Source: Bacillus gaemokensis
GTDB taxonomy: Bacteria; Bacillota; Bacilli; Bacillales; Bacillaceae_G
Reading direction: 5' to 3'
NCBI RefSeq assembly: GCF_001590835.1
Contig: NZ_LTAQ01000012.1
Coordinates: forward strand, 388,771 to 452,770
Length of the DNA: 64,000 nt
Part shown: piece after piece, positions 1 to 64,000 of the stretch
Layout: the number at the start of each line of letters is the position of its first letter
How positions within the stretch are numbered: the first letter of the stretch is position 1
Made by a program: the position numbers and the translations under genes
Notes under the pieces: model-generated
Databases searched by the model: none
Told to the model about the DNA's origin: nothing
Seen by the model: only the letters and a program-made list of their open reading frames with translations

Positions 1-752
1 GTGTTTGCAACGATTTTTTGACCGTCTTTTAAGTCAATTTCATTGCCAGCAACGTTTGTTACAGGAAGACCTGTTAAGAATTTAACGCCGCGTGCTTCTA
101 AGCTAGTAGTTGCACGTGCAATTAAGTCGTCTGGTAATACTGGAAGGATTTTTGGACCTGCTTCAACAAGAAGTAGTTTTACTTCTTTTGGATTTACGCC
201 ATGGCTTTTTGCAAGTTTAGGCATAATGTCAGCAAGTTCACCAACTAGCTCAACGCCAGTTAATCCGCCGCCACCGATTAAGATTGTAGCATCAGCTTCA
301 TTTTTTGTTTTTGCGTATTCACGAATACGATCTTCAACATGTTTGAAGATTTTGTTTGCATCAGCAGCAGATTTTAATACCATGCTGTTTTCTTCTAGTC
401 CTGGAATACCGAAGTAAGCAGTTTTACTTCCTAAAGCAACTACAAGTGCATCATAAGATAAAGTAGTGCCACCAGCTAGTTTTACTTCTTTGTTGTCTAC
501 TGAGAATGACTCAACAGTTGCAATTTTAAGGTCGATATCTTTGCCTTTGAAAAGTTTTTCAAGTGGCATTGCAATTGCTTGCTCAGAAACATTACCCGCT
601 GCAAGGCGGTGTAATTCTGTAATGATTTGGTGTGTTGGGTATTGGTTGATAACTGTAACTTGTGCTTCTGATTTGCTGTAATATTTACGTACATTTAAAG
701 CAGCAAGAAGTCCGCCATAACCAGCGCCTAAGATGACAATTTGTTTTGACAT
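1..752 (-). CDS. ndh: type II NADH dehydrogenase (NDH-2), N-terminal part
   Basis: Only the first 250 codons are in the window; the gene runs off the left edge. The protein is a single-subunit, peripheral membrane flavoprotein that passes electrons from NADH to menaquinone without pumping protons. An N-terminal FAD-binding GxGYGG loop (residues 9-14) opens the protein, and a second nucleotide-binding motif, IGGGGLTGVE, lies about 150 residues further on, as expected for NDH-2. The ATG at 750-752 is the first in frame. The gene lies 44 bp downstream of the DUF1641 gene at 797-1237, the same order as yjlC-ndh in B. subtilis, so the two are probably cotranscribed and redox-regulated through Rex. 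Confidence 0.93.
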   Translation of the reverse strand, partial: MSKQIVILGAGYGGLLAALNVRKYYSKSEAQVTVINQYPTHQIITELHRLAAGNVSEQAIAMPLEKLFKGKDIDLKIATVESFSVDNKEVKLAGGTTLSYDALVVALGSKTAYFGIPGLEENSMVLKSAADANKIFKHVEDRIREYAKTKNEADATILIGGGGLTGVELVGELADIMPKLAKSHGVNPKEVKLLLVEAGPKILPVLPDDLIARATTSLEARGVKFLTGLPVTNVAGNEIDLKDGQKIVAN

Positions 753-796
753 AGTATGATATCCCCCGTCTTTACTAATTGTTGTTATAAGATAAA

Positions 797-1237
797 TTAT
801 TTATTATTGCGTTCTGCGCTAATTTGAAGATAAGCGTTTACAAATCGGAACATTTTTTGTGCTTGTGGATCTTTTAGTAACTTTAAAAGACCGAAAAGAC
901 CGATAACTTCATTGCTGTCTTCAGCGCGATCTTTTGCTTCAATAGCAGTTGCTGCCATACTTTTCACTGTATCTTTTACAGGCTCTACAATCTCTTGGAT
1001 TGCGCTAACAGTGTCGCTTTTTAATACTTCGTCAGTAGCAACAGTTTGAGCGAAATCATAAGACTTCGTTAAAATGTTAACAAGCTCAGTTAATTTTGGA
1101 AGCTGTTCTACTAGAGCAGTTAATGACTCTTGTACCTCAGGTTTTAACAATTGATCAAGTACATCAAGTTGTCCTTGGCTAGCAGAAATTTGTAAAGATT
1201 CTTGTTCAGGCTTTGTTTGAGTGATAGTTTCTGGCAT
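797..1237 (-). CDS. yjlC: DUF1641 family protein (YjlC-like)
   Basis: A 146-residue soluble protein with a C-terminal DUF1641 block (about residues 95-140, GLFGLLKLLKDPQAQKMF) and a long helical middle region. Its biochemical role is unknown; the family accompanies NADH dehydrogenases and formate dehydrogenases. I take the ATG at 1235-1237 as the start because AAAGGAG lies 8 nt upstream of it. An in-frame TTG at 1241-1243 is too close to that ribosome site. The neighbouring ndh suggests a role linked to NADH oxidation. Confidence 0.87.
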   Translation of the reverse strand: MPETITQTKPEQESLQISASQGQLDVLDQLLKPEVQESLTALVEQLPKLTELVNILTKSYDFAQTVATDEVLKSDTVSAIQEIVEPVKDTVKSMAATAIEAKDRAEDSNEVIGLFGLLKLLKDPQAQKMFRFVNAYLQISAERNNK

Positions 1238-1702
1238 CTCCAATTCTCCTTTACGATAGCAATACTCTTATTTTTTTGGAATAAAATATTTCCAAGTAGC
1301 AGGTAAGAGGTAGCAAAAATCTGCAAAACTTTATACAAAGTTTCACAAAACGCAATAAAATGCCTTTAAACTTATGATTACAAGTAAAATGAAATCATAA
1401 ATTCAAAACCATAATTTCTTACCTATCATTTATGGACTTATCCGATACATGGCTTGTCCGCATACGGGAATCTTCCTTCATCGGAAAGTGTATATAATAT
1501 ATATTTTATATTATATACTATATAAACTCAGGATAACATAGAAATGATTCCTAATTATTTGACTTTGAGTCCATAAGCTAGTACTAGCAAGGGAAGAGAG
1601 TATATATTTTATTTTACTGTTACCTAAAGTAGACTTTATTATGAAGTGAAAAAAGGAAGAGATGAACGATTCAATGTTCATCTCTTCCTTTTTTTCGTGT
1701 AT
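1238..1702. other. intergenic region yjlC-ytcD
   Basis: No gene is seen in these 465 bp. The right end carries the ytcD terminator. The part next to yjlC must hold its promoter: TTCACAA at 1342-1348 matches one half of a Rex operator, but no good second half follows. An 11-bp inverted repeat of almost pure A/T (1490-1500 and 1508-1518) and a less AT-rich patch with TCCGAT/ATCGGA ends (1441-1485) are unexplained. Confidence 0.5.
1651..1695 (-). terminator. rho-independent terminator of ytcD
   Basis: A 13-bp perfect stem (1655-1667 with 1676-1688) is flanked by A and T runs, so it can work in both directions. It lies just after the ytcD stop codon on the minus strand. Confidence 0.85.
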
Positions 1703-2050
1703 TTATTGGTCTATTTGTGGGATAAGCATGGATGAATTACCGCTTTTTTCGAGATGGCATTCTCCCCACGTGCAAAGAGAATCGAGAATCCCTTCTAACG
1801 ACCAACCGTAGTCCGTAAGAGAGTACTCAACTTTTGGAGGAACTTGATTATATACCTTCCTTTGAATCACTCCATCTTCTTCTAACTCACGTAATTGCTG
1901 CGTTAGCATCTTTTGGGTAATACCAGGCATTAAACGTTTTAATTCACTTGTTCGTTTTGTTCCTTTTGTTAAATGGCAAAGGATTACGACTTTCCATTTT
2001 CCTCCGATGACTTCTAAGGTTGCTTCTACGGGAATATTGTATTTCTTCAT
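1703..2050 (-). CDS. ytcD: HxlR family transcriptional regulator (YtcD-like)
   Basis: A 115-residue winged-helix protein of the HxlR family: IGGKWKVVILCHL at the N-terminus, then the RTSELKRLMPGITQKMLTQQLRELEEDG recognition block and a wing ending PPKVEYSLTDYG. Family members are dimeric repressors, some of them thiol-sensing. Cysteines are present at the IL-C-HL position and in LCTWGEC near the end, but I cannot say whether they sense anything. The gene is divergent from ytbD-ytbE, as in B. subtilis, where YtcD represses ytbDE. The strong RBS AAAGGAGG precedes the ATG. The repeats in the divergent spacer are its likely operators. Confidence 0.9.
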   Translation of the reverse strand: MKKYNIPVEATLEVIGGKWKVVILCHLTKGTKRTSELKRLMPGITQKMLTQQLRELEEDGVIQRKVYNQVPPKVEYSLTDYGWSLEGILDSLCTWGECHLEKSGNSSMLIPQIDQ

Positions 2051-2109
2051 ATATTACAACCTCCTTTAATGAATCTTTATATCCGACTTATGCAGGTTCA
2101 GCCATATAT

Positions 2110-2257
2110 TACTTTTTAGTGCCTATAGCACTTTAAAGTACGTACTGTTTTTCGTGTTAAGCATGTTTCATAATAGCATACGTAAGAGGCAAATGAGTAG
2201 TACGGTACTAAAAAGTGCCTATGTTACTTTTTGGTTCCTATCGTACTTTAAAGTGCG
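2110..2257. promoter_or_regulatory. repeated operator-like elements between ytcD and ytbD
   Basis: A 33-bp imperfect direct repeat occurs at 2110-2142 and 2225-2257. Each copy contains TACTTTTT, CCTAT and the shared core ACTTTAAAGT. A third, inverted partial copy, TACTAAAAAGTGCCTAT, is at 2207-2223. The elements fill the divergent promoter region, so they are most simply YtcD binding sites; that is inference from position. Confidence 0.6.
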
Positions 2258-2386
2258 TTCTTTTAAAAAAGGATGAAACCATTCATAATAGTAGTTATGA
2301 GCAGTAAAACGATTTTCATTAGAAGATAAAAAGGCCTTTTTATCATACTATTATGATTGGATTTCTCATATTAAGGAGGAGTTCAA

Positions 2387-3610
2387 TTGACTTCATATAC
2401 AGCAATTTCTTCGGGTGTTCAAACGAATAGAAGAAGTATGTTTGCTTTATTAGCATTAGCAATTAGTGCTTTTGGCATTGGTACAACCGAATTTATTAGT
2501 GTCGGTCTATTACCATCTATTTCAAATGATTTACATGTTTCTGTCACAACAGCAGGTTTAACGGTTTCTTTATATGCATTAGGAGTAGCGTTCGGTGCTC
2601 CGGTATTAACATCGTTAACGGCTAGTATGTCACGTAAAACGTTATTAATGTGGATTATGATTGTCTTCATTATGGGTAATGGTATTGCGGCGATGGCAAC
2701 AAGTTTTGGTGTACTACTTGTTGCGAGGGTTGTATCGGCATTTGCACATGGTGTATTTATGTCGATAGGTTCAACGATTGCGGCGGCTCTTGTACCAGAA
2801 AATCGACGTGCAAGCGCAATTGCGATTATGTTCACCGGTTTAACAGTTGCGACAATAACTGGAGTACCAATTGGAACATTTATTGGTCAACAGTTTGGCT
2901 GGCGAGCATCCTTTATGATTATTGTGGTGATTGGAATTGTTGCTTTGCTTGCGAATAGCGTACTCATTCCATCTAATTTAAGAAAAGGTGCCGTGGTATC
3001 TTTTCGTGATCAGCTAAAGCTCGTAACAAACGGAAGACTGTTACTTGTTTTTGCTATCACAGCGTTAGGTTATGGTGGAACATTTGTAACATTTACGTAC
3101 TTGTCGCCGTTATTACAAGAAGTGACAGGATTTAAAGCAAGCACCGTTACAGTGATTTTGTTAGTGTACGGGATTGCAATTGCGATTGGGAATATGATTG
3201 GTGGGAAACTATCGAACCATAATCCGATTCGTGCATTATTCTATATGTTTTTCATTCAAGGGATTGTTTTATTTGTACTCACATTTACAGCTCCGTTTAA
3301 AGTGGCAGGGCTAATTACAATTAGTTTAATGGGGTTATTCGCATTTATGAATGTTCCAGGATTACAAGTTTATGTTGTGATATTAGCGGAGCGCTTTGTC
3401 CCAAGCGCTGTAGATGTAGCATCTGCGATGAACATTGCTGCATTCAATGCAGGGATTGCTCTAGGAGCCTATTTAGGCGGCGTTGTAACGAATTCATTAG
3501 GGTTAATTCATACAGCGTGGGTTGGTGCCATTATGGTGGTAGGTGCAGTTATATTAACGGCATGGAGTATGGGTTTAGAAAAAAGAGATCAAGCGAAAGT
3601 AAATAAATAA
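2387..3610 (+). CDS. ytbD: MFS drug-efflux type transporter (DHA1 family, YtbD-like)
   Basis: A 407-residue membrane protein with 12 predicted transmembrane segments. The first reads LLALAISAFGIGTTEFISVGLLP, and the region around residues 75-90 has the loop typical of the AraJ/YtbD branch of the DHA1 exporters. The start is a TTG at 2387-2389, preceded at 6 nt by AAGGAGGA; no better ATG exists nearby. The gene is followed after 25 bp by the aldo/keto reductase and is divergent from the HxlR regulator. The substrate is unknown. Because it lies just upstream of the peptide cluster it could export the product, but the ytbDE pair is conserved in bacilli without such a cluster, so that link is weak. 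Confidence 0.9.
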   Translation: MTSYTAISSGVQTNRRSMFALLALAISAFGIGTTEFISVGLLPSISNDLHVSVTTAGLTVSLYALGVAFGAPVLTSLTASMSRKTLLMWIMIVFIMGNGIAAMATSFGVLLVARVVSAFAHGVFMSIGSTIAAALVPENRRASAIAIMFTGLTVATITGVPIGTFIGQQFGWRASFMIIVVIGIVALLANSVLIPSNLRKGAVVSFRDQLKLVTNGRLLLVFAITALGYGGTFVTFTYLSPLLQEVTGFKASTVTVILLVYGIAIAIGNMIGGKLSNHNPIRALFYMFFIQGIVLFVLTFTAPFKVAGLITISLMGLFAFMNVPGLQVYVVILAERFVPSAVDVASAMNIAAFNAGIALGAYLGGVVTNSLGLIHTAWVGAIMVVGAVILTAWSMGLEKRDQAKVNK

Positions 3611-3635
3611 AAACCTTAAAGGAGAGAAGAAGATA

Positions 3636-4475
3636 ATGAAAAATTTACAGAGTACAACAACGTTGCATAACGGCGTAGAAATGCCTTGGTTTGGTTTAGG
3701 TGTATTTAAAGTAGAGGAAGGGCCAGAACTGGTTAACGCAGTAAAAACAGCAATTAAAGAAGGATATCGCAGCATTGATACAGCGGCAATTTATGCGAAT
3801 GAAAAGGCTGTAGGAGAAGGGATCCGTGAAGGTATTAAAGAAGCGGGCATTTCAAGAGAAAATCTATTTATTACTTCAAAAGTTTGGAATGCAGATCAAG
3901 GATATGAAGGGGCGCTAGCTGCATATGAAGAAAGTCTAAAAAAACTGGAACTTGATTATTTAGATTTATATCTTGTTCATTGGCCTGTAGAAGGGAAATA
4001 TAAAGATACATGGAGAGCATTAGAAAAGCTTTATAAAGAAGAACGCGTACGTGCAATTGGTGTGAGTAACTTCCAAATTCATCACTTAAAAGATGTAATG
4101 AAGGGTGCAGAAATCAAACCGATGATTAACCAAGTAGAATATCATCCGCGTTTAACACAAAAAGAATTGCAGGGCTTCTGCCGCCAGCAAGGTATCCAAA
4201 TGGAGGCGTGGTCACCTCTTATGCAAGGGCAGTTATTAGATAACGAGATATTACAAGAAATTGCAGATAAATATGGTAAAACGACTGCACAAATTATCCT
4301 GCGCTGGGATTTACAAAATGAAGTTGTAACAATTCCAAAATCAACAAAAGAGCACCGTATTACCCAAAATGCAGATATCTTCAACTTTGAGTTAACAAAA
4401 GAAGATATGGAGAAAATTGATGCATTAAATCAAAATCATCGTGTTGGTCCAGATCCGGATAACTTTAATTTTTAA
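3636..4475 (+). CDS. ytbE: aldo/keto reductase (YtbE-like)
   Basis: A 279-residue NADPH-dependent oxidoreductase with a TIM-barrel fold. The catalytic tetrad is visible: D48, Y53 (SIDTAAIY), K82 (TSKVW) and H115 (LVHWP). The IPKSTKEHRI motif near residue 235 binds the cofactor phosphate. Members reduce aldehydes such as methylglyoxal. The gene sits in an operon with ytbD under YtcD. The last 139 bp recur, about 90% identical, at 28109-28247 on the far side of the NRPS cluster. No terminator follows directly, which suggests the native downstream sequence was displaced. Confidence 0.93.
   Translation: MKNLQSTTTLHNGVEMPWFGLGVFKVEEGPELVNAVKTAIKEGYRSIDTAAIYANEKAVGEGIREGIKEAGISRENLFITSKVWNADQGYEGALAAYEESLKKLELDYLDLYLVHWPVEGKYKDTWRALEKLYKEERVRAIGVSNFQIHHLKDVMKGAEIKPMINQVEYHPRLTQKELQGFCRQQGIQMEAWSPLMQGQLLDNEILQEIADKYGKTTAQIILRWDLQNEVVTIPKSTKEHRITQNADIFNFELTKEDMEKIDALNQNHRVGPDPDNFNF
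4337..4475 (+). repeat. direct repeat, left copy (3' end of ytbE)
   Basis: This segment aligns without gaps to 28109-28247, with 14 mismatches in 139 bp by eye. The two copies have the same orientation and flank the whole NRPS region. Confidence 0.85.
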
Positions 4476-5498
4476 CAAGTGGAAATTTTTGTGATATGAG
4501 TAATAAATTGTTAAGAAACATCTTTAAAATAATTTAAATAAGGTATAAAAAAAGGTATCTTGTAATAATTAGTACTTGATTATATTCTGTATTCGAAAAA
4601 TATAAATGATGGAAAAAGAACGTATCAAGAAGATATATTGAAAAAGAATATACAAATTTAGGGAGTTGACATAACTCATAAGATTTGTATTTGAGAATAA
4701 CTATTTCCCTGTTTAATATAGCATATTAATTTTGAAATTTAAATAATAAAATGTTGAGAAAGTTAATATGTTGAAAAGTGGATGAAAGATTTGTTTCGAA
4801 AGAGAAGTAATGAAGGAGAATTGAGATAATTTAACGAATAGGAAGTATTAGATGGATATAAAGATATAACAATGATAATACTCTCTAAATCTGTTGTTAA
4901 ATAGTTTATGAAAATTTTGTGTTTATTCATCTATATGAAATGAGAATTTTATTAGTGATAATTTCGATATTTATTAATGAAAGATAAATCCTTTTATTAA
5001 ACCTCTTTGTTGTATAAAACAAAGAGGTTTTTATGTTAATGAAATGAGTTTAAATACTAGAGGGGATTTTGTTAAGTATTAAAGGATATAGGGAAATAAA
5101 TACATACAATTATTTTTGTATAATTATAGAAAATAATACCATATTTTTACATAAAAATATTGAATGTCTATAGGATATTTGCTAACATTTTGAGTATAGC
5201 AAAAAAGAATTTTATTCTGATAAAGGAAGGGGACAGATATGTTATCACTTTTGATTTGTGTGTAACGTATAAAAAAATTTACATAATTCATCCTTATAAC
5301 TAAATAAAAGGAGACTTATTATAAATTAATATAAGGATGATATATGTTTATAAATTAGAGCTTACTTATTACATTATGTTCTTTATTAAGAATGAAATGC
5401 AGTAGGTAAGAGTGATTGGAGACTTATATATAGATATTTTAGTAAATTGGATAGAAATGTAATAGCACTTAATTTAATTCGCAGGAGGAGTTAGAGAT
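4476..5498. other. AT-rich leader region upstream of the NRPS genes
   Basis: About 1 kb without a convincing gene and very AT-rich. It contains an intrinsic terminator at 5000-5034, an 8-codon mini-ORF at 5239-5265 (MLSLLICV) behind AAGGAAGGGG, and an 11-bp inverted repeat TCATCCTTATA (5288-5298 and 5330-5340). The NRPS promoter should lie between 5035 and 5480, but I cannot pick it with confidence. Confidence 0.5.
5000..5034 (+). terminator. rho-independent terminator
   Basis: A 12-bp perfect stem (5000-5011 with 5018-5029) and a 6-nt loop are followed by a T-run. It lies 525 bp after ytbE and before the NRPS genes, insulating the two transcripts. Confidence 0.75.
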
Positions 5499-8400
5499 AT
5501 GAGGCAGCAGTCTTTGCATTTAGATTCAAATATTATACATGTAATCTTTGAAGAACAAGTTAATCGGACACCTAATCATACAGCGCTAGTATGCGATTAT
5601 GAAGAAATTAGTTACCAAGAGTTAAATAAAAGAGCTAATAAATTAGCTAGAGTGATTGAAAAACATAGTAATAGGAGAAACCAGATAATAGGAATTTATT
5701 TAGATAAATCAATTGAATCTGTTATTACGATGTTAGCGATATTAAAATCGGGAAATTGTTATTTGCCAATAGATGTAAATTATCCTCAAAACAGGATTGA
5801 TTATATCATTGAAGATAGCAAAATCAATATTCTAGTTAGTAGTGATAAAACAGATATACAAAAAATTAGAAATTTTGATGGGCACATACTTTATTTAGAT
5901 CAAGCCTTAATGGAACAAGAGGCGGATCATAATTTAGAAAATGTGAATGAAGAACAGGATTTAGCTTATATTATCTATACTTCAGGTACTACCGGAAACC
6001 CAAAGGGTGTTATGGTTCAACATAAAAACGTAATCGGATTAATGAAAAATACATTAATGAATTTTTCGTTTTCAAATCAAGATACTTGGTCGATTTTCCA
6101 TTCGTTTTGTTTTGATTTTTCTGTATGGGAACTGTATGGTGCACTTTTATATGGTGGAAAGGGAGTCATTATTAAAGAAAATAAAGCGAAACAAACTGGA
6201 GAATTCTTGGAAATATTAAAAAGAGAACAGGTTACAGTATTAAATCAGGTACCTTCCTCTTTCTATAATTTAATAGGTGAAGAGTTAAAATACGAAGACA
6301 AAGCACTTAACCTTAAATATATAATTTTTGGTGGAGAGGCATTGCAGCCGATAAAATTGCAAAGATTTAAAGAAAAGTACAATAATACTAAGTTTATTAA
6401 TATGTATGGAATTACTGAGACAACTGTGCACGTTACCTTTAAAGAGATAACAGATTTAGAAATAAAAAATAATAGAAGTAATATTGGAAAACCAATCGAA
6501 GGCCTTAGAATATATTTGTTAAATGAAAAAAATGAAGAAGTTGGGTTTCTTAATAAGGGAGAAATTTGTGTCGGGGGATATGGTGTTGCAAGAGGGTATT
6601 TAGGGAAAGAACAACTTACAAAAGAAAGATTTATTAGCAATCCTTTCTGTAAAGACGAGATCATTTATAAGTCCGGAGATTTAGCTATTAGATTAGAAAA
6701 CGGGGAATATGAATATTTGGGAAGAGGTGATTCCCAAGTGAAAATTCGTGGATATAGAATTGAGTTGGCAGAAATTGAAAAAGCGTTGTTGCAAAATAAA
6801 AATATAAATAAAGCAGTTGTACTGGATATTGAAAATGAGGATGGGCAAAAGGACTTATATGGTTTTTTGGCGATGAGTCATCCTTCAAAATTAAGTGAAA
6901 TAAAAGAAGCTTTATTGAAAATTATTCCAAGTTATATGCTGCCTTCCTTTTTTATTGAAATAGATCGAATCCCGACAAATCACAATGGGAAGATAGATAG
7001 AGAAGCATTGGAGCGCCAGAAAATTAACTTTATGAGAGATAATGATTTTGTTGCAGCTAGAACGAAAGTAGAAATACAAGTTATTCAACTACTTAAAGAA
7101 TTATTAAAGTTAGAACAGATTAGTATTTATGATAATTTTTTTGATATTGGTGGAGATTCTTTAAAAGCCACAAAATTAATTAATAACATAAAATCACATT
7201 TTGAAAAAACAATTACTTTTAAAGAAATTTTTGAGAGTAAACATATTGCTGAATTATGCGATATCTTAAATGAGAAGGAAGTAGAAAAAGAGGTAATAGA
7301 AAGCTTTGCAGAAAAAGAATATTACTCTGTATCATCTGCGGAAAAACGTATGTATATTTCACAGCAATATGGGGAGACGAATACAGCATATAACGTTATC
7401 ACAGCTGTGAGATTGAAGGGGAATTTAAATATACTCCATTTAGAGAAATCTTTAAATGCAGTATTAAATCATCATGAGAACCTACAATCGTATTTTACTG
7501 TTCGAGATGGGGAAATCATAAAAAAACTAGATAGAAGAGCCCAAGTTCATTTGAAGATACTATATGGGAAAGAAGAAGATATATTAAAAAATAAGGATCA
7601 AATTATTGAAGAATTTGATCTTGCGAAAGCGCCATTATTCAAAGCAGTTTTGATAAAGACTTCCGAAGAACATCATATTTTAATAATGAATTTTCATCAT
7701 ATTATAGTGGATGGGACCTCTTTAGAACTTCTATTAAAAGATATATTTAGAGAATATGCAAATCAGTCAGTCGTACCAGAAAAGATGAAATATGTAGAAT
7801 ATTCGACTTTAGAAACAACTTGGTTGGAGAGTGAACAGGGAAAAAGAGAAGAAAATTATTGGCTTAAACAGTTAGTTCCTGATTTAGGGAAATCTGAAAT
7901 TATTTCAGACTATGTAAGACCACATACAAGGAATTTTAAAGGAAAAACAGTTAATTTCAAAATTGAAGAGAAAATTATTAGTAATTTAAAGAGTGTAGCC
8001 AAAAGAGAAAAGCTAACTTTATATATGCTATTAATGGGATTATATAAAGTTTTAATATCTAAATATTCTAACAAAGAAGAAGTGACGCTTGGAACTGCTG
8101 CGTCCGGAAGAAAATATAAAAATTTAGAAAATACAGTTGGAATGTTTGTAAATACATTAGCAATCCAAAGTGAGCCATCCGCCGATAAAATCTTAGGACA
8201 TTATTTGAAGGAAGTAAAAGAAGTATGTATGAATGCTTTTGAGTATCAATCTTATCCTTTTGATAGACTTGTTGATAAGTTAGGTGTTCAAAGTGATCCT
8301 GGTAGAAATCCGTTGTTTGACTATCTGTTTATATTTCAAAATGAGGATAGGGTACAAGATTTTGAATATGTTAAAGATCTAGTCATTACGAGAGATACTA

Positions 8401-11400
8401 CAGCTATTACCGCGGATAGTTCTAGATTTGATATTAGTCTAGAAGTAATTGAAGAAAACGATATATTTATGCTCCAATTCAATTATGACGTGAATCTTTT
8501 TAAAGAAAAAACAATTAGAGGCTTAGCTTCTCATTATATTCATTTATTGTCTAATATCAACTTTACAATTTCTAAAAAAATAAAAGAAATAGAGTTAGTG
8601 ACCTCAGAAGAACAACATGTATTAGCAACGTTTAATAGAACAGAAAAAGACATTTTTGAGTATGGAGATACAATTCAAGCTTATATAAATAAAAAGTTAG
8701 AGTATGGTGGAGACAAATCAGCCGTTTATTCAAAAGGAATAGTCTATACCTACAATGATTTAGATAAACAGGCAAATCAGTTAGGAAATGTACTAAGGAA
8801 AAAAGGATTAACAAGAAATGATGTTGTTGCGATTATATTAGAAAGGAATGCAAAAATTCCTCTTAGTCTGCTTTCTGTATTACGTGCAGGAGGTGTGTGC
8901 TTACCAATTGATGCAGAATTGCCGAAAGAAAGAATTGAATATATGTTGAGAGATAGTAAAGCACGTTTCGTTATTACACAGAAGGATTTGATGGGGAAAA
9001 TAGGGGGATGGAATGAAGACTGTATCGTACTTTTAGATTGTGAATCTGCATATAGACAAGAAGAATCTACCCCATTACATGTAGTAAATGAAGCAAATGA
9101 CGTAGCGTGTATCATTTATACATCAGGTACAACAGGGAATCCAAAAGGTGTTATGTTAAAAAATAATTCTCTAATCAATGCAGCAAGATATATGGCTGAA
9201 CAACTAAATGTTAAAAATAGCAACGTTTTATCTGTAGCATCAATTTCTTTCGATATGTTTTTTATTGAAATGTTTATTGCTATCACACTCAATGGTGAAT
9301 TAGTTATTGCTGATGCTAAAGAAAGATTGGATAACGGGAAATTAAAAGATCTTATTCAGAAAAGGAACGTAGAAATTACTTTAACAACACCATCGAGAAT
9401 TAAGAGTTTTATTAATAGTGAGGATGTAGAAGCACTTAAAGGATTAAGCCGAATGATCTTTGGTGGGGAAAATTTAACTGAAAATCTTGTTGGAGAGATT
9501 AGAAAGATAACAAATGCTAAAATATATAATTTTTATGGCCCAACTGAAATTACGGCGTATTGCACAGGAACAGAAATAAAGGAAACAGAAACGGTGACGA
9601 TTGGTAAACCTGTGTCTAATACAACTATTTATATAATGAGCCCAGATTTGAAACAGCTACCTATAGGGGTACCTGGAGAAATTTGTGTAGGTGGTATTGG
9701 AGTTGCGAAGGGATATATAAATAGAGAGGAATTGACTAAGAGCAAATTTGTTGCGAATCCATATCGCTTGGAAGAAACCATATATCGAACAGGAGATATT
9801 GGTATATGGACAGAGGATGGAGAAATTAAATATATTGGTCGAATTGATGAACAAGTAAAAATTAGGGGATACAGAGTAGAGCTAGAAGAAATTGAGGAAA
9901 AGATAAGAGAAGTAGAAGGAGTAACAAATTGCGTAGTTTTAGCCTTAGAACATGCGAATGGAGAAAAGTATCTGTCTGCATATGTTATATGTGATATCAA
10001 TGGCATGGAAGAAATACAGGGAACGCTTAAAAATAAGCTACCAGAGTATATGATTCCGCATTTCTTTACAAAAATAGATGAGATTCCTGTTACGCGAAAT
10101 GGGAAAGTAGATAAACGAAAATTACAAGAAAGTAGTCCAACGAAAGAGCTGAATAGAACAGTAATAAAAGCAGAAAATAATGTTCAAGAAAAGATAATAG
10201 ATACATGGAAAAAAATATTAAATACAAATAACATTGGTATTTATGATAATTTTTTCCATCTCGGAGGAGACTCAATTAAAGCAATTCAATTGTTAAGTGC
10301 ATTAAGAAAACAAGGAATTCATACTTCAACAAAAGAGATTCTAAACAGTCCAACAATAGACGAATTATCTCAAAAAGTAAAAATAATAGAGCGGAAAAAT
10401 GAAAGAGGAATCTTTGAAGAAGTGAGCGGGAATGTTAATTTTGGAGCAATCCAAAACTTTTATCTAAATTGTAACCAAAAAATACACGATCGTTTTAATC
10501 AATCTATATTAATACATCGTGAAAATGGATTTGATGAGCATATTGTAAGAAAAGTTTTTAATACTATTATGAAACACCATGATGCTTTACGGATTATGTA
10601 TCAAATAGAGGATGAAAAATACGTTCAATTTAATAGGAAATTTGAAGAGGATATGTTCCATTTAGAGACTCACTTTTATGACAATGCAAACGTAAAAGAA
10701 GTTATAAAAGAAGTCGGTGAACATATACAAGGAAAGGTTAGTATTGAAGAAAATAAATTGGTTAGCCTCGGAGTTTTTAAAGGAAATCAGGGGGGGTATC
10801 TCTTTATAGCAATTCATCATTTTGTAGTGGACGGCGTATCTTGGCGTATTCTAGTAGAAGATTTTGAAACTATTTATGAAAGTTATGCCAATAATGAAGA
10901 ACTAAAGTTTGAACCAAAGACGGTATCCTTTAAGGAATGGGTACACAAAATAGAAAGTTATAGTAATAGCAATGACATTATGGAAGAAGTTCCATATTGG
11001 AAACGAATTATAGAACAACAAAATCTGTTGAAGATTAGAGAGAAAAAAGAAGCAGTAAAGTGCATAGGAAGAACGAAAGATATACGTATGACATTAGATA
11101 AAGAAGAAACTGAAGTGTTACTGAAACGAACAAATAAGAAGTATCATACTGAGATCAATGATATTTTACTAACAGCTTTAATGCTAGCTATTACAGAAAA
11201 TAGGAAAGAAAATAAGTTAATTATTAATTTAGAAGGACATGGTAGAGAAGAAATGATGAAAGGTATGGATGTAACTAGAACAGTAGGGTGGTTTACATCC
11301 ATGTATCCAGTACTGCTAGAACTAAAAGAAAATAAAGATATTTCATACTGGATTAGAGATATTAAAGAAACTCTAAGGAATGTTCCGAATAAAGGAATTG

Positions 11401-11816
11401 GTTACGGTGTTTTACGATATATGAAAAAGGGAAAGACTGACGTATTGCCGTTAAATGATATAGAAATTAGTTTCAACTATATGGGTGAAATTTCGAGTGT
11501 GAATGAAGAAGAATATAAGGTGTTAGATTTTGAAAGAGGTAGAGAAATTTCAGAAGATGTCAATCTTGATATTGGAATAGCGTTTAACTCAATTATAGTA
11601 GATAACCAATTAAAATTAACTATTACGTATGATGTTAATGAATATGATAGAGAATTTGTGCAGGAGTTAGGCGGAAGGTTCTTACAAAAACTACGATTAA
11701 TTAATTCTAGTTGTAAAGAAGTTGAAGAAGCTAAATATGTACCAAGTGATTTAACTTATAGTGAAATTTCTATTGATGAACTCGATTCTCTTGAAGAATA
11801 TATTAATGAAATATAA
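5499..11816 (+). CDS. nonribosomal peptide synthetase 1 (A-T-C-A-T-E), initiation protein
   Basis: A 2105-residue two-module synthetase. It begins directly with an adenylation domain (core YTSGTTG near residue 159), so it starts the chain without a condensation or acyl-loading domain. A carrier domain follows (GGDS, pantetheine Ser 554), then a condensation domain (HHIIVDG, H733-H734), a second adenylation domain (YTSGTTG near 1207), a carrier (GGDS, Ser 1592) and an epimerase domain (HHFVVDG, H1773-H1774, then EGHGRE and RTVGWFT). The last 25 residues (VPSDLT...DELDSLEEYI) look like a donor communication domain. The first adenylation pocket reads DFWNIGMVHK, the classical threonine code. The second reads about DMILIGFAYK, which I cannot assign. 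RBS GGAGGAG precedes the ATG. Confidence 0.93.
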   Translation: MRQQSLHLDSNIIHVIFEEQVNRTPNHTALVCDYEEISYQELNKRANKLARVIEKHSNRRNQIIGIYLDKSIESVITMLAILKSGNCYLPIDVNYPQNRIDYIIEDSKINILVSSDKTDIQKIRNFDGHILYLDQALMEQEADHNLENVNEEQDLAYIIYTSGTTGNPKGVMVQHKNVIGLMKNTLMNFSFSNQDTWSIFHSFCFDFSVWELYGALLYGGKGVIIKENKAKQTGEFLEILKREQVTVLNQVPSSFYNLIGEELKYEDKALNLKYIIFGGEALQPIKLQRFKEKYNNTKFINMYGITETTVHVTFKEITDLEIKNNRSNIGKPIEGLRIYLLNEKNEEVGFLNKGEICVGGYGVARGYLGKEQLTKERFISNPFCKDEIIYKSGDLAIRLENGEYEYLGRGDSQVKIRGYRIELAEIEKALLQNKNINKAVVLDIENEDGQKDLYGFLAMSHPSKLSEIKEALLKIIPSYMLPSFFIEIDRIPTNHNGKIDREALERQKINFMRDNDFVAARTKVEIQVIQLLKELLKLEQISIYDNFFDIGGDSLKATKLINNIKSHFEKTITFKEIFESKHIAELCDILNEKEVEKEVIESFAEKEYYSVSSAEKRMYISQQYGETNTAYNVITAVRLKGNLNILHLEKSLNAVLNHHENLQSYFTVRDGEIIKKLDRRAQVHLKILYGKEEDILKNKDQIIEEFDLAKAPLFKAVLIKTSEEHHILIMNFHHIIVDGTSLELLLKDIFREYANQSVVPEKMKYVEYSTLETTWLESEQGKREENYWLKQLVPDLGKSEIISDYVRPHTRNFKGKTVNFKIEEKIISNLKSVAKREKLTLYMLLMGLYKVLISKYSNKEEVTLGTAASGRKYKNLENTVGMFVNTLAIQSEPSADKILGHYLKEVKEVCMNAFEYQSYPFDRLVDKLGVQSDPGRNPLFDYLFIFQNEDRVQDFEYVKDLVITRDTTAITADSSRFDISLEVIEENDIFMLQFNYDVNLFKEKTIRGLASHYIHLLSNINFTISKKIKEIELVTSEEQHVLATFNRTEKDIFEYGDTIQAYINKKLEYGGDKSAVYSKGIVYTYNDLDKQANQLGNVLRKKGLTRNDVVAIILERNAKIPLSLLSVLRAGGVCLPIDAELPKERIEYMLRDSKARFVITQKDLMGKIGGWNEDCIVLLDCESAYRQEESTPLHVVNEANDVACIIYTSGTTGNPKGVMLKNNSLINAARYMAEQLNVKNSNVLSVASISFDMFFIEMFIAITLNGELVIADAKERLDNGKLKDLIQKRNVEITLTTPSRIKSFINSEDVEALKGLSRMIFGGENLTENLVGEIRKITNAKIYNFYGPTEITAYCTGTEIKETETVTIGKPVSNTTIYIMSPDLKQLPIGVPGEICVGGIGVAKGYINREELTKSKFVANPYRLEETIYRTGDIGIWTEDGEIKYIGRIDEQVKIRGYRVELEEIEEKIREVEGVTNCVVLALEHANGEKYLSAYVICDINGMEEIQGTLKNKLPEYMIPHFFTKIDEIPVTRNGKVDKRKLQESSPTKELNRTVIKAENNVQEKIIDTWKKILNTNNIGIYDNFFHLGGDSIKAIQLLSALRKQGIHTSTKEILNSPTIDELSQKVKIIERKNERGIFEEVSGNVNFGAIQNFYLNCNQKIHDRFNQSILIHRENGFDEHIVRKVFNTIMKHHDALRIMYQIEDEKYVQFNRKFEEDMFHLETHFYDNANVKEVIKEVGEHIQGKVSIEENKLVSLGVFKGNQGGYLFIAIHHFVVDGVSWRILVEDFETIYESYANNEELKFEPKTVSFKEWVHKIESYSNSNDIMEEVPYWKRIIEQQNLLKIREKKEAVKCIGRTKDIRMTLDKEETEVLLKRTNKKYHTEINDILLTALMLAITENRKENKLIINLEGHGREEMMKGMDVTRTVGWFTSMYPVLLELKENKDISYWIRDIKETLRNVPNKGIGYGVLRYMKKGKTDVLPLNDIEISFNYMGEISSVNEEEYKVLDFERGREISEDVNLDIGIAFNSIIVDNQLKLTITYDVNEYDREFVQELGGRFLQKLRLINSSCKEVEEAKYVPSDLTYSEISIDELDSLEEYINEI

Positions 11817-11833
11817 GTAAAAGGGGAAAAGAA

Positions 11834-14800
11834 ATGAGTAAACTAGCAATTAAAGATATTTATCCTACTACTTCTATGCAAAAGTCAATTATGTTTCATT
11901 CTTTAATGAACACTGAAGATTATAAAGTAAAAATAGAATTGGAATTAGATGGACAAGTTAATGTACAAGCACTACAAAAAAGCTTTCAAGAATTAGTAAG
12001 TCGTTATGATATTTTTAGAACAATTTTTCCGCGGAAAAAAGTTAAGGAAAGTGTACAAGTCGTTCTACAAAGTAGAGAGGTAGCACTAGGTTATGTTGAT
12101 TTAAGCGAAGGGGATGATAAATCGCAAATACAAAAAATCAATGAGTATTGGAATGAAAATAGTACATTTCAATTAGAAAAAGACATTCTTGTGAAAATGG
12201 CTCTCTTTAAATTAAATAAAAAAGAGTATTCTTTACAGATTTGTTTTCATCACATCATTATGGACGGATGGTGTTTGGAGCTCTTTTTAAAAGAAATCTT
12301 TGAGCTATATCATTCCTTCGTAGAAGAAAAAGACATAATACAAAGAAGACCAAAACAATATAAGGAATATATCAACTGGCTACGAGCTCAAAATATGGAA
12401 GAGGCTGCATTGTATTGGGGGAATTATGTAGAAGGTTATGAAAAAGAAATTATCCTTCCACATTTAGGAGTAACGGAAGCATATTCTCAACAAATTGAAG
12501 AAATGATATTTGAAAAAGAAGCCTTAGAAAAAATGACCCAATTAGCTAGAGAAAATAATTTAACATTAAACACAATTGTACAGGTAGCCTGGGGGATTGT
12601 ATTGCAAAAATATACAAATGCCGATGATGTAATATTTGGATCAGTGGTATCCGGGAGAAATGTCCCGGTAGATGATGTTGAAAAAATTATGGGACTTTTC
12701 ATTAATACACTTCCTACTAGGATTAAAACAGAAAAGAAAGAAACAATTTTACAATTGTTAATCAAGCTGCAAAGAGAGAATAATAGATCAAAAGAATATG
12801 AGTACTATTCTCTCTCAGATATTCAAGAAAAAACAATATTAAAAAATAAGTTAATCCATCATATTATGGCATTTGAAAATTACGAGTTTGAATTAGAGAA
12901 CATAAATCAAAATAATGAATTAAAAGTAAAGAACCTTCAGTCTGTAGAACGAAGTAACTATCCTTTGAATTTACTTGTATACCCGGGCGAAAATTTAGTA
13001 ATGAAGTTTGTCTATAACAGTCATGTCTATGAACAAAGGTTTATTCAAAGACTGAAGGAAAGTCTGTATAAAGTGTTAAGGGGTATGCTGGATAATGTTG
13101 AACAGCCAGTTGAAGAAATAGAAATTGTAGGAGAAATAGATAATCAAAGAATACAAGAGGAGTTTAATCAAACAGAGAATGGGGCTCCAATTCGTGAAGA
13201 AACGGTACAAAAGTATATTTTAAGAAGAATGCAGGAAGCTGGTGATTCTCCAGCCCTATCTTCAAATGGGATGAGTTATTCGTATAACGAATTAAATCGA
13301 AAAACAAATCAAATTGGTCGATATATAAGAAGTAAAGGTGTACAACCAAACGGTGTTGTAGGTATTTTGATGAAGAGGACTGCGAAGGCTCCATTAGCAA
13401 TCTTAGGAGTTTTAAAAGCTGGAGCGGCGTATCTTCCTATAGATGCTACATTACCGAAAGAAAGAGCAGAGTATATGCTCAAAGATAGTGGTGTAAATCT
13501 TCTTATCACAGATAGAGAGTTAGAAAGCGGGTTTAATTTCCAAGGGGAAGTTATAAATATAGATGATGAATTCATTTCTCAGGAATGTGATGAAGCGATT
13601 GAAGTGCTAAGTAGTAAAGAGGATTTAAGTTATGTAATTTATACTTCTGGCACAACAGGAAGGCCGAAAGGAGTAGGTGTTCGAAATCAGTCTCTTTTAA
13701 ATACAGCTGAGGAAACACATATCAGATTAGGGGAACGAGCTGGTGGAGTCTTATCTACAGCTTCGATTTCATTTGATATGTTTACAATGGAGTTATTTAT
13801 TGCAATTGCCGGGAAACAAGAGCTTGTAATTGCAGATGAAGAACAAAGAATGGATAACATTTTACTTTGTGACTTAATAGAAAAAAAAGATATTGTGACG
13901 CTTTGTATGACACCTTCAAGAATTGAATCTATCGTTCATGATCGTAGATGTACAAATGCCTTAAAGAAAATTAAAGTCATAAAATTCGGTGGAGAAGTGT
14001 TGCAGGATAGTACAGTAAAGAGATTGCAGGAAAAGACAAATGCTCGAATTTTTAATGGATATGGTCCAACAGAAGTAACTATCTATTGTACATTGCAAGA
14101 AATTAAAAAAGGTGAAAAGGTGACAATCGGAAAGCCTATATCGAATATGCAGGTATTTATATTGGATAAAAATCAGAATGTTATGCCAATAGGGGTGCCA
14201 GGAGAGATTTGTGTAGGGGGCATAGGGGTAGCAAAAGGATATTTAGGAAATGAAGATTTAACGAATCAGAAGTTTGTAGATATGCGGCATGTAACAAAAG
14301 GAAAGTTATATAAAACGGGTGATTTAGGAAGATGGACGGAAACTGGTGAACTCGAATATTTAGGGAGAGTAGATGAACAAGTAAAAATTCGAGGTTATCG
14401 TGTAGAGCTTGAAGAAATAGAGAGCCAAATAAAAAATTTGAATGGTATCAATCAGTGTGCTGTTTTAGGAATTACGTATGAAGGTAGTGTAACAAAAAGC
14501 TTAGTAGCATTTGTGACAAGTAAGCTAGAAGTAGAAGAAGATAAAATGAAAAAGAATTTGTTAAAAAGTCTACCTGAGTATATGATTCCTTCTCGTATTT
14601 TGTGCGTAGATCATATACCAATTACGACAAATGGCAAGGTAAATAAAAAGGCGCTAGAAGGAATTGCTAAAGAAAAGTTACATGTATCGGCATATAAGAA
14701 AGCAGTATCCGAGGTTCAAAAAGAAATTGAAGAAGTTTGGAGAGAGTTGCTATTTATTGAAAATATATCTATTGAGCAATCTTTCTTTGAAATAGGTGGT

Positions 14801-17800
14801 AACTCGATATTAGCGATGATGCTTTCTTCAAGATTGAGTGAGAAATTTAATAAAAATATTTCGGTAAAAGACATTTTTACAAACGATACAATTGCAAAAT
14901 TAGAAAGAGTAATTGTTGAGAATGCAAAGGGAAATATAAGTAAAGCTGCGTTAATAGAGAATGTAGGAAAGAAAGAATATTATCCAGTTTCTAGTGCTGA
15001 AAAAAGAATATACTTGCTCGACCAGTATGAAAATGGAAAAGCATATAATTTAATTAAAGCTTTTAATATTTATGGGCAATTAGATGTTCTGAAGTTAAAG
15101 AAAAGTATACAAAAATTAATAGGTATCCATGAAAATCTAAAAGGAAGCTTTAAATTTATTGAAGAAAATTTAGTGAAAGTCCTCAATGAAGAAAATTTGG
15201 TAGAAGTAAAACATTATACGATGACAGAAAATGAGCTGTTTGAACAAAGCGAATTTTTAATAGAAGATTTCGATTTATCAACAGGTCCGTTAGTAAAACC
15301 AGTATTAATTGAAATGAAAGATACAGAGTATCAATACGTTCTCATTCTAAACTTCCATCATATCATCGTGGACGGAAGATCGTTAGAAACAATTACAAAT
15401 GATTTGTTCAAGTTATATAACGATGAAGAAATAGAAGCGAGTAGAGTTAGATATGTTGATTATGCTAGTTGGGAAAATGAATGGAAAGAAACAAAAGAGG
15501 AAGAAGAAAGATTTTGGATTGAAAGTTTAAGGGATACACCTTCTAATATAGAATTAGCTACCGATTATAGACGGCCGGTAGTGAAAAAATTTACTGGGAA
15601 TACTTTAGAGTTCAAAGTGGACGATGAAATATTTTCTAATTTAAAGGTAGTAGCGAAACAAGAAAAAGTTACCTTATATATGCTCCTAATAAGTGCCTAT
15701 AATCTATTGTTATCGAAGTATACAGGAAAGGAAGACATTGTATTAGGAACTGTTGTAAATGGAAGAACATCCAAGGAGTTAGAAACTACCGTGGGTATGT
15801 TTGTAAATACATTAGCTCTTAGAAGTTTTCCAAAAAGAGATCTTACGTTTAAAGAATATATAGCTGCGTTCAAAAAGATTTGTATAGAAGCTTTTAATCA
15901 TCAAGCATATCCTTTCGATGAACTTGTGGAAAAGTTACAACTAGATTCTAATCCGAGTAAAAACCCTCTTTTTGATTACTTGTTTATTTTACAAGAGGGA
16001 GAAAATGAAGTAATTAAAACGAATGGATTAAGGGTAGAAAATAGTACAAACAAATTCCTGCCGAATGTATCCAAATTTGATATAACGTTAGAAGCAATTC
16101 AAGAAGAAGTGGGGCTTGTGCTTCAAGTAAACTATGACACGTGCTTATTTAAAGAAGAAACAATTCAAAGCATAGTCAACAATTATATTCATATTCTTAA
16201 GCATGTGAATGCAGTGTTAGAACAGGAAATAAAACACATTGAAGTTGTAGAAGAAAAAGAGAAAAAAGATATTCTGTTTGGGTTTAACCAACTAGAGATA
16301 GATGATTTTGAAGAGGAACGTACAATCCAAAAATATATTGGTAGAAAATTGCATTCAGGAAATGATAAAAATGCTTTATATGTCAAAGGTGTAGCGTATA
16401 CATTTGCAGAGCTTGATAAGAGATCAAATCAAGTAGCGCGATGCCTTAGAAAAAAAGGGATTAGATCAAATGATGTAGTGGCATTAGTTATGGAACGTAG
16501 TGTCGATGTTATAGTTGGAATATTAGGGATTTTGAAAGCGGGAGGGGCATATTTACCGATTGATGGAGAAACGCCTCGAGAAAGAATTGAATATATTCTA
16601 AAAGATAGTGAAACGGTTCTTGTTATGACACAAAAGAAATTCCAAGAAAAGTTTCAATACGACAGAGACATTGTTACATTGGATGAGATGTACATGGAAA
16701 GTCATGCAGATCTAGAAATAATGAGTGATTCAAATGATACTGCTTATGTCATATATACTTCGGGAACAACAGGGAAACCAAAAGGGGCAATGGTGAAAAA
16801 TATTTCTTTACTAAATATTGTGAAGGATGCTGTTGAACAGGCTGAAGTGGATAAACAAACAGGTGCGTTATTATCAATGACATCTATTGCATTTGATATG
16901 TTTACTATTGAAGTATTCCTGGCTTTAGGATTAAATGAGGAATTTATTTTTACCGATGAGAGAGAAAGAATGGACAACGAAGTCATTACTCAGTTAATTA
17001 ATGATAGAAATGTAAATACAATGTGGATGACCCCTTCACGAGTAACCACTTTCTTGCAGGGAGAAGAAAGTATTAGGATTTTGCAAAAATTAAAACGGAT
17101 CTATTTGGCTGGAGAAGCGATTAAAGAAGGGGTTCTTAAAGATGTATTAGAGTTAACTGATGCAAGAATCTTCAATATATATGGGCCAACAGAAACAACG
17201 ATTTATTGCACTAGTAAGGAGTTTCGTGAGGATGGTCCAGATTTAACAATAGGAAGACCAGTGAAAAATGTACAGATATATATATTGGATAAGAATTTAA
17301 ATATTGTACCTATTGGTGTACCTGGTGAAATATGTATTGGTGGAATAGGAGTAAGTAAAGGGTACTTAAATAATAAAGATTTAACGAACGAGAAGTTTAT
17401 AGAGAACCCATTTAAACCGGGTGAAAAAATGTATAAATCTGGTGATTTAGGTAGTTGGACTCTAGATGGTCAAATTAAATATTTAGGAAGAATTGACCAA
17501 CAGGTGAAAATTCGAGGATATAGAATAGAGCTGGGAGAAATAGAGACAAACATTAGAGGGCTGAAAGATGTATCTGATTGTGCTGTTTTAGCCATTGAAC
17601 GAGAAAATGGGAATACATTTTTATCAGCGTATATCGTAGGGGATGTTGATTCGAAAGATGTGCAGCGTGCATTAGAGAAAAATCTACCAGGGTATATGAT
17701 TCCAGAGTATATAACGAAAATTGATAAAATGCCTATTACATTGAATGGGAAAATTGATAAGAAAAAATTAAAAGAAGTAAAAATCCAAGAAGATATAAAA

Positions 17801-19492
17801 GAATATAAGGAACCAATAAATGCAATCCAAGAAGAAATCCTGAAAATTTGGAAGAAAATATTGGGGGTAGAGGTAATAAGCATCGATGAGAGTTTCTTTA
17901 GTCTTGGTGGAGATTCAATTAAAGCAATTCAAATTGTTGGTCTTATGAGAAAAGCGGGCATGAATATTACCGTTAAAGATATTTTAAGTAGTGGGAATAT
18001 TGAAGAACTATCTTTGAAAACGAGTTTGGATGAAAGAAAGAAAGAGCACATTGATTGCGGAAAAGTTGAAGGAGAAGTGCCGCTTGGAGCAATTCAAAAA
18101 TTCTTCTTGGAAAATAATGAAGAGATCAATTCAAACTTTAATCAATCCTTGTTGCTTCATAGAGCAGGCGGATTGAAAGAGCAACTGGTGAAACAAGCTT
18201 TTAATCTTCTTGTACGCCAACATCCAACTTTGCGAATGCAATATGAAAAAGTTGAAGATATATATACTCAAACAATAAGACCTTTCGAAGAAGATATATT
18301 TTTAATGCAAACATATGATTATCATGAATTGGATGTTAAGCGTTATATAGAAGAAAAGGGCGAAGAAATTCAAAAATCTATTGATGTGGAAAATAATAAA
18401 TTAGTCAATCTATCGTTATTTAAGGGACGAGCAGGGGACTTTCTCCTTATCGTTATTCACCATTTTATTGTAGATGGTGTTTCTTGGAGAATTATAGTAG
18501 AAGATTTTGAGAATATATATGAAAGCCTTGTTCAAGGAAAAGAAATAGAATTTGTTCCACAAACAACATCTATTCAGACATGGATGATGGAGCTCGAAAA
18601 ATATGCTGATAGTAGAATGCTAGAAAAAGAAGTTGGATATTGGAGAGAAATTGAAAAAGAAGAATCTGTAATAAAATTCAAAGATCGCACGAATGTAAAT
18701 AAGTGCATGAAAGAAATTGAAGAGGTTGAAAGAAAGTTAACGAAAGCTGAGACGAAAATTTTAATTAATGATGTAAATAAAACGTACAGCACTGAAATAA
18801 ATGATGTCCTACTTACTGCATTAGCTCTCACTCTTACTAATGGAAAAGCTGAAGACAAAGTGCTTATTAACCTTGAAGGTCATGGAAGAGAAGAAGTAAT
18901 TGAGAATTTAGATCTTACTAGAACGGTAGGGTGGTTTACAGCAATTTATCCAGTTCTTTTGGAAGTACAAAAGGATCGGAATTTAACATACAATATGAGG
19001 GCTATTAAGGAGCGTTTGCGAGGAATACCAAATAAAGGTGTTGGGTACGGAATCTTAAAATATATGACCTCACAGCAATTGAAAGATAGTTACGATTTGC
19101 AGTTTAATCAGCATCCTGAAATTAGTTTCAACTATTTAGGGGAAATTAAAAGTATGGATGGAGAACAATATCAAATTTTAAACTTCAAGCGTGGATCAGA
19201 AATTGCAGATGATGTAAACCTTAATATAGATATTGCTATTAATTCCGTCATTATAGAGGGAGAATTAAATATTAGTGTTGCGTATGATCGGATTGAATAT
19301 AAAAAAGAAGATATGATTCGTTTTATTGAAAGATTTGTAGACTATCTAAGAGAAATTATGAAGGGATGCCAATCTCAAGAAGAGGTAGAGTTAACGCCAA
19401 GTGACTTTGGGATGGATCAGATGTCATTAGATAAATTCGATGAGATTATGGATTTTATTGATGATAATTTATCTCTAGCTGATAAAAAGTAA
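11834..19492 (+). CDS. nonribosomal peptide synthetase 2 (C-A-T-C-A-T-E)
   Basis: A 2552-residue two-module elongation protein, 17 bp after synthetase 1. In order: an acceptor-type N-terminus (IKDIYPTTSMQKSIMFHSLM) leading into a C domain (HHIIMDG, H139-H140), an A domain (YTSGTTG near 603), a carrier with GGNS (Ser 991), a C domain (HHIIVDG, H1175), an A domain (near 1641), a carrier GGDS (Ser 2028) and an E domain (HHFIVDG, H2209; EGHGRE; RTVGWFT). The C-terminal 32 residues, starting TPSDFG at 2521, resemble a donor communication domain. The first C domain should accept a D-peptidyl chain. Pocket residues read about DMMCKGGIYK and DMIWYAIIYK, so substrates are not predictable by eye. Confidence 0.93.
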   Translation: MSKLAIKDIYPTTSMQKSIMFHSLMNTEDYKVKIELELDGQVNVQALQKSFQELVSRYDIFRTIFPRKKVKESVQVVLQSREVALGYVDLSEGDDKSQIQKINEYWNENSTFQLEKDILVKMALFKLNKKEYSLQICFHHIIMDGWCLELFLKEIFELYHSFVEEKDIIQRRPKQYKEYINWLRAQNMEEAALYWGNYVEGYEKEIILPHLGVTEAYSQQIEEMIFEKEALEKMTQLARENNLTLNTIVQVAWGIVLQKYTNADDVIFGSVVSGRNVPVDDVEKIMGLFINTLPTRIKTEKKETILQLLIKLQRENNRSKEYEYYSLSDIQEKTILKNKLIHHIMAFENYEFELENINQNNELKVKNLQSVERSNYPLNLLVYPGENLVMKFVYNSHVYEQRFIQRLKESLYKVLRGMLDNVEQPVEEIEIVGEIDNQRIQEEFNQTENGAPIREETVQKYILRRMQEAGDSPALSSNGMSYSYNELNRKTNQIGRYIRSKGVQPNGVVGILMKRTAKAPLAILGVLKAGAAYLPIDATLPKERAEYMLKDSGVNLLITDRELESGFNFQGEVINIDDEFISQECDEAIEVLSSKEDLSYVIYTSGTTGRPKGVGVRNQSLLNTAEETHIRLGERAGGVLSTASISFDMFTMELFIAIAGKQELVIADEEQRMDNILLCDLIEKKDIVTLCMTPSRIESIVHDRRCTNALKKIKVIKFGGEVLQDSTVKRLQEKTNARIFNGYGPTEVTIYCTLQEIKKGEKVTIGKPISNMQVFILDKNQNVMPIGVPGEICVGGIGVAKGYLGNEDLTNQKFVDMRHVTKGKLYKTGDLGRWTETGELEYLGRVDEQVKIRGYRVELEEIESQIKNLNGINQCAVLGITYEGSVTKSLVAFVTSKLEVEEDKMKKNLLKSLPEYMIPSRILCVDHIPITTNGKVNKKALEGIAKEKLHVSAYKKAVSEVQKEIEEVWRELLFIENISIEQSFFEIGGNSILAMMLSSRLSEKFNKNISVKDIFTNDTIAKLERVIVENAKGNISKAALIENVGKKEYYPVSSAEKRIYLLDQYENGKAYNLIKAFNIYGQLDVLKLKKSIQKLIGIHENLKGSFKFIEENLVKVLNEENLVEVKHYTMTENELFEQSEFLIEDFDLSTGPLVKPVLIEMKDTEYQYVLILNFHHIIVDGRSLETITNDLFKLYNDEEIEASRVRYVDYASWENEWKETKEEEERFWIESLRDTPSNIELATDYRRPVVKKFTGNTLEFKVDDEIFSNLKVVAKQEKVTLYMLLISAYNLLLSKYTGKEDIVLGTVVNGRTSKELETTVGMFVNTLALRSFPKRDLTFKEYIAAFKKICIEAFNHQAYPFDELVEKLQLDSNPSKNPLFDYLFILQEGENEVIKTNGLRVENSTNKFLPNVSKFDITLEAIQEEVGLVLQVNYDTCLFKEETIQSIVNNYIHILKHVNAVLEQEIKHIEVVEEKEKKDILFGFNQLEIDDFEEERTIQKYIGRKLHSGNDKNALYVKGVAYTFAELDKRSNQVARCLRKKGIRSNDVVALVMERSVDVIVGILGILKAGGAYLPIDGETPRERIEYILKDSETVLVMTQKKFQEKFQYDRDIVTLDEMYMESHADLEIMSDSNDTAYVIYTSGTTGKPKGAMVKNISLLNIVKDAVEQAEVDKQTGALLSMTSIAFDMFTIEVFLALGLNEEFIFTDERERMDNEVITQLINDRNVNTMWMTPSRVTTFLQGEESIRILQKLKRIYLAGEAIKEGVLKDVLELTDARIFNIYGPTETTIYCTSKEFREDGPDLTIGRPVKNVQIYILDKNLNIVPIGVPGEICIGGIGVSKGYLNNKDLTNEKFIENPFKPGEKMYKSGDLGSWTLDGQIKYLGRIDQQVKIRGYRIELGEIETNIRGLKDVSDCAVLAIERENGNTFLSAYIVGDVDSKDVQRALEKNLPGYMIPEYITKIDKMPITLNGKIDKKKLKEVKIQEDIKEYKEPINAIQEEILKIWKKILGVEVISIDESFFSLGGDSIKAIQIVGLMRKAGMNITVKDILSSGNIEELSLKTSLDERKKEHIDCGKVEGEVPLGAIQKFFLENNEEINSNFNQSLLLHRAGGLKEQLVKQAFNLLVRQHPTLRMQYEKVEDIYTQTIRPFEEDIFLMQTYDYHELDVKRYIEEKGEEIQKSIDVENNKLVNLSLFKGRAGDFLLIVIHHFIVDGVSWRIIVEDFENIYESLVQGKEIEFVPQTTSIQTWMMELEKYADSRMLEKEVGYWREIEKEESVIKFKDRTNVNKCMKEIEEVERKLTKAETKILINDVNKTYSTEINDVLLTALALTLTNGKAEDKVLINLEGHGREEVIENLDLTRTVGWFTAIYPVLLEVQKDRNLTYNMRAIKERLRGIPNKGVGYGILKYMTSQQLKDSYDLQFNQHPEISFNYLGEIKSMDGEQYQILNFKRGSEIADDVNLNIDIAINSVIIEGELNISVAYDRIEYKKEDMIRFIERFVDYLREIMKGCQSQEEVELTPSDFGMDQMSLDKFDEIMDFIDDNLSLADKK

Positions 19493-19504
19493 AAGAAGGG
19501 TACG

Positions 19505-19543
19505 ATTGGGAATGTGTAATAGAGGTTTTTTGACATTCCCAAT
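19505..19543 (+). terminator. hairpin between synthetase 2 and 3 (possible attenuator)
   Basis: An 11-bp perfect inverted repeat (ATTGGGAATGT at 19505-19515, complement at 19533-19543) is followed by ATGTTCTTTT, only a weak T-run. It may set the ratio of the downstream transcript rather than stop it fully. Confidence 0.45.
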
Positions 19544-19629
19544 ATGTTCTTTTCTAGTATTAGACAATAAGAATTTTTTCATTTGTTCAATCATTAGATT
19601 TTGTTTTTAATGAGAGAGGAGAAGTATTT

Positions 19630-22600
19630 ATGTCCGCCAAAACAATGATAAAAGAGATGTATCAGACAACCGATATGCAAAAAGGAATGATTTTTCATTC
19701 CCTTATGAATGATAGTGGAGAATATTGTGTCTTGTTAGATATTCGTTTAAAGGGAAATTTGAATGTTGAAGTACTAGAGAAGAGTTTCAATATAATGATA
19801 GAAAATTACGATGTTTTTAGAACATTGTTTATATATAAGAAAACGGAAACACCCCTTCAAGTTGTATTGAAAGAAAGAAAAGGAACTATATATTTTGAAG
19901 ATTTATCAGATCTTGAGGAATCTACCAAAAGTTTAAAAATGAAAACATATTGGGAAGGAAATAAAGGGTTTGATTTGCAAAAAGATTTATTAATGAAAAT
20001 CGGTATTTTCAAATTAAGCGAAGATGAGTATTCTTTACAACTTTATTTTCATCATATTATTTTAGATGGCTGGTGTATGGGAATCTTTCTAGGGGAATTT
20101 TTTGACACATATACAAAATTGAAAAACGGAATAGCGATAAAACCCGTACCAAAATTCCAATATAAAACTTACATGTCGTGGTTGAAAGCACAAGATATGG
20201 ATGAGGCAAAGAAATATTGGGAGGAATATATCGAAGATTATAATAATGTTTTGAATTTCCCTATGAAATATAATACTCAAAATTCGATGTATAAACAAAA
20301 TGCAGCTTATGTCGAGATAAAGGGAGAAGCCTTTCAAAACCTAATTCATATAGCGCAGAATAATTATTTAACATTAAATACTGTTTTACAATCAGCTTGG
20401 GGAATCGTACTTCAAAAATACTTTAATATGAATGATGTTGTATTTGGAACGGTGACTTCTGGGCGAAATATTCCATTAGATGGAATTGAAAAGGCGCTAG
20501 GTTTATTCATTAATACACTTCCGACAAGAATAAAAACAGAGGAAGATGACACAATTCTATCTTTAATGAAAAAAGTTCAAGAACGCAGTAATGCAGGAAG
20601 AGATTATGAGTACTATTCATTAGTGGATATTCAAGAAAAAACAGCAGTTGGAAATGAATTAATTAATCATATTATGGCTTTTGAGAATTATCCTTTTGAA
20701 CAAAAGAAAACGGATGAAGATAGTGATTTTGTGATTACTGGATTTCATGGGCAGGAGAAAACAAATTATCACTTGAATATAAAAGCAGTTATGCTAGAGG
20801 GAATGCTGCAAATAGAATTTCTTTATAATGAATTTGTTTTTGAAGAGAAAACAATTATGAGACTCAAAGGTTTTCTTGAAAAAATATTAAATGAGATAAG
20901 TAACGATTCCTCTAAAAAAATCAGAAAGATTGAAATGATAGAAAAAGAAGAAAAACAAAAAATATTAAATGAATTCAATTGTACGAATTCCGTTATTTTA
21001 GATAATGAAGATACTGTTCAAAAGTATGTTCAACGAACATTACAGATGGGTGGCAATAAAACGGCTATATATTGTAAAGATGCGGAGATTTCTTATGCAG
21101 AACTAGATGAAAAGACGACACAAATTGGAAGGGTTTTGAGAGATAAAGGAATTAAGAGAAATGATGTTGTTGGTATTGTAATGAATCGGGGAGTAGAAGT
21201 AGCTTTAGGTATATTAGGGGTATTGAAGGCGGGAGGAGCATATCTTCCAATTGATGCTACTTTGCCTAAAGATAGAATTAATTTTCTGTTAAAAGATAGC
21301 AAAGCTTCTATTGTATTAAGCCAAAAAAATATATTGAAGAATTTTGAATTTGATGGTGAAGTTTTAGCGTTAGACGTGCCAGAAACTTATAACCAAGCAA
21401 GCTTAGATCTGTTAGAGAATTTGAATGAGCCAGAGGATTCAGCATACGTCATTTATACCTCTGGAACAACTGGAACACCAAAGGGAGTTGTATTGAAAAA
21501 TATAGCACTTGTGAATATTACGAAGGATTTAGTAACGAAAATGGACTTGAAAAAAGGTGGAGTGTTATCCACGGCTTCCATTTCATTCGATATGTTTTCT
21601 ATGGAATTTTTTATGAGTCTTGGCTTATTGGGGGAATTTGTTATTGCGGATCATGAGGAACGAATGGATAACCTTCATTTGAGTAGGCTCATTGAGCAGC
21701 GTAATGTCAAAGTTATGTGGATGACTCCTTCTCGAGTAGCTACGTTTTTATATGACGAAAAAAATAGAAATACGCTAAACAAATTACAGAGAATTTGTTT
21801 AGGTGGTGAAGCTTTAAAGGAGAATGTTTTAGAGGAATTATGGGAGCAAACTGATGCTAAAATCTTTAACTTTTATGGACCTACAGAAATAACGGTCTAT
21901 TGTACAGCTAAAGAAATGAAGCCAGGAGAAAAAGAGATTACAATTGGATCACCAATATCGAATAGTGAAATATATATTGTTGGGAATGATGGGAACTTAT
22001 GTCCAATAGGTGTACCAGGTGAAATTTTAGTGGGCGGTATTGGATTGGCAAAAGAATATTTGAATCGGGAAGATCTTACACAAGAAAAATTTGTAGCTAA
22101 TCCATATAAAAAAGGAGAAAAGGTCTATAAAACAGGAGATTTGGGATGCTGGACATCAGCAGGAGAAATTAAATATATTGGTAGAATTGATGAACAAATA
22201 AAAATTCGTGGGAATCGTGTTGAAATCGGGGAGATAGAAGAAAGTCTGAAAAAAATTGAAGGAATTCGGGATTGTGTCGTTTTAGTACTGGATAAGGATA
22301 ATGGAGAAAAAGTGTTGTCCGCGTATATAGTTGGTGAGGAAGAAGATCAAGTTTTTATAAAAAATGAATTATCAAAAGAATTGCCAAGTTATATGATTCC
22401 TTCACATATAACAAATGTTGAAAGTATACCGATTACAGTGAACGGTAAGGTTGATAAAAAGGAGTTACAAAAAGTTAATATTGAAATGAGAAATCTAGAA
22501 CACGAAGAACCGATTAATCAATTGCAAAAACAAATAAAAATGGTTTGGGAGAAGATTTTGGGGCAAGAGAGAATTGGAATTAACCAAAGCTTTTTTGATA

Positions 22601-25600
22601 TCGGAGGAAGTTCTATTACAGCAATGAAGCTCTCTTCAAAATTAGGAGAGGTGTTTAAAAAAGAAGTTTCTGTTAAAGATATCTTTGTATATGAGACAAT
22701 TGCCAAACAAGAAGAGTTTTTAGAAAAAATGGGTGAAAAGCGTAGAGAAAGAAAAATAAAGCCTATTGGAGAAAAAGCGTACTATAAGACTTCTTCAGCA
22801 GAAAAAAGAATGTATCTTCTACAACAATATGGAACAAATAACAAAGCATATAACACTATGGTAGCTTTTGATATTTATGGGAATTTGGATAGTGAAGAAT
22901 TAGAATATAAGCTAAACCTTCTCATTGAAAGACATCAAAATTTGAAATCTCAATATGAGATTCAAAATGAAGAGTTAATGAAGTGTATCAATCAAAGTGT
23001 AAGAATAAAATTGAAAAAGTACGAGATGAATGAAGAAGAAATCTTAGATTACAAAGATAAAATTATCGAAGCTTTTGATTTAACAAATCCACCATTAATA
23101 AAGGCGGTATTGATAAAGGTTGAAAATGAAAAACATGTATTGGTACTTAATTTTCACCATATTGTAGTAGATGGACTATCGATGAAGATATTGGTAGATG
23201 ATTTTCTAGCATTATATAAAGGAGATACATTGAATATTAATCCTTTACGGTATGTTGATTATGCTCATTGGGAACATGAGTGGAAACTGAGCTCTGAGAA
23301 AGAAAAGGAAGAAAAGTATTGGTTGAACATGTTAAATGATGAAGTGGAAAAATTACAAATTAGAACGGATTATGAGCGACCTCAAATCAAACAATTTAAA
23401 GGTAAGATGTTACAATTCCCGATCGAAACATCTACGGTTAATGATCTTAAAAAAATATGTAAACAAGAAAAAACTACAATGTATATGCTTATGCTTAGTA
23501 TGTATAAATTATTGTTATCAAAATATAGTGGCAAGGAAGATGTTTTGATTGGCACAGTTGCTTCTGGTCGAAAGGCAGAAGAATTAGAAAATATAGTGGG
23601 GATGTTTGTAAATACATTACCTTTAAGAAGCAAAGTAAGTGGTGAGAAACAGTTCAAGGATTATTTACAAGAAATAAAGAAATTATGTGTAGAATCTTTT
23701 GTTCATCAAATGTATCCTTTTGATGAATTAATAAAAAAGTTAAATGTTGAAATAGATTCAAGTAGTAATCCACTTTTTGATTATTTATTTGTATATCAAA
23801 ATAGTGAAAAATCTCTACTTAATGAGAAAATAAAAGATATTGAAATAAAGAGTAGTAATTTGAATTTAGTACCGGATATTTCTAAATTCGATATCAGTTT
23901 GGAAGTTTTTGAAGAAGAAAATGGAATGCAATGTTTTGTGAACTACGATGTTGATTTGTTTAAAGAGAGTACAATTAGAATGTTTATGAATCATTTTAAT
24001 TACTTATTAAAAAGTATTGCTTTTAATATCAATAAAAAAATTAAAGATATTCAACTGGTAGATACAGAAGAGAAACGAAAATTATTGAGTCATATTAGTT
24101 CGGGTCGAGCGGAAAATGTAAAGGCAGAAGACGTATTACAAGAACGTATTAAACATTATGGAATAGCAAATTCGAAAGATAAAGCGCTCGTCTTTAAGGG
24201 GAAATCTATTAACTATGAACAATTGAATAAGAAGACAAATCAGCTCGCTCATCTTTTGAGAAAATCTGGAGTCGGAAGAAATAAAATTGTTGCGATTGTA
24301 ATGGAACGGGGCTTAGAAGTCCCACTTGCTATGATAGGTGTATTAAAAGCAGGTGGTGCATATCTTCCGATCGACGTAGATTTACCTAGAGAAAGAATTG
24401 AATATATGCTGCGTGATAGTGGGGCGTGTGTCGTATTAACTCAGAGTCGAGTGAAAAATAATTTTCATTTTGCTGGAGAGGTATTGGAGTTAGATGGGGA
24501 AAGTGTATATGCAAAGGAAAGTGAAGAAGACGTTAGTTCTGTCAATGAAATAGAAGATTTAGCATACATCATTTATACATCAGGAACAACTGGAGAACCA
24601 AAAGGAGTTATGCTAACAAATAAATCTTTAACAAATTTATTAAAAGACTCGATTCAAAGGTTTCAATTTTCAACAGAAGAAGTAGGAATCGCCCTGTCTT
24701 CTATATCATTTGATATGTTTTCTTCAGAATTATTTATACTTTTATATAATAAAGGTACAGTAATTATTACTGATAATGAAGAAAGATTAGATGTTATAAA
24801 CATTATTGAATTAATGAAGAGATATGCAGTTACGAGTATTTTAACCACTCCATCAAGAATCTCGACAGCGTTACATTTATTCCAAAACAGTGGTGTGCTG
24901 AAGAATATGAAGAGAATAATGTTTGGTGGAGAAAGCTTACCTTCTGATTTAGTTGAGAAACTACAACGCGATTACTCAATGTGTATTTTTAATCTGTATG
25001 GACCAAGTGAGGCCACAATGCATTGTACAAGTAAAAAGATTATTGATCGGGACAATATCACAATTGGTAGACCAATTAATAATACGGAAATATATATATT
25101 AAATCATGATTTGCAGCTTGTACCAGTAGGTGTGGTAGGGGAGATATGTATTGGTGGATTTGGGATAGCGCAAGGTTATTTGCAAAAAGAGGAACTTACA
25201 AATGAGAAATTTGTAGAAAATCCGTATGTGAATGGAGAAAAAATTTATAAGACTGGCGATGTTGGCTATTGGAATGAAAGCGGAGAGATTGTTTATCTTG
25301 GAAGAAATGATGAACAAATTAAAATCCGTGGATATAGAGTAGAGCCTGAGGAAATTCAGGAAAAGTTAAATAATATGCCAGAAGTAAAAGATTCGGTTGT
25401 ATTAGCATGTAAGGAAGATAGTGGCGAAACATATCTTGTTGCGTATGTAGTAACGGATGTATCAAATATGAACAATATAAGGGGAGCATTGGAACATCTT
25501 GTACCAAATTATATGGTTCCTAAATATTTTACAAAGGTAGATAATATCCCTATTACAATAAACGGAAAGATTGATAAAAAGAAATTAGGAAGTTTAAAAG

Positions 25601-27162
25601 TTGAAAAATTAGAACGTAAGAATCTTAAACAACCTGAAAATTTGAGACAGCAAGTATTAGTTGATATCATAAAATCTGTTTTAACTGTAGATGAGATTAG
25701 TCTCGATGATCATTTTCTTTATATAGGAGGAGATTCCTTTAAAGCGATTGATATAATTGCGAAATTACGAAAAGAGGGTTTGACTGTAGGGGTAGGTAAG
25801 TTTTTGAGCAGCTCAACGATTGAAGAGATTAGTTTTGAATTGAAAGAAATGGAAGACGTTAATACAGAGGAAATAATAGCTGATACCAAATTAAGTCCGA
25901 TGCATAAGAAGGTTATGGAGCATAATGATGAGAAGGCAATTAATAGCTTTACCCAAGCTATTCTCCTTGTTAATCATGATGGGTTTGTTGAAGATATTGT
26001 TCAGACAAACTTTGAAAATATTTTAAAACATCATGATATCTTAAGAGCAAATTATGTTAGAAAAGGTGAAATGACTCAAGTTATTAGAGGGATGAAAGAG
26101 CGAAATGATATTTATAAGCTTCATGTATATCAACTACATGAAGAAGAATTGGAAGAAAAGCAAATCGAGAAAATATATAGCGAGTTAAAAGCGGATATTG
26201 CAGTTGATAAACATTTAATAAAATTAGCAATCTTTAAAGGGGCTAAAAAGGATTATCTCTTATTTATCATACATCATTTCTTAATGGATACAGTTTCATG
26301 GATGATTATATTAGAGGACTTTATAGATGGATATAGCAAGCTGATAAATAATCAGGCTGCAGATTTAGGTCGAAAATCTTCTCCTTATTCAAAGTGGATT
26401 GAAGCAATTTATGAGTACGGAAATAGTCAAGAAATTTTAGGCTCATATCAGCATTGGGAGCAAATCGAAAAAGAATTTAAGGATGATGAAATTAGATTTA
26501 GGAATATGGGTAATATGAAGTTGCTGACGAGAGAATTTACAAAAGAAGAGACAATGGCTATCAAAAAAGTACAACAATTGTATTCAGTAAAGTTTGAAAA
26601 TATATTACTTGCAGCATTTGGAACACGTTTAAAAGAGATCGAGGGGAAAGAAAGAATTCTTATTGAAAAGGAAAGTCATGGACGGAACCTGGATTTTGAT
26701 GGAGTTAACTTATCGAATACCATAGGTTGGTTTACATCCCCTTATCCATTTGTAATAGATGTTTCGAATGAAGATATAGTAGAGAATATGAAAAGTGTTA
26801 ATAAAGATTCTGAACAAGTTCCTAGATACGGAAGAGATTATTCTATACTGCGATATATAAGGGAAGCAAAGGATTATCAATTTAAATTGGAACCTAAGTA
26901 TGTGTTTAATCATTTGGGAGAAGTGAAAAACAAGCTGTACGAAGATCATAAGTTGTCACTAGCAAATATAGAACTTGATAATAATCCAAGTGATAATTAT
27001 AAAGTTAATTATTCTATCTATACGTTTTCACGTATTGATAACGATATGTTAAGAATTAATATTCAATATAATACTGCTGAGTATGACGATAGTGCAATGG
27101 AAGAATTTATTTCTAGTTATCAAGAGGGTATATTAAATATTACAAATGGATGTTTAGTGTAA
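19630..27162 (+). CDS. nonribosomal peptide synthetase 3 (C-A-T-C-A-T-E), final elongation protein
   Basis: A 2510-residue two-module protein. In order: C (HHIILDG, H141), A (YTSGTTG near 609), carrier with GGSS (Ser 995), C (HHIVVDG, H1176), A (near 1649; YGPSEA in place of YGPTE), carrier GGDS (Ser 2036), and a C-terminal E-like domain. The E domain departs from the other two: its active-site motif is HHFLMDTVSW (H2215-H2216, T2221 where Gly is usual), and ESHGR replaces EGHGR. The protein ends just after this domain, with no thioesterase, reductase, terminal condensation or communication segment. Pockets read about DMMWCGFVYK and DMSLMGLMHK. It starts 137 bp after synthetase 2, with RBS GAGAGGAG. 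Confidence 0.92.
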   Translation: MSAKTMIKEMYQTTDMQKGMIFHSLMNDSGEYCVLLDIRLKGNLNVEVLEKSFNIMIENYDVFRTLFIYKKTETPLQVVLKERKGTIYFEDLSDLEESTKSLKMKTYWEGNKGFDLQKDLLMKIGIFKLSEDEYSLQLYFHHIILDGWCMGIFLGEFFDTYTKLKNGIAIKPVPKFQYKTYMSWLKAQDMDEAKKYWEEYIEDYNNVLNFPMKYNTQNSMYKQNAAYVEIKGEAFQNLIHIAQNNYLTLNTVLQSAWGIVLQKYFNMNDVVFGTVTSGRNIPLDGIEKALGLFINTLPTRIKTEEDDTILSLMKKVQERSNAGRDYEYYSLVDIQEKTAVGNELINHIMAFENYPFEQKKTDEDSDFVITGFHGQEKTNYHLNIKAVMLEGMLQIEFLYNEFVFEEKTIMRLKGFLEKILNEISNDSSKKIRKIEMIEKEEKQKILNEFNCTNSVILDNEDTVQKYVQRTLQMGGNKTAIYCKDAEISYAELDEKTTQIGRVLRDKGIKRNDVVGIVMNRGVEVALGILGVLKAGGAYLPIDATLPKDRINFLLKDSKASIVLSQKNILKNFEFDGEVLALDVPETYNQASLDLLENLNEPEDSAYVIYTSGTTGTPKGVVLKNIALVNITKDLVTKMDLKKGGVLSTASISFDMFSMEFFMSLGLLGEFVIADHEERMDNLHLSRLIEQRNVKVMWMTPSRVATFLYDEKNRNTLNKLQRICLGGEALKENVLEELWEQTDAKIFNFYGPTEITVYCTAKEMKPGEKEITIGSPISNSEIYIVGNDGNLCPIGVPGEILVGGIGLAKEYLNREDLTQEKFVANPYKKGEKVYKTGDLGCWTSAGEIKYIGRIDEQIKIRGNRVEIGEIEESLKKIEGIRDCVVLVLDKDNGEKVLSAYIVGEEEDQVFIKNELSKELPSYMIPSHITNVESIPITVNGKVDKKELQKVNIEMRNLEHEEPINQLQKQIKMVWEKILGQERIGINQSFFDIGGSSITAMKLSSKLGEVFKKEVSVKDIFVYETIAKQEEFLEKMGEKRRERKIKPIGEKAYYKTSSAEKRMYLLQQYGTNNKAYNTMVAFDIYGNLDSEELEYKLNLLIERHQNLKSQYEIQNEELMKCINQSVRIKLKKYEMNEEEILDYKDKIIEAFDLTNPPLIKAVLIKVENEKHVLVLNFHHIVVDGLSMKILVDDFLALYKGDTLNINPLRYVDYAHWEHEWKLSSEKEKEEKYWLNMLNDEVEKLQIRTDYERPQIKQFKGKMLQFPIETSTVNDLKKICKQEKTTMYMLMLSMYKLLLSKYSGKEDVLIGTVASGRKAEELENIVGMFVNTLPLRSKVSGEKQFKDYLQEIKKLCVESFVHQMYPFDELIKKLNVEIDSSSNPLFDYLFVYQNSEKSLLNEKIKDIEIKSSNLNLVPDISKFDISLEVFEEENGMQCFVNYDVDLFKESTIRMFMNHFNYLLKSIAFNINKKIKDIQLVDTEEKRKLLSHISSGRAENVKAEDVLQERIKHYGIANSKDKALVFKGKSINYEQLNKKTNQLAHLLRKSGVGRNKIVAIVMERGLEVPLAMIGVLKAGGAYLPIDVDLPRERIEYMLRDSGACVVLTQSRVKNNFHFAGEVLELDGESVYAKESEEDVSSVNEIEDLAYIIYTSGTTGEPKGVMLTNKSLTNLLKDSIQRFQFSTEEVGIALSSISFDMFSSELFILLYNKGTVIITDNEERLDVINIIELMKRYAVTSILTTPSRISTALHLFQNSGVLKNMKRIMFGGESLPSDLVEKLQRDYSMCIFNLYGPSEATMHCTSKKIIDRDNITIGRPINNTEIYILNHDLQLVPVGVVGEICIGGFGIAQGYLQKEELTNEKFVENPYVNGEKIYKTGDVGYWNESGEIVYLGRNDEQIKIRGYRVEPEEIQEKLNNMPEVKDSVVLACKEDSGETYLVAYVVTDVSNMNNIRGALEHLVPNYMVPKYFTKVDNIPITINGKIDKKKLGSLKVEKLERKNLKQPENLRQQVLVDIIKSVLTVDEISLDDHFLYIGGDSFKAIDIIAKLRKEGLTVGVGKFLSSSTIEEISFELKEMEDVNTEEIIADTKLSPMHKKVMEHNDEKAINSFTQAILLVNHDGFVEDIVQTNFENILKHHDILRANYVRKGEMTQVIRGMKERNDIYKLHVYQLHEEELEEKQIEKIYSELKADIAVDKHLIKLAIFKGAKKDYLLFIIHHFLMDTVSWMIILEDFIDGYSKLINNQAADLGRKSSPYSKWIEAIYEYGNSQEILGSYQHWEQIEKEFKDDEIRFRNMGNMKLLTREFTKEETMAIKKVQQLYSVKFENILLAAFGTRLKEIEGKERILIEKESHGRNLDFDGVNLSNTIGWFTSPYPFVIDVSNEDIVENMKSVNKDSEQVPRYGRDYSILRYIREAKDYQFKLEPKYVFNHLGEVKNKLYEDHKLSLANIELDNNPSDNYKVNYSIYTFSRIDNDMLRINIQYNTAEYDDSAMEEFISSYQEGILNITNGCLV

Positions 27163-27184
27163 CTGAGATCAAAATGTGTTAGTT

Positions 27185-27260
27185 ATGGGGCTCTAGGAAT
27201 ATAAAAACAAATGGATTTTGTTGTTTTTGAGAAATAAAAATAGATGAGCCCCATCTTTTT
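27185..27260 (+). terminator. stem-loop after synthetase 3
   Basis: ATGGGGCTC (27185-27193) pairs with GAGCCCCAT (27246-27254), followed by CTTTTTAAAA. The long loop holds a smaller A/T-rich hairpin. It could end or attenuate the NRPS transcript before the thioesterase gene. Confidence 0.5.
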
Positions 27261-27326
27261 AAAAGGTACACTTGTACAAAAGAGGATGGGATGAATTAAT
27301 AATTTAAACAGAGGAGATAGGTATAT

Positions 27327-28052
27327 ATGGGGAATTTTAATTTATTTTGCTTTCCGTTCGCGGGTGGTTCTTCAACATATTATTTAAAATGGGCAAATGA
27401 TATTAATGATTCTATAGATTTGCATTTAATAGAATTAGCTGGAAGAGGGAGGAGGATTAATGAACCATTATATAATAATGTGAATGAAATAGTTGTTGAT
27501 ATATACGAACAAATTAATGAGGAGCTCTCAGAAAAACCATATGCTTTTTTTGGTCATAGTATGGGGAGCTTAATTGCGTACGAATTGACACGTTACATCC
27601 ATCAAAAGCAGAATAGCCTTCCTACCCATGTGTTTTTTTCGGGAAGCAATCCACCTCATAAAAGATTAAAGAGCTTTGTTCATCAACTAACGGATGAAAA
27701 ATTAAAACAAAAGATGATGTTGTTGGAGGGAACTCCTAAAGAAGTACTTGAATGTGAAGAATTAATGGAATTGATCTTGCCTATTTTTAAAGCCGATTTT
27801 AAGGTAACGGAAGAATATAGATGTGACTTACAGCGAGAGTATCTGAAATTATCTTGCCCTATAACAGTTTTAAATGGTACACAAGATGCGATGATAGATT
27901 TTCATGATATAGGAGAATGGAGCAAGTTCACAACAGAAGACTGTAATTTTCGACAGTTTGTCGGAGGGCACTTTTTTATCAATGAACACATGAGAGATGT
28001 TGTTGAAATTATTAATGCTACAATGGTAGAAAAACAAAAGCAGTTCATCTGA
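27327..28052 (+). CDS. type II thioesterase of the NRPS cluster (GrsT/SrfAD-like)
   Basis: A 241-residue alpha/beta-hydrolase of the stand-alone NRPS thioesterase family. It opens NLFCFPFAGGSS, has the nucleophile elbow GHSMG with Ser 78, a catalytic Asp in NGTQDAMID and a His in GGHFFI. Such enzymes hydrolyse misprimed acyl groups from carrier domains. Because the last synthetase lacks a release domain, this protein could also release the product, but that is inference. RBS GAGGAGA precedes ATG 27327. It follows synthetase 3 after 164 bp. Confidence 0.92.
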   Translation: MGNFNLFCFPFAGGSSTYYLKWANDINDSIDLHLIELAGRGRRINEPLYNNVNEIVVDIYEQINEELSEKPYAFFGHSMGSLIAYELTRYIHQKQNSLPTHVFFSGSNPPHKRLKSFVHQLTDEKLKQKMMLLEGTPKEVLECEELMELILPIFKADFKVTEEYRCDLQREYLKLSCPITVLNGTQDAMIDFHDIGEWSKFTTEDCNFRQFVGGHFFINEHMRDVVEIINATMVEKQKQFI

Positions 28053-28091
28053 GTGTAAAGAGTTTGAAATTTATAGGGAAATAAGCAAAGG

Positions 28092-28160
28092 AAAGTTGGA
28101 GATATCCGAAAATCAACAAAAGAACACCGTCTTATTGCGAATTCGGATATCTCCAACTTT
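28092..28160. repeat. 19-bp perfect inverted repeat (fold-back) at the island edge
   Basis: AAAGTTGGAGATATCCGAA at 28092-28110 is the exact reverse complement of 28142-28160, with a 31-nt spacer. The right arm is part of the ytbE-like sequence, so the left arm looks like an inverted copy of it made at the junction. Confidence 0.85.
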
Positions 28161-28247
28161 GAATTAACAAAAGAAGATATGGAGAAAATTGATGCATTAA
28201 ACCAAAATCATCGTGTTGATCCAGATCCGGATAACTTTGATTTTTAA
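28109..28247 (+). pseudogene. 3' fragment of a ytbE-type aldo/keto reductase (right copy of the direct repeat)
   Basis: These 139 bp encode only the C-terminal end of an aldo/keto reductase (KSTKEHRL to NHRV, D-P-D-P-D-N-F-D-F and stop). They align to the end of ytbE at 4337-4475 without gaps and with 14 differences. No start codon or upstream coding part remains. A strong terminator follows 13 bp after the stop, which is missing behind the intact ytbE. This suggests the fragment is the original chromosomal end of ytbE. Confidence 0.88.
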
Positions 28248-28260
28248 TATGCAAGGAATA

Positions 28261-28300
28261 AAAAAGCGTATTTTGACGTCTTAGTCAAAATACGCTTTTT
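28261..28300. terminator. bidirectional rho-independent terminator
   Basis: A 17-bp perfect stem (28261-28277 with 28284-28300) and a 6-nt loop, with A and T runs on both sides, lie between the ytbE fragment and the permease remnant. Confidence 0.9.
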
Positions 28301-28867
28301 TCATTTACTTTGTAAAAGCTGTATTGGTTTAGCTGCTAATGATTGTTTGGCTGCTATCCATACAATGATTGCTGTTGTTATAACAGATAGAAGTATCCCT
28401 AAAACGGACCAAGTTATATCAATTTTCATCGGCATTTGGAATAAGAAACGTAAAGTAATACCTGAAAAGGCTAAGGCAATTCCAGCGCCAACTAATCCAG
28501 CTGCTAAGGAAATAATTGTGTTTTCTAATAAGATGGATTTCATCAAATTAGCCGAAGACATACCAACTGTTTTCATAATGGCGACATCCCGTGTTTGTTG
28601 AAGTAAGCGAATGACAACTTGATTTCCGATTGTAAGAACAGCTGTTAAAAAGGCGAATAACGCTACGATAGAAAAGAAAGCACTTTGCATTTGGATGATA
28701 TACTGTAGACTATCGATTGCTGTAGCGGCAATCGAATAAGCCATTGCTGAACTAGGGAGTTTCTTGTTTAACTCTGTTAAAATAGTACTCGTTTGTTTTG
28801 GATCAATGAATACGTAATTCAGCTTGATTTTCCAGTTATTTGAATTTATATCCTCTACTAGAATAAA
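28301..28867 (-). pseudogene. C-terminal remnant of an FtsX-type ABC transporter permease
   Basis: An open frame of 188 codons is bounded upstream by an in-frame TGA at 28868-28870, with no start codon or RBS near that edge. An internal ATG at 28744 would begin within the conserved domain. The sequence holds an FtsX/MacB-type permease end: hydrophobic segments around FFSIVALFAFLTAVLTIG, the cytoplasmic loop RDVAIMKTVGMS and two more membrane spans. Whole permeases of this family are several hundred residues longer. The partner ATPase is absent. The truncation lies next to the NRPS island and may result from its insertion or from a separate deletion. Confidence 0.8.
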
Positions 28868-29071
28868 TCACAATACGACTGTTTTACAAGTTTTGATCTG
28901 AATATTCTGTTACAAATGCAGAAGATAAGGTAATATATGGAAATTTAACAGGGATTTGATTTTAAAACATATATGTTGAGAAGAAGAATGTGGTTTTTAA
29001 ATAGAGAGGATGCATAAAATAACTCCGAAATTAAATAATATACATAGCAAATTAAAAAAGGAGCTATAACC

Positions 29072-29983
29072 ATGATACTAAAACTATCTTTTCGTAGGTT
29101 TTTGGCTGTAGTTAGTATTCTATTCTGGGTAGTGAGTATGGCATTCCCGCTTCAAAAAGCATCCGCAGAAGTCATGGATCATACAAAGTACCAAATGGAT
29201 TGGAGCTATAGTAAATCCAAAAAGAAACCAATTCGAACAGAGCTTATTAAAACAGCAGATGGCAAAATTGCCTTTTGTTTGAATGTGGATTTGAAATCAC
29301 CAAGCGGTCAAGATTTACCTGAAATAGGGAATGTGGATCTTGGTGTGTACCGTGTGTTATTAAATGGATATCCGCAGAAGAGTCCGCAAGAATTAGGTGT
29401 CTCTGATTGGAGAGATGCGCATTATGCGACGCAGCTCGCTGTATGGAATGCACTGAAGCAAGTGGATATTAATGATTTAGATTTTCGTAATAAAAACGTA
29501 GAAAAAGTAATGAGAGATATTGTAGCGAAAGCGAATAGTAGTGAAGAAGTGCAAGAAATTACGATGAGTGTGTCGCCTTTAGAAAAACAAGAAGCGATAT
29601 TAAAAGATGAATTTTTTGAAACTGGTCTATATACAGTACAAACAAACGCGAAAAGTGGAACGTACCAAGTACAAGCGACTGGTGCACCGCAAGGCGTTAA
29701 GTTTGTGAATGAAAATGGCGAAGCAAAAACAGAGTTTAACGTAGGAGAAAAATTCCGTATTTTAGTGCCAAAACAGGCGCCATCTGGTGAGTTTAGCTTC
29801 AAGGTATCAGGAACTTTAACGAAATTAAAAGGTATTGCCCATAAGGGAACGCCGAAAATTCAAGACGCGGTAGTACTACTCGAGCGTAGTGAAGAAAAAA
29901 CAAGTCCTGAGTTAATGGTAAGTTGGAAAAAGACTGAAGCTCCACAGAAACCGAATAAACCTTCTACACCATATAAAAGATAA
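29072..29983 (+). CDS. secreted thioester-domain (TQXA) surface protein, no anchor seen
   Basis: 303 residues with a signal peptide (RR at 8-9, hydrophobic 10-27, cleavage after ASA at 30-32). The following domain has Cys 69 (AFCLNV) and TQLAVW at 120-125. This is the Cys...TQXA pair whose Cys and Gln form the internal thioester used by Gram-positive adhesins for covalent attachment to host surfaces. About 130 residues of a second beta-rich part follow. The protein ends in a Pro/Lys tail (KPNKPSTPYKR) with no LPXTG motif, membrane helix or charged sorting tail. It is therefore either released or a shortened form of a longer anchored adhesin. RBS AAAAAGGAGC precedes the ATG. Confidence 0.82.
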   Translation: MILKLSFRRFLAVVSILFWVVSMAFPLQKASAEVMDHTKYQMDWSYSKSKKKPIRTELIKTADGKIAFCLNVDLKSPSGQDLPEIGNVDLGVYRVLLNGYPQKSPQELGVSDWRDAHYATQLAVWNALKQVDINDLDFRNKNVEKVMRDIVAKANSSEEVQEITMSVSPLEKQEAILKDEFFETGLYTVQTNAKSGTYQVQATGAPQGVKFVNENGEAKTEFNVGEKFRILVPKQAPSGEFSFKVSGTLTKLKGIAHKGTPKIQDAVVLLERSEEKTSPELMVSWKKTEAPQKPNKPSTPYKR

Positions 29984-29984
29984 A

Positions 29985-30010
29985 AAAGCACTGGCGTTGG
30001 CCAGTGCTTT
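29985..30010. terminator. bidirectional terminator
   Basis: An 11-bp stem (29985-29995 with 30000-30010) and GTTG loop, with flanking A and T runs, is shared by the convergent genes on either side. Confidence 0.88.
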
Positions 30011-30377
30011 ATTTTAATCCTAATTTAGCTTTCGCAGCATCAGGAATTTCATTTGGTTGTACTTCCATCCAAGACTTTCCGTTTTGTCCTTTCGCTGTTA
30101 CTTTCAAGTATGCTCCGTGGCGAAGTTTTTTTGTTACGTTAATTGTAATGTCTTGTTCTTTTCCGTTGCTGTCAAAGCTTTTGAAGTTGTATTCGTAACT
30201 TTCACTATCTTCGCGAATAGAGTCCTTTCCTAAATGTTTACCATCAGCTTTTACAACTGTGTAGTAATCGTCCATTTCTACTAATGGATTTAATCGATCG
30301 ACCATTACGCCGCCTTTCATTAAGAATGCACCTATTCCTACTATAAGAAGTAAAGCTATAGCAATGAATTTTTTTAT
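30009..30377 (-). CDS. YxeA/DUF1093-family exported protein with a non-canonical start
   Basis: The C-terminal 100 residues (DDYYTVVK, SYEYNFKSFDSNGKEQDITIN, KTLR-like KKLRHGAYLKV, EVQPNEIP) fit the YxeA/DUF1093 family of small secreted proteins. A normal family member starts with a hydrophobic helix, and one is encoded in frame (KKFIAIALLLIVGIGAFL). The codon where an ATG is expected, 8 nt after AAAGGCGG, is ATA at 30375-30377. No ATG, GTG or TTG lies between the upstream TGA and the end of that helix. Translation either starts at AUA, or at the ATG at 30320 giving a 103-residue product without a signal, or the gene is damaged. Confidence 0.65.
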   Translation of the reverse strand: MKKFIAIALLLIVGIGAFLMKGGVMVDRLNPLVEMDDYYTVVKADGKHLGKDSIREDSESYEYNFKSFDSNGKEQDITINVTKKLRHGAYLKVTAKGQNGKSWMEVQPNEIPDAAKAKLGLK

Positions 30378-30489
30378 GTATAATTCCGCCTTTCATTATT
30401 AAACGTTCTATGTTTATTTAATAATAATTAGCGGAATGTCACTATCTAATTTTCTTACAGCACTCTTACATTTATGTAAACTTGGAATA

Positions 30490-30527
30490 AAGAATGGCGC
30501 CTCATTTTCATTAGAGGCGCCATTCTT
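30490..30527. terminator. terminator of the NAD(P)-binding protein gene
   Basis: A 14-bp perfect stem (30490-30503 with 30514-30527) is followed by T's just past the stop codon of the minus-strand gene. Confidence 0.85.
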
Positions 30528-30530
30528 TTA

Positions 30531-31169
30531 TTACTCAGCTTCAGAAACAACTGTAAAGCGTTCGTTCGCATGTTTTGGATTTTCGATTTCATCAAGTGCC
30601 GCTACAGCAAAGTCTTCATAACTTACATAGCTATCGCCTTTTGCATTAACAAGAAGGTGATCTTTACCTGCTTTGTAAGAACCAGTACGTTTTCCTAATG
30701 CGAATAGAGCAGAGGGGCTAATGAACGTCCAAGTGATATCATTTGTTTGTTGTAAGATTTCTAGGTTTTTACCTTGGTTTTGAGCTGTTGCTAGGTATTC
30801 GTTTGGGAAACCTGGTGTATCGAATACGCGTGTTGTTTTTGCTTCGTCTACAAATAAGCTGCCAGCACCGCCAACAACAAGTAATTTCGTATTAGGTGCA
30901 CCTTTCAATGCTTCAATTAATACGTTTCCGGCATCTACGTGAAGATGTTCTTGACCTGCAGGAGCACCGAATGCGTTCACGACTACATCAAATGCCTGAA
31001 GATCGTCAGCAGTAAGTGCGAATACATCTTTTTCTAAAACTGTTACATTATCTTCTGTAATTTTTGCAGCGTTTCTTACGATTGCAGTTACTTCGTGTCC
31101 GCGATCAAGTGCTTCTTTCAAAATGCGGCTTCCAGCTTTTCCGCTTGCTCCAATAATTCCGATTTTCAT
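30531..31169 (-). CDS. NAD(P)-binding Rossmann protein, NmrA/SDR-a5-like
   Basis: A 212-residue protein opening MKIGIIGASGKAGSRI, an NAD(P)-binding GxxGxxG loop (residues 7-13), with VVNAFGAP and LLVVGGAGSL strands that match the atypical short-chain dehydrogenases related to NmrA and YwnB. Such proteins act as redox sensors or flavin/NADPH reductases; the substrate here is unknown. I chose ATG 31167-31169 because GGAGG lies 8 nt upstream; longer upstream readings lack a ribosome site. The gene is monocistronic, with its own terminator. Confidence 0.88.
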   Translation of the reverse strand: MKIGIIGASGKAGSRILKEALDRGHEVTAIVRNAAKITEDNVTVLEKDVFALTADDLQAFDVVVNAFGAPAGQEHLHVDAGNVLIEALKGAPNTKLLVVGGAGSLFVDEAKTTRVFDTPGFPNEYLATAQNQGKNLEILQQTNDITWTFISPSALFALGKRTGSYKAGKDHLLVNAKGDSYVSYEDFAVAALDEIENPKHANERFTVVSEAE

Positions 31170-31381
31170 AATATATACCTCCAAAGGTTTAATAGAATAC
31201 ATGCTAAAAATATATGTGTAAAAATGAATCGATGTTGTTAAGCAGGTTTGTTTATCACCTGTTGTAACTAGTATAGTTACAGCTTTTGTTTTTGTCAATT
31301 GCTTTGTTTAGAAAAATAGTCCTATGTAGTATGCTCATTTTTTCGATAAAAAGTAGTTTATTTTAAGGTATAACACCACTA

Positions 31382-31398
31382 TGTTACAAAATGTAACA
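31382..31398. promoter_or_regulatory. GlnR/TnrA-type operator
   Basis: TGTTACAAAATGTAACA matches the TGTNAN7TNACA consensus exactly. It lies 90 bp upstream of the symporter start. In B. subtilis alsT belongs to the nitrogen regulon, which fits. The rest of the 318-bp spacer (31170-31487) holds nothing else I can name. Confidence 0.8.
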
Positions 31399-31487
31399 TG
31401 TGGAAGTTATATCCTTTCGAAAATTGTTGATTTTTGAGTATTTTTTGAATATAATTCATTTTATGAAGAGAAAAGGGAGGGGACAAT

Positions 31488-32918
31488 ATGGTTGATATCT
31501 TAGAAAAATTCGTTGGGGCGACGAATAATATTCTTTGGTCATATATTCTTATTGCAATGTTAATAGGCCTAGGGCTTTATTTTTCTTTTAAATTGAAATT
31601 CGTACAAATTACCCATCTAGGCGAAATGGTACGATTAATGAGTGATGGATTAACTGGAAAGACACGTAAAAAGGGCAGTGTATCTTCTTTCCAAGCTTTC
31701 TGTATGAGTTCAGCAGCCCGCATTGGGATTGGGAACTTAGCTGGTGTAGCGTTAGCGATTTCTATGGGAGGACCTGGCGCAGTATTTTGGATGTGGGTAA
31801 TTGCAATTATCGGGGCATCTTCAAGCTTTGTAGAAAGTACACTTGCACAGATTTATAAAATAAAAGACGGCAGTGGATTCCGTGGTGGTCCTGCTTATTA
31901 TATGGAAAAAGGTTTAAACAAACGTTGGATGGGAATTTGGTTTTCTATTCTGATTACAATTAGTTACGGTTTAATTTTCAACTCAGTACAGGCAAATACA
32001 GTTACGCTAGCATTTAAAAATGCATTCGGTTTAGAGCGTTATGTTGTAGGAATCGCATTAGCTGCATTAGTCGCGGTTATTATTTTTGGCGGTGTTAAAA
32101 GTATTGCACGTATGTCAGAGATGATCGTTCCACCGATGGCAATTCTTTATATAGCAGTAGCTGTTTTCGTTGTTATTAAAAACTTCTATTTACTACCAGA
32201 TGTTTTTACGGAAATCTTTAAAGGTGCATTCGGTTTAGATTCAGCTGTAGGTGGCGGTATCGGAGCTGCGATGAAGTATGGTATTCAGCGTGGATTATTT
32301 GCGAACGAAGCAGGTATGGGTAGTGCGCCGAATGCGGCTGCGACAGCAGATGTAACGCATCCAGCGAAACAAGGGTTTATTCAAACAATTGGAGTTTTAG
32401 TAGATACATTTTTAGTATGTACATCAACGGCGTTTATCGTATTATGTTCTGGTGCATATAAGGCAACAAACTTAGAAGGAATTGAATTAACGCAAAGAGC
32501 ATTAAGTTCGCAAATTGGCCCATGGGCAAGTAGCTTCTTAGCGATTATTATTTTCTTATTTGCGTTCAGTTCACTTCTAGGAAACTATTATTATGGTGAA
32601 ACAAATATTGAATTCATTAAACAAAGTAAAACTTGGTTAATGATTTATCGTGTTGCGGTAGTTGGAATGGTGCTATTTGGTTCTGTTGCGACGCTTCAAG
32701 TTGTATGGAATATGGCAGATTTATTTATGGGTCTAATGGTAATCACAAACTTAATTGCGATTACACTTCTTGGCCGATTTGCATATGCTGCGTTGGCAGA
32801 CTATGTAAAGCAAAAGAAACAAGGAAAAGATCCAGTCTTCCATGCAGATTCTATTCCAGGTTTAACAAATACAGAGTGCTGGGAAGATTCTAAGGTCGGA
32901 AAAGAAAAAGCTGTATAA
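31488..32918 (+). CDS. alsT: sodium:alanine/glutamine symporter, AGCS family (AlsT-like)
   Basis: A 476-residue membrane protein with about 11 hydrophobic spans. AGCS signatures include SSFQAFCMSSAARIGIGNLAGVALAISMGGPGAVFWMW (residues about 64-102) and the RGLFANEAGMGSAPNAAA block near 265-285. The family imports alanine, glycine or glutamine with sodium. A perfect GlnR/TnrA site upstream argues for nitrogen control, which favours glutamine as substrate. RBS GGGAGGGG precedes the ATG. The gene stands alone and ends in a terminator. Confidence 0.92.
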   Translation: MVDILEKFVGATNNILWSYILIAMLIGLGLYFSFKLKFVQITHLGEMVRLMSDGLTGKTRKKGSVSSFQAFCMSSAARIGIGNLAGVALAISMGGPGAVFWMWVIAIIGASSSFVESTLAQIYKIKDGSGFRGGPAYYMEKGLNKRWMGIWFSILITISYGLIFNSVQANTVTLAFKNAFGLERYVVGIALAALVAVIIFGGVKSIARMSEMIVPPMAILYIAVAVFVVIKNFYLLPDVFTEIFKGAFGLDSAVGGGIGAAMKYGIQRGLFANEAGMGSAPNAAATADVTHPAKQGFIQTIGVLVDTFLVCTSTAFIVLCSGAYKATNLEGIELTQRALSSQIGPWASSFLAIIIFLFAFSSLLGNYYYGETNIEFIKQSKTWLMIYRVAVVGMVLFGSVATLQVVWNMADLFMGLMVITNLIAITLLGRFAYAALADYVKQKKQGKDPVFHADSIPGLTNTECWEDSKVGKEKAV

Positions 32919-32924
32919 GAAGGG

Positions 32925-32953
32925 AAGAGCATCAGAGAGAATCTGATGCTCTT
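32925..32953 (+). terminator. rho-independent terminator of alsT
   Basis: A 12-bp stem (32925-32936 with 32942-32953) is followed by T's directly after the stop codon. Confidence 0.9.
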
Positions 32954-32956
32954 TTT

Positions 32957-33256
32957 TGTCTATCAGTGCTACTCTTGAGGGAGTAGGTGGGCTCGTAGAA
33001 GCTGGAGTGGCGAGGGCTAATAATCAGTCAGGAATGAAGGGAACCGCCATTGATTAAAGTTTCGTTTTTTAGGAAAAGACGAACATTAATAGTTTTTTTG
33101 TGTTTATTGTAATTTTTTTTGAAAATATGAAGATGTGAGTTGGAATTTATGTTAGAATGTATAAGGTCTTTCCAGATAAGAGGTAAGACGGGTTTTAATT
33201 CATAGCATGTATATTTTTATGTGTTAGGTGAAAGTTCGGATTATTTCTTGTTTTGT
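32957..33256. other. intergenic region with a GC-richer patch
   Basis: No gene is seen. 32985-33060 is clearly richer in G and C than the surrounding spacer. It holds short complementary pieces (AATCAGT near 33022, ATTGATT near 33049) followed by a T-run at 33065-33070. It could be a small RNA or a relict; I cannot decide. Confidence 0.35.
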
Positions 33257-33276
33257 ATGGTCAGACGTTCAACGTT
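33257..33276. promoter_or_regulatory. shared upstream motif of nupC copy 1
   Basis: ATGGTCAGACGT-N4-CGTT lies 50-69 bp before the start codon. The same pattern is found before the second copy at 34797-34816, so a common regulator is likely. Confidence 0.5.
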
Positions 33277-33325
33277 AAATAATGTTGTAGAGCGTTGAAT
33301 AAGGTTTAAATGGAGGATTTTATAT

Positions 33326-34507
33326 ATGAAATTTGTTATGTTTCTTGTAGGATTACTCGTTGTATTTATACTCGGTTTTCTTATAAGTACGGATCGAAAG
33401 AAAATTAAGTATAAACCAATTGTGATTATGCTTGTTATTCAGCTGGCATTATCGTACTTCTTATTAAATACGCAGGTTGGTTATATTTTAGTAAAAGGAA
33501 TTTCTGACGGATTTGGAGCACTTCTTGCATATGCGGAATCTGGAATCGTTTTCGTATTTGGTGGTCTTGTTAATAAAGGAGAGGTTTCATTCTTCTTAAC
33601 AGCATTATTACCGATTGTGTTCTTTGCTGTGTTAATTGGAATTCTGCAACACTTTAAAATCTTACCGTTGTTCATTCGTTCTGTTGGCTTCTTACTAAGT
33701 AAAGTAAATGGTCTAGGAAAATTAGAATCATATAATGCAGTAGCAGCTGCAATTGTGGGACAAGCAGAAGTATTTATTACAGTAAAAGATCAATTAAGCA
33801 AAATCCCGAAACATCGTTTATATACACTTTGTGCATCTTCTATGTCGACAGTATCAATGTCGATTGTTGGATCGTATATGAAAATGATTGAGCCGAAATA
33901 TGTTGTAACAGCACTTGTATTGAATTTATTTAGTGGCTTCATTATTATTCATATTATCAATCCATATGACGTTACGGAAGAAGAAGATACACTTCAATTA
34001 GAAAACAAACAAAAGCAATCGTTCTTCGAAATGCTTAGTGAATATATTATGCTTGGATTTACAATCGCAGTTACCGTAGCAGCAATGTTACTTGGTTTTG
34101 TAGCATTAATTACAGCAATTAATAGTTTGTTTGATACTGTTTTCGGTATTACATTCCAAGCTATATTAGGATATGTTTTCTCACCACTTGCCTTTGTAAT
34201 GGGTATTCCGCAAGCCGAAATGGTAACGGCGGGACAAATTATGGCAACAAAATTAGTATCAAACGAATTTGTTGCGATGCTTGACCTTGCAAAAGTAGGG
34301 GGAGACTTATCAGCTCGTACAGTTGGTATTCTATCTGTATTCCTTGTATCCTTTGCGAACTTTTCATCTATTGGAATTATTGCAGGGGCAACGAAAGGGA
34401 TTGATGAAAATCAATCAAACGTCGTGTCCTCATTTGGATTAAAGCTTGTATATGGTGCAACATTAGTAAGTATATTATCAGCGATTGTCGTTGGTGTAAT
34501 GTTATAA
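33326..34507 (+). CDS. nupC: concentrative nucleoside transporter NupC, copy 1
   Basis: A 393-residue CNT-family permease: an N-terminal span and DRKKIKYKP loop, a repeated hydrophobic core, and the CNT signature around [13 protein letters not shown] and [17 protein letters not shown] (residues about 145-190). [12 protein letters not shown] (near 350) belongs to the sodium- and nucleoside-binding region. It imports nucleosides coupled to protons or sodium. It forms a tandem pair with 34855-36036, about four-fifths identical by eye. RBS TGGAGG precedes the ATG. Confidence 0.93.
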
Positions 34508-34513
34508 AAAATG

Positions 34514-34543
34514 AAAAGCAATGAGCAAGCGCTCATTGCTTTT
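34514..34543 (+). terminator. rho-independent terminator of nupC copy 1
   Basis: A 13-bp stem (34514-34526 with 34531-34543) precedes a T-run. The stem core GCAATGAGC is the same as in the terminator of copy 2, as expected after a gene duplication. Confidence 0.9.
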
Positions 34544-34723
34544 TTGTATTTCAGAATATAAATGATAGAGATGTTCATAAGGGAGAAATTAACATATGGT
34601 TTATTGAAAAAATTATGTTGCATTTCTGTTAGATAACGCTTACAATTTGGTTTGTGGTGGTATCAGTTTCATACTTTAAATCAAGTAGAGAAGAAGAGAC
34701 TGCTAATTATAAATTGCAATTTA

Positions 34724-34737
34724 TGTAAACGCTTACT
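34724..34737. promoter_or_regulatory. catabolite-responsive element (CcpA cre site)
   Basis: TGTAAACGCTTACT fits the TGWAARCGYTWNCW consensus completely and lies about 120 bp before nupC copy 2. A weaker relative, AGATAACGCTTACA, is at 34631-34644. No such site precedes copy 1, so only copy 2 appears catabolite-controlled. Confidence 0.7.
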
Positions 34738-34796
34738 GGTTTTAGGTTACAGTTGAAAGTAAATAGTATTTTAGGGGTTCTATTTTTTTAATATCG

Positions 34797-34826
34797 ATGG
34801 TCAGACGTCATTCGTTGGACGACCAA
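34797..34826. promoter_or_regulatory. shared upstream motif of nupC copy 2
   Basis: ATGGTCAGACGT-N4-CGTT recurs here, 58 bp before the start, and is followed by GGACGACCA. TGGTC and GACCA together give a loose dyad. The regulator is unknown. Confidence 0.5.
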
Positions 34827-34854
34827 TAACTCATGGAAAGTGGAGGATTCACAT

Positions 34855-36036
34855 ATGAAACTAGTTATGTTTCTAGTCGGTTTACTTGTTGTATTTGTAC
34901 TAGGTTTCCTTGTAAGTTCGGATCGTAAGAAAATTAAATACAAACCAATTGCAATTATGCTTGTTATTCAATTAGCATTGGCTTACTTCTTATTAAATAC
35001 AAATATTGGATTTGCGTTAGTGAAAGGAATTTCAGATGGCTTTGGTGCCATTTTAAAATATGCGGAAGCAGGGGTTAATTTCGTATTTGGTGGTTTAGCA
35101 AACGATGGACAAGCACCGTTCTTCTTAACAGTATTACTACCAATTATTTTCTTAGCGGTATTAATTGGGATACTGCAACATATTAAAATTTTACCGATTA
35201 TTATTCGTGCAGTCGGTTTCGTATTAAGTAAAGTGAATGGTCTAGGAAAACTAGAATCATATAATGCAGTAGCAGCAGCAATCGTTGGTCAAGGTGAAGT
35301 ATTTATTACAGTAAAAGATCAATTAAGCAAATTACCAAGAAATCGTCTATATACACTTTGTGCATCTTCTATGTCAACGGTATCGATGTCAATTGTAGGC
35401 TCTTATATGAAAATGATTGACCCAAAATATGTAGTAACAGCACTTGTATTAAACTTATTCAGTGGGTTCATTATCGTTCATATTATCAATCCGTATGATA
35501 TTAGTGAAGAAGAAGACATTTTAGAATTACAAGAAGATAAGAAGCAAACATTCTTCGAAATGTTGGGCGAGTATATTATGCTTGGATTCTCTATTGCAGT
35601 TACAGTAGCAGCGATGTTAATCGGATTCGTAGCATTAATTACAGCAATTAATGGTGTGTTTGATTCTATTTTCGGCATTACGTTCCAAAGTATTTTAGGA
35701 TATGTGTTCTCGCCATTAGCATTTGTTATGGGTATTCCAACATCAGAGATGCTGGCAGCAGGACAAATTATGGCAACGAAATTAGTAACGAACGAATTTG
35801 TTGCGATGCTTGATTTAGGAAAAGTGGCAAGCGATCTATCAGATCGTACAGTAGGTATCTTATCGATTTTCCTTGTATCTTTTGCAAACTTCTCATCTAT
35901 CGGGATTATCGCAGGTGCGACGAAGAGTATCGATGGAAAACAAGCAAATGTTGTATCATCTTTCGGATTAAAACTTGTATATGGTGCAACATTAGTAAGT
36001 ATATTATCAGCGGTTATCGTTGGGGTTATGCTATAA
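34855..36036 (+). CDS. nupC: concentrative nucleoside transporter NupC, copy 2
   Basis: 393 residues, the same length and architecture as copy 1, with the CNT motifs [13 protein letters not shown] and [18 protein letters not shown] take ATG 34855 as the start: the GTG five codons upstream overlaps the TGGAGG ribosome site, and copy 1 starts at the equivalent ATG. The two copies differ mainly in loops and in their control regions: only this one has a cre site. They may serve different nucleosides or conditions. Confidence 0.93.
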   Translation: MKLVMFLVGLLVVFVLGFLVSSDRKKIKYKPIAIMLVIQLALAYFLLNTNIGFALVKGISDGFGAILKYAEAGVNFVFGGLANDGQAPFFLTVLLPIIFLAVLIGILQHIKILPIIIRAVGFVLSKVNGLGKLESYNAVAAAIVGQGEVFITVKDQLSKLPRNRLYTLCASSMSTVSMSIVGSYMKMIDPKYVVTALVLNLFSGFIIVHIINPYDISEEEDILELQEDKKQTFFEMLGEYIMLGFSIAVTVAAMLIGFVALITAINGVFDSIFGITFQSILGYVFSPLAFVMGIPTSEMLAAGQIMATKLVTNEFVAMLDLGKVASDLSDRTVGILSIFLVSFANFSSIGIIAGATKSIDGKQANVVSSFGLKLVYGATLVSILSAVIVGVML

Positions 36037-36043
36037 AATAAGG

Positions 36044-36071
36044 AAAGCAATGAGCTTGTGCTCATTGCTTT
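36044..36071 (+). terminator. rho-independent terminator of nupC copy 2
   Basis: An 11-bp stem (36044-36054 with 36061-36071) and a T-run directly follow the stop codon. Confidence 0.9.
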
Positions 36072-36110
36072 TTTTACATTTTCAATTGATTGTTACTTTG
36101 ATGCTATTTT

Positions 36111-36455
36111 TTATGCCGATACAGAAGCTTTATCCTTACGTAAAAGCCCCATTAAACCACCAATTAATAATAAAACACCTGGTAGGATATAAAAGGCAGA
36201 AATACAGATAAAACCACCAATTGCAGCTACTGTCATCATGGTACCGCCTACTTTAGCTTTACTTTTAACCATTACACAACCAACGATTCCTAAGATGGAT
36301 AAAGCGACAGCTCCCCAGCCTGCACCGATTAGTTGGTCAGCTCCGTCTGCTTCAAAAGCAGATCCAAGACCGCCGAAAAATAGAACTAAAAACGCACATA
36401 AAATACCAAAAATACCACCAATAAGTCCTAGTACAAACTCAGTTGTTCGTTTCAT
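36111..36455 (-). CDS. DUF4064 family membrane protein
   Basis: A 114-residue protein opening MKRTTEFVLGLIGGIFGI, the start typical of DUF4064, with three to four glycine-rich hydrophobic segments (about 7-30, 43-62, 70-105) and a short charged tail. Function is unknown. RBS AAAAGGAGC precedes the ATG. It is convergent with nupC copy 2. Confidence 0.85.
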   Translation of the reverse strand: MKRTTEFVLGLIGGIFGILCAFLVLFFGGLGSAFEADGADQLIGAGWGAVALSILGIVGCVMVKSKAKVGGTMMTVAAIGGFICISAFYILPGVLLLIGGLMGLLRKDKASVSA

Positions 36456-36570
36456 TTATAAAAAAGCTCCTTTTATGTAAGATTTCCTTGTTCATCATAA
36501 CAAATAAGATATGACAAATTTGTCGTATTATGTCGGTTAGAGAAATAAAAAAGAGAGTGAAATCACTCTC

Positions 36571-37740
36571 TTAGCTTACTTTCTTTAACTTCCGCTTAAA
36601 AGCAGGCCTTTTCAAATAAGTCCCAAGCCGCCATACATATTCAACAGGTCCCATGCAATATTTCTGCAACCAATAAGTACTAGCATATAATTGAACGCCG
36701 TAAATTCCAATCGTCAACACGATGCTAAAGAAGTAACCGATTTTTCCATATAACCCCAAACCATACGCGTAAAAAATTGTAGTAGCAATGATAGTCTGTG
36801 CTAAATAGTTACTAACCGACATTTTGCCCATATTAGCCATATGATCAAGTAAGCGTGACGCTTTTTTGTAATGGAATAAGAGAATAATTGAGCTACCGTA
36901 AAAAAGAGCCATGCCAAATGGTGAAACACTGTCTTTTAGCATAATGAGAATCGATTGCTGTGTTAATAATGCTAAGATTTTTACTGTAAAAGAAAAAATA
37001 CCACTGGTGAGCCAAAGCTTTTTGAGGGAAGATACATGTTTATCTATTTCAAAAAGCCATCCTTTTTTCCCGACATACATTCCTAGTAAGAATAGCGGAG
37101 CCATTAGAATGATCATCAAAAAGGTCAGGAGGAATCCCCCAGAAAATCCAGTGATTCCAATATCTTCGAATGGATTTTCGTATAGGCGGAATTTTACATG
37201 ATCTATATAACTCCCGGTTCCGTGGACTGTTTGTTCTTTTCCAATGTAAGAGGAAAAATCATCTACATTTGCATTGGACTCAAAAGGGTAAGAAATAAAC
37301 ATAGTAAATGCTAGTAAGATAAAGGCCCAAATAAGCAATGTTTTTGGTTTTCGATTGATAAACATCATTAAGAAAATCCCTACAGTTCCATATGCAAATA
37401 AAATGTCTCCACTCCAAATAAATATACCGTGAATATATCCAAGGATTAGTAAAATAATGATTCGTCGTATATAAACCGGAAAGAAACGTTTTTCTTTTGC
37501 AAGAATGCTCTTTTGCAGCAAAATAATACTAAGACCAAATAGAAAAGAGAATAGGGAAATGAAGTTGTGTGTACCAAAAAATTGAATAAACCAATTGGCT
37601 CCTTCATCAATCTTTCCGAACACATAGGTAGGTTGGTCACTGCTAAACATCCCAAATTGAATTAACGTCATATTAACGAGAAAAATGCCGAATAAAGCAA
37701 AGCCACGCACTGCGTCGATTGCCTCCACGCGTTGTTTCAT
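36571..37740 (-). CDS. DUF418 family membrane protein (YeiB/YxaH-like)
   Basis: A 389-residue integral membrane protein. The N-terminal MKQRVEAIDAVRGFALFGIFLVN is the hallmark of the DUF418/YeiB group related to membrane acyltransferases. Roughly nine to ten hydrophobic spans follow, and the C-terminal part (FGTLERVWR-like MGPVEYVWRLGTY) is the DUF418 domain proper. No reaction is established. The start at 37738-37740 has AGAGGAGA upstream. The gene is monocistronic. Confidence 0.87.
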   Translation of the reverse strand: MKQRVEAIDAVRGFALFGIFLVNMTLIQFGMFSSDQPTYVFGKIDEGANWFIQFFGTHNFISLFSFLFGLSIILLQKSILAKEKRFFPVYIRRIIILLILGYIHGIFIWSGDILFAYGTVGIFLMMFINRKPKTLLIWAFILLAFTMFISYPFESNANVDDFSSYIGKEQTVHGTGSYIDHVKFRLYENPFEDIGITGFSGGFLLTFLMIILMAPLFLLGMYVGKKGWLFEIDKHVSSLKKLWLTSGIFSFTVKILALLTQQSILIMLKDSVSPFGMALFYGSSIILLFHYKKASRLLDHMANMGKMSVSNYLAQTIIATTIFYAYGLGLYGKIGYFFSIVLTIGIYGVQLYASTYWLQKYCMGPVEYVWRLGTYLKRPAFKRKLKKVS

Positions 37741-37877
37741 AGTTTTTCTCCTCTTCTTTTTATTTTCCCTTGAAAATAATACCATTAATAATGGAAGTCC
37801 TATGCAGAATGAATGAAAATTTAAGGTGATTTTAATGAAACCTTAAGGTAAGAGGATATTTGGAAGAGAAAATAAAA

Positions 37878-37905
37878 ATCACCTTAACAAATTTGTTAAG
37901 GTGAT
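37878..37905 (-). terminator. terminator of the ferritin gene
   Basis: A 28-bp perfect palindrome lies a few bases after the ferritin stop codon and is followed by T's on the minus strand. Confidence 0.85.
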
Positions 37906-37912
37906 CAAGATA

Positions 37913-38419
37913 TTACTCAGCAGGAGGAGTAAATGTACGTTTTTCTAATTCAGCATCTAACATAAATAGAGCGTTAGAATCACTTGTAATACGTTTTAGC
38001 TTTTGAATGATGCTATCGAAAGAAGCTTCTTCTTCGACTTGTTCATCAACGAACCATTTTAAGAAAGTGATTGTAGCATGTTCACGCTCGTCCCAAGCGA
38101 TATCGGATAGGTTATAAATACGTTTTGTTACTTCACGCTCATGCTCAAGCGCGATTTCAAACGCACTTAAAACAGATTCGTATTCATTATTAGGATTTTC
38201 GAATCCAGTAATAATGGCACGCTCTCCGCGGTCGTTAATATAGTTGTAAAGCTTCATTGCGTGGAAACGCTCTTCTTCTGCTTGAACAAGGAAAAAGTTC
38301 GCAAATCCATCGTAGCTTTCTGATGTGCAGTAAGCAGCCATTGCCATATAAACATGGGCAGAGTAAAATTCAAAGTTCATTTGGTCATTAAGTGCATCGT
38401 GTAATTTAGTTGATAACAT
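37913..38419 (-). CDS. ftnA: ferritin
   Basis: A 168-residue four-helix iron-storage protein. The helix-A FEFYSAHVYMAMAAYC and helix-B QAEEERFHAMKLYNYI segments carry the ferroxidase Glu and His ligands of non-haem bacterial ferritins, and FLKWFVDEQVEEE belongs to helix D. It stores iron as a 24-mer shell. RBS GGGAGGA precedes the ATG. Dps lies 2 kb away, so this stretch holds two iron-storage genes, but I see no Fur or PerR site directly upstream of this one. Confidence 0.94.
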   Translation of the reverse strand: MLSTKLHDALNDQMNFEFYSAHVYMAMAAYCTSESYDGFANFFLVQAEEERFHAMKLYNYINDRGERAIITGFENPNNEYESVLSAFEIALEHEREVTKRIYNLSDIAWDEREHATITFLKWFVDEQVEEEASFDSIIQKLKRITSDSNALFMLDAELEKRTFTPPAE

Positions 38420-38474
38420 AAAAATCCTCCCTTATTTAATATCGAGAATATTATATCATTGCTGATAAATATTC

Positions 38475-38798
38475 TCATTTAGTTTCTTGAAAACGTTTAG
38501 AAAGTTTCTCTACATGTGCTTCCATAATATCTTGTAAGTCTAAATCGTATTTTTGCGAAAGAATAATCAAGTTTGCAAGTACATCCCCAAGCTCTTCTTT
38601 TAATTCCATTTTCAATTCTTCTGCTTGCTTTGCTTGTTCATCTGGTCGATCACGTCCAATTTCAATAGCGCGAACAACACGTGAAACCTCTCCGACTTCT
38701 TCAGTTAAGAAATTTAAGCGAATAAAAGAGTTATACTGTGACCAGCTTCGTTTTTCGTAAAATTCCTCAATCCATCTTTGAAATTCGGCAATATTCAT
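38475..38798 (-). CDS. MazG-like nucleotide pyrophosphohydrolase
   Basis: A 107-residue all-alpha NTP pyrophosphatase. The metal-binding EExxE (LTEEVGEVSRVV, residues about 30-41) and the second acidic helix (KEELGDVLANLIIL, about 69-82) are both present. Enzymes of this size act as dimers and hydrolyse non-canonical nucleoside triphosphates. RBS GAGGGGATGAG precedes the ATG. It is divergent from the LOG-family gene. Confidence 0.9.
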   Translation of the reverse strand: MNIAEFQRWIEEFYEKRSWSQYNSFIRLNFLTEEVGEVSRVVRAIEIGRDRPDEQAKQAEELKMELKEELGDVLANLIILSQKYDLDLQDIMEAHVEKLSKRFQETK

Positions 38799-38871
38799 TT
38801 CTTTCTCATCCCCTCAATATGTTGTACAATATTCATTGTATCATGACAATATATAGTTTTGGGGTGTGGGT

Positions 38872-39450
38872 ATGAGAAAGATTTGTGTGTTTGCAGGTTC
38901 TAACTTAGGAGAGCGACCTGAATTTAAAGCAGAGGCAATTAAGCTTGGCGAAGTGCTTGTTCAAAATAATTGTGAACTAGTATACGGTGGTTCATGTGTT
39001 GGCCTTATGGGAGAAGTAGCCAACGAAGTGTTACGCTTAGGTGGACGGGTAACAGGTGTTATGCCACGTGGTTTATTCCGCGGAGAGATTGTTCATGAAG
39101 GGTTAACGGAATTGATTGAAGTAGAAACAATGCATGAGCGTAAAGCGAAAATGGGAGAACTTGCGGATGCCTTTATCGCATTGCCAGGCGGGTATGGAAC
39201 ATTTGAAGAGTTATTTGAAGTTGTATGTTGGTCACAAATTGGAATCCATGATAAACCGGTTGGATTATTAAATATTCAAGACTTTTATGGTCCAATCCTG
39301 CAAATGGTTGATCGCGCAGCAGAGGAAGGATTTATGAATCCATCAAATAAAGAGTTAATGGTTTCAGCAACTACTGCTGAGGAATTAATTCATAGTATGC
39401 AAAATTATAAACGACCTGTAATGGGAAATAAGTGGAAGCAGTTATCGTAA
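38872..39450 (+). CDS. yvdD: LOG family protein (TIGR00730, YvdD-like)
   Basis: A 192-residue Rossmann-fold protein with VFAGSNLG at the N-terminus and the catalytic RKAKMG...PGGYGTFEELFE block (residues about 90-125) of the LOG family. The family cleaves nucleoside 5'-monophosphates to a base and ribose phosphate. ATG 38872 is preceded by GGGGTG; the GTG at 38866 lies inside that site and is less likely. Confidence 0.93.
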   Translation: MRKICVFAGSNLGERPEFKAEAIKLGEVLVQNNCELVYGGSCVGLMGEVANEVLRLGGRVTGVMPRGLFRGEIVHEGLTELIEVETMHERKAKMGELADAFIALPGGYGTFEELFEVVCWSQIGIHDKPVGLLNIQDFYGPILQMVDRAAEEGFMNPSNKELMVSATTAEELIHSMQNYKRPVMGNKWKQLS

Positions 39451-39548
39451 TACAATGAGTAAGTAATTGAATGAAGAACGCATGTCATTTTGGTCTATGT
39501 GTTGTAAATTGTATCGCTTATGTAATCAGAAAGAAAAACTAAAAAAGA

Positions 39549-39573
39549 GGCATTTCCCTCATTTGGAAATGCC
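39549..39573 (-). terminator. terminator overlapping the end of the small membrane protein gene
   Basis: A 9-bp stem (39549-39557 with 39565-39573) is followed by a T-run on the minus strand. Its 5' arm includes the last codons of the gene. Confidence 0.75.
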
Positions 39574-39756
39574 CTTATAGTTGTTATTCTTTACTCTCTG
39601 ATATAAATACCAGCCACTCCAACCGCCAACGATTGCTATAATTATGAGGAAGGGATAGCTCCTTACATCTACATTTAAATCGAAAATATTGGCTATAACT
39701 AAGGAAATTCCAACCGTTAATGAAGCGAAAAATGCTCGAATCAAATAGTCTTTCAA
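39559..39756 (-). CDS. small membrane protein of unknown function
   Basis: A 65-residue protein with two hydrophobic spans (about 6-24 and 36-53) and a basic tail. I prefer the TTG at 39754-39756 because GGGAGTGG lies 5 nt upstream. The ATG six codons earlier has no ribosome site. I do not recognise a family. Confidence 0.65.
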   Translation of the reverse strand: MKDYLIRAFFASLTVGISLVIANIFDLNVDVRSYPFLIIIAIVGGWSGWYLYQRVKNNNYKGISK

Positions 39757-39904
39757 CTGAACCACTCCCGTCATTTGATGGTGATACTAGAATGCTCTAT
39801 ATACCTAAATGATGAATTTGGAAAAGTATTTTTTAGATGTAACTATTAGCCTATTATTTCCTATATTTTAACATAAAGTGTATTGGGATATATCAGTAAA
39901 ACAT

Positions 39905-39935
39905 AAAATCCCCCCAAGTGGATTGGGGGGATTTT
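39905..39935. terminator. bidirectional terminator after dps
   Basis: A 13-bp stem with a six-G/C core (39905-39917 with 39923-39935) and flanking A and T runs. Confidence 0.9.
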
Positions 39936-39957
39936 AGTGAGCGAGCCGCTTGCGCTT

Positions 39958-40395
39958 TTAATTTAAGAACGCACGTAGCATCCAAGCGTGTTTTTCTAGT
40001 TCTGTGTAGATGCCAAGTAGTAGGTCAGAGGTCATTTCATCGTCAGCACCTTGCGCGATTTCCATACCTTTTTTCAGTTCAACTAGCATCATTTCATAGT
40101 CTTTCATGATTGCTTCTACCATCCCTTCTGCAGTCTCTCCGTAAGCCGCTTCTTGAATAGAAGATAATTCTAAGTACTCTTTCATTGTTGCTACTGGTTT
40201 ACCACCAATTGCTAAAATACGTTCAGCGATTTCATCAATGTGTCCAGCTGCTTCTGTATAAAATTGTTCAAATTTCTCATGTAGTGTAAAGAATTGTGGT
40301 CCTTTTACATACCAATGGAAGTTGTGTAGTTTTGTAAATAATACGTTCCAGTCTGCTACCTGTTTGTTTAATACTTCAATTACTTGTGTGTTCAT
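39958..40395 (-). CDS. dps: Dps family DNA-binding ferritin-like protein
   Basis: A 145-residue mini-ferritin. The intersubunit ferroxidase ligands are visible: H27, H39, D54 and E58 in [12 protein letters not shown]...HIDEIAERI. Dps forms 12-mers that oxidise iron with peroxide and protect DNA. RBS AGAAGGAG precedes the ATG. A perfect PerR box upstream predicts induction by hydrogen peroxide and by loss of metal-bound PerR. Confidence 0.95.
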
Positions 40396-40425
40396 ATGAT
40401 CAATCTCCTTCTGAGTTATTATATT

Positions 40426-40470
40426 ATATCAATTACTAATTTATAATTATTATAACTTAGTAATTGATAT
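40426..40470. promoter_or_regulatory. PerR box nested in a long inverted repeat, dps promoter
   Basis: TTATAATTATTATAA at 40441-40455 matches the PerR consensus at every position. It is flanked by a further perfect 14-bp inverted repeat (40426-40439 with 40457-40470), so the whole dyad spans 45 bp. Confidence 0.88.
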
Positions 40471-40607
40471 AGTTCAACCTTTTACAACCATTATTTTTGA
40501 ACATTTTTTGAACTAGATGTAATGTTATATTGCAATATGTGTTTATCTTTTCCTATATTGTGGCATATATATAGGAAAAGGGGATATAGAAAGGGGAATG
40601 GAGGTTA

Positions 40608-41042
40608 ATGGAACTCCAGTTTCAAAACGTATATCAACAAGCTGGGAATTGGTATGTACTGGACTCAGAGTTTCCTTGGGATATTGAGCGGGTAAAAGAT
40701 GATGTGTTTTCACTTATTGAAAAACGTGAAATTCCAGTTATTTTTTGCGATACGTGTGATACGAATGATGTGCTTGTAAAACTAGGAGAAGAGGAAGAAG
40801 AGTTCCTCTTTCCTTTAAGCGGCTTTTATCATAAAGAAAAACAATTAATTTTTGTTTGTATGTGGGAACAGTACGAGCAAGTGCTCAAAACGTTACTACA
40901 TGAGTTTCGTCATTCTATGCAACATGAGCAAAACATATTATATGTTGGTCAAGAGGTATATGAAGAGCGCTGGATTGAACAAGATGCTAAGGCGTTTGCT
41001 GAGTACAAAATGAATGAATATATAAGAAGGAACTTAAATTAA
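40608..41042 (+). CDS. putative HEXXH-type metalloprotease-like protein
   Basis: A 144-residue soluble, acidic protein. LLHEFRHSMQHEQN (residues about 96-109) contains HEFRH, a zinc-binding HEXXH motif in a helix. The later EERWIEQDAKAFAEY is placed where related small metallopeptidases (ImmA/IrrE and SprT-like) have their third ligand, Glu or Asp. No signal peptide is present, so it acts in the cytoplasm. I do not recognise a characterised family member. RBS GGAGG lies close to ATG 40608. Confidence 0.7.
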   Translation: MELQFQNVYQQAGNWYVLDSEFPWDIERVKDDVFSLIEKREIPVIFCDTCDTNDVLVKLGEEEEEFLFPLSGFYHKEKQLIFVCMWEQYEQVLKTLLHEFRHSMQHEQNILYVGQEVYEERWIEQDAKAFAEYKMNEYIRRNLN

Positions 41043-41151
41043 AGCATAGTAGTAGAAAATTAAGTAATTCAGTTATTGTGGAGAAAATCTTAATTAGATG
41101 ACGCAATAACATTGGAATTTACAAGTAAAATCACAAAGTAAATAACACGTA

Positions 41152-41184
41152 AAAAAGCTCAGAGTTTTAACTCTAAGCTTTTTA
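41152..41184. terminator. rho-independent terminator
   Basis: AAAAAGCTCAGAGTT pairs with its near-complement ending CTAAGCTTTTT, about 110 bp after the metalloprotease-like gene. Confidence 0.7.
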
Positions 41185-41368
41185 TAATGGTCTTATTTCA
41201 TTATAGCCCCTTATTTTACAATAAAAAATCGAGCATAAAACCTTTGCACTTTCGTACTCAATTTACTGCGCTATTTCTATTGTTTCTCCACGTTATCCGA
41301 ACTGCCTAGTAGAATGTCGCTATGATTTAATCTATAACTTACTAAAATAAAGTAATTGACAATTTTGA

Positions 41369-41384
41369 AGTTTAGTTCTAAACT
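41369..41384. promoter_or_regulatory. palindromic operator in the marR promoter
   Basis: AGTTTAG-TT-CTAAACT is a perfect 7-bp inverted repeat just downstream of a TTGACA hexamer and 29 bp before the marR start. Position suggests autorepression. Confidence 0.6.
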
Positions 41385-41412
41385 AATGATATCAAACAAG
41401 CGAGGTGATGGA

Positions 41413-41823
41413 ATGAAGGCAGAAGAAAGACTTGGATTGTTATTATGGTTCCGTTTATCACGCTTCTATAATAGGAGTATTCGTGAGACAAATCAGCATT
41501 TGAAAAAATGGGGAGTATCGGCTGCGCAGTTTGACGTCCTAGCCCAAATTGGAGGACAAGATCGACTAACACAACAAGAGCTTGGGCGGAAGCTATTTGT
41601 TACAAAAGGAAATATCACACAGCTTTTAAATAAGATGGAGCAGCTTGATTGGATTAAGCGAGAACAGGAAGGTACTACAAAATATCTTTCATTAACAGAA
41701 AAGGGAAGAGCTTTATATGAAGAAATGGTTCCACCGCAGGAAACGTTTCAAGCAGAACAGTTTGATAAACTAGATCGCAATGAACAGAAACAATTATTAG
41801 AATTACTTCGAAAGTTACAATAA
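41413..41823 (+). CDS. MarR family transcriptional regulator
   Basis: A 136-residue winged-helix repressor. The recognition region is SAAQFDVLAQIGGQDRLTQQELGRKLFVTKGNITQLLNKMEQLDWIKR, followed by a wing (EGTTKYLSLTEKG) and a C-terminal dimer helix. I start it at ATG 41413, 8 nt after CGAGGTG; the longer reading has no ribosome site. It is cotranscribed with, or directly upstream of, a pirin gene that has an MhqR-type palindrome in front, so it may be an MhqR-like sensor of quinones or electrophiles. Confidence 0.9.
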   Translation: MKAEERLGLLLWFRLSRFYNRSIRETNQHLKKWGVSAAQFDVLAQIGGQDRLTQQELGRKLFVTKGNITQLLNKMEQLDWIKREQEGTTKYLSLTEKGRALYEEMVPPQETFQAEQFDKLDRNEQKQLLELLRKLQ

Positions 41824-41838
41824 AAAATTTTAAATAAA

Positions 41839-41856
41839 TATCTCGAATTCGAGATA
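41839..41856. promoter_or_regulatory. MhqR-type palindrome upstream of the pirin gene
   Basis: TATCTCGAATTCGAGATA is a perfect 18-bp palindrome, equal to the motif I recall as the MhqR box of B. subtilis. It lies between the marR stop codon and the pirin ribosome site. Confidence 0.75.
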
Positions 41857-41872
41857 ACATGAGGTGAAGGAT

Positions 41873-42571
41873 ATGTTTAAAAAAATTGATCATACAAATA
41901 TGGGAAGAGCAAATCACGGTTGGTTAAATACACATTTTCACTTTTCATTCGCAGATTATTACAACCCGGAAAATATGCATTTTGGAAAACTTCGCGTAAT
42001 TAATGATGATTTAGTAGCAGCACAAACAGGATTTGATATGCATCCGCACCGTGATATGGAGATTATCTCTTATGTTGTAGATGGGGAATTAACGCACCAA
42101 GATAGCATGGGGAACCGCGGTACCATTGAGCGTGGACATGTCCAATATATGAGTGCTGGTACAGGTGTATTTCATAGTGAACATAATTTAGGAAATGAAA
42201 CATTGCGTTTATTACAAATTTGGATTTTACCAGATCGTACTGGTCACGTGCCAAATTACGGTGAGTTTAAGTTTGATTGGAGCGAGCGTGAAAATACATG
42301 GTTCCATATGGTATCTCCAGTTGATGGCGGCGCACCAATTGCAATTCATCAAGATGCAAATTTATATTCTTTATCATTAGAAGCTGGAAAAGAAATTAAC
42401 TTCCCGGTTAGCGAAGATCGACAAGTTTATCTTGTGCAAATTGAAGGAAGCGGCATTGTAAATGGTGAACTACTAGTGATGCGCGATGCGGCAGAAGCAA
42501 TTGAAGAAGATATTCGTATTCAAGCAAAAGAGCAATCACATTATTTAGCGATTGAAATGAAAAAACAATAA
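41873..42571 (+). CDS. pirin family bicupin (YhhW-like, quercetin dioxygenase-like)
   Basis: A 232-residue two-domain cupin. The N-terminal cupin carries the metal ligands FDMHPHRDMEI and HQDSMGN...E (residues about 56-90). The C-terminal half (VDGGAPIAIHQDANLYSLSLEAG) is the second, usually metal-free cupin. Relatives cleave quercetin in vitro; the natural substrate is uncertain. The start at ATG 41873 follows GAGGTGAAGG. Pairing with a MarR regulator and an MhqR-like site suggests a role in handling quinone or phenolic electrophiles. Confidence 0.9.
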   Translation: MFKKIDHTNMGRANHGWLNTHFHFSFADYYNPENMHFGKLRVINDDLVAAQTGFDMHPHRDMEIISYVVDGELTHQDSMGNRGTIERGHVQYMSAGTGVFHSEHNLGNETLRLLQIWILPDRTGHVPNYGEFKFDWSERENTWFHMVSPVDGGAPIAIHQDANLYSLSLEAGKEINFPVSEDRQVYLVQIEGSGIVNGELLVMRDAAEAIEEDIRIQAKEQSHYLAIEMKKQ

Positions 42572-42589
42572 GGGACATCGTTTATATAA

Positions 42590-42626
42590 AAAGGTAGGGC
42601 GTCCAAAAAAGATGCCCTACCTTTTT
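42590..42626. terminator. rho-independent terminator of the pirin gene
   Basis: An 11-bp stem (42590-42600 with 42614-42624) and 13-nt loop with A and T runs on both sides; it can also serve the convergent gene. Confidence 0.88.
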
Positions 42627-42647
42627 TACATTGTAACTACCTTTTTC

Positions 42648-42917
42648 TTAGATTCTTGAAAGGAAACTCTGGAATAACTTTAATACAAGAATTAAAAAGA
42701 GATTTGCTAATGCGATACCTGCAAAGTAGATCATTAATACAAATTCATTTAATCCATTGGTAAATAAAAATTGAACATACAAAAGGGTTCCTATTGCTGC
42801 TGAAAAGATAGCAGGTAGAAAATGTAGGAGTGTTTTTTTCTGTGTGTTTTTTATAAGAAGAAAAGTTGCTAATAGTGTGATTGGAAAGAAGAAGTACATA
42901 ATAATCTGCGGCAACAT
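42648..42917 (-). CDS. small integral membrane protein of unknown function
   Basis: An 89-residue protein that is almost entirely hydrophobic, with three spans (about 3-22, 28-50 and 57-85). The ATG at 42915-42917 is 8 nt after AAAGGAGG; the GTG three codons upstream overlaps that site. I do not recognise a family. Confidence 0.7.
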   Translation of the reverse strand: MLPQIIMYFFFPITLLATFLLIKNTQKKTLLHFLPAIFSAAIGTLLYVQFLFTNGLNEFVLMIYFAGIALANLFLILVLKLFQSFLSRI

Positions 42918-43160
42918 CGTGATCACCTCCTTTCAAATCGATACAGGGAGGCTATGTAAGTTCTTTTGTTCATTATAATTTAATAGTAGAAAAGAATTAA
43001 TATTATACATATTAAACATAAATTTTAATAGGGTATTTTTTGATTTTTTGGATGTGATTGTAAGAAAACTGTTTCTCAATATTTTTTGGTAGGAGTTATG
43101 TTTCTTTGTCAGAAATGTATAAGAGTGTCAAAAAATTTTTGGGGAATGGGGAGTGTTAGA

Positions 43161-44810
43161 TTGAAAAAGCAAGTCGTTTCATCAGCATTAGCTTTATCCG
43201 TTATTGTTGGAGGTTTTGGGGCATTTGGAGCAACAAAAACACAAGCGGCAGAGCAACAAATTCAGTATCACCAAGAATTTAAAACACCAGCTTACATAGG
43301 TGAGGAATGGAAAGCGCCGCAAGGATTAGATAAAAAAGAAACAGTCTTCCAATACTTGGAAAGTAAGAAGGAAATGTTTAAACTAGCAGGAAATATAGAA
43401 AAACATTTCAACATTGTAGGGGAAGAAAAGGATGCTGAATCGGGTACAACACATGTGAAGTTAGTTGAGAAACATAATAATGTTCCTGTGTATGGATCAG
43501 ACCAAACGGTAGCACTTGATAAAGAAAATAATGTAAAAGCATTCTTCGGACAAGTTATCCCGAATTTAGAAGATAAAAACATTCCAGCTACAGCGAGCAT
43601 TACTGATGAACAAGCGGTAAATGTTGCAAAAGCTGATATTGAGAAACAAATTGGAAAAGTAAATAAATATGATGGTGTGAAAAAAGAACTATATGTGTAT
43701 GAAAAGGATGGAAAATACTATCTTGCATACCTTGTAAAAGCATCTATTTCAAAACCAGCGCCAGGATATTGGCATTACTTTGTTGATGCAACAAATGGAA
43801 ATGTCATTGAGAAGTATAACGCTGTTGATCAAGTCACTGGATTTGGCTACGGTGTGTTAGGAAATAAAGCTTCATTTGAAATTGCTCAAGATGAGAAAAC
43901 AGGAGCATTCAATTTATTTGACGGCAAACGTGGACAAGGCGTTCATACGTTTGATGCACAAAATATGGATGAGAACTGGTTTAATATCTTCTCACAATGG
44001 TTTGGATATACAGGTGAGGAAGTAGAAAGTAAATCGAAGTTCTTTGAAGATAAAGCAGCTGTTGACGCACATGTGAACGCAGCGAAAGTATATGACTATT
44101 ATAAAAAGACATTTAACCGTAATTCTTTCGATGATAAAGGTGCGAAGTTAATTTCTTCTGTTCACGTAGGTGAAGGATGGAATAACGCAGCATGGAACGG
44201 TGTCCAAATGATGTATGGTGATGGAGATGGACAAACATTCATTCCATTATCTGCAGGCTTAGATGTTATTGGACATGAGTTAACACATGCTGTAACAGAG
44301 CATACAGCGAACCTTGTTTATAAAGATGAGCCAGGTGCATTAAATGAGTCATTATCAGATATTATGGGTATCATGGTTGAGAAGAAAAGCTGGCAGTTAG
44401 GTGCTGATATCTATACACCTGGTGTAGAAGGTGATGCACTGCGTTCTTTAAGTGATCCAGCATCGATTCCAAATCCATTAAAACCTGGTGAAGGTTACCC
44501 AGATCATTACAGCAAACGTTACACAGGTCCATATGATAATGGCGGTGTTCATATTAACAGTAGTATCAATAACAAAGCAGCATATTTAGTTTCTGAAGGT
44601 GGCACACATTACGGTGTGAAAGTAGCTGGCGTTGGCCGCGAAGCGACAGAAAAAATTTACTACCGTGCTCTTACAAAATATTTAACTGCAAACTCTGACT
44701 TTAAAATGATGCGCCAAGCTGCACTTCAATCTGCAACAGACTTATATGGTAAAAACTCTAAAGAAGTACAAGCTGTAACGAAAGCTTATGATGCAGTAGG
44801 CGTAAAATAA
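43161..44810 (+). CDS. nprB: neutral protease, M4 thermolysin family (bacillolysin)
   Basis: A 549-residue secreted zinc protease made as a preproenzyme. The signal peptide is KKQVVSSALALSVIVGG... with cleavage near TQAAE. A FTP/PepSY propeptide runs to about residue 245. The mature domain has HELTH at 372-376 and the third zinc ligand E396 in NESLSD, the same 24-residue spacing as thermolysin. The start is a TTG at 43161 behind GGGGAG, 7 nt away; upstream in-frame codons lack a ribosome site and would spoil the signal peptide. It degrades extracellular protein. A terminator follows. Confidence 0.94.
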   Translation: MKKQVVSSALALSVIVGGFGAFGATKTQAAEQQIQYHQEFKTPAYIGEEWKAPQGLDKKETVFQYLESKKEMFKLAGNIEKHFNIVGEEKDAESGTTHVKLVEKHNNVPVYGSDQTVALDKENNVKAFFGQVIPNLEDKNIPATASITDEQAVNVAKADIEKQIGKVNKYDGVKKELYVYEKDGKYYLAYLVKASISKPAPGYWHYFVDATNGNVIEKYNAVDQVTGFGYGVLGNKASFEIAQDEKTGAFNLFDGKRGQGVHTFDAQNMDENWFNIFSQWFGYTGEEVESKSKFFEDKAAVDAHVNAAKVYDYYKKTFNRNSFDDKGAKLISSVHVGEGWNNAAWNGVQMMYGDGDGQTFIPLSAGLDVIGHELTHAVTEHTANLVYKDEPGALNESLSDIMGIMVEKKSWQLGADIYTPGVEGDALRSLSDPASIPNPLKPGEGYPDHYSKRYTGPYDNGGVHINSSINNKAAYLVSEGGTHYGVKVAGVGREATEKIYYRALTKYLTANSDFKMMRQAALQSATDLYGKNSKEVQAVTKAYDAVGVK

Positions 44811-44815
44811 ACATA

Positions 44816-44851
44816 AAAAAGACCTGACTTTAGTAATGTCAGGTCTTTTTT
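44816..44851. terminator. bidirectional terminator
   Basis: A 13-bp stem (44816-44828 with 44838-44850) and a T-run lie between the convergent protease and yitW genes. Confidence 0.9.
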
Positions 44852-44858
44852 ATGTTAT

Positions 44859-45173
44859 TTAATCACGGATACCTAGAGCGATTTTTGCCATACGTGACAT
44901 ACGTTCTTTTGACCAAGGTGGATTCCAAACCACATTGACCTCTATTTCATTGACCTCTGGTACATTTGTGGATAATACTTTTTTGACATCCGATACGATT
45001 TGCCCCGCCATCGGACAACCGATAGAAGTCATTGTCATTGTAATAACAGCATTGTTATTTTCATCTGCTGTAACGTCATATACTAATCCAAGATTAATAA
45101 TATCAACACCTAGTTCAGGATCGATAACGGCCTCTAAATTGGCATATAATTTCTCTTCAAATTCTTGTGACAT
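44859..45173 (-). CDS. yitW: MIP18/DUF59 family iron-sulfur cluster assembly factor (YitW-like)
   Basis: A 104-residue protein with the DUF59 core: VIDPELGVDIINLGLVYDV at the N-terminus, a reactive-type cysteine in TSIGCPMAG, and VVWNPPWSKERMS near the end. SufT/YitW proteins help to mature iron-sulfur proteins. The start at ATG 45171-45173 follows AGGAG by 8 nt. It appears monocistronic. Confidence 0.92.
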   Translation of the reverse strand: MSQEFEEKLYANLEAVIDPELGVDIINLGLVYDVTADENNNAVITMTMTSIGCPMAGQIVSDVKKVLSTNVPEVNEIEVNVVWNPPWSKERMSRMAKIALGIRD

Positions 45174-45454
45174 GCACAACACTCCTAATATTAATGATAT
45201 CGATTCTCATTATAAAGCAAATAAGATAAAGATGCAGTGAAATAGCTCAAATTACCTTTTTGGGAACTTCCTTATATTGATTATAAGTATGTAAGAAATT
45301 GAAAATGAATGAGACGATGCTAGCTTTTTTAGGTGGTATACTACGGAGCTTAATAGACTTATGCAAAGAATACCCCCTACATAATTGTGCACGAAATGTC
45401 GGATAGGTACATTTAAATCCTGCTATTCTATTACTAAAGAGGGAGGTCATATAA

Positions 45455-46314
45455 ATGGATTTGCTTGAAAATATGAATGGAGCATTAAACTATATTGAAG
45501 AAAATCTTACTAATGATATTGATTTTAAAGAAGTAGCAAGGCTAGCTGTTTGCTCCGAATATCATTTTAAAAGGATGTTTTCTTTCCTTGCAGGTATTTC
45601 GTTATCGGAATACATCCGCCGCAGACGCCTTACTCTTGCAGCATTTGAGCTTAAAGATAGAAGCCTAAAGGTCATCGACGTTGCTATAAAATACGGATAT
45701 AACTCACCGGATTCTTTTGCAAGGGCTTTTCAAAGTTTACATGGCATAACACCGTCAGCGGCCAGAAATAATGGACATTTACTAAAGGCTTATCCACGAA
45801 TGACCTTTCAATTATCCATCAAAGGAGGAAATGAAATGAACTATCGAATAGAAGAAAAAGAGGCATTTCACATAGTGGGTATTAAGAAAAGAGTTCCTAT
45901 AATTTTCCACGGGGTGAATCCAGAGATTGCATCTATGTGGAAGAGCTTAGATAGTGAAATGATAAATAAACTAAAGAAACTTTCTAATGTTAAGCCTTTG
46001 GGACTGCTTAGTGCATCCGCGAATTTTTCTGAGGGACGAATGGAAGAAACAGGGGAGCTTGATCATTATATAGGAGTGGCTACAAATAAGGGGTGTCCAG
46101 TTAATTTGATACAACTGGAAGTTCCCGCCTTAACATGGGCTATATTTGAAGCAGTTGGACCATTTCCAGATACCTTGCAAGCATCTATTCTGAATGGTTT
46201 CCCTCCTCAAATTATGAGCAAACAGAAGGGCCAGAAATCTTATGGAATGAGGGTAAAGATGTAACTTCACCAACTTTTAAAAGCGAAATATGGATACCAA
46301 TTTTGAAAAGTTAA
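45455..46314 (+). pseudogene. AraC-type regulator with GyrI-like effector domain, frameshifted near the C-terminus
   Basis: Codons 1-110 encode a full AraC DNA-binding domain (two HTH motifs, ...[18 protein letters not shown] and [21 protein letters not shown]). A GyrI/BmrR-type ligand domain follows ([16 protein letters not shown]...). After [16 protein letters not shown] the reading frame leaves the family pattern and stops at 46264. The expected ending, [20 protein letters not shown], continues in another frame to TAA 46312-46314. A small deletion around 46180-46190, where W-x-R-I-Y is expected, explains this. RBS GGGAGG precedes ATG 45455. The DNA-binding half may still be made. Confidence 0.85.
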
Positions 46315-46420
46315 TGAATTATTATGTGACTCACAACAAATCGAAATTATGATTGGGCATAAAAAAATATAAAATCCCTATTGTGTTTTTTTGAGGCATC
46401 ATGTATACTTCTAATTAGTT

Positions 46421-46439
46421 GATAACGATTATCAATATC
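46421..46439. promoter_or_regulatory. Fur box
   Basis: GATAACGATTATCAATATC agrees with the 19-bp Fur consensus at 17 positions. It overlaps the predicted start of the transcript described above, the right place for repression by Fur. No protein gene follows in the same direction until metG, beyond a terminator. Confidence 0.7.
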
Positions 46440-46576
46440 AACTGAACATTACTCTTCGTTATGTTGGTCATACCCCTTTTGACTGCGTAAGTCAGAGACA
46501 AAATGTTGAAATACCTTGTGTCCTATTCTACAGAATTATGGTAATCTCCAACCTCAACTTATATGCGTTAAGCATG

Positions 46577-46613
46577 CGAAAAAAGGATCCTATCCGTGAA
46601 GGGATCCTTTTTT
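46577..46613. terminator. bidirectional terminator
   Basis: The stem AAAAAGGATCC with GGATCCTTTTTT and an 11-nt loop ends next to the stop codon of the minus-strand methyltransferase gene and would also stop plus-strand transcripts. Confidence 0.85.
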
Positions 46614-46616
46614 GCA

Positions 46617-47411
46617 TTATTTTGTAGCAATTAATGTGTAAAGCCCAGGGACCCTAGTTTCAATTCCTTCTGAAGCAGAAGAAGGAAAGACCCAACGCTG
46701 ATGAGAACCACGCTCTTCAATAAGTTCTTTAATGTGTAAGTCCGCTTGAGCAATTGCTGTAATAATTTCTCCTAATGTCCAGCGGCGAATTTTTGTTTTG
46801 GGTAGTGTGTCTCGCTGCTTTTGATCAAGTAGACTGCTGTAAGCAACGTTATCTTCAATAATCCCTTCATAGAAATAATCCCCGTTTGCTTGAAACATTG
46901 GATGGTCTATCGCTAATAACTTTGTATAAAGAGGATGATAGTCTCGAAGTATAAAAGTACCATCTTCTTTTAGAAGCTGAGAAATCAATTTAAAAAGTGG
47001 CTTAAGATCTAAAAAGTAATGGAGTACGCCTAGTTCTAACAAAACAACATCAAATGTTTTGGATAACGATATTTCTAGTACATCTGAGACAATATATTCG
47101 ATAGAGATTCCTGAAGCATCGGCTAACTCATTTGCGTATCTTGCATTGCTTTCTGAAATATCTACAACCGTTACATCCGCTCCTAACAATGCAAAAGCAA
47201 CAGCTTTGTTTCCTTTTGAACCAAGTAAATTAATGATGCGTGTTTCTTTTATGTTTTTTATGTAAGGTAGGTAATGCGATACCTCATGAGCGGGATCTTG
47301 TATGAGTTTCTTTGCATATTCTTCTGGAGTACCGTGCCGATTGGTCCACGCTTCATAAGCAGCTGCGTTCCAGCCTTTTTTATTGATTGTACTTAATTGT
47401 TGTTGATTCAA
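46617..47411 (-). CDS. class I SAM-dependent methyltransferase
   Basis: A 264-residue protein. Its SAM-binding region contains RIINLLGSKGNKAVAFALLGADVTVVDIS (motif I and the acidic end of beta-2), FDVVLLELGVLHYF (motif II/III area) and LKEDGTFILRDYHPL. The substrate is unknown; the type is common in B. cereus and annotated only as class I methyltransferase. The start is a TTG at 47409-47411, 8 nt after AAAGGAG; upstream codons lack a ribosome site. Confidence 0.85.
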   Translation of the reverse strand: MNQQQLSTINKKGWNAAAYEAWTNRHGTPEEYAKKLIQDPAHEVSHYLPYIKNIKETRIINLLGSKGNKAVAFALLGADVTVVDISESNARYANELADASGISIEYIVSDVLEISLSKTFDVVLLELGVLHYFLDLKPLFKLISQLLKEDGTFILRDYHPLYTKLLAIDHPMFQANGDYFYEGIIEDNVAYSSLLDQKQRDTLPKTKIRRWTLGEIITAIAQADLHIKELIEERGSHQRWVFPSSASEGIETRVPGLYTLIATK

Positions 47412-47514
47412 TGAGGTCACTCCTTTCTGTGAACGTGTATATATTCGAAAAAAATTGTTCATTTCCTGTTTTTTTGTATATAAAGTTTGATTTTTCTGTC
47501 ATTTAGTCGTAAAA

Positions 47515-47833
47515 TACGTGTTATATATGAAAAGCGTTGAAAAGGAAAAGTAGAATGAAACTATTCTTTCCAGAGAGCTTCGGGAGCTGAGAAGAAGCAA
47601 GAATATTCATTTGAACAATGGCCTTTGAGCTTCGTCCTGAACTTATCAGATGATAAAAGTAGGAGGCGACGAGAGTTGTTTCTCGTTATCACAATCACAG
47701 TATAAGAGCTTATTTGGCTCCGTACTTGGCGAGGTCAGTTGTGTGAATAACTGACGAAATAAGGTGGTACCGCGACTGTTTATACAGCCCCGCCCTTATC
47801 TTTTTTAGAAGATAGGGGTGGGGCTTTTTTATA
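47515..47833 (+). ncRNA. T-box leader (methionine-type) controlling metG
   Basis: The conserved T-box AGGTGGTACCGCG is at 47762-47774, followed by an intrinsic terminator (47787-47833). An ATG at 47618-47620, in TTGAAC-A-ATG-GCC, sits where the specifier codon is expected and reads methionine. Uncharged tRNA-Met would favour the antiterminator and raise metG expression. The 5' end of stem I is placed approximately. Confidence 0.9.
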
Positions 47834-47852
47834 TGTAAAGGAGGAATAGAAG

Positions 47853-49487
47853 ATGAGTGTTTTTATTGGTGGAGCATGGCCTTATGCGAATGGTTCTTTG
47901 CATCTTGGGCATGTTGCGGGTCTATTACCAGGAGATATTGTAGCACGTTATTACAGAGCAAAAGGTGAAAGGGTTCTTTACGTATCAGGAAGCGATTGTA
48001 ACGGAACCCCAATTGCCATTCGAGCAAAACAAGAAGGGGTTACTGCGAAAGAAATTGCAGATCATTATCATGAAGAATTCCAGCGATGTTTTAAGGGTCT
48101 TGGCTTTATATATGATTGTTATACACGTACAGATACAGAGCATCATCATCAAACTGTACAAAAGATTTTCTTACGATTATTAGAAGAAGGCTTTATTTAT
48201 AAAAAGACAGTTGAGCAAGCATACTGCGAAGCATGTGTACAATTTTTACCAGATCGCTACGTAGAAGGGCTTTGTCCACATTGTCATGAACCAGCCCGTG
48301 GTGATCAATGTGATGCGTGCTCCGCTATTTTAGATCCGCTCGATTTATTAGACAAGAAATGTAAGTTATGTGGAAATACACCGGCAGTTAAGGAAACAGA
48401 GCATTTTTATTTTGCGCTTCATAAATTTCAGGAGCAGATTAAGAGTGCTGTATTAGTTGCAAAACAACAAGAAACATGGCGTGATAATGCAATTCAACTA
48501 ACGGAGCGGTACTTACAAGAAGGATTACAGGACCGAGCAGTATCCCGCGATTTACCGATTGGAGTACCAATTCCAGTTAAGGGATATGAGGATAAGAAAA
48601 TTTATGTATGGATTGAAGCAGTTGCTGGTTATTATTCAGCGAGTAAACGATGGGCAGAAGAAACAGGCAACAATGATAGTGAGTTTTGGGATCGTAATGC
48701 AAAAACATACTATGTGCACGGTAAGGATAATATCCCGTTTCATTCTATTATTTGGCCAGCTGTACTACTTGGAATCGGAGAAAAGGCGATTCCTCGTCAT
48801 ATTGTTTCTAACGAGTATTTAACAGTTGAGAAACGAAAATTATCGACAAGTAAAAACTGGGCCGTATGGGTACCAGATATATTAGAGCGATATGATCCTG
48901 ATTCGATTCGTTACTTCTTAACAGTCAATGCACCGGAAAATCGCGATACTGACTTTTCGTGGCGTGAATTTATTTATAGCCATAATAGCGAATTACTGGG
49001 AGCCTATGGGAATTTTGTAAACCGTACATTAAAGTTTATTGAGAAATATTATGATGGTGCTGTGCCGAAAGGAAATGTCAATATAGTGTTGAAGGAACGA
49101 ATAGAGAAGCTATATAGCAGTGTGGGCAGTTCAATTGAGCAGGCACATTTTAAGGTAGCATTAGAAACCATCTTTGAAACAGTTCGCTTTGCAAATAAAT
49201 ATTTTGATGAGCAGGCGCCATGGAAGCAAAGGGAGGAAGATCCGGTGGCTTGCGAAGAGACAATATACCACTGCACCTATTTCATTATGAATTTTGCGCA
49301 GCTACTTGAGCCATTTTTACCGTTTTCTAGTGAGAGAGTACGGAACATACTGGCCCTTACGAATTTAGGCTGGGAGTGTCAAAATAAACTGCCGGAGCGA
49401 GTGAATGATGTGCAGCCATTGTTCGAAAGAGTTGATGTGAGTCAGATTGAAAAAGAAGTTGAAAGGCTATACGAGGCATTAAAGTAA
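47853..49487 (+). CDS. metG: methionyl-tRNA synthetase, second type without C-terminal tRNA-binding domain
   Basis: A 544-residue class I synthetase. HLGH (residues 17-20) is the HIGH motif and KRKLSTSK the KMSKS equivalent. Four CxxC pairs (CEAC, CPHC, CDAC, CKLC) form two zinc knuckles. The EMAP-like C-terminal domain found in the usual 650-660-residue Bacillus enzyme is missing. B. cereus group genomes are known to carry two MetRS genes; this would be the shorter, T-box-regulated one. Second MetRS forms can confer resistance to MetRS inhibitors. RBS AAAGGAGG precedes the ATG. Confidence 0.93.
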
Positions 49488-49513
49488 AAAGAGCACATCA
49501 TGTGCTCTTTTTT
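49488..49513. terminator. bidirectional terminator
   Basis: A 10-bp stem (49488-49497 with 49501-49510) and T's lie between the convergent metG and transporter genes. Confidence 0.88.
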
Positions 49514-50415
49514 TAGGCGCTATGTTCTATTGTGCGCTTCTTTTCTTTTCGCGTAGTCAGGATTTGTGGTGTGAAGATGCCAAGTAATATACAAGCAATG
49601 CCAAGCCACTGCATAGGCGATACGACTTCATGAACAAGTGTAATGGAAGCGATGATTGCTGTTGGTAATTCAGCTGCACCCAAGATTGTTCCAAGTCCGA
49701 TTCCTACCTTTGGAACACCGATGGAGAAGCAAATTACGGGTACAATTACACCGAAAAATCCAAGGAAGAAAGCATATTTCCATAATCCAGCCTGCAGGGC
49801 ACCATCTGTTAAGAAGGCTGGCGGAAAGAATAAGCAAACGATAAGCGTAGCGCTTGTTGTCATAAGAAAGCTTTTTGTATAGGGTGGTACGTTTGTAGCG
49901 ACGCGACCGCTTGCAAAGACATAAAAGGAAAAAGAGACAGCGGCTAGTAGGCCAAAGATAATACCTTTTGTAGAGAAGTTTTGTCCAAACCCTTCAAATA
50001 CACCACCTGCAAATAATGTTCCGGCAAATAAAAGGAGAATTGAAATTATTTTTTCGCTGCTTGGAAATGTTTTATTCGCAACAGCTTCAATGACTACGCC
50101 AATCCATGTGAATTGGAAGAGTAAAACAACAGCGATCGATGCTGGTAATTCTTCTACAGAAATCGCATAGAAAATGCCGGTCATGCTCATTGTTGTTCCA
50201 ACAGCTAATAATGAAAATACTTGTTTTTTTGATACTTTATGACGTGAGAAAAACAGAACGAGTAGCAAAAGCCCAACCCAGCCAAATACGTATTGTCCGC
50301 CTAATAGTTCATGGGCAGAAAATCCGTTCATAAAGCCGAGCTTAAAAATAGTAGAAAGTACGCCGTAACTACAAGCTCCAAATAAAACTAATAATGAAAA
50401 CTTAAATTTCTCCAT
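49513..50415 (-). CDS. EamA/DMT-family transporter
   Basis: A 300-residue permease with ten hydrophobic spans arranged as two EamA repeats (about residues 5-135 and 150-288). The second half ends VSPMQWLGIACILLGIF, typical of the RhaT/EamA branch. The substrate is unknown; amino acids or metabolites are usual. The start at 50413-50415 has AAGGAGG upstream. A structured leader with its own terminator precedes it, so expression is probably controlled by attenuation. Confidence 0.9.
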   Translation of the reverse strand: MEKFKFSLLVLFGACSYGVLSTIFKLGFMNGFSAHELLGGQYVFGWVGLLLLVLFFSRHKVSKKQVFSLLAVGTTMSMTGIFYAISVEELPASIAVVLLFQFTWIGVVIEAVANKTFPSSEKIISILLLFAGTLFAGGVFEGFGQNFSTKGIIFGLLAAVSFSFYVFASGRVATNVPPYTKSFLMTTSATLIVCLFFPPAFLTDGALQAGLWKYAFFLGFFGVIVPVICFSIGVPKVGIGLGTILGAAELPTAIIASITLVHEVVSPMQWLGIACILLGIFTPQILTTRKEKKRTIEHSA

Positions 50416-50580
50416 AAAAAATCCTCCTTTTGAAAATAAAAAACGCCCGCTGTCCAAATAGGGACAACGGGCGAACGAAACAGAGTGAAAACTCTACAAA
50501 ATTCCGCCACTCACAAACGAGTGTGAGTTTGGGTATGCAATTATGGAAAGTATGGGTTCGATTCCTTATTTGTACATGCT
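50416..50580 (-). promoter_or_regulatory. structured leader with terminator upstream of the DMT transporter
   Basis: Read on the minus strand, three hairpins follow each other: ACTCACA...TTGTGAGT (50506-50526 region), AGAG...CTCT (50482-50497) and a strong CGCCCGTTGTCC/GGACAGCGGGCG stem followed by six T's (50440-50473). A terminator placed between the promoter and ribosome site indicates an attenuator or riboswitch. It has no T-box sequence and I do not recognise a known class. Confidence 0.5.
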
Positions 50581-50644
50581 TTTTATGAATAGAATAATAT
50601 AAAAATAATATAAAAGCAGATTGAAAATAAAACATGAATCAGTA

Positions 50645-51313
50645 TTAGGAATCTAATTTATAACCAATACCTTTTACTGTTTTAATATAAGGTATATTTA
50701 ATTTCTTTCGCAAGTTTTTTATATGGGTATCGATGACTCTCACATCACCATAGTATTCATAACCCCAAACTTTATCTAGTAAATCACTTCTTGATAACAC
50801 TTTTCCTTGGTTTTGCAAAAACATAGCAATAATTTCGAATTCTTTCGTCGTTAATTCAACCTTCTCACCATTTATATAAGCAGTGTAAGCTGGGAAATTT
50901 AGCATGAGTTCGTTGAACTGCAAGATCCCCATGTTTTTTTCAGTTTCAGATGGAAGACCTCTTCTTAAAATCGCCTCAATCCGTTTTATGAACACAGTAT
51001 GGTGAAACGGCTTTGTTATATAATCATCTATCCCAAGTTCAAATGCTCTAATTTCATTTTCTTTATCATAGCATTCAGATAACATTATAATAGGAATATT
51101 AGATTGACCTCTTATAATTTGGCAAGTACTATAGCCATCTATGTCAGGTAATATGGCATTAAGTAGGATAAGGTCATAGGAGTTTTTTTGAAACTTAAGT
51201 ATGCCTTCTGTTCCAGAACTTGCAATGTCAATTTTATAGTTATGTTCTATTAAAAACGCCTGAATTCGTTTTTGTGTTTCTAAATGTGCTTCAATTGCTA
51301 GTATGCGTTTCAC
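50645..51313 (-). CDS. orphan OmpR-family regulator with a degenerate receiver domain
   Basis: 222 residues: a receiver domain (1-118) and an OmpR winged helix (135-222; TTKEFEIIAMFLQNQGKVLSRSDLLDKVWG, VDTHIKNLRKKL-type recognition helix). In the receiver, the usual acidic pair is E8-A9, and the phospho-acceptor Asp is replaced by N52 (LLNAILPD). S79 and K101 remain. It probably cannot be phosphorylated in the normal way. No histidine kinase is adjacent. The ATG at 51311-51313 fits the family start. Confidence 0.88.
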   Translation of the reverse strand: MKRILAIEAHLETQKRIQAFLIEHNYKIDIASSGTEGILKFQKNSYDLILLNAILPDIDGYSTCQIIRGQSNIPIIMLSECYDKENEIRAFELGIDDYITKPFHHTVFIKRIEAILRRGLPSETEKNMGILQFNELMLNFPAYTAYINGEKVELTTKEFEIIAMFLQNQGKVLSRSDLLDKVWGYEYYGDVRVIDTHIKNLRKKLNIPYIKTVKGIGYKLDS

Positions 51314-51717
51314 ATTATCACTTCCTAAAGTATACGTTTACAAATATAGATTCAACTTGAAATGCCAAAATGGTTTACGATTGAATGAGATAGATGAGTG
51401 AGAGCTGTTTTGTTTTAGTTGGAAATGAAAAACGATTGATGAATGTTTCATCTTGTATGTATACTGCTCTTTCTTATGGAAGGAGAGAATTATACGCCAC
51501 GATATTAACAAAAATATATTTAAATGTTTATTTTTGTTAATATTTAAATTTTTTATTTCCTGTTACATTATATATGTAAGGTAAGTATTTGACTACTTAA
51601 AAAATAATAAAAAAGAAGCCAAGATATAATGGTCTTGGCCACCTTCCAAATATTCTCTTTTATGCCATATTACTCCCTGTGAAAATCCGATTCGTGAGGG
51701 CTCACTGGATTTATAAG
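51314..51717. other. intergenic region between the orphan regulator and the L,D-transpeptidase
   Basis: The region holds the regulator promoter on one side and a terminator for the minus-strand transpeptidase on the other (7-bp stem 51618-51624 with 51633-51639 and T-run). I see nothing else in 51360-51600, which is AT-rich. Confidence 0.5.
51606..51642 (-). terminator. terminator of the L,D-transpeptidase gene
   Basis: On the minus strand GCCAAGA-N8-TCTTGGC is followed by TTCTTTTTT, about 80 bp after the stop codon. Confidence 0.7.
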
Positions 51718-52200
51718 CTATTTTGTTACGATAACAGTTGCTTGTTTTTCCATGCGATCAAATAGCCAATGAATGTCTTCATTATACATGCGAATACATC
51801 CGAGTGTTGTGTTTTTTCCAATCGCTTGGTTATTGTTTGTTCCATGAACTGCATAAGTTGTTCCCCAAGTTCCAGCCATATTTAAACCCATCCAACGATC
51901 ACCAAGAGGATTACGTGGGTCACCGCCTTTAATCCGTTTTGTATAGTATGGACGGTTTTTAATTTTATTTACAATAACAAATGAACCAAGTGGTGTTGGT
52001 GTATGTGCTTTTCCTGTAGCAACAGAAAAGCTTCTAATGAAAGCATCGTTTTGGTAGAAGTCCATTTTATTTGTAGTTGTGTTAACAATTAATTTTTGCT
52101 GTGGTGCAGGAGTGGGAGCAGGTGCAGCGGCTTCTGTTTTTTCATATGGAAGTATCGTACATAAGCCTAGTATAAAAATAGTACATAATAATTTCTTCAT
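51718..52200 (-). CDS. secreted L,D-transpeptidase (YkuD domain)
   Basis: 160 residues with a signal peptide (MKKLLCTIFILGLCTILP, cleavage near TEAAA), a short Pro/Ala linker and a YkuD catalytic domain. The active site is visible as H119 in VHGTNNN and C135 in TLGCIRM. It cross-links peptidoglycan stems through 3-3 bonds or trims them. No LysM domain is present. Of two adjacent ATGs I use the second, 6 nt after GGAG. Confidence 0.93.
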   Translation of the reverse strand: MKKLLCTIFILGLCTILPYEKTEAAAPAPTPAPQQKLIVNTTTNKMDFYQNDAFIRSFSVATGKAHTPTPLGSFVIVNKIKNRPYYTKRIKGGDPRNPLGDRWMGLNMAGTWGTTYAVHGTNNNQAIGKNTTLGCIRMYNEDIHWLFDRMEKQATVIVTK

Positions 52201-52923
52201 CATTTTCTCCTAGTAATGGTTTGTTTTATTATCAGATATAGAATACGTAATATAAAAAAATAAAATAGTGCATATACGAATTGCATTTGAACATGATGTA
52301 ATAATTTGCGAATATTTTCATTGCATGTTTCAAAAAGAATTAATACTTTTTGACTATGGTTCGTTTTTGGTAGGAACAACATTTTCGATAGGATAAGATA
52401 CCATTCTATTACACTCCTTTTCTATAAATTTAATAAAAGTTGCTCATTTTCATTTTGAAATGAAACATGAATGTGGGTGCGGAATTTGTGACAATTCCTA
52501 ACAAATTCCGCTATAATTTTACATCATTAATATGAAGTTAATATGAAGACAACGTGGGGTTAATGTGGTTTTTGGATATTTGGTCGGTTTAATGGGAGTT
52601 TATCTGTAAAAAAAGGAAATGGTGCCCGTTTTAGAGGGGAAAGAGGAAAGAAGTTCGGAAAATAATTCGTGCAAAAATGAACGGAAAACGTTATTTATAT
52701 TGTATATAGGAAGAAAAAATGAGAAAATTTTAAGATATATAGTAGATATTAGAGGAATTTTAGGGAATTTGAGTAGAAATTGGGTGTTTTCGTATCTTTC
52801 TTACAAAAATGTAATCTAAATGTAAGCAATTGTGATAGTTATTTCGACATTTTTTTTATACAATAATAGTAACAGTTTGTACGTGATGAATGCTGTCTAT
52901 AAAAGAGAGAAGGAGAGATCGAC
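52201..52923. other. long intergenic region before the DedA gene
   Basis: 723 bp without a convincing gene. It contains an 11-bp perfect inverted repeat GCGGAATTTGT (52479-52489 with 52501-52511), and two copies of TTAATATGAAG in tandem at 52527-52548, with the 11-bp spacing of Pho-box repeats. A 66-codon frame at 52619-52819 has poor start signals and no family resemblance. Confidence 0.45.
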
Positions 52924-53538
52924 ATGGAATGGATTCATGAATTATTTCAGCAATACGGGTATTATGTTGTACTTGTTGGATTGCTATTAGAATATATTGC
53001 ACTCCCGTTTCCAGGAGAGCCAACGTTAGCGTATGCGGGATATTTAGCTCATACAGGAGAATTACAATTACCACTTCTAATTCTCTTATCATTTATTGGA
53101 ACGAGCGTTGGAATGACAATTCAGTATTTTTTAGGTAATAAACTTGGGATGCCTTTTGTGCAGAAATATGGAAAGTATGTGTTTTTAACACAAAGAAAAA
53201 TTGATTTAACGAGAATGTGGTTTGATAAATATGGCTACTTCCTAATTTTTATCGGTTTCTTTATTCCAGGTGTGCGTCACTTTACTGGATACTTTGCAGG
53301 GATTATTAATTTACCATTCCGCCGCTTTGCGATAACAATTTATTCTGGAGCTTTATTCTGGGTATCGTTCTTCCTAATCGGTGGCTATTGGTTAGGCGGA
53401 AACTTGCATGATATCTTTGGAATGCTGGGACAGCACATAGGAAAAATCATTTGTGGAGTAGTTGTTATTGTAGCAATTGTACTTAGTGTACGTTTCCGTA
53501 AACAGTTGAAACGTGTATTTGTACAAAACGCAAATTAA
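52924..53538 (+). CDS. DedA family membrane protein (UptA-like)
   Basis: A 204-residue membrane protein with re-entrant and transmembrane helices. PFPGEPTLAYAGYLA (about 27-41) and FIPGVRHFTGYFAG (about 116-129) are the two DedA signature regions, with the conserved acidic residue and Arg. DedA/UptA proteins recycle undecaprenyl phosphate or other lipids across the membrane. RBS GAAGGAGAG precedes the ATG. It is monocistronic with a terminator. Confidence 0.92.
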   Translation: MEWIHELFQQYGYYVVLVGLLLEYIALPFPGEPTLAYAGYLAHTGELQLPLLILLSFIGTSVGMTIQYFLGNKLGMPFVQKYGKYVFLTQRKIDLTRMWFDKYGYFLIFIGFFIPGVRHFTGYFAGIINLPFRRFAITIYSGALFWVSFFLIGGYWLGGNLHDIFGMLGQHIGKIICGVVVIVAIVLSVRFRKQLKRVFVQNAN

Positions 53539-53567
53539 TATGGAATCCATTCTATGTCGAAAACTGG

Positions 53568-53597
53568 AAAAGGCAGTGCTGATGAGCACTGCCTTTT
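53568..53597. terminator. bidirectional terminator
   Basis: A 13-bp perfect stem with GATG loop (53568-53580 with 53585-53597) lies between the convergent dedA gene and the following minus-strand gene. Confidence 0.9.
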
Positions 53598-54362
53598 TTA
53601 TTGTATGTTCCAGTTTGCTTTTATTTCCCCTTTAAGATCGTCACCAGTAACTACAATATAATATGTTCCAGTTTGCGTTGCTGAAAGTTGATAAGTATCT
53701 TCACTTATTTCTGACATAGGTTCTACTTTGTTAAACTCACTAGACATGTGAAATCCATATCCGCCGGTTGTAGGAAAGTAGAGCGTGAATTTGAGTGTTT
53801 CCCCTTTTTTAACATGGATTGGAATTTTATGTTCACCATTAAAATATGAAAAAGTTACCTCAAATTCATTTTTTGTAGTGTGTTCAACCCATTGTTCTTT
53901 CTTTGTAAAGTCGGTTGAAGCAATTGTAATAAATAAAATTGGAATGAGAATAGGGATGCTATATCGAAACCATTGCGAGTTTTGGGCAATATAGGTGCAG
54001 AAGTAAAAGAAAACAGCGCAAATCGCTCCAATTGAACCTGTAATGAAAAAGAAGATACACGGTTCATCGCTGAACAATTGAACAGGAAGAAAAAATAGAT
54101 AACCACAAATGATATACAGTAATACTTTTTTTGTAATGCTTGTTTGTATTAGAGAGAGTTTATCAATGATGAACGAGCACAAAATCGCATAGCAGAAGAG
54201 AACATAAAACCAAAGATTATATAGTAATCCAGATAAAAAATCTGAGATTTTATACAAATCAAACTTATCTTGTATAAAGAGAAATAGTACAAAAGAAAAA
54301 GAAATAAAGCAAGCTGCAGAAAGTTTAATGAGAAGATAAGAAAAAATTGATTTTTTATCCAT
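53598..54362 (-). CDS. membrane protein with C-terminal extracellular beta domain
   Basis: 254 residues. Residues 1-150 hold five hydrophobic spans. The rest (about 155-254) has no membrane segment and is beta-rich with aromatic and Gly residues (FEVTFSYFNGEHKIPIHVKKGETLKFTLYF and TGTYYIVVTGDD). This resembles pre-peptidase C-terminal-type or similar sandwich domains facing outside. I do not recognise a named family. No clear Shine-Dalgarno spacing anomaly is seen. Confidence 0.7.
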   Translation of the reverse strand: MDKKSIFSYLLIKLSAACFISFSFVLFLFIQDKFDLYKISDFLSGLLYNLWFYVLFCYAILCSFIIDKLSLIQTSITKKVLLYIICGYLFFLPVQLFSDEPCIFFFITGSIGAICAVFFYFCTYIAQNSQWFRYSIPILIPILFITIASTDFTKKEQWVEHTTKNEFEVTFSYFNGEHKIPIHVKKGETLKFTLYFPTTGGYGFHMSSEFNKVEPMSEISEDTYQLSATQTGTYYIVVTGDDLKGEIKANWNIQ

Positions 54363-54522
54363 ATTTCACCTCTTATAGTAGTTATTTTAAATTATATAGA
54401 ATTTCTTCATAAGAATGTATAATTAATTTTGACATATATTAATGTCAAAATGACAATAATAATTGACAATCAAGAGGATATTATTTACAATTTTAATTAA
54501 ATAAACGAAAAAGAGGTCGATT

Positions 54523-54744
54523 ATGAAGCTTCAAAATCGAGTGAGAGAATTTCGAGCAAAGCATCGAATGTCACAAGGAGATCTAGGGAAAGCGATCGAT
54601 TCATCGAGGCAAACAATTAGCTTAATTGAGCGCGGGGATTATGCACCGTCGATTGTGCTGTCTCTGAAGATTGCCCATGTTTTTGAGGTGCCCGTGGAGG
54701 AGATATTTACTTTAGTAGAGGGGGAAGATGGAGATGAAGAGTAG
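54523..54744 (+). CDS. XRE family small transcriptional regulator (YozG-like)
   Basis: A 73-residue protein consisting of one Cro/CI helix-turn-helix (VREFRAKHRMSQGDLGKAIDSSRQTISLIERGDYAPSIVLSLKIAHVF) and an acidic tail. Genes of this type regulate the membrane protein genes with which they overlap. Its last codons overlap the start of the DUF3169 gene, so both are translated from one transcript. Confidence 0.92.
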   Translation: MKLQNRVREFRAKHRMSQGDLGKAIDSSRQTISLIERGDYAPSIVLSLKIAHVFEVPVEEIFTLVEGEDGDEE

Positions 54745-55441
54745 AGTGAAGGGGAGAATGTTTTCTGTATTGAAGGTTCTAGTAGGAATGGTATGCGGCT
54801 TTTTTGTAGGCTACATATTAGCGGATATTTTTACACCAGGTGATAAAAAGTTACCTCCTTATATAGGGTTCGTTATGATGGCTCTGTTTGGGGGAGGGGT
54901 TATATACTACGTATGGAAACGTACAAGGGCGCTAGCTCAAATACGAGATGAAGAAGAAAGTATACAAGGGCGAAGATTGGGACTACGATTCATCTATTTT
55001 CGAGTAATTGAAATCGTTGTGATGTCCTGGTTTGTCTGTTCAGTCATTTCTTTTTATCGTGTGCATACAAATGGAATGGATGTATTATTTGGTGGTGTCA
55101 ATGTAGCTCTAGCTACATTATGTTTAATTCTTATTACTTGGTTAGGATTGACCATGAAAAAACGATATAACACACTGTACCCTGAACAAAGTGTAACGTA
55201 TTCACAGTCGATGGAGATGTGGGCCAAAAATGCAGATGAAGGGCAAAAACATATTGTACATGAAGCGGGATATAAAGCGTATCAATATACAAATATGACC
55301 CTTGCGTGTGCATGGTTCGCAGCGATTGCGTACACGCTCTTGGATGGTACAGATTTCTTTATAATTACTCTTATTTCGTTTGTCTGGATTTTACATATTG
55401 GAACATACATGTACGAAATGCATAAAAAAATGATCTACTAA
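54728..55441 (+). CDS. DUF3169-like membrane protein
   Basis: A 237-residue protein with six hydrophobic spans in three pairs, and a cytoplasmic loop rich in charged residues between the second and third (KRTRALAQIRDEEESIQGRR). The pairing with an XRE regulator and the layout fit DUF3169. The start is either ATG 54728, overlapping the regulator by 17 bp, or ATG 54734. Function is unknown. Confidence 0.75.
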   Translation: MEMKSRVKGRMFSVLKVLVGMVCGFFVGYILADIFTPGDKKLPPYIGFVMMALFGGGVIYYVWKRTRALAQIRDEEESIQGRRLGLRFIYFRVIEIVVMSWFVCSVISFYRVHTNGMDVLFGGVNVALATLCLILITWLGLTMKKRYNTLYPEQSVTYSQSMEMWAKNADEGQKHIVHEAGYKAYQYTNMTLACAWFAAIAYTLLDGTDFFIITLISFVWILHIGTYMYEMHKKMIY

Positions 55442-55480
55442 AGTACAAGGAAAGAGGATATCTTACGCGAAGTGAGACAT

Positions 55481-55528
55481 CCTCTTAGCATTTATGTAAC
55501 CTTATTAGGTTACATAAATGCTAAGAGG
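55481..55528. repeat. 21-bp perfect inverted repeat with 6-nt loop
   Basis: 55481-55501 and 55508-55528 are exact reverse complements. No T-run follows. The left end overlaps a second, terminator-like hairpin (AGAGGAT at 55454-55460 with ATCCTCT at 55479-55485), so the two structures exclude each other. Confidence 0.85.
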
Positions 55529-55586
55529 AGAGTAGAATGAAAGGACTTCCTTAATGGGAAGAAGAGACGTTTTGTAGGCGTTACAT

Positions 55587-55727
55587 ATGGGTATTTTGAT
55601 GCTTATTTTGCTACTCTTGCTTATTTATATGTTTTGTAAAGTGACATATGTAGCATTGAAGCTATTAGCGATTGTGTTGATTATTGTGTTTATTGTTCAA
55701 TTTGGAGAAAAACTGCTTGGGTTATAG
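55587..55727 (+). CDS. 46-residue two-span membrane protein
   Basis: An open frame encodes MGILMLILLLLLIYMFCKVTY..., two hydrophobic spans (2-16 and 22-40) separated by a short loop, ending EKLLGL. The ribosome site is weak (TAGGCG, 7 nt upstream). I see no family; it could be a small membrane protein that modulates the ABC transporter downstream, but that is speculation. Confidence 0.45.
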   Translation: MGILMLILLLLLIYMFCKVTYVALKLLAIVLIIVFIVQFGEKLLGL

Positions 55728-55760
55728 CTGTGGTTTCTAGACTCCGAGGCTATGGTGCTT

Positions 55761-55790
55761 GTCGCATTTTGTCGGACGGTCGATATATTG
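55761..55790. repeat. GTCGATAT-type intergenic repeat, copy A
   Basis: GTCGCATTTT-GTCGGACG-GTCGATATATTG is related to the three units at 60366-60420. It stands just before the terminator that separates this region from the ABC transporter genes. Confidence 0.5.
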
Positions 55791-55791
55791 A

Positions 55792-55823
55792 AAAAAGAAG
55801 CTGTAAAAATGCAGCTTCTTTTT
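55792..55823 (+). terminator. rho-independent terminator
   Basis: A 12-bp stem (55792-55803 with 55812-55823) and a T-run. Confidence 0.85.
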
Positions 55824-55881
55824 ATTTGTTTATAAATTGTTTATTTTTACCTCCTATTCTAAAAGCAAGGAGGCGATGATG

Positions 55882-56610
55882 ATGAAAAAAGCGGTGTTAG
55901 AAGTAAAAGATGTGACGAAAAAGGTGAAGGGGAGAAGCTTGTTAAACCATATGTCTTTTTCCGTTTATAAAAATGAAATTTGTGGTTTTGTTGGGCCGAA
56001 TGGTTCTGGCAAAACGACATTGATACGAACAATTATGGGACTTATTAAACCGAATGAGGGAGAAATTTTAATTAACGGTGTCAGTGTACAAAAAAATCGT
56101 GAAGAGGCACTTCAGTATGTAGGCGCGATTGTAGAATCACCAATTTTCTTCCCTTATATGTCTGGACGAAAAAACTTACGAAATTTAGGTCGAATCACGA
56201 TGAACTGCGGGAGAGAGAATTTAGAGAAGAAGGTTGAGCAAGTGTTAAAAATCGTTGGATTAGAAAATCGTGCTGATGATAAGGTGGGCACGTATTCATT
56301 AGGAATGAAGCAGCGGTTAGGGATTGCGCAGGCACTTATTGGAGATCCTGATTTTATTATTTTAGATGAGCCTTCCAACGGATTAGATCCAGTTGGGATT
56401 AAACAGCTTCGAAAAATTGTGCTCGATTTACAGCGGGAAAAAGGCATTACCTTTTTCATTTCAAGTCATTTAATCCGTGAGCTAGAGCTGATGTGTGATT
56501 CATGGGTGATGATTCGGGAAGGAGCACTCATTTGGCGAGGGACGACGGAAGAGCTAAAAGGAAATAACAAGGATCTAGAAGATATCTTTGTGGAGATGAT
56601 GAGCTCATGA
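55882..56610 (+). CDS. ABC transporter ATP-binding protein (BcrA-type)
   Basis: A 242-residue ATPase: Walker A GPNGSGKTT (about 36-44), signature LGMKQ, Walker B FIILDEPSNGLDP and the H-loop SSH. It drives the two ABC-2 permeases that follow and overlaps the first by 4 bp. Three consecutive ATGs follow AAGGAGG; the third has the best spacing. The transporter with its own two-component system resembles bacitracin/lantibiotic-type export or immunity modules. Confidence 0.93.
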   Translation: MKKAVLEVKDVTKKVKGRSLLNHMSFSVYKNEICGFVGPNGSGKTTLIRTIMGLIKPNEGEILINGVSVQKNREEALQYVGAIVESPIFFPYMSGRKNLRNLGRITMNCGRENLEKKVEQVLKIVGLENRADDKVGTYSLGMKQRLGIAQALIGDPDFIILDEPSNGLDPVGIKQLRKIVLDLQREKGITFFISSHLIRELELMCDSWVMIREGALIWRGTTEELKGNNKDLEDIFVEMMSS

Positions 56611-57425
56611 GGATGTTAGTGCGCTCTGAATGGGAGCGACTTTGGGCGAAGAAGGTGACGTGGCTTTGTTTTGCGATGATACCGGTGATGTTGCTTGGGG
56701 CAGCGAAGTATTTTTTGACACATAATCAAGAGGTAGCAAAGACCGCAGTGGATTATACGTATGCGAATTCTTTTCCTGTTTTAGCATTATCTGAAATGCT
56801 TATGAGCATATGTAATCTTATTTTACTTGTCTTGATTGTTCTTGTATTTGCTCAAGAATATCATAGTGGGCAAATACGTATGGTGTTACAACGTGTGTAT
56901 ACATATTCTCAGGTTCTTGTTGCAAAGACCATTACAATATTGTTGGTTATGTTGTTGTTTATAGGGGGCTATTTTATTTGTAGCTATCTCATTGGTTATA
57001 TTTTCTTCGAACATGAATCGAATATTCGTTTATTTTATCATCAGGAAAAAATGGATGGGATAGGTGTGTTTTTCTATAGTATCTCGTATTACGGAATTGC
57101 CTATATCACTTTAATAGCTATGGCAAGTATATTAATTATGCTAGCTGTTATGAGTAAATCGGTAACGAGTGCAACACTTATGGGCATGGGATTTATTATA
57201 TTTTCTGTCGGATATCCAGCTCTGGCTACAATTATAGGGAAATCATCTGTTTTTCTTTATATTAATTATTCCTCTTTAGTTAAATTACAGCATGAAGGAA
57301 TTGCTATATCATTAGGCGGATATAGCTGGATGAGCTTTTGGGGATCCAGAATTTTATTTATGTATATTGTTCTTTGTAATGTTGTCACGCTTTATGGGAT
57401 AGGAAAAAGAGATAATTTTGTGTGA
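56607..57425 (+). CDS. ABC-2 type permease, first subunit
   Basis: 272 residues with six hydrophobic spans. It opens MLVRSEWERLWAKKVTWLCF, the N-terminal cytoplasmic helix and first span of ABC-2 permeases, and has a FAQEYHSGQIRMVLQR loop after span two. It overlaps the ATPase gene (ATGA) and precedes the second permease by 10 bp. Confidence 0.9.
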   Translation: MRMLVRSEWERLWAKKVTWLCFAMIPVMLLGAAKYFLTHNQEVAKTAVDYTYANSFPVLALSEMLMSICNLILLVLIVLVFAQEYHSGQIRMVLQRVYTYSQVLVAKTITILLVMLLFIGGYFICSYLIGYIFFEHESNIRLFYHQEKMDGIGVFFYSISYYGIAYITLIAMASILIMLAVMSKSVTSATLMGMGFIIFSVGYPALATIIGKSSVFLYINYSSLVKLQHEGIAISLGGYSWMSFWGSRILFMYIVLCNVVTLYGIGKRDNFV

Positions 57426-57435
57426 GGTGTAAACG

Positions 57436-58206
57436 ATGAGACAAATACTTGTAAGCGAATTTGAAAGAATGTTTGAACGAAAGAAAACAAAAGTGTTAAT
57501 GATTATTTTTGGACTACTGCTCATTTTAAATAGTCTATGGGTTCATAAATTTGGAGCTGCTATTTATGATTCAAAAGGAACAGAAGCGATATTAAGTAAT
57601 TTAAACTTTTCTGTAGCGGTTACAAGAGAATGGTATTTTCCTTTATTTTTATTGATTTTTCCAATCTTATTTATAGATAGTTTTAATAGCGAAATTTCTT
57701 CTGGTGCCTATCGTCTTATTATGATTCGCCCAGTGAGTAGATGGAAATTGTTATTTGTGAAATGGATCACCCAAGTAATGATGATCAGTTTATTTTTATT
57801 AGTAGCTTTTGTCATTAGTTATGGTTATGGGTCGTTTTTTGTAAAACATGCGGAACAAACAGTGTTTTTGAATAAGCAAGTTACCTATGGTGCAGGAGCT
57901 GCACTTTTATATACTGTGAAATATTATTTAATACTATGGTTTATTGCGAGTTCTTTATTAATGTTGACTAGTTTTGTAAGTTTATGGTTTCAAAATTCAG
58001 TCATAACTTATTTTGTGACAATTGGATTAATAGTAGCTGGTTTGTATGTGAATGAAGGATTTAGTTATTTTTTAATTGGAAGTGAATCCATTCTCAGAGT
58101 ATTAAGTGAAGGGAAAACCACATTTTACCTGATAAATGGTACAATTTTAGGAGGATGTGCACTAGCAGCTATGTTTTATTGGCGCAACAAAGATGTATAT
58201 AACTAA
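57436..58206 (+). CDS. ABC-2 type permease, second subunit
   Basis: 256 residues with six spans. The N-terminus ILVSEFERMFERKKTKVLMIIFG and the EISSGAYRLIMIRPVSRWKLLFVKW loop parallel the first permease, so the pair forms a heterodimeric channel. It is followed after 12 bp by the response regulator. Substrate unknown; antimicrobial peptide export or sensing is a reasonable guess. Confidence 0.9.
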   Translation: MRQILVSEFERMFERKKTKVLMIIFGLLLILNSLWVHKFGAAIYDSKGTEAILSNLNFSVAVTREWYFPLFLLIFPILFIDSFNSEISSGAYRLIMIRPVSRWKLLFVKWITQVMMISLFLLVAFVISYGYGSFFVKHAEQTVFLNKQVTYGAGAALLYTVKYYLILWFIASSLLMLTSFVSLWFQNSVITYFVTIGLIVAGLYVNEGFSYFLIGSESILRVLSEGKTTFYLINGTILGGCALAAMFYWRNKDVYN

Positions 58207-58218
58207 GGGGGAAATACC

Positions 58219-58908
58219 ATGACGGACAAAATATTACTTGTAGATGATGAACCAGATATTATTACATTCATTGAGGATAGTCTTGTCATGGAGGGCTATG
58301 AAGTAAGAAGTGCGCTAAATGGAGAAGAAGCCTTAAAGCAGTTAGATAGCAGTATAGATTTAATTGTTTTAGATGTCATGCTTCCAGATATAAGTGGGTT
58401 TAAAGTATGTCAAAAGATTCGAGAGTCCCATACATGTCCCGTTTTATTTTTAAGTGCTGATAGCAGAGAGCAATCACGCATTGAAGGATTGATGATTGGC
58501 GGAGATGATTATATTAATAAGCCATTTAGTTTAAAGGAATTAAAAGCGCGAATCATTGCCAATTTACGCCGTGCTACAGATTTAAAGGAACCGTCTGAGA
58601 AGCATGTTCTTCGTTATGGAAACATTGTAATTGATTTGCAGAGTTATGAAGTGATATCGGGAAATCAAACGATTCATTTTACAAAGAAGGAATTTGAGGT
58701 TGTAAAGATGCTCGCACTTCATTCTGGGCAAGTATTAACGAAGGAACAGCTTTTTGAAAAAATATGGGGTTACGATAGTGAAAGTGATGTGTCTACTGTT
58801 GTCGAACATATGAAGAAGATACGAACGAAGCTCAGCATGTATGATCGGGAGCATACTTATATCCAGACAGTGTGGGGGATTGGGTATAAGTGGAGTGTAC
58901 AGGCGTGA
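58219..58908 (+). CDS. OmpR-family response regulator of the ABC operon
   Basis: 229 residues. The receiver is complete: D9-D10, phospho-acceptor D52 (VLDVMLPD) and Lys in INKPF. The C-terminal winged helix contains TKKEFEVVKMLALHSGQVLTKEQLFEKIWG. It ends one base into the histidine kinase gene (TGATG), so the two are translationally coupled. It probably controls the upstream transporter genes. RBS AGGGGGA precedes the ATG. Confidence 0.94.
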   Translation: MTDKILLVDDEPDIITFIEDSLVMEGYEVRSALNGEEALKQLDSSIDLIVLDVMLPDISGFKVCQKIRESHTCPVLFLSADSREQSRIEGLMIGGDDYINKPFSLKELKARIIANLRRATDLKEPSEKHVLRYGNIVIDLQSYEVISGNQTIHFTKKEFEVVKMLALHSGQVLTKEQLFEKIWGYDSESDVSTVVEHMKKIRTKLSMYDREHTYIQTVWGIGYKWSVQA

Positions 58909-60335
58909 TGGAGAGGTTGCGGATTAAACAACAGTTAATTGTTGGGTTCATTACTATAATAGTGGGGAGCATTCTTTTATCCATTGCAACGCTTGGAGCA
59001 TTTGTATATTGGTGGCAAAAGAGTGGAGACCAATTAATGCAACCAGCTAATTACTATGAAAAAAAGATTCCAATGATTCAAGAGTATGCAACCAAAAAAG
59101 GAGAGCGGTTACTAGATAAAGAAGAGCAGAAAGACTTGGAGAAGTTAATTCCAAGAGAAGGGATTACATATCAAGTAATTGATTCAAAAGGAGAAAGGAA
59201 ATATGGAACATATAAAAGACAGGTAATAAGTAAAAATAATCCACTACCTAAAAATCTAAATATGAGTTTACATGTAGAAGATATTGATAAAAATACAACT
59301 TATTATACGCCGCTTATGAGTGATGATGGAGAATTGAAAGGGGCATTGGGACTTAACTATACATTAAAGGTTTCTTATGCGAATCGTTGGATTGTTTTTA
59401 TTATTGTATTTGTGATGGGATCTCCTTTTATATATGTTAGTTTGTTATCATATGTTGTTTCTCATCGGATTGGAAAAAGGCTATCTAGACCGATCAAAGA
59501 ATTAGTAGATGCTTCAAAACGAATCAAAGCACGTGACTTAAATTTCCACATAGAATACAAAGGGAAAAACGAAATTGGAGAACTTGTTGCATCATTTGAA
59601 AACATGCGTGCAGCACTAGCTGATAGTTTATCCCGTCAGTGGGAGTTAGAGGAAGAGCGGAGAGAATATGTCAGAGCGATTTCCCACGATTTAAAAACAC
59701 CACTAACAATTGTACAAGGGCATACAGAAGGACTGCAAAGTGGTTTATGGAAAAATGAAGAGTTGTTACAGCGCTATTTACAGACGATTGAACGGAATAC
59801 AAATCGAATGGTAAAGCTTCTCGGGGAGTTTAATACGGTGAATGAATTAGAGAGTTTTTCGTTTCAATTGTTGTTAAGTGAAGTAAACATGGAGAGCTTT
59901 TTCCGTAAAAAGATAGAAGAATATGAGTGTGTTGCCAAGAAAAAAGAGATAGAATGGAACGTTATGTTTGAAAATGAGGATGATATAAAGACGCTCGTAT
60001 TTGATCAAGAGAGAATGAGTCAAGTAATGGATAATATGGTGATGAATGGTGTGCGTTTTACGCCGGAGAAAGGCAGGATGTTGGTAAAGGTATGCATCCA
60101 GCATGATGAACTGCAGTTTCATGTGTATGATTCAGGTCCTGGTTTTCAATCTGGAGATGTGCAAAAAGTATTTCAGCGCTTTTATCAGGAAGATAAATCA
60201 CGCTCAAGTAGTAAAGGACATTCTGGGCTTGGATTGTACATTGCAAAGACGATTGTAGGGAAGCATGGCGGGAATATATTTGCGGAAAATAGTTCAGTAT
60301 GTGGCGGGGCGCATGTGTGGTTTCGAATTCCATAA
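58908..60335 (+). CDS. membrane sensor histidine kinase of the ABC operon
   Basis: 475 residues: a first membrane span (about 12-36), an extracellular domain of some 120 residues, a second span (about 160-185), a HAMP linker (SRPIKELVDASKRI), a dimerisation domain with phospho-acceptor H260 (ISHDLKTPL), and an ATPase domain with N box (MDNMVMNGVRF), G1 (DSGPGF) and G2 (GHSGLGLYIAKTI). The large extracellular part suggests direct sensing of an external ligand, unlike intramembrane BceS-type kinases. The start is ATG 58908, overlapping the regulator stop. Confidence 0.94.
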   Translation: MERLRIKQQLIVGFITIIVGSILLSIATLGAFVYWWQKSGDQLMQPANYYEKKIPMIQEYATKKGERLLDKEEQKDLEKLIPREGITYQVIDSKGERKYGTYKRQVISKNNPLPKNLNMSLHVEDIDKNTTYYTPLMSDDGELKGALGLNYTLKVSYANRWIVFIIVFVMGSPFIYVSLLSYVVSHRIGKRLSRPIKELVDASKRIKARDLNFHIEYKGKNEIGELVASFENMRAALADSLSRQWELEEERREYVRAISHDLKTPLTIVQGHTEGLQSGLWKNEELLQRYLQTIERNTNRMVKLLGEFNTVNELESFSFQLLLSEVNMESFFRKKIEEYECVAKKKEIEWNVMFENEDDIKTLVFDQERMSQVMDNMVMNGVRFTPEKGRMLVKVCIQHDELQFHVYDSGPGFQSGDVQKVFQRFYQEDKSRSSSKGHSGLGLYIAKTIVGKHGGNIFAENSSVCGGAHVWFRIP

Positions 60336-60365
60336 GTTTAATGAGGTGTCACATTTTGTAGAAGC

Positions 60366-60420
60366 GTCGATATGTTGTGTCGAATCGCCGATATATGAGA
60401 AGAATCGGTCGATATAATGA
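60366..60420. repeat. three GTCGATAT-type units with 21-bp period, copy B
   Basis: GTCGATAT, GCCGATAT and GTCGATAT begin at 60366, 60387 and 60408, exactly 21 bp apart. The end of units 1 and 2 shares GAATC. A related element precedes the operon at 55761-55790. Confidence 0.65.
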
Positions 60421-60426
60421 AACAAA

Positions 60427-60452
60427 AGGCGAGAAGATTTGTCTTCTCGCCT
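60427..60452. terminator. bidirectional terminator
   Basis: An 11-bp stem with TTTG loop (60427-60437 with 60442-60452). The T-run is stronger on the minus strand, serving the following gene. Confidence 0.75.
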
Positions 60453-60460
60453 CTTGTTTA

Positions 60461-60832
60461 TTAAGAGTTACTCTCGATTCCTTCTGGGTCTTGTAATAGG
60501 TTGAATACATCAGCTAAGCAAAATGCGATGAACCAAGTCCAAAGACCGTAGAAGAAAGCTGAGCTTAATTGAAGTGGTAATGTATAGTTTGTCATGGAGT
60601 AGGAAATACATCCACCGACGATTCCGATCATTGTTAATAACATGGTTTTTTGCGCATTTTCTTCTGGATTAAAGAGGAAGAAAATGTATCCGCCTAATAT
60701 TGAAGCGCTTACAACAGATTCGATTCCGTTAAAAATGATATGCTCTCCAAGTTGAATGTTTGTCCAGAAGCAAATGATGCCGCCGATAAGAGCGAATAGG
60801 ACAGCTATCGTGTACCGTATATATTGATTCAT
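60461..60832 (-). CDS. four-span membrane protein of unknown function
   Basis: A 123-residue hydrophobic protein with spans at about 6-24, 35-54, 63-82 and 90-108 and an acidic tail (LLQDPEGIESNS). The ATG at 60830-60832 follows ATAAGGAGATG. I do not recognise a family. Confidence 0.75.
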   Translation of the reverse strand: MNQYIRYTIAVLFALIGGIICFWTNIQLGEHIIFNGIESVVSASILGGYIFFLFNPEENAQKTMLLTMIGIVGGCISYSMTNYTLPLQLSSAFFYGLWTWFIAFCLADVFNLLQDPEGIESNS

Positions 60833-61216
60833 ATGTTCATCTCCTTATGTAATAAGATGATTTGGAAGTCAAAAAGGTAGGTATAGTAATAGAAGTTGAT
60901 TTTAGTTGCACGTATCTTTTTTATAAAAAGATTAATGGAAGAATAACTTAGATGATCGGTAGCTTTGAAAAGTTATTTGTGTTATATGATAAAACAACTG
61001 AAAACAATTATGGTTATTACGTAAACTTGCTTTGAAATATACCCGACTTCTCGTTTCTTTTTGCTTATAAAAATAAGAGAAACTCCCAAGTCTATACATT
61101 CTTTTTTGTAAGTCTTATTGTATTATAACATATTTAGCACAATAATAATAGGAATTATCTGATTTTGTAATAAGTATAAAAATAAAACGCAAGGAATGCT
61201 AATTCCTTGCGTTTCC
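60833..61216. other. intergenic region, no gene seen
   Basis: AT-rich spacer with the promoter of the four-span protein on one side and the yitT terminator (61185-61214) on the other. I see no further structure. Confidence 0.5.
61185..61214 (-). terminator. terminator of the yitT-like gene
   Basis: A 13-bp stem with GCTA loop (61185-61197 with 61202-61214) directly follows the minus-strand stop codon. Confidence 0.9.
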
Positions 61217-62134
61217 TTATATACGTTTGAAACGTCCAACGATTTCAACGGTTTCTGTAATATTCATAAAAGCATGATCATCAACTTGACGAATAATACG
61301 CTTCATTTCTCCTAGTTCGTAACGAGTTACGACTGTGTAAATCATTTTTTTCTTATGGTTGGTATAGCCGCCAACAGCGTCTACCATTGTTACACCACGT
61401 ATGCCATTATTCAATAGGGCACTTTTAATTTCCTCGCCCTTTTCTGTGATTGTCATAATTGTTAACTTAATATGTTTTGTGTGAACAGCATCAATTACTT
61501 TGCTGACAACAAAACGGCTAATTAACGTATAGAGTGTAATATCCCATCCGAAAATAAAACCAGCAGCAACAAGCAAGATTAAGTTGAATCCGAAAATGAT
61601 TGCACCAATCGAAATATCTCGGTATTTTGCTACAATTAGTCCAACAATATCAAATCCACCTGTTGAAGAGGCGAATCGGAATATAATCCCTGAGGCTGCA
61701 CCACAGATAACGCCACCAAATACAGAAGAAAGCAAAATGTCCTCTGACACTTGATGTACGGGGATAATATTCATGGCTAATGATGATACGGCCACGAAAT
61801 AAGCTGTTAAAAATGTTGTTTTCTTACCTAAATAAAAATGACTTAAAATAAGAAGCGGGATGTTTAGTAAAAAGATAAGTGCACCGATATTGTAGTGCAT
61901 TACGTAACCAATAATCATCCCTACACCAGCAAATCCACCGCTAATCATATTATGCGGAATAAAAAACATATTCATTGAAATAGCATACAAAATGGAAGCT
62001 ATAAAAATAACAATCAACTGTATCATAAATTCTAAATGAAATGTTCTAGCTGCTGGGAAGGATAAAAAGGCGGTATCGGGAACGTAATCGGCGTCTCCTA
62101 ATTGACCCATAGTGTGTTTCATCTCCATATTCAT
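61217..62134 (-). CDS. YitT family membrane protein (DUF161/DUF2179)
   Basis: 305 residues. Five or six spans form the DUF161 part (IPHNMISGGFAGVGMIIGY, GVICGAASGIIFRFASSTGGFDIVGLIVAKY). A cytoplasmic DUF2179 domain (GVTMVDAVGGYTNHKKKMIYTVVTRYEL) ends the protein. Function is unknown although the family is abundant in bacilli. The start is uncertain: ATG 62134 has no clear ribosome site, and internal ATGs at codons 3, 5 and 9 are possible. Confidence 0.87.
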   Translation of the reverse strand: MNMEMKHTMGQLGDADYVPDTAFLSFPAARTFHLEFMIQLIVIFIASILYAISMNMFFIPHNMISGGFAGVGMIIGYVMHYNIGALIFLLNIPLLILSHFYLGKKTTFLTAYFVAVSSLAMNIIPVHQVSEDILLSSVFGGVICGAASGIIFRFASSTGGFDIVGLIVAKYRDISIGAIIFGFNLILLVAAGFIFGWDITLYTLISRFVVSKVIDAVHTKHIKLTIMTITEKGEEIKSALLNNGIRGVTMVDAVGGYTNHKKKMIYTVVTRYELGEMKRIIRQVDDHAFMNITETVEIVGRFKRI

Positions 62135-62389
62135 TTTTGATTACAAGAAGAGAATAATGCTTTTTTCAAAAACTGGCAACCGTTTTAATATAAGACAAAA
62201 ATTTTATAAATTTCTAACAAATTAAGCCTATTCATCTAAGTGATTGAATATACTGAAGAAAGCGAATACAATAGCGGATTTTGGATGAATCCTTAAAAAA
62301 ATATGCAAAAGAAATTTTTAGGAAAGGAAGAAGGAAATAGAGATTGTTTGTGGAATATGCTACAATTGGCTTAGTAAGGATGTGAAGCG

Positions 62390-62674
62390 ATGGAATTTTT
62401 ATTGCAAGATGCAATTCTATATATATCTGTTGTAACGACAGCGCTTTGTTTATTAGAAGTCTTTTTTCTCACTAATGTTTCTCGTTTCGTACGTCAGCAA
62501 ACATCAAGTGGTAGACAAAAAGCTTTTGCGATAGTTGATACATGTGAAGAGAGTCTCGGCAATATTTCGCTCTTTTCTATCTTCTATAAATATGGAATGA
62601 TTCGGTCGGTTCGCAGACAAGAATCGAGCGGAGAAAGTGATGAGGTCGGTCCGTATAAACCAATGTTTCGCTAA
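62390..62674 (+). CDS. mifM: MifM-like ribosome-arrest peptide sensing membrane insertion
   Basis: 94 residues with one N-terminal membrane span (about 8-30) and a basic, soluble remainder. It lies directly upstream of a yidC gene, like mifM of B. subtilis (about 95 residues). Its C-terminal stretch MIRSVRRQESSGESDEVG (70-87) shows the spacing I-R-x-V-x-R-x-x-S followed by D-E that I recall from the MifM arrest region. The stop codon lies inside a stem-loop that pairs with the yidC ribosome site. The model: stalling when insertase activity falls would open the hairpin and raise yidC2 translation. RBS AAGGATG precedes the ATG. Confidence 0.7.
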   Translation: MEFLLQDAILYISVVTTALCLLEVFFLTNVSRFVRQQTSSGRQKAFAIVDTCEESLGNISLFSIFYKYGMIRSVRRQESSGESDEVGPYKPMFR

Positions 62675-62692
62675 CTAATTACGAAACATTGG
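62660..62692 (+). promoter_or_regulatory. stem-loop masking the yidC2 ribosome site
   Basis: CCAATGTTTCG (62660-62670, the last codons of the mifM-like gene) is the exact reverse complement of CGAAACATTGG (62682-62692), whose last bases begin the GGAGG ribosome site at 62691-62695. Confidence 0.8.
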
Positions 62693-62702
62693 AGGAATGA
62701 AC

Positions 62703-63485
62703 ATGTTAAAATCATACCGAGCTGTGCTCGTTAGTTTATCATTATTACTTGTTTTTGTTTTATCTGGTTGTAGTAATGCCACCACAATTGATGCACATAG
62801 TACTGGGATTTGGGATCACTATTTCGTATATCCAATCTCGCTTATGCTACAATTTGTTGCTCATCATGTACCCGGTGGAAGCTTCGGGATTGCCATCATT
62901 ATCATTACGCTTTTGGTTCGATCAGCGATGGTTCCATTAGCTGTCTCGCAATATCGCAGTCAAATGAAAATGAAGAAAATGCAGCCCGAATTGCAGAAGC
63001 TAAAGAAAAAGCACGGTGATGTGAGCAAAGATATAGAGAAACAAAAACAGTATCAAAAAGAAATGTCAGAACTAATGAAAACAGGCGGTTGGAATCCATT
63101 GGCGGGTTGCTTGCCACTTTTGATACAAATGCCGATTTTCTCAGCATTGTATTATGCAATTAGCCGAACTGAAGAGATTCGTACATCCTCATTTTTATGG
63201 GTGAACTTAGGACATGCAGATCCGTATCATATATTACCGATTCTTGCAGCACTGACAACATTTATTCAAATGAAGATTATGCAGTCAAATACATCGGCAG
63301 GAGAGCAAGTTCCAATGCTCAAAATGCAGCAGTTTATGATGCCGGCGATGATTTTATTTATGGGATTTGCGGCGCCATCAGGACTTGTGTTGTATTGGAT
63401 TACAAGTAACATATTTACAATGTTGCAAATGATTGTGCTTAGAAAAGTGATGGAACGTGAACAAGGGCAATTACAAAATGCATAG
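62703..63485 (+). CDS. yidC2: YidC/OxaA membrane protein insertase, lipoprotein type
   Basis: 260 residues. A lipoprotein signal peptide ends in LSGC with Cys 23. Five membrane spans follow, with the cytoplasmic helical hairpin KMKKMQPELQKLKKKHGD and the family motifs NPLAGCLPLLIQMPIFSALYYAI and GLVLYWITSN. It inserts membrane proteins with or without the Sec translocon. Start ATG 62703 is 7 nt after GGAGG. The preceding MifM-like gene suggests that this is the inducible YidC2 paralogue and that another yidC lies elsewhere. Confidence 0.93.
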   Translation: MLKSYRAVLVSLSLLLVFVLSGCSNATTIDAHSTGIWDHYFVYPISLMLQFVAHHVPGGSFGIAIIIITLLVRSAMVPLAVSQYRSQMKMKKMQPELQKLKKKHGDVSKDIEKQKQYQKEMSELMKTGGWNPLAGCLPLLIQMPIFSALYYAISRTEEIRTSSFLWVNLGHADPYHILPILAALTTFIQMKIMQSNTSAGEQVPMLKMQQFMMPAMILFMGFAAPSGLVLYWITSNIFTMLQMIVLRKVMEREQGQLQNA

Positions 63486-63487
63486 AA

Positions 63488-63516
63488 AAAAGCCGCTCTA
63501 TTTAGGAGCGGCTTTT
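63488..63516 (+). terminator. rho-independent terminator of yidC2
   Basis: An 11-bp stem (63488-63498 with 63506-63516) directly after the stop codon. Confidence 0.9.
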
Positions 63517-63644
63517 ATTGATTTGTTGAAGTTTGTCTAGCGGTTAAGGAAAAGTTAAGAAACCAACTTTACTATATGCATTGTATACGAAAGTGTACAT
63601 GCTTTTGAAATCTATGTGATACAAAATGAAGGAGGAAGTTTTCT

Positions 63645-64000
63645 ATGAACAAGAAAAAAACAGTTGGATATTTAGTAGCTGCCGGAGCTTTATCACTAGG
63701 AATCATAGGAGGAGTAGGTGTTCCTGCTTTCGCGGCAACGAACGATGCCAATTCTACATCAGTAACAGAACAAACGACAAAAGGAAATCAGAATCAAAAA
63801 TTGGATGAAGCAACGAAACAAAAAGTACAAACGATTATGGAGAACGCCAAAAAGCAATTAGCCGAAATAGGTGTAAATCTTCCTGAAAAAGGGAAAAGAG
63901 GAGAGAGGTTTGCGAACCTTGATGACACGACAAAAGAAAAAGCAAAAGCGATCATGGAACAAAGAAAAGCAGGAACAATAACTCATGAACAAGCAAAAGA
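63645..64000 (+). CDS. secreted helical protein (YckD/DUF2680-like), 5' part
   Basis: The first 118 codons are visible; the gene runs off the right edge. A signal peptide (MNKKKTVGYLVAAGALSLGI..., cleavage after AFA) is followed by two charged helical segments with the recurring pattern D-x-x-T-K-x-K-x-x-x-I-M-E, the second ending AGTITHEQAK. Alternating helices with T-x-E-Q-A motifs are typical of YckD/DUF2680-type exported proteins. RBS GAAGGAGGAA precedes the ATG. Confidence 0.75.
   Translation, partial: MNKKKTVGYLVAAGALSLGIIGGVGVPAFAATNDANSTSVTEQTTKGNQNQKLDEATKQKVQTIMENAKKQLAEIGVNLPEKGKRGERFANLDDTTKEKAKAIMEQRKAGTITHEQAK

What the first reader, a model, noticed from the sequence alone, without database searches (positions are those of the whole stretch)
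5499..28052. Six-module NRPS cluster that does not match a Bacillus pathway I know
The sequence shows A-T-C-A-T-E / C-A-T-C-A-T-E / C-A-T-C-A-T-E plus a type II thioesterase. Epimerase domains end all three proteins, giving strict L,D alternation over six residues. There is no lipo-initiation C domain, so it is not a kurstakin- or surfactin-type lipopeptide line, and it lacks the architectures of bacitracin, bacillibactin, koranimine and cereulide. Regular D/L alternation is a pattern of membrane-active or channel-forming peptides.
Basis: partly seen in the sequence, partly recalled or inferred. Interest (0 to 1): 0.85.

Follow-up and report, generated by a model that had tools for sequence, protein, structure and literature searches.

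The report
Orphan six-module peptide assembly line
A stretch of DNA from the Bacillus cereus group carries what looks like an acquired set of genes for an unidentified six-residue peptide of alternating left- and right-handed amino acids, with no built-in domain to release the finished chain; it looks like a new member of a well-known enzyme class rather than a new kind of system.

Summary
Three NRPS genes (5499-27162) read A-T-C-A-T-E / C-A-T-C-A-T-E / C-A-T-C-A-T-E, followed by a discrete type II-like thioesterase (27327-28052). C-domain types fit the E domains, so an L,D,L,D,L,D hexapeptide is predicted; module 1 has the canonical Thr pocket code (DFWNIGMVHK). (1) No release domain: the third protein stops right after its E domain and lacks the docking tail of 25 of 26 other E-ending proteins examined. 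(2) A2-A6 form one clade with Met at pocket position 236, seen in 0 of 101 fetched A domains; their substrates cannot be read from known codes. (3) The last E domain is diverged but keeps its catalytic motifs. (4) The cluster lies between an intact aldo/keto reductase gene and a second, 90%-identical copy of that gene's 3' end, an insertion-like footprint. Best fetched A-domain relatives are 49% (A1) and 45% (A2-A6) identical, but no cereus-group genome was seen in the collections, so novelty within that group is untested. Membrane or channel activity was not tested. Verdict: a real orphan NRPS, probably acquired; how the chain is released is the open question.

The parts
3636..4475 (+). aldo/keto reductase gene, intact; its 3' end (4334-4475) is the left copy of the direct repeat
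   Evidence: PF00248; blastn 128/143 identity to 28105-28247
4476..5498 (.). AT-rich leader of the island (GC 22.7%) with one terminator-like hairpin at 4999-5030
5499..11816 (+). NRPS protein 1, A1-T1-C2-A2-T2-E2 (A1 5532-7028, C2 7311-8618, A2 8646-10142, E2 10392-11798)
   Evidence: domain bounds set by me
11736..11813 (+). docking (COM donor-like) tail of protein 1, VPSDL...
   Evidence: the name COM is recalled
11834..19492 (+). NRPS protein 2, C3-A3-T3-C4-A4-T4-E4 (C3 11846-13168, A3 13196-14668, C4 14981-16288, A4 16316-17788, E4 18026-19453)
   Evidence: domain bounds set by me
19394..19489 (+). docking (COM donor-like) tail of protein 2, TPSDF...
19630..27162 (+). NRPS protein 3, C5-A5-T5-C6-A6-T6-E6 (C5 19642-20979, A5 21001-22479, C6 22777-24099, A6 24127-25599, E6 25852-27159); no docking tail, no TE
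   Evidence: domain bounds set by me
27327..28052 (+). discrete type II-like thioesterase, GHSMG and GGHF motifs
   Evidence: PDB relatives include RifR and the surfactin discrete TE
28105..28247 (+). second copy of the aldo/keto reductase 3' end (remnant ending in the stop codon), right copy of the direct repeat
28260..28301 (+). perfect 18-nt inverted repeat ending in a T run just after the remnant, terminator-like

Best explanation
This is a complete three-protein NRPS line, probably brought into a B. cereus-group genome by recombination at the 3' end of an aldo/keto reductase gene. Protein 1 loads L-Thr without acylation, and the chain is extended to L-Thr-D-X2-L-X3-D-X4-L-X5-D-X6. Docking tails pass it from protein 1 to 2 to 3. 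Protein 3 is the end of the line: it holds a hexapeptidyl thioester with a D-configured last residue and has no cis release domain. Most likely the neighbouring discrete thioesterase releases the peptide in trans, giving a linear (less likely cyclic) hexapeptide. Shown from sequence: domain order, E and C types, Thr code, absence of TE, reductase and docking tail in protein 3, and the duplicated 3' end. Inferred: activity, stereochemistry of the product, release route, horizontal origin, any biological role.
For: Domains and motifs. Thr code of A1, same code in its 10 best-scoring fetched A domains. C3/C5 versus C2/C4/C6 split; in the coordinates printed there, 4 of 4 foreign matches of C3 and 3 of 4 of C5 start within about 105 bases behind a printed E match, and 0 of 12 of C2, C4 and C6 do. 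Protein 3 ends 296 aa after its last HH motif, against 322-344 in 26 of 26 other E-ending proteins in the fetched loci and 333 and 344 in proteins 1 and 2; 25 of the 26 carry a [SA]D[FVY] tail by my reading of the printout (22 of the 26 come from 11 loci of related genomes, so they are not independent). E6 aligns best to known E domains and keeps HHxxxD and ExHGR. Direct repeat flanking the cluster, 128 of 143 identical; longest exact shared word 38 against at most 18 in 181 random pairs of stretches of the same window. GC 31.6% against 36.8% (left) and 35.7% (right). A2-A6 monophyletic among 107 A domains, support 1.0.
Against: Discrete TEs of this family are usually proofreading enzymes, not release enzymes (recalled), so giving release to it is an inference from absence. 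E6 is only 28-30% identical to E2 and E4, which share 45%, and has DG-to-DT and EGHGR-to-ESHGR changes, so a D residue at position 6 is less certain. Third-position GC of the cluster genes (0.22-0.29) overlaps that of the flanking genes measured (0.25-0.39), and two flanking transporter genes have total GC of 34-35%, so composition is weak evidence of foreign origin. No integrase or transposase family appeared among the 44 proteins scanned. No exporter, regulator or resistance gene sits inside the repeat. Expression was not tested.
Confidence: 0.62

Rival explanations
1. The hexapeptide is closed head-to-tail by a separate trans cyclase (for example a penicillin-binding-protein-type thioesterase) encoded elsewhere in the genome, giving a cyclic D,L-alternating hexapeptide.
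For: Stereochemistry fits: PBP-type TEs join an N-terminal L residue to a C-terminal D residue and act in trans, whereas cis TEs join N-terminal D to C-terminal L (PMC11735501 section 7, part 1 of 2 read). The predicted chain starts L and ends D with no cis TE.
Against: No beta-lactamase/PBP family among the 44 window proteins scanned with Pfam (44 of the 54 ORFs of 100 aa or more; the other 10 overlap larger genes). The own genome is not held. One paper search gave no Bacillus example among its 4 listed papers.
Confidence: 0.2
2. The line has lost its end: an ancestral terminal TE or further module was deleted and the cluster is decaying or makes little product.
For: Protein 3 ends directly after a diverged E domain; a recombination-like scar lies 40-53 bases beyond the discrete TE stop.
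Against: All four reading frames are intact over 22.5 kb, with core motifs kept in all six A and T domains, all C and E domains and the thioesterase.
Confidence: 0.15
3. It is a known or already catalogued cereus-group cluster that the collections here do not hold.
For: No cereus-group genome was seen: the Dps-like protein reaches at most 68% in the 19 genomes of the family searched against 94% to B. anthracis Dlp-1, and no cereus-group title is among the 80 loci kept. A survey of 1,566 Bacillus genomes reports unknown NRPS clusters in under 5% of cereus strains and many singletons, most of them apparently acquired by transfer (PMC5686519, passages; the genome number from its abstract).
Against: None of the papers seen describes this module order, but I saw search listings and passages or single sections of six papers only. 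The new clusters listed in PMC12206863 section 15 differ.
Confidence: 0.3

Closest known systems
Tyrocidine, gramicidin S and bacitracin synthetases (Bacillota NRPS with E-ended proteins)
   Same: A/T/C/E domain kinds; they supply the closest solved relatives of several domains
   Different: Those lines end in a cis TE (recalled); here none. The A2-A6 pocket class was not seen in 101 fetched A domains.
Linear gramicidin synthetase (LgrA-D)
   Same: Long run of L,D alternation (recalled); LgrA is the top solved match of protein 1
   Different: Lgr starts with a formylation domain and ends with a reductase, and makes a 15-mer (recalled); neither domain is here.
Surugamide/desotamide-type lines released by PBP-type thioesterases
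   Same: Chain begins with an L and ends with a D residue and is released in trans (their rule)
   Different: Known cases are actinobacterial as I recall; no PBP-type TE gene among the window proteins scanned.
Predicted B. velezensis/B. [quoted passage not shown]
   Same: Six residues, predicted L,D alternation, no starter C domain (section 15 read)
   Different: Begins with Val and involves a PKS part; sequences not compared here.
Predicted Thr-X-Asn-Asn tetrapeptide cluster of B. cereus plasmids (PMC12206863)
   Same: Three genes, starts with Thr, cereus group (section 15)
   Different: Four modules instead of six; sequences not compared; no plasmid DNA match to this cluster in PLSDB.
Kurstakin
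   Same: Host group
   Different: A cyclic lipoheptapeptide (PMC10672896, passages); no lipo-initiation domain here.

Membership tests
Nonribosomal peptide synthetase | Repeated A, T and C domains with catalytic motifs | tested here: met
Linear-gramicidin-type synthetase | N-terminal formylation domain and terminal reductase domain | tested here: not met
   Pfam hits of the three proteins hold neither; that these define it is recalled
Lipopeptide (surfactin/kurstakin-type) line | Starter C domain or acyl ligase before the first A domain | tested here: not met
   protein 1 begins with A1 at residue 12 or 17
Cis-TE-terminated line (tyrocidine, bacitracin) | C-terminal thioesterase on the last NRPS protein | tested here: not met
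   protein 3 ends with E6
PBP-type-TE-released line | L first residue and D last residue, no cis TE | tested here: met
   predicted from domains only; rule from PMC11735501
PBP-type-TE-released line | PBP-type TE encoded in the genome | tested here: inconclusive
   none among the 44 window proteins scanned; genome not held
Type II thioesterase | Discrete alpha/beta hydrolase with GxSxG and His, near an NRPS | tested here: met
Channel- or membrane-active D,L peptide | Activity on membranes | not testable with these tools
   no product, five of six residues unknown

The most novel reading that the evidence does not exclude
A Bacillus assembly line that ends in an epimerase and relies on a trans enzyme to close a strictly D,L-alternating hexapeptide ring, built with a new A-domain pocket class (Met236); such rings can in principle stack into tubes (recalled), which would make this a natural counterpart of designed cyclic D,L-peptides.
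Probability: 0.1. Interest if true: 0.75.

Novelty: new member of a known kind. Interest (0 to 1): 0.42.

Why it matters
If functional it adds an uncharacterised peptide to a much-studied group, a set of A domains whose specificity current codes do not predict, and a Bacillota case of chain release without a cis thioesterase, where the role of a discrete thioesterase as release enzyme can be tested directly. As an orphan NRPS it is otherwise an ordinary kind of find.

Tried and rejected
Relatives sought. Whole cluster as DNA in plasmids: no match. Plasmids by protein, best-ranked rows: 34.6% for protein 2 (30 of 2,758 records listed), 37.9% for the thioesterase (15 of 587 listed), 40.0% for A5 (12 of 31 listed). 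Whole genomes with protein 2: 19 of 19 of one family match at E<=0.001, at most 36% in the rows listed; 12 of 398 at E<=1e-180, at most 36%; 45 of 80 at E<=1e-250, at most 38%. With A5: 13 of 398 at E<=1e-108, at most 42%; 12 of 391, at most 43%; 0 of 394 at E<=1e-125 (the tool warns that this empty answer shows nothing; the centre genome itself has 40-41% matches at weaker E). The draws are samples, and no cereus-group genome was seen in them.

Rejected: a PlcR-type regulatory box (6 matches with up to one mismatch in the window against 5.5 expected, none in the leader); sigma-70-like promoters in the leader (11 found, 11.5 expected), so no promoter can be named. Reading A2-A6 as glycine modules because most of their best-scoring fetched relatives have DILQxGxxWK codes (glycine, recalled): the pocket residues differ, and epimerising glycine would be pointless. 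The 101 fetched A domains come from loci that were mostly brought in by similarity to protein 2 or A5 and include overlapping copies (L139/L147, L140/L148, L141/L150, L142/L149).

Full report
What is there. The window holds three NRPS genes at 5499-11816, 11834-19492 and 19630-27162 and a thioesterase gene at 27327-28052, all on the + strand. Pfam gives two A and two T domains in each NRPS and 2, 3 and 3 Condensation-family stretches, E domains included.

Stereochemistry. E2 and E4 are 45% identical to each other and carry standard motifs; E6 is 28-30% identical to them. Among solved structures E6 matches the synthetases of bacitracin, tyrocidine and gramicidin S best (203 to 164 bits; next are PvdL chains at about 100 bits), in stretches I take to be their E domains, and keeps the HHxxxD and ExHGR residues. 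The C domains fall into two sets, C3/C5 and C2/C4/C6 (42-47% within, 21-27% between). In the printed coordinates, 4 of 4 foreign matches of C3 and 3 of 4 of C5 start within about 105 bases behind a printed E match; 0 of 12 of C2, C4 and C6 do. The N-terminal motifs of C3 and C5 (YPTTSMQ..FHSL, YQTTDMQ..FHSL) are of the kind I recall for D,L-condensing domains. This supports L,D alternation; it remains a prediction.

Building blocks. Pocket codes read from an alignment of the six domains with 101 fetched A domains: A1 DFWNIGMVHK, A2 DMILIGFAYK, A3 DMMCKGGIYK, A4 DMIWYAIIYK, A5 DMMWCGFVYK, A6 DMSLMGLMHK. A1's ten best-scoring fetched relatives share its code, which I recall as threonine. Met at position 236 occurs in 5 of 6 domains here, in 0 of 101 fetched domains (some overlapping copies) and in 0 of 61 distinct domains by an earlier count on the loci then held. 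A2-A6 form one clade in a FastTree tree of 107 domains (support 1.0) and share 45-53% identity with each other, against at most 45% in the ten best-scoring fetched domains of each (A4 to L143). They probably arose by module duplication within this lineage. Most of their best-scoring relatives are of glycine type (recalled), but the pockets differ, so X2-X6 stay unknown.

Where the line starts and ends. Protein 1 starts with an A domain and has no C or acyl-loading domain. Proteins 1 and 2 end with a docking-like tail (VPSDL, TPSDF). Protein 3 does not: it stops 296 residues after its last HH motif, whereas 26 of 26 other E-ending proteins found in the fetched loci stop at 322-344, and 25 of them (all but the one of L102) carry a comparable [SA]D[FVY] tail by my reading. 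These loci were fetched by similarity to protein 2, and 22 of the 26 come from 11 related loci, so they are neither random nor independent. One search counted 32 E-like domains in all, of which these 26 end their ORF. Protein 3 is therefore most likely the end of the line, and it has no TE or reductase.

Release. The only release candidate in the cluster is the discrete thioesterase, which has GHSMG and GGHF motifs and solved relatives that include RifR and the surfactin discrete TE. Enzymes of this kind usually hydrolyse misloaded carriers (recalled). A PBP-type TE would suit an L-first, D-last chain (PMC11735501, section 7 part 1 of 2 read), but no such family appeared among the 44 window proteins scanned, and the genome is not held.

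Origin. The last 142 bases of the aldo/keto reductase gene left of the cluster recur right of it (4334-4475 and 28105-28247; 128 of 143 aligned positions identical), with the second copy followed by a terminator-like hairpin. The longest exact shared word is 38 bases; in 181 random pairs of stretches from the same window it was at most 18. The cluster's GC is 31.6%, the flanks' 36.8% and 35.7%, the leader's 22.7%; but third-position GC overlaps (0.22-0.29 in the cluster, 0.25-0.39 in 14 flanking genes). This looks like insertion at the 3' end of the reductase gene. No integrase or transposase family was seen among the proteins scanned, which copy is the original cannot be told, and an older tandem duplication of the reductase is not excluded.

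Host. The Dps-like protein at 39958-40395 matches B. anthracis Dlp-1 at 134 of 142 positions by my count of the printed alignment (that Dlp-1 is from B. anthracis is recalled). This places the window in the cereus group but not in a species. The 19 genomes of the family searched have at most 68%, and no cereus-group title is among the 80 loci kept, so the cluster's spread within the group is untested.

Relatives and literature. No close relative appeared in plasmids, viral contigs, or the genomes sampled around four centres (an Ectobacillus, a Clostridium and a Paenibacillus by the titles, and the unnamed G159). Papers: PMC12206863 (passages and section 15), PMC11735501 (passages and part 1 of section 7), PMC10672896, PMC7643830, PMC5686519 and PMC8949500 (passages), others as search listings. 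None that I saw describes this line; most of the literature was not searchable.

Judgement. A real and apparently intact orphan NRPS. The membrane or channel reading is an analogy. The features worth a specialist's attention are the missing release domain and the Met236 A-domain clade. New member of a known kind.

Noticed in passing
4334-4475 and 28105-28247: Direct repeat of an aldo/keto reductase 3' end on both sides of the NRPS cluster.
   Followed up: yes
28092-28110 and 28142-28160: Perfect 19-nt inverted repeat at the right junction; its right arm lies inside the reductase remnant, so the left arm may be a template-switch scar.
   Followed up: partly
28301-28744: ORF of 147 aa on the minus strand holding only the C-terminal part of an FtsX-like permease, probably a remnant.
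   Followed up: no
19493-19629 and 27163-27326: Intergenic stretches within the NRPS operon hold inverted repeats (for example GGGGCTC...GAGCCCC followed by a T run before the thioesterase gene), possible attenuators; read by eye.
   Followed up: no
47528-47800: T-box leader (RF00230) before a methionyl-tRNA synthetase-like gene at 47853-49487.
   Followed up: no
45371-46310: AraC-type regulator region 83-84% identical to genes on four Priestia and Peribacillus plasmids.
   Followed up: no
33326-36036: Two neighbouring nucleoside transporter genes of the same Pfam families.
   Followed up: no
29072-29983: Protein with a thioester domain (TED).
   Followed up: no
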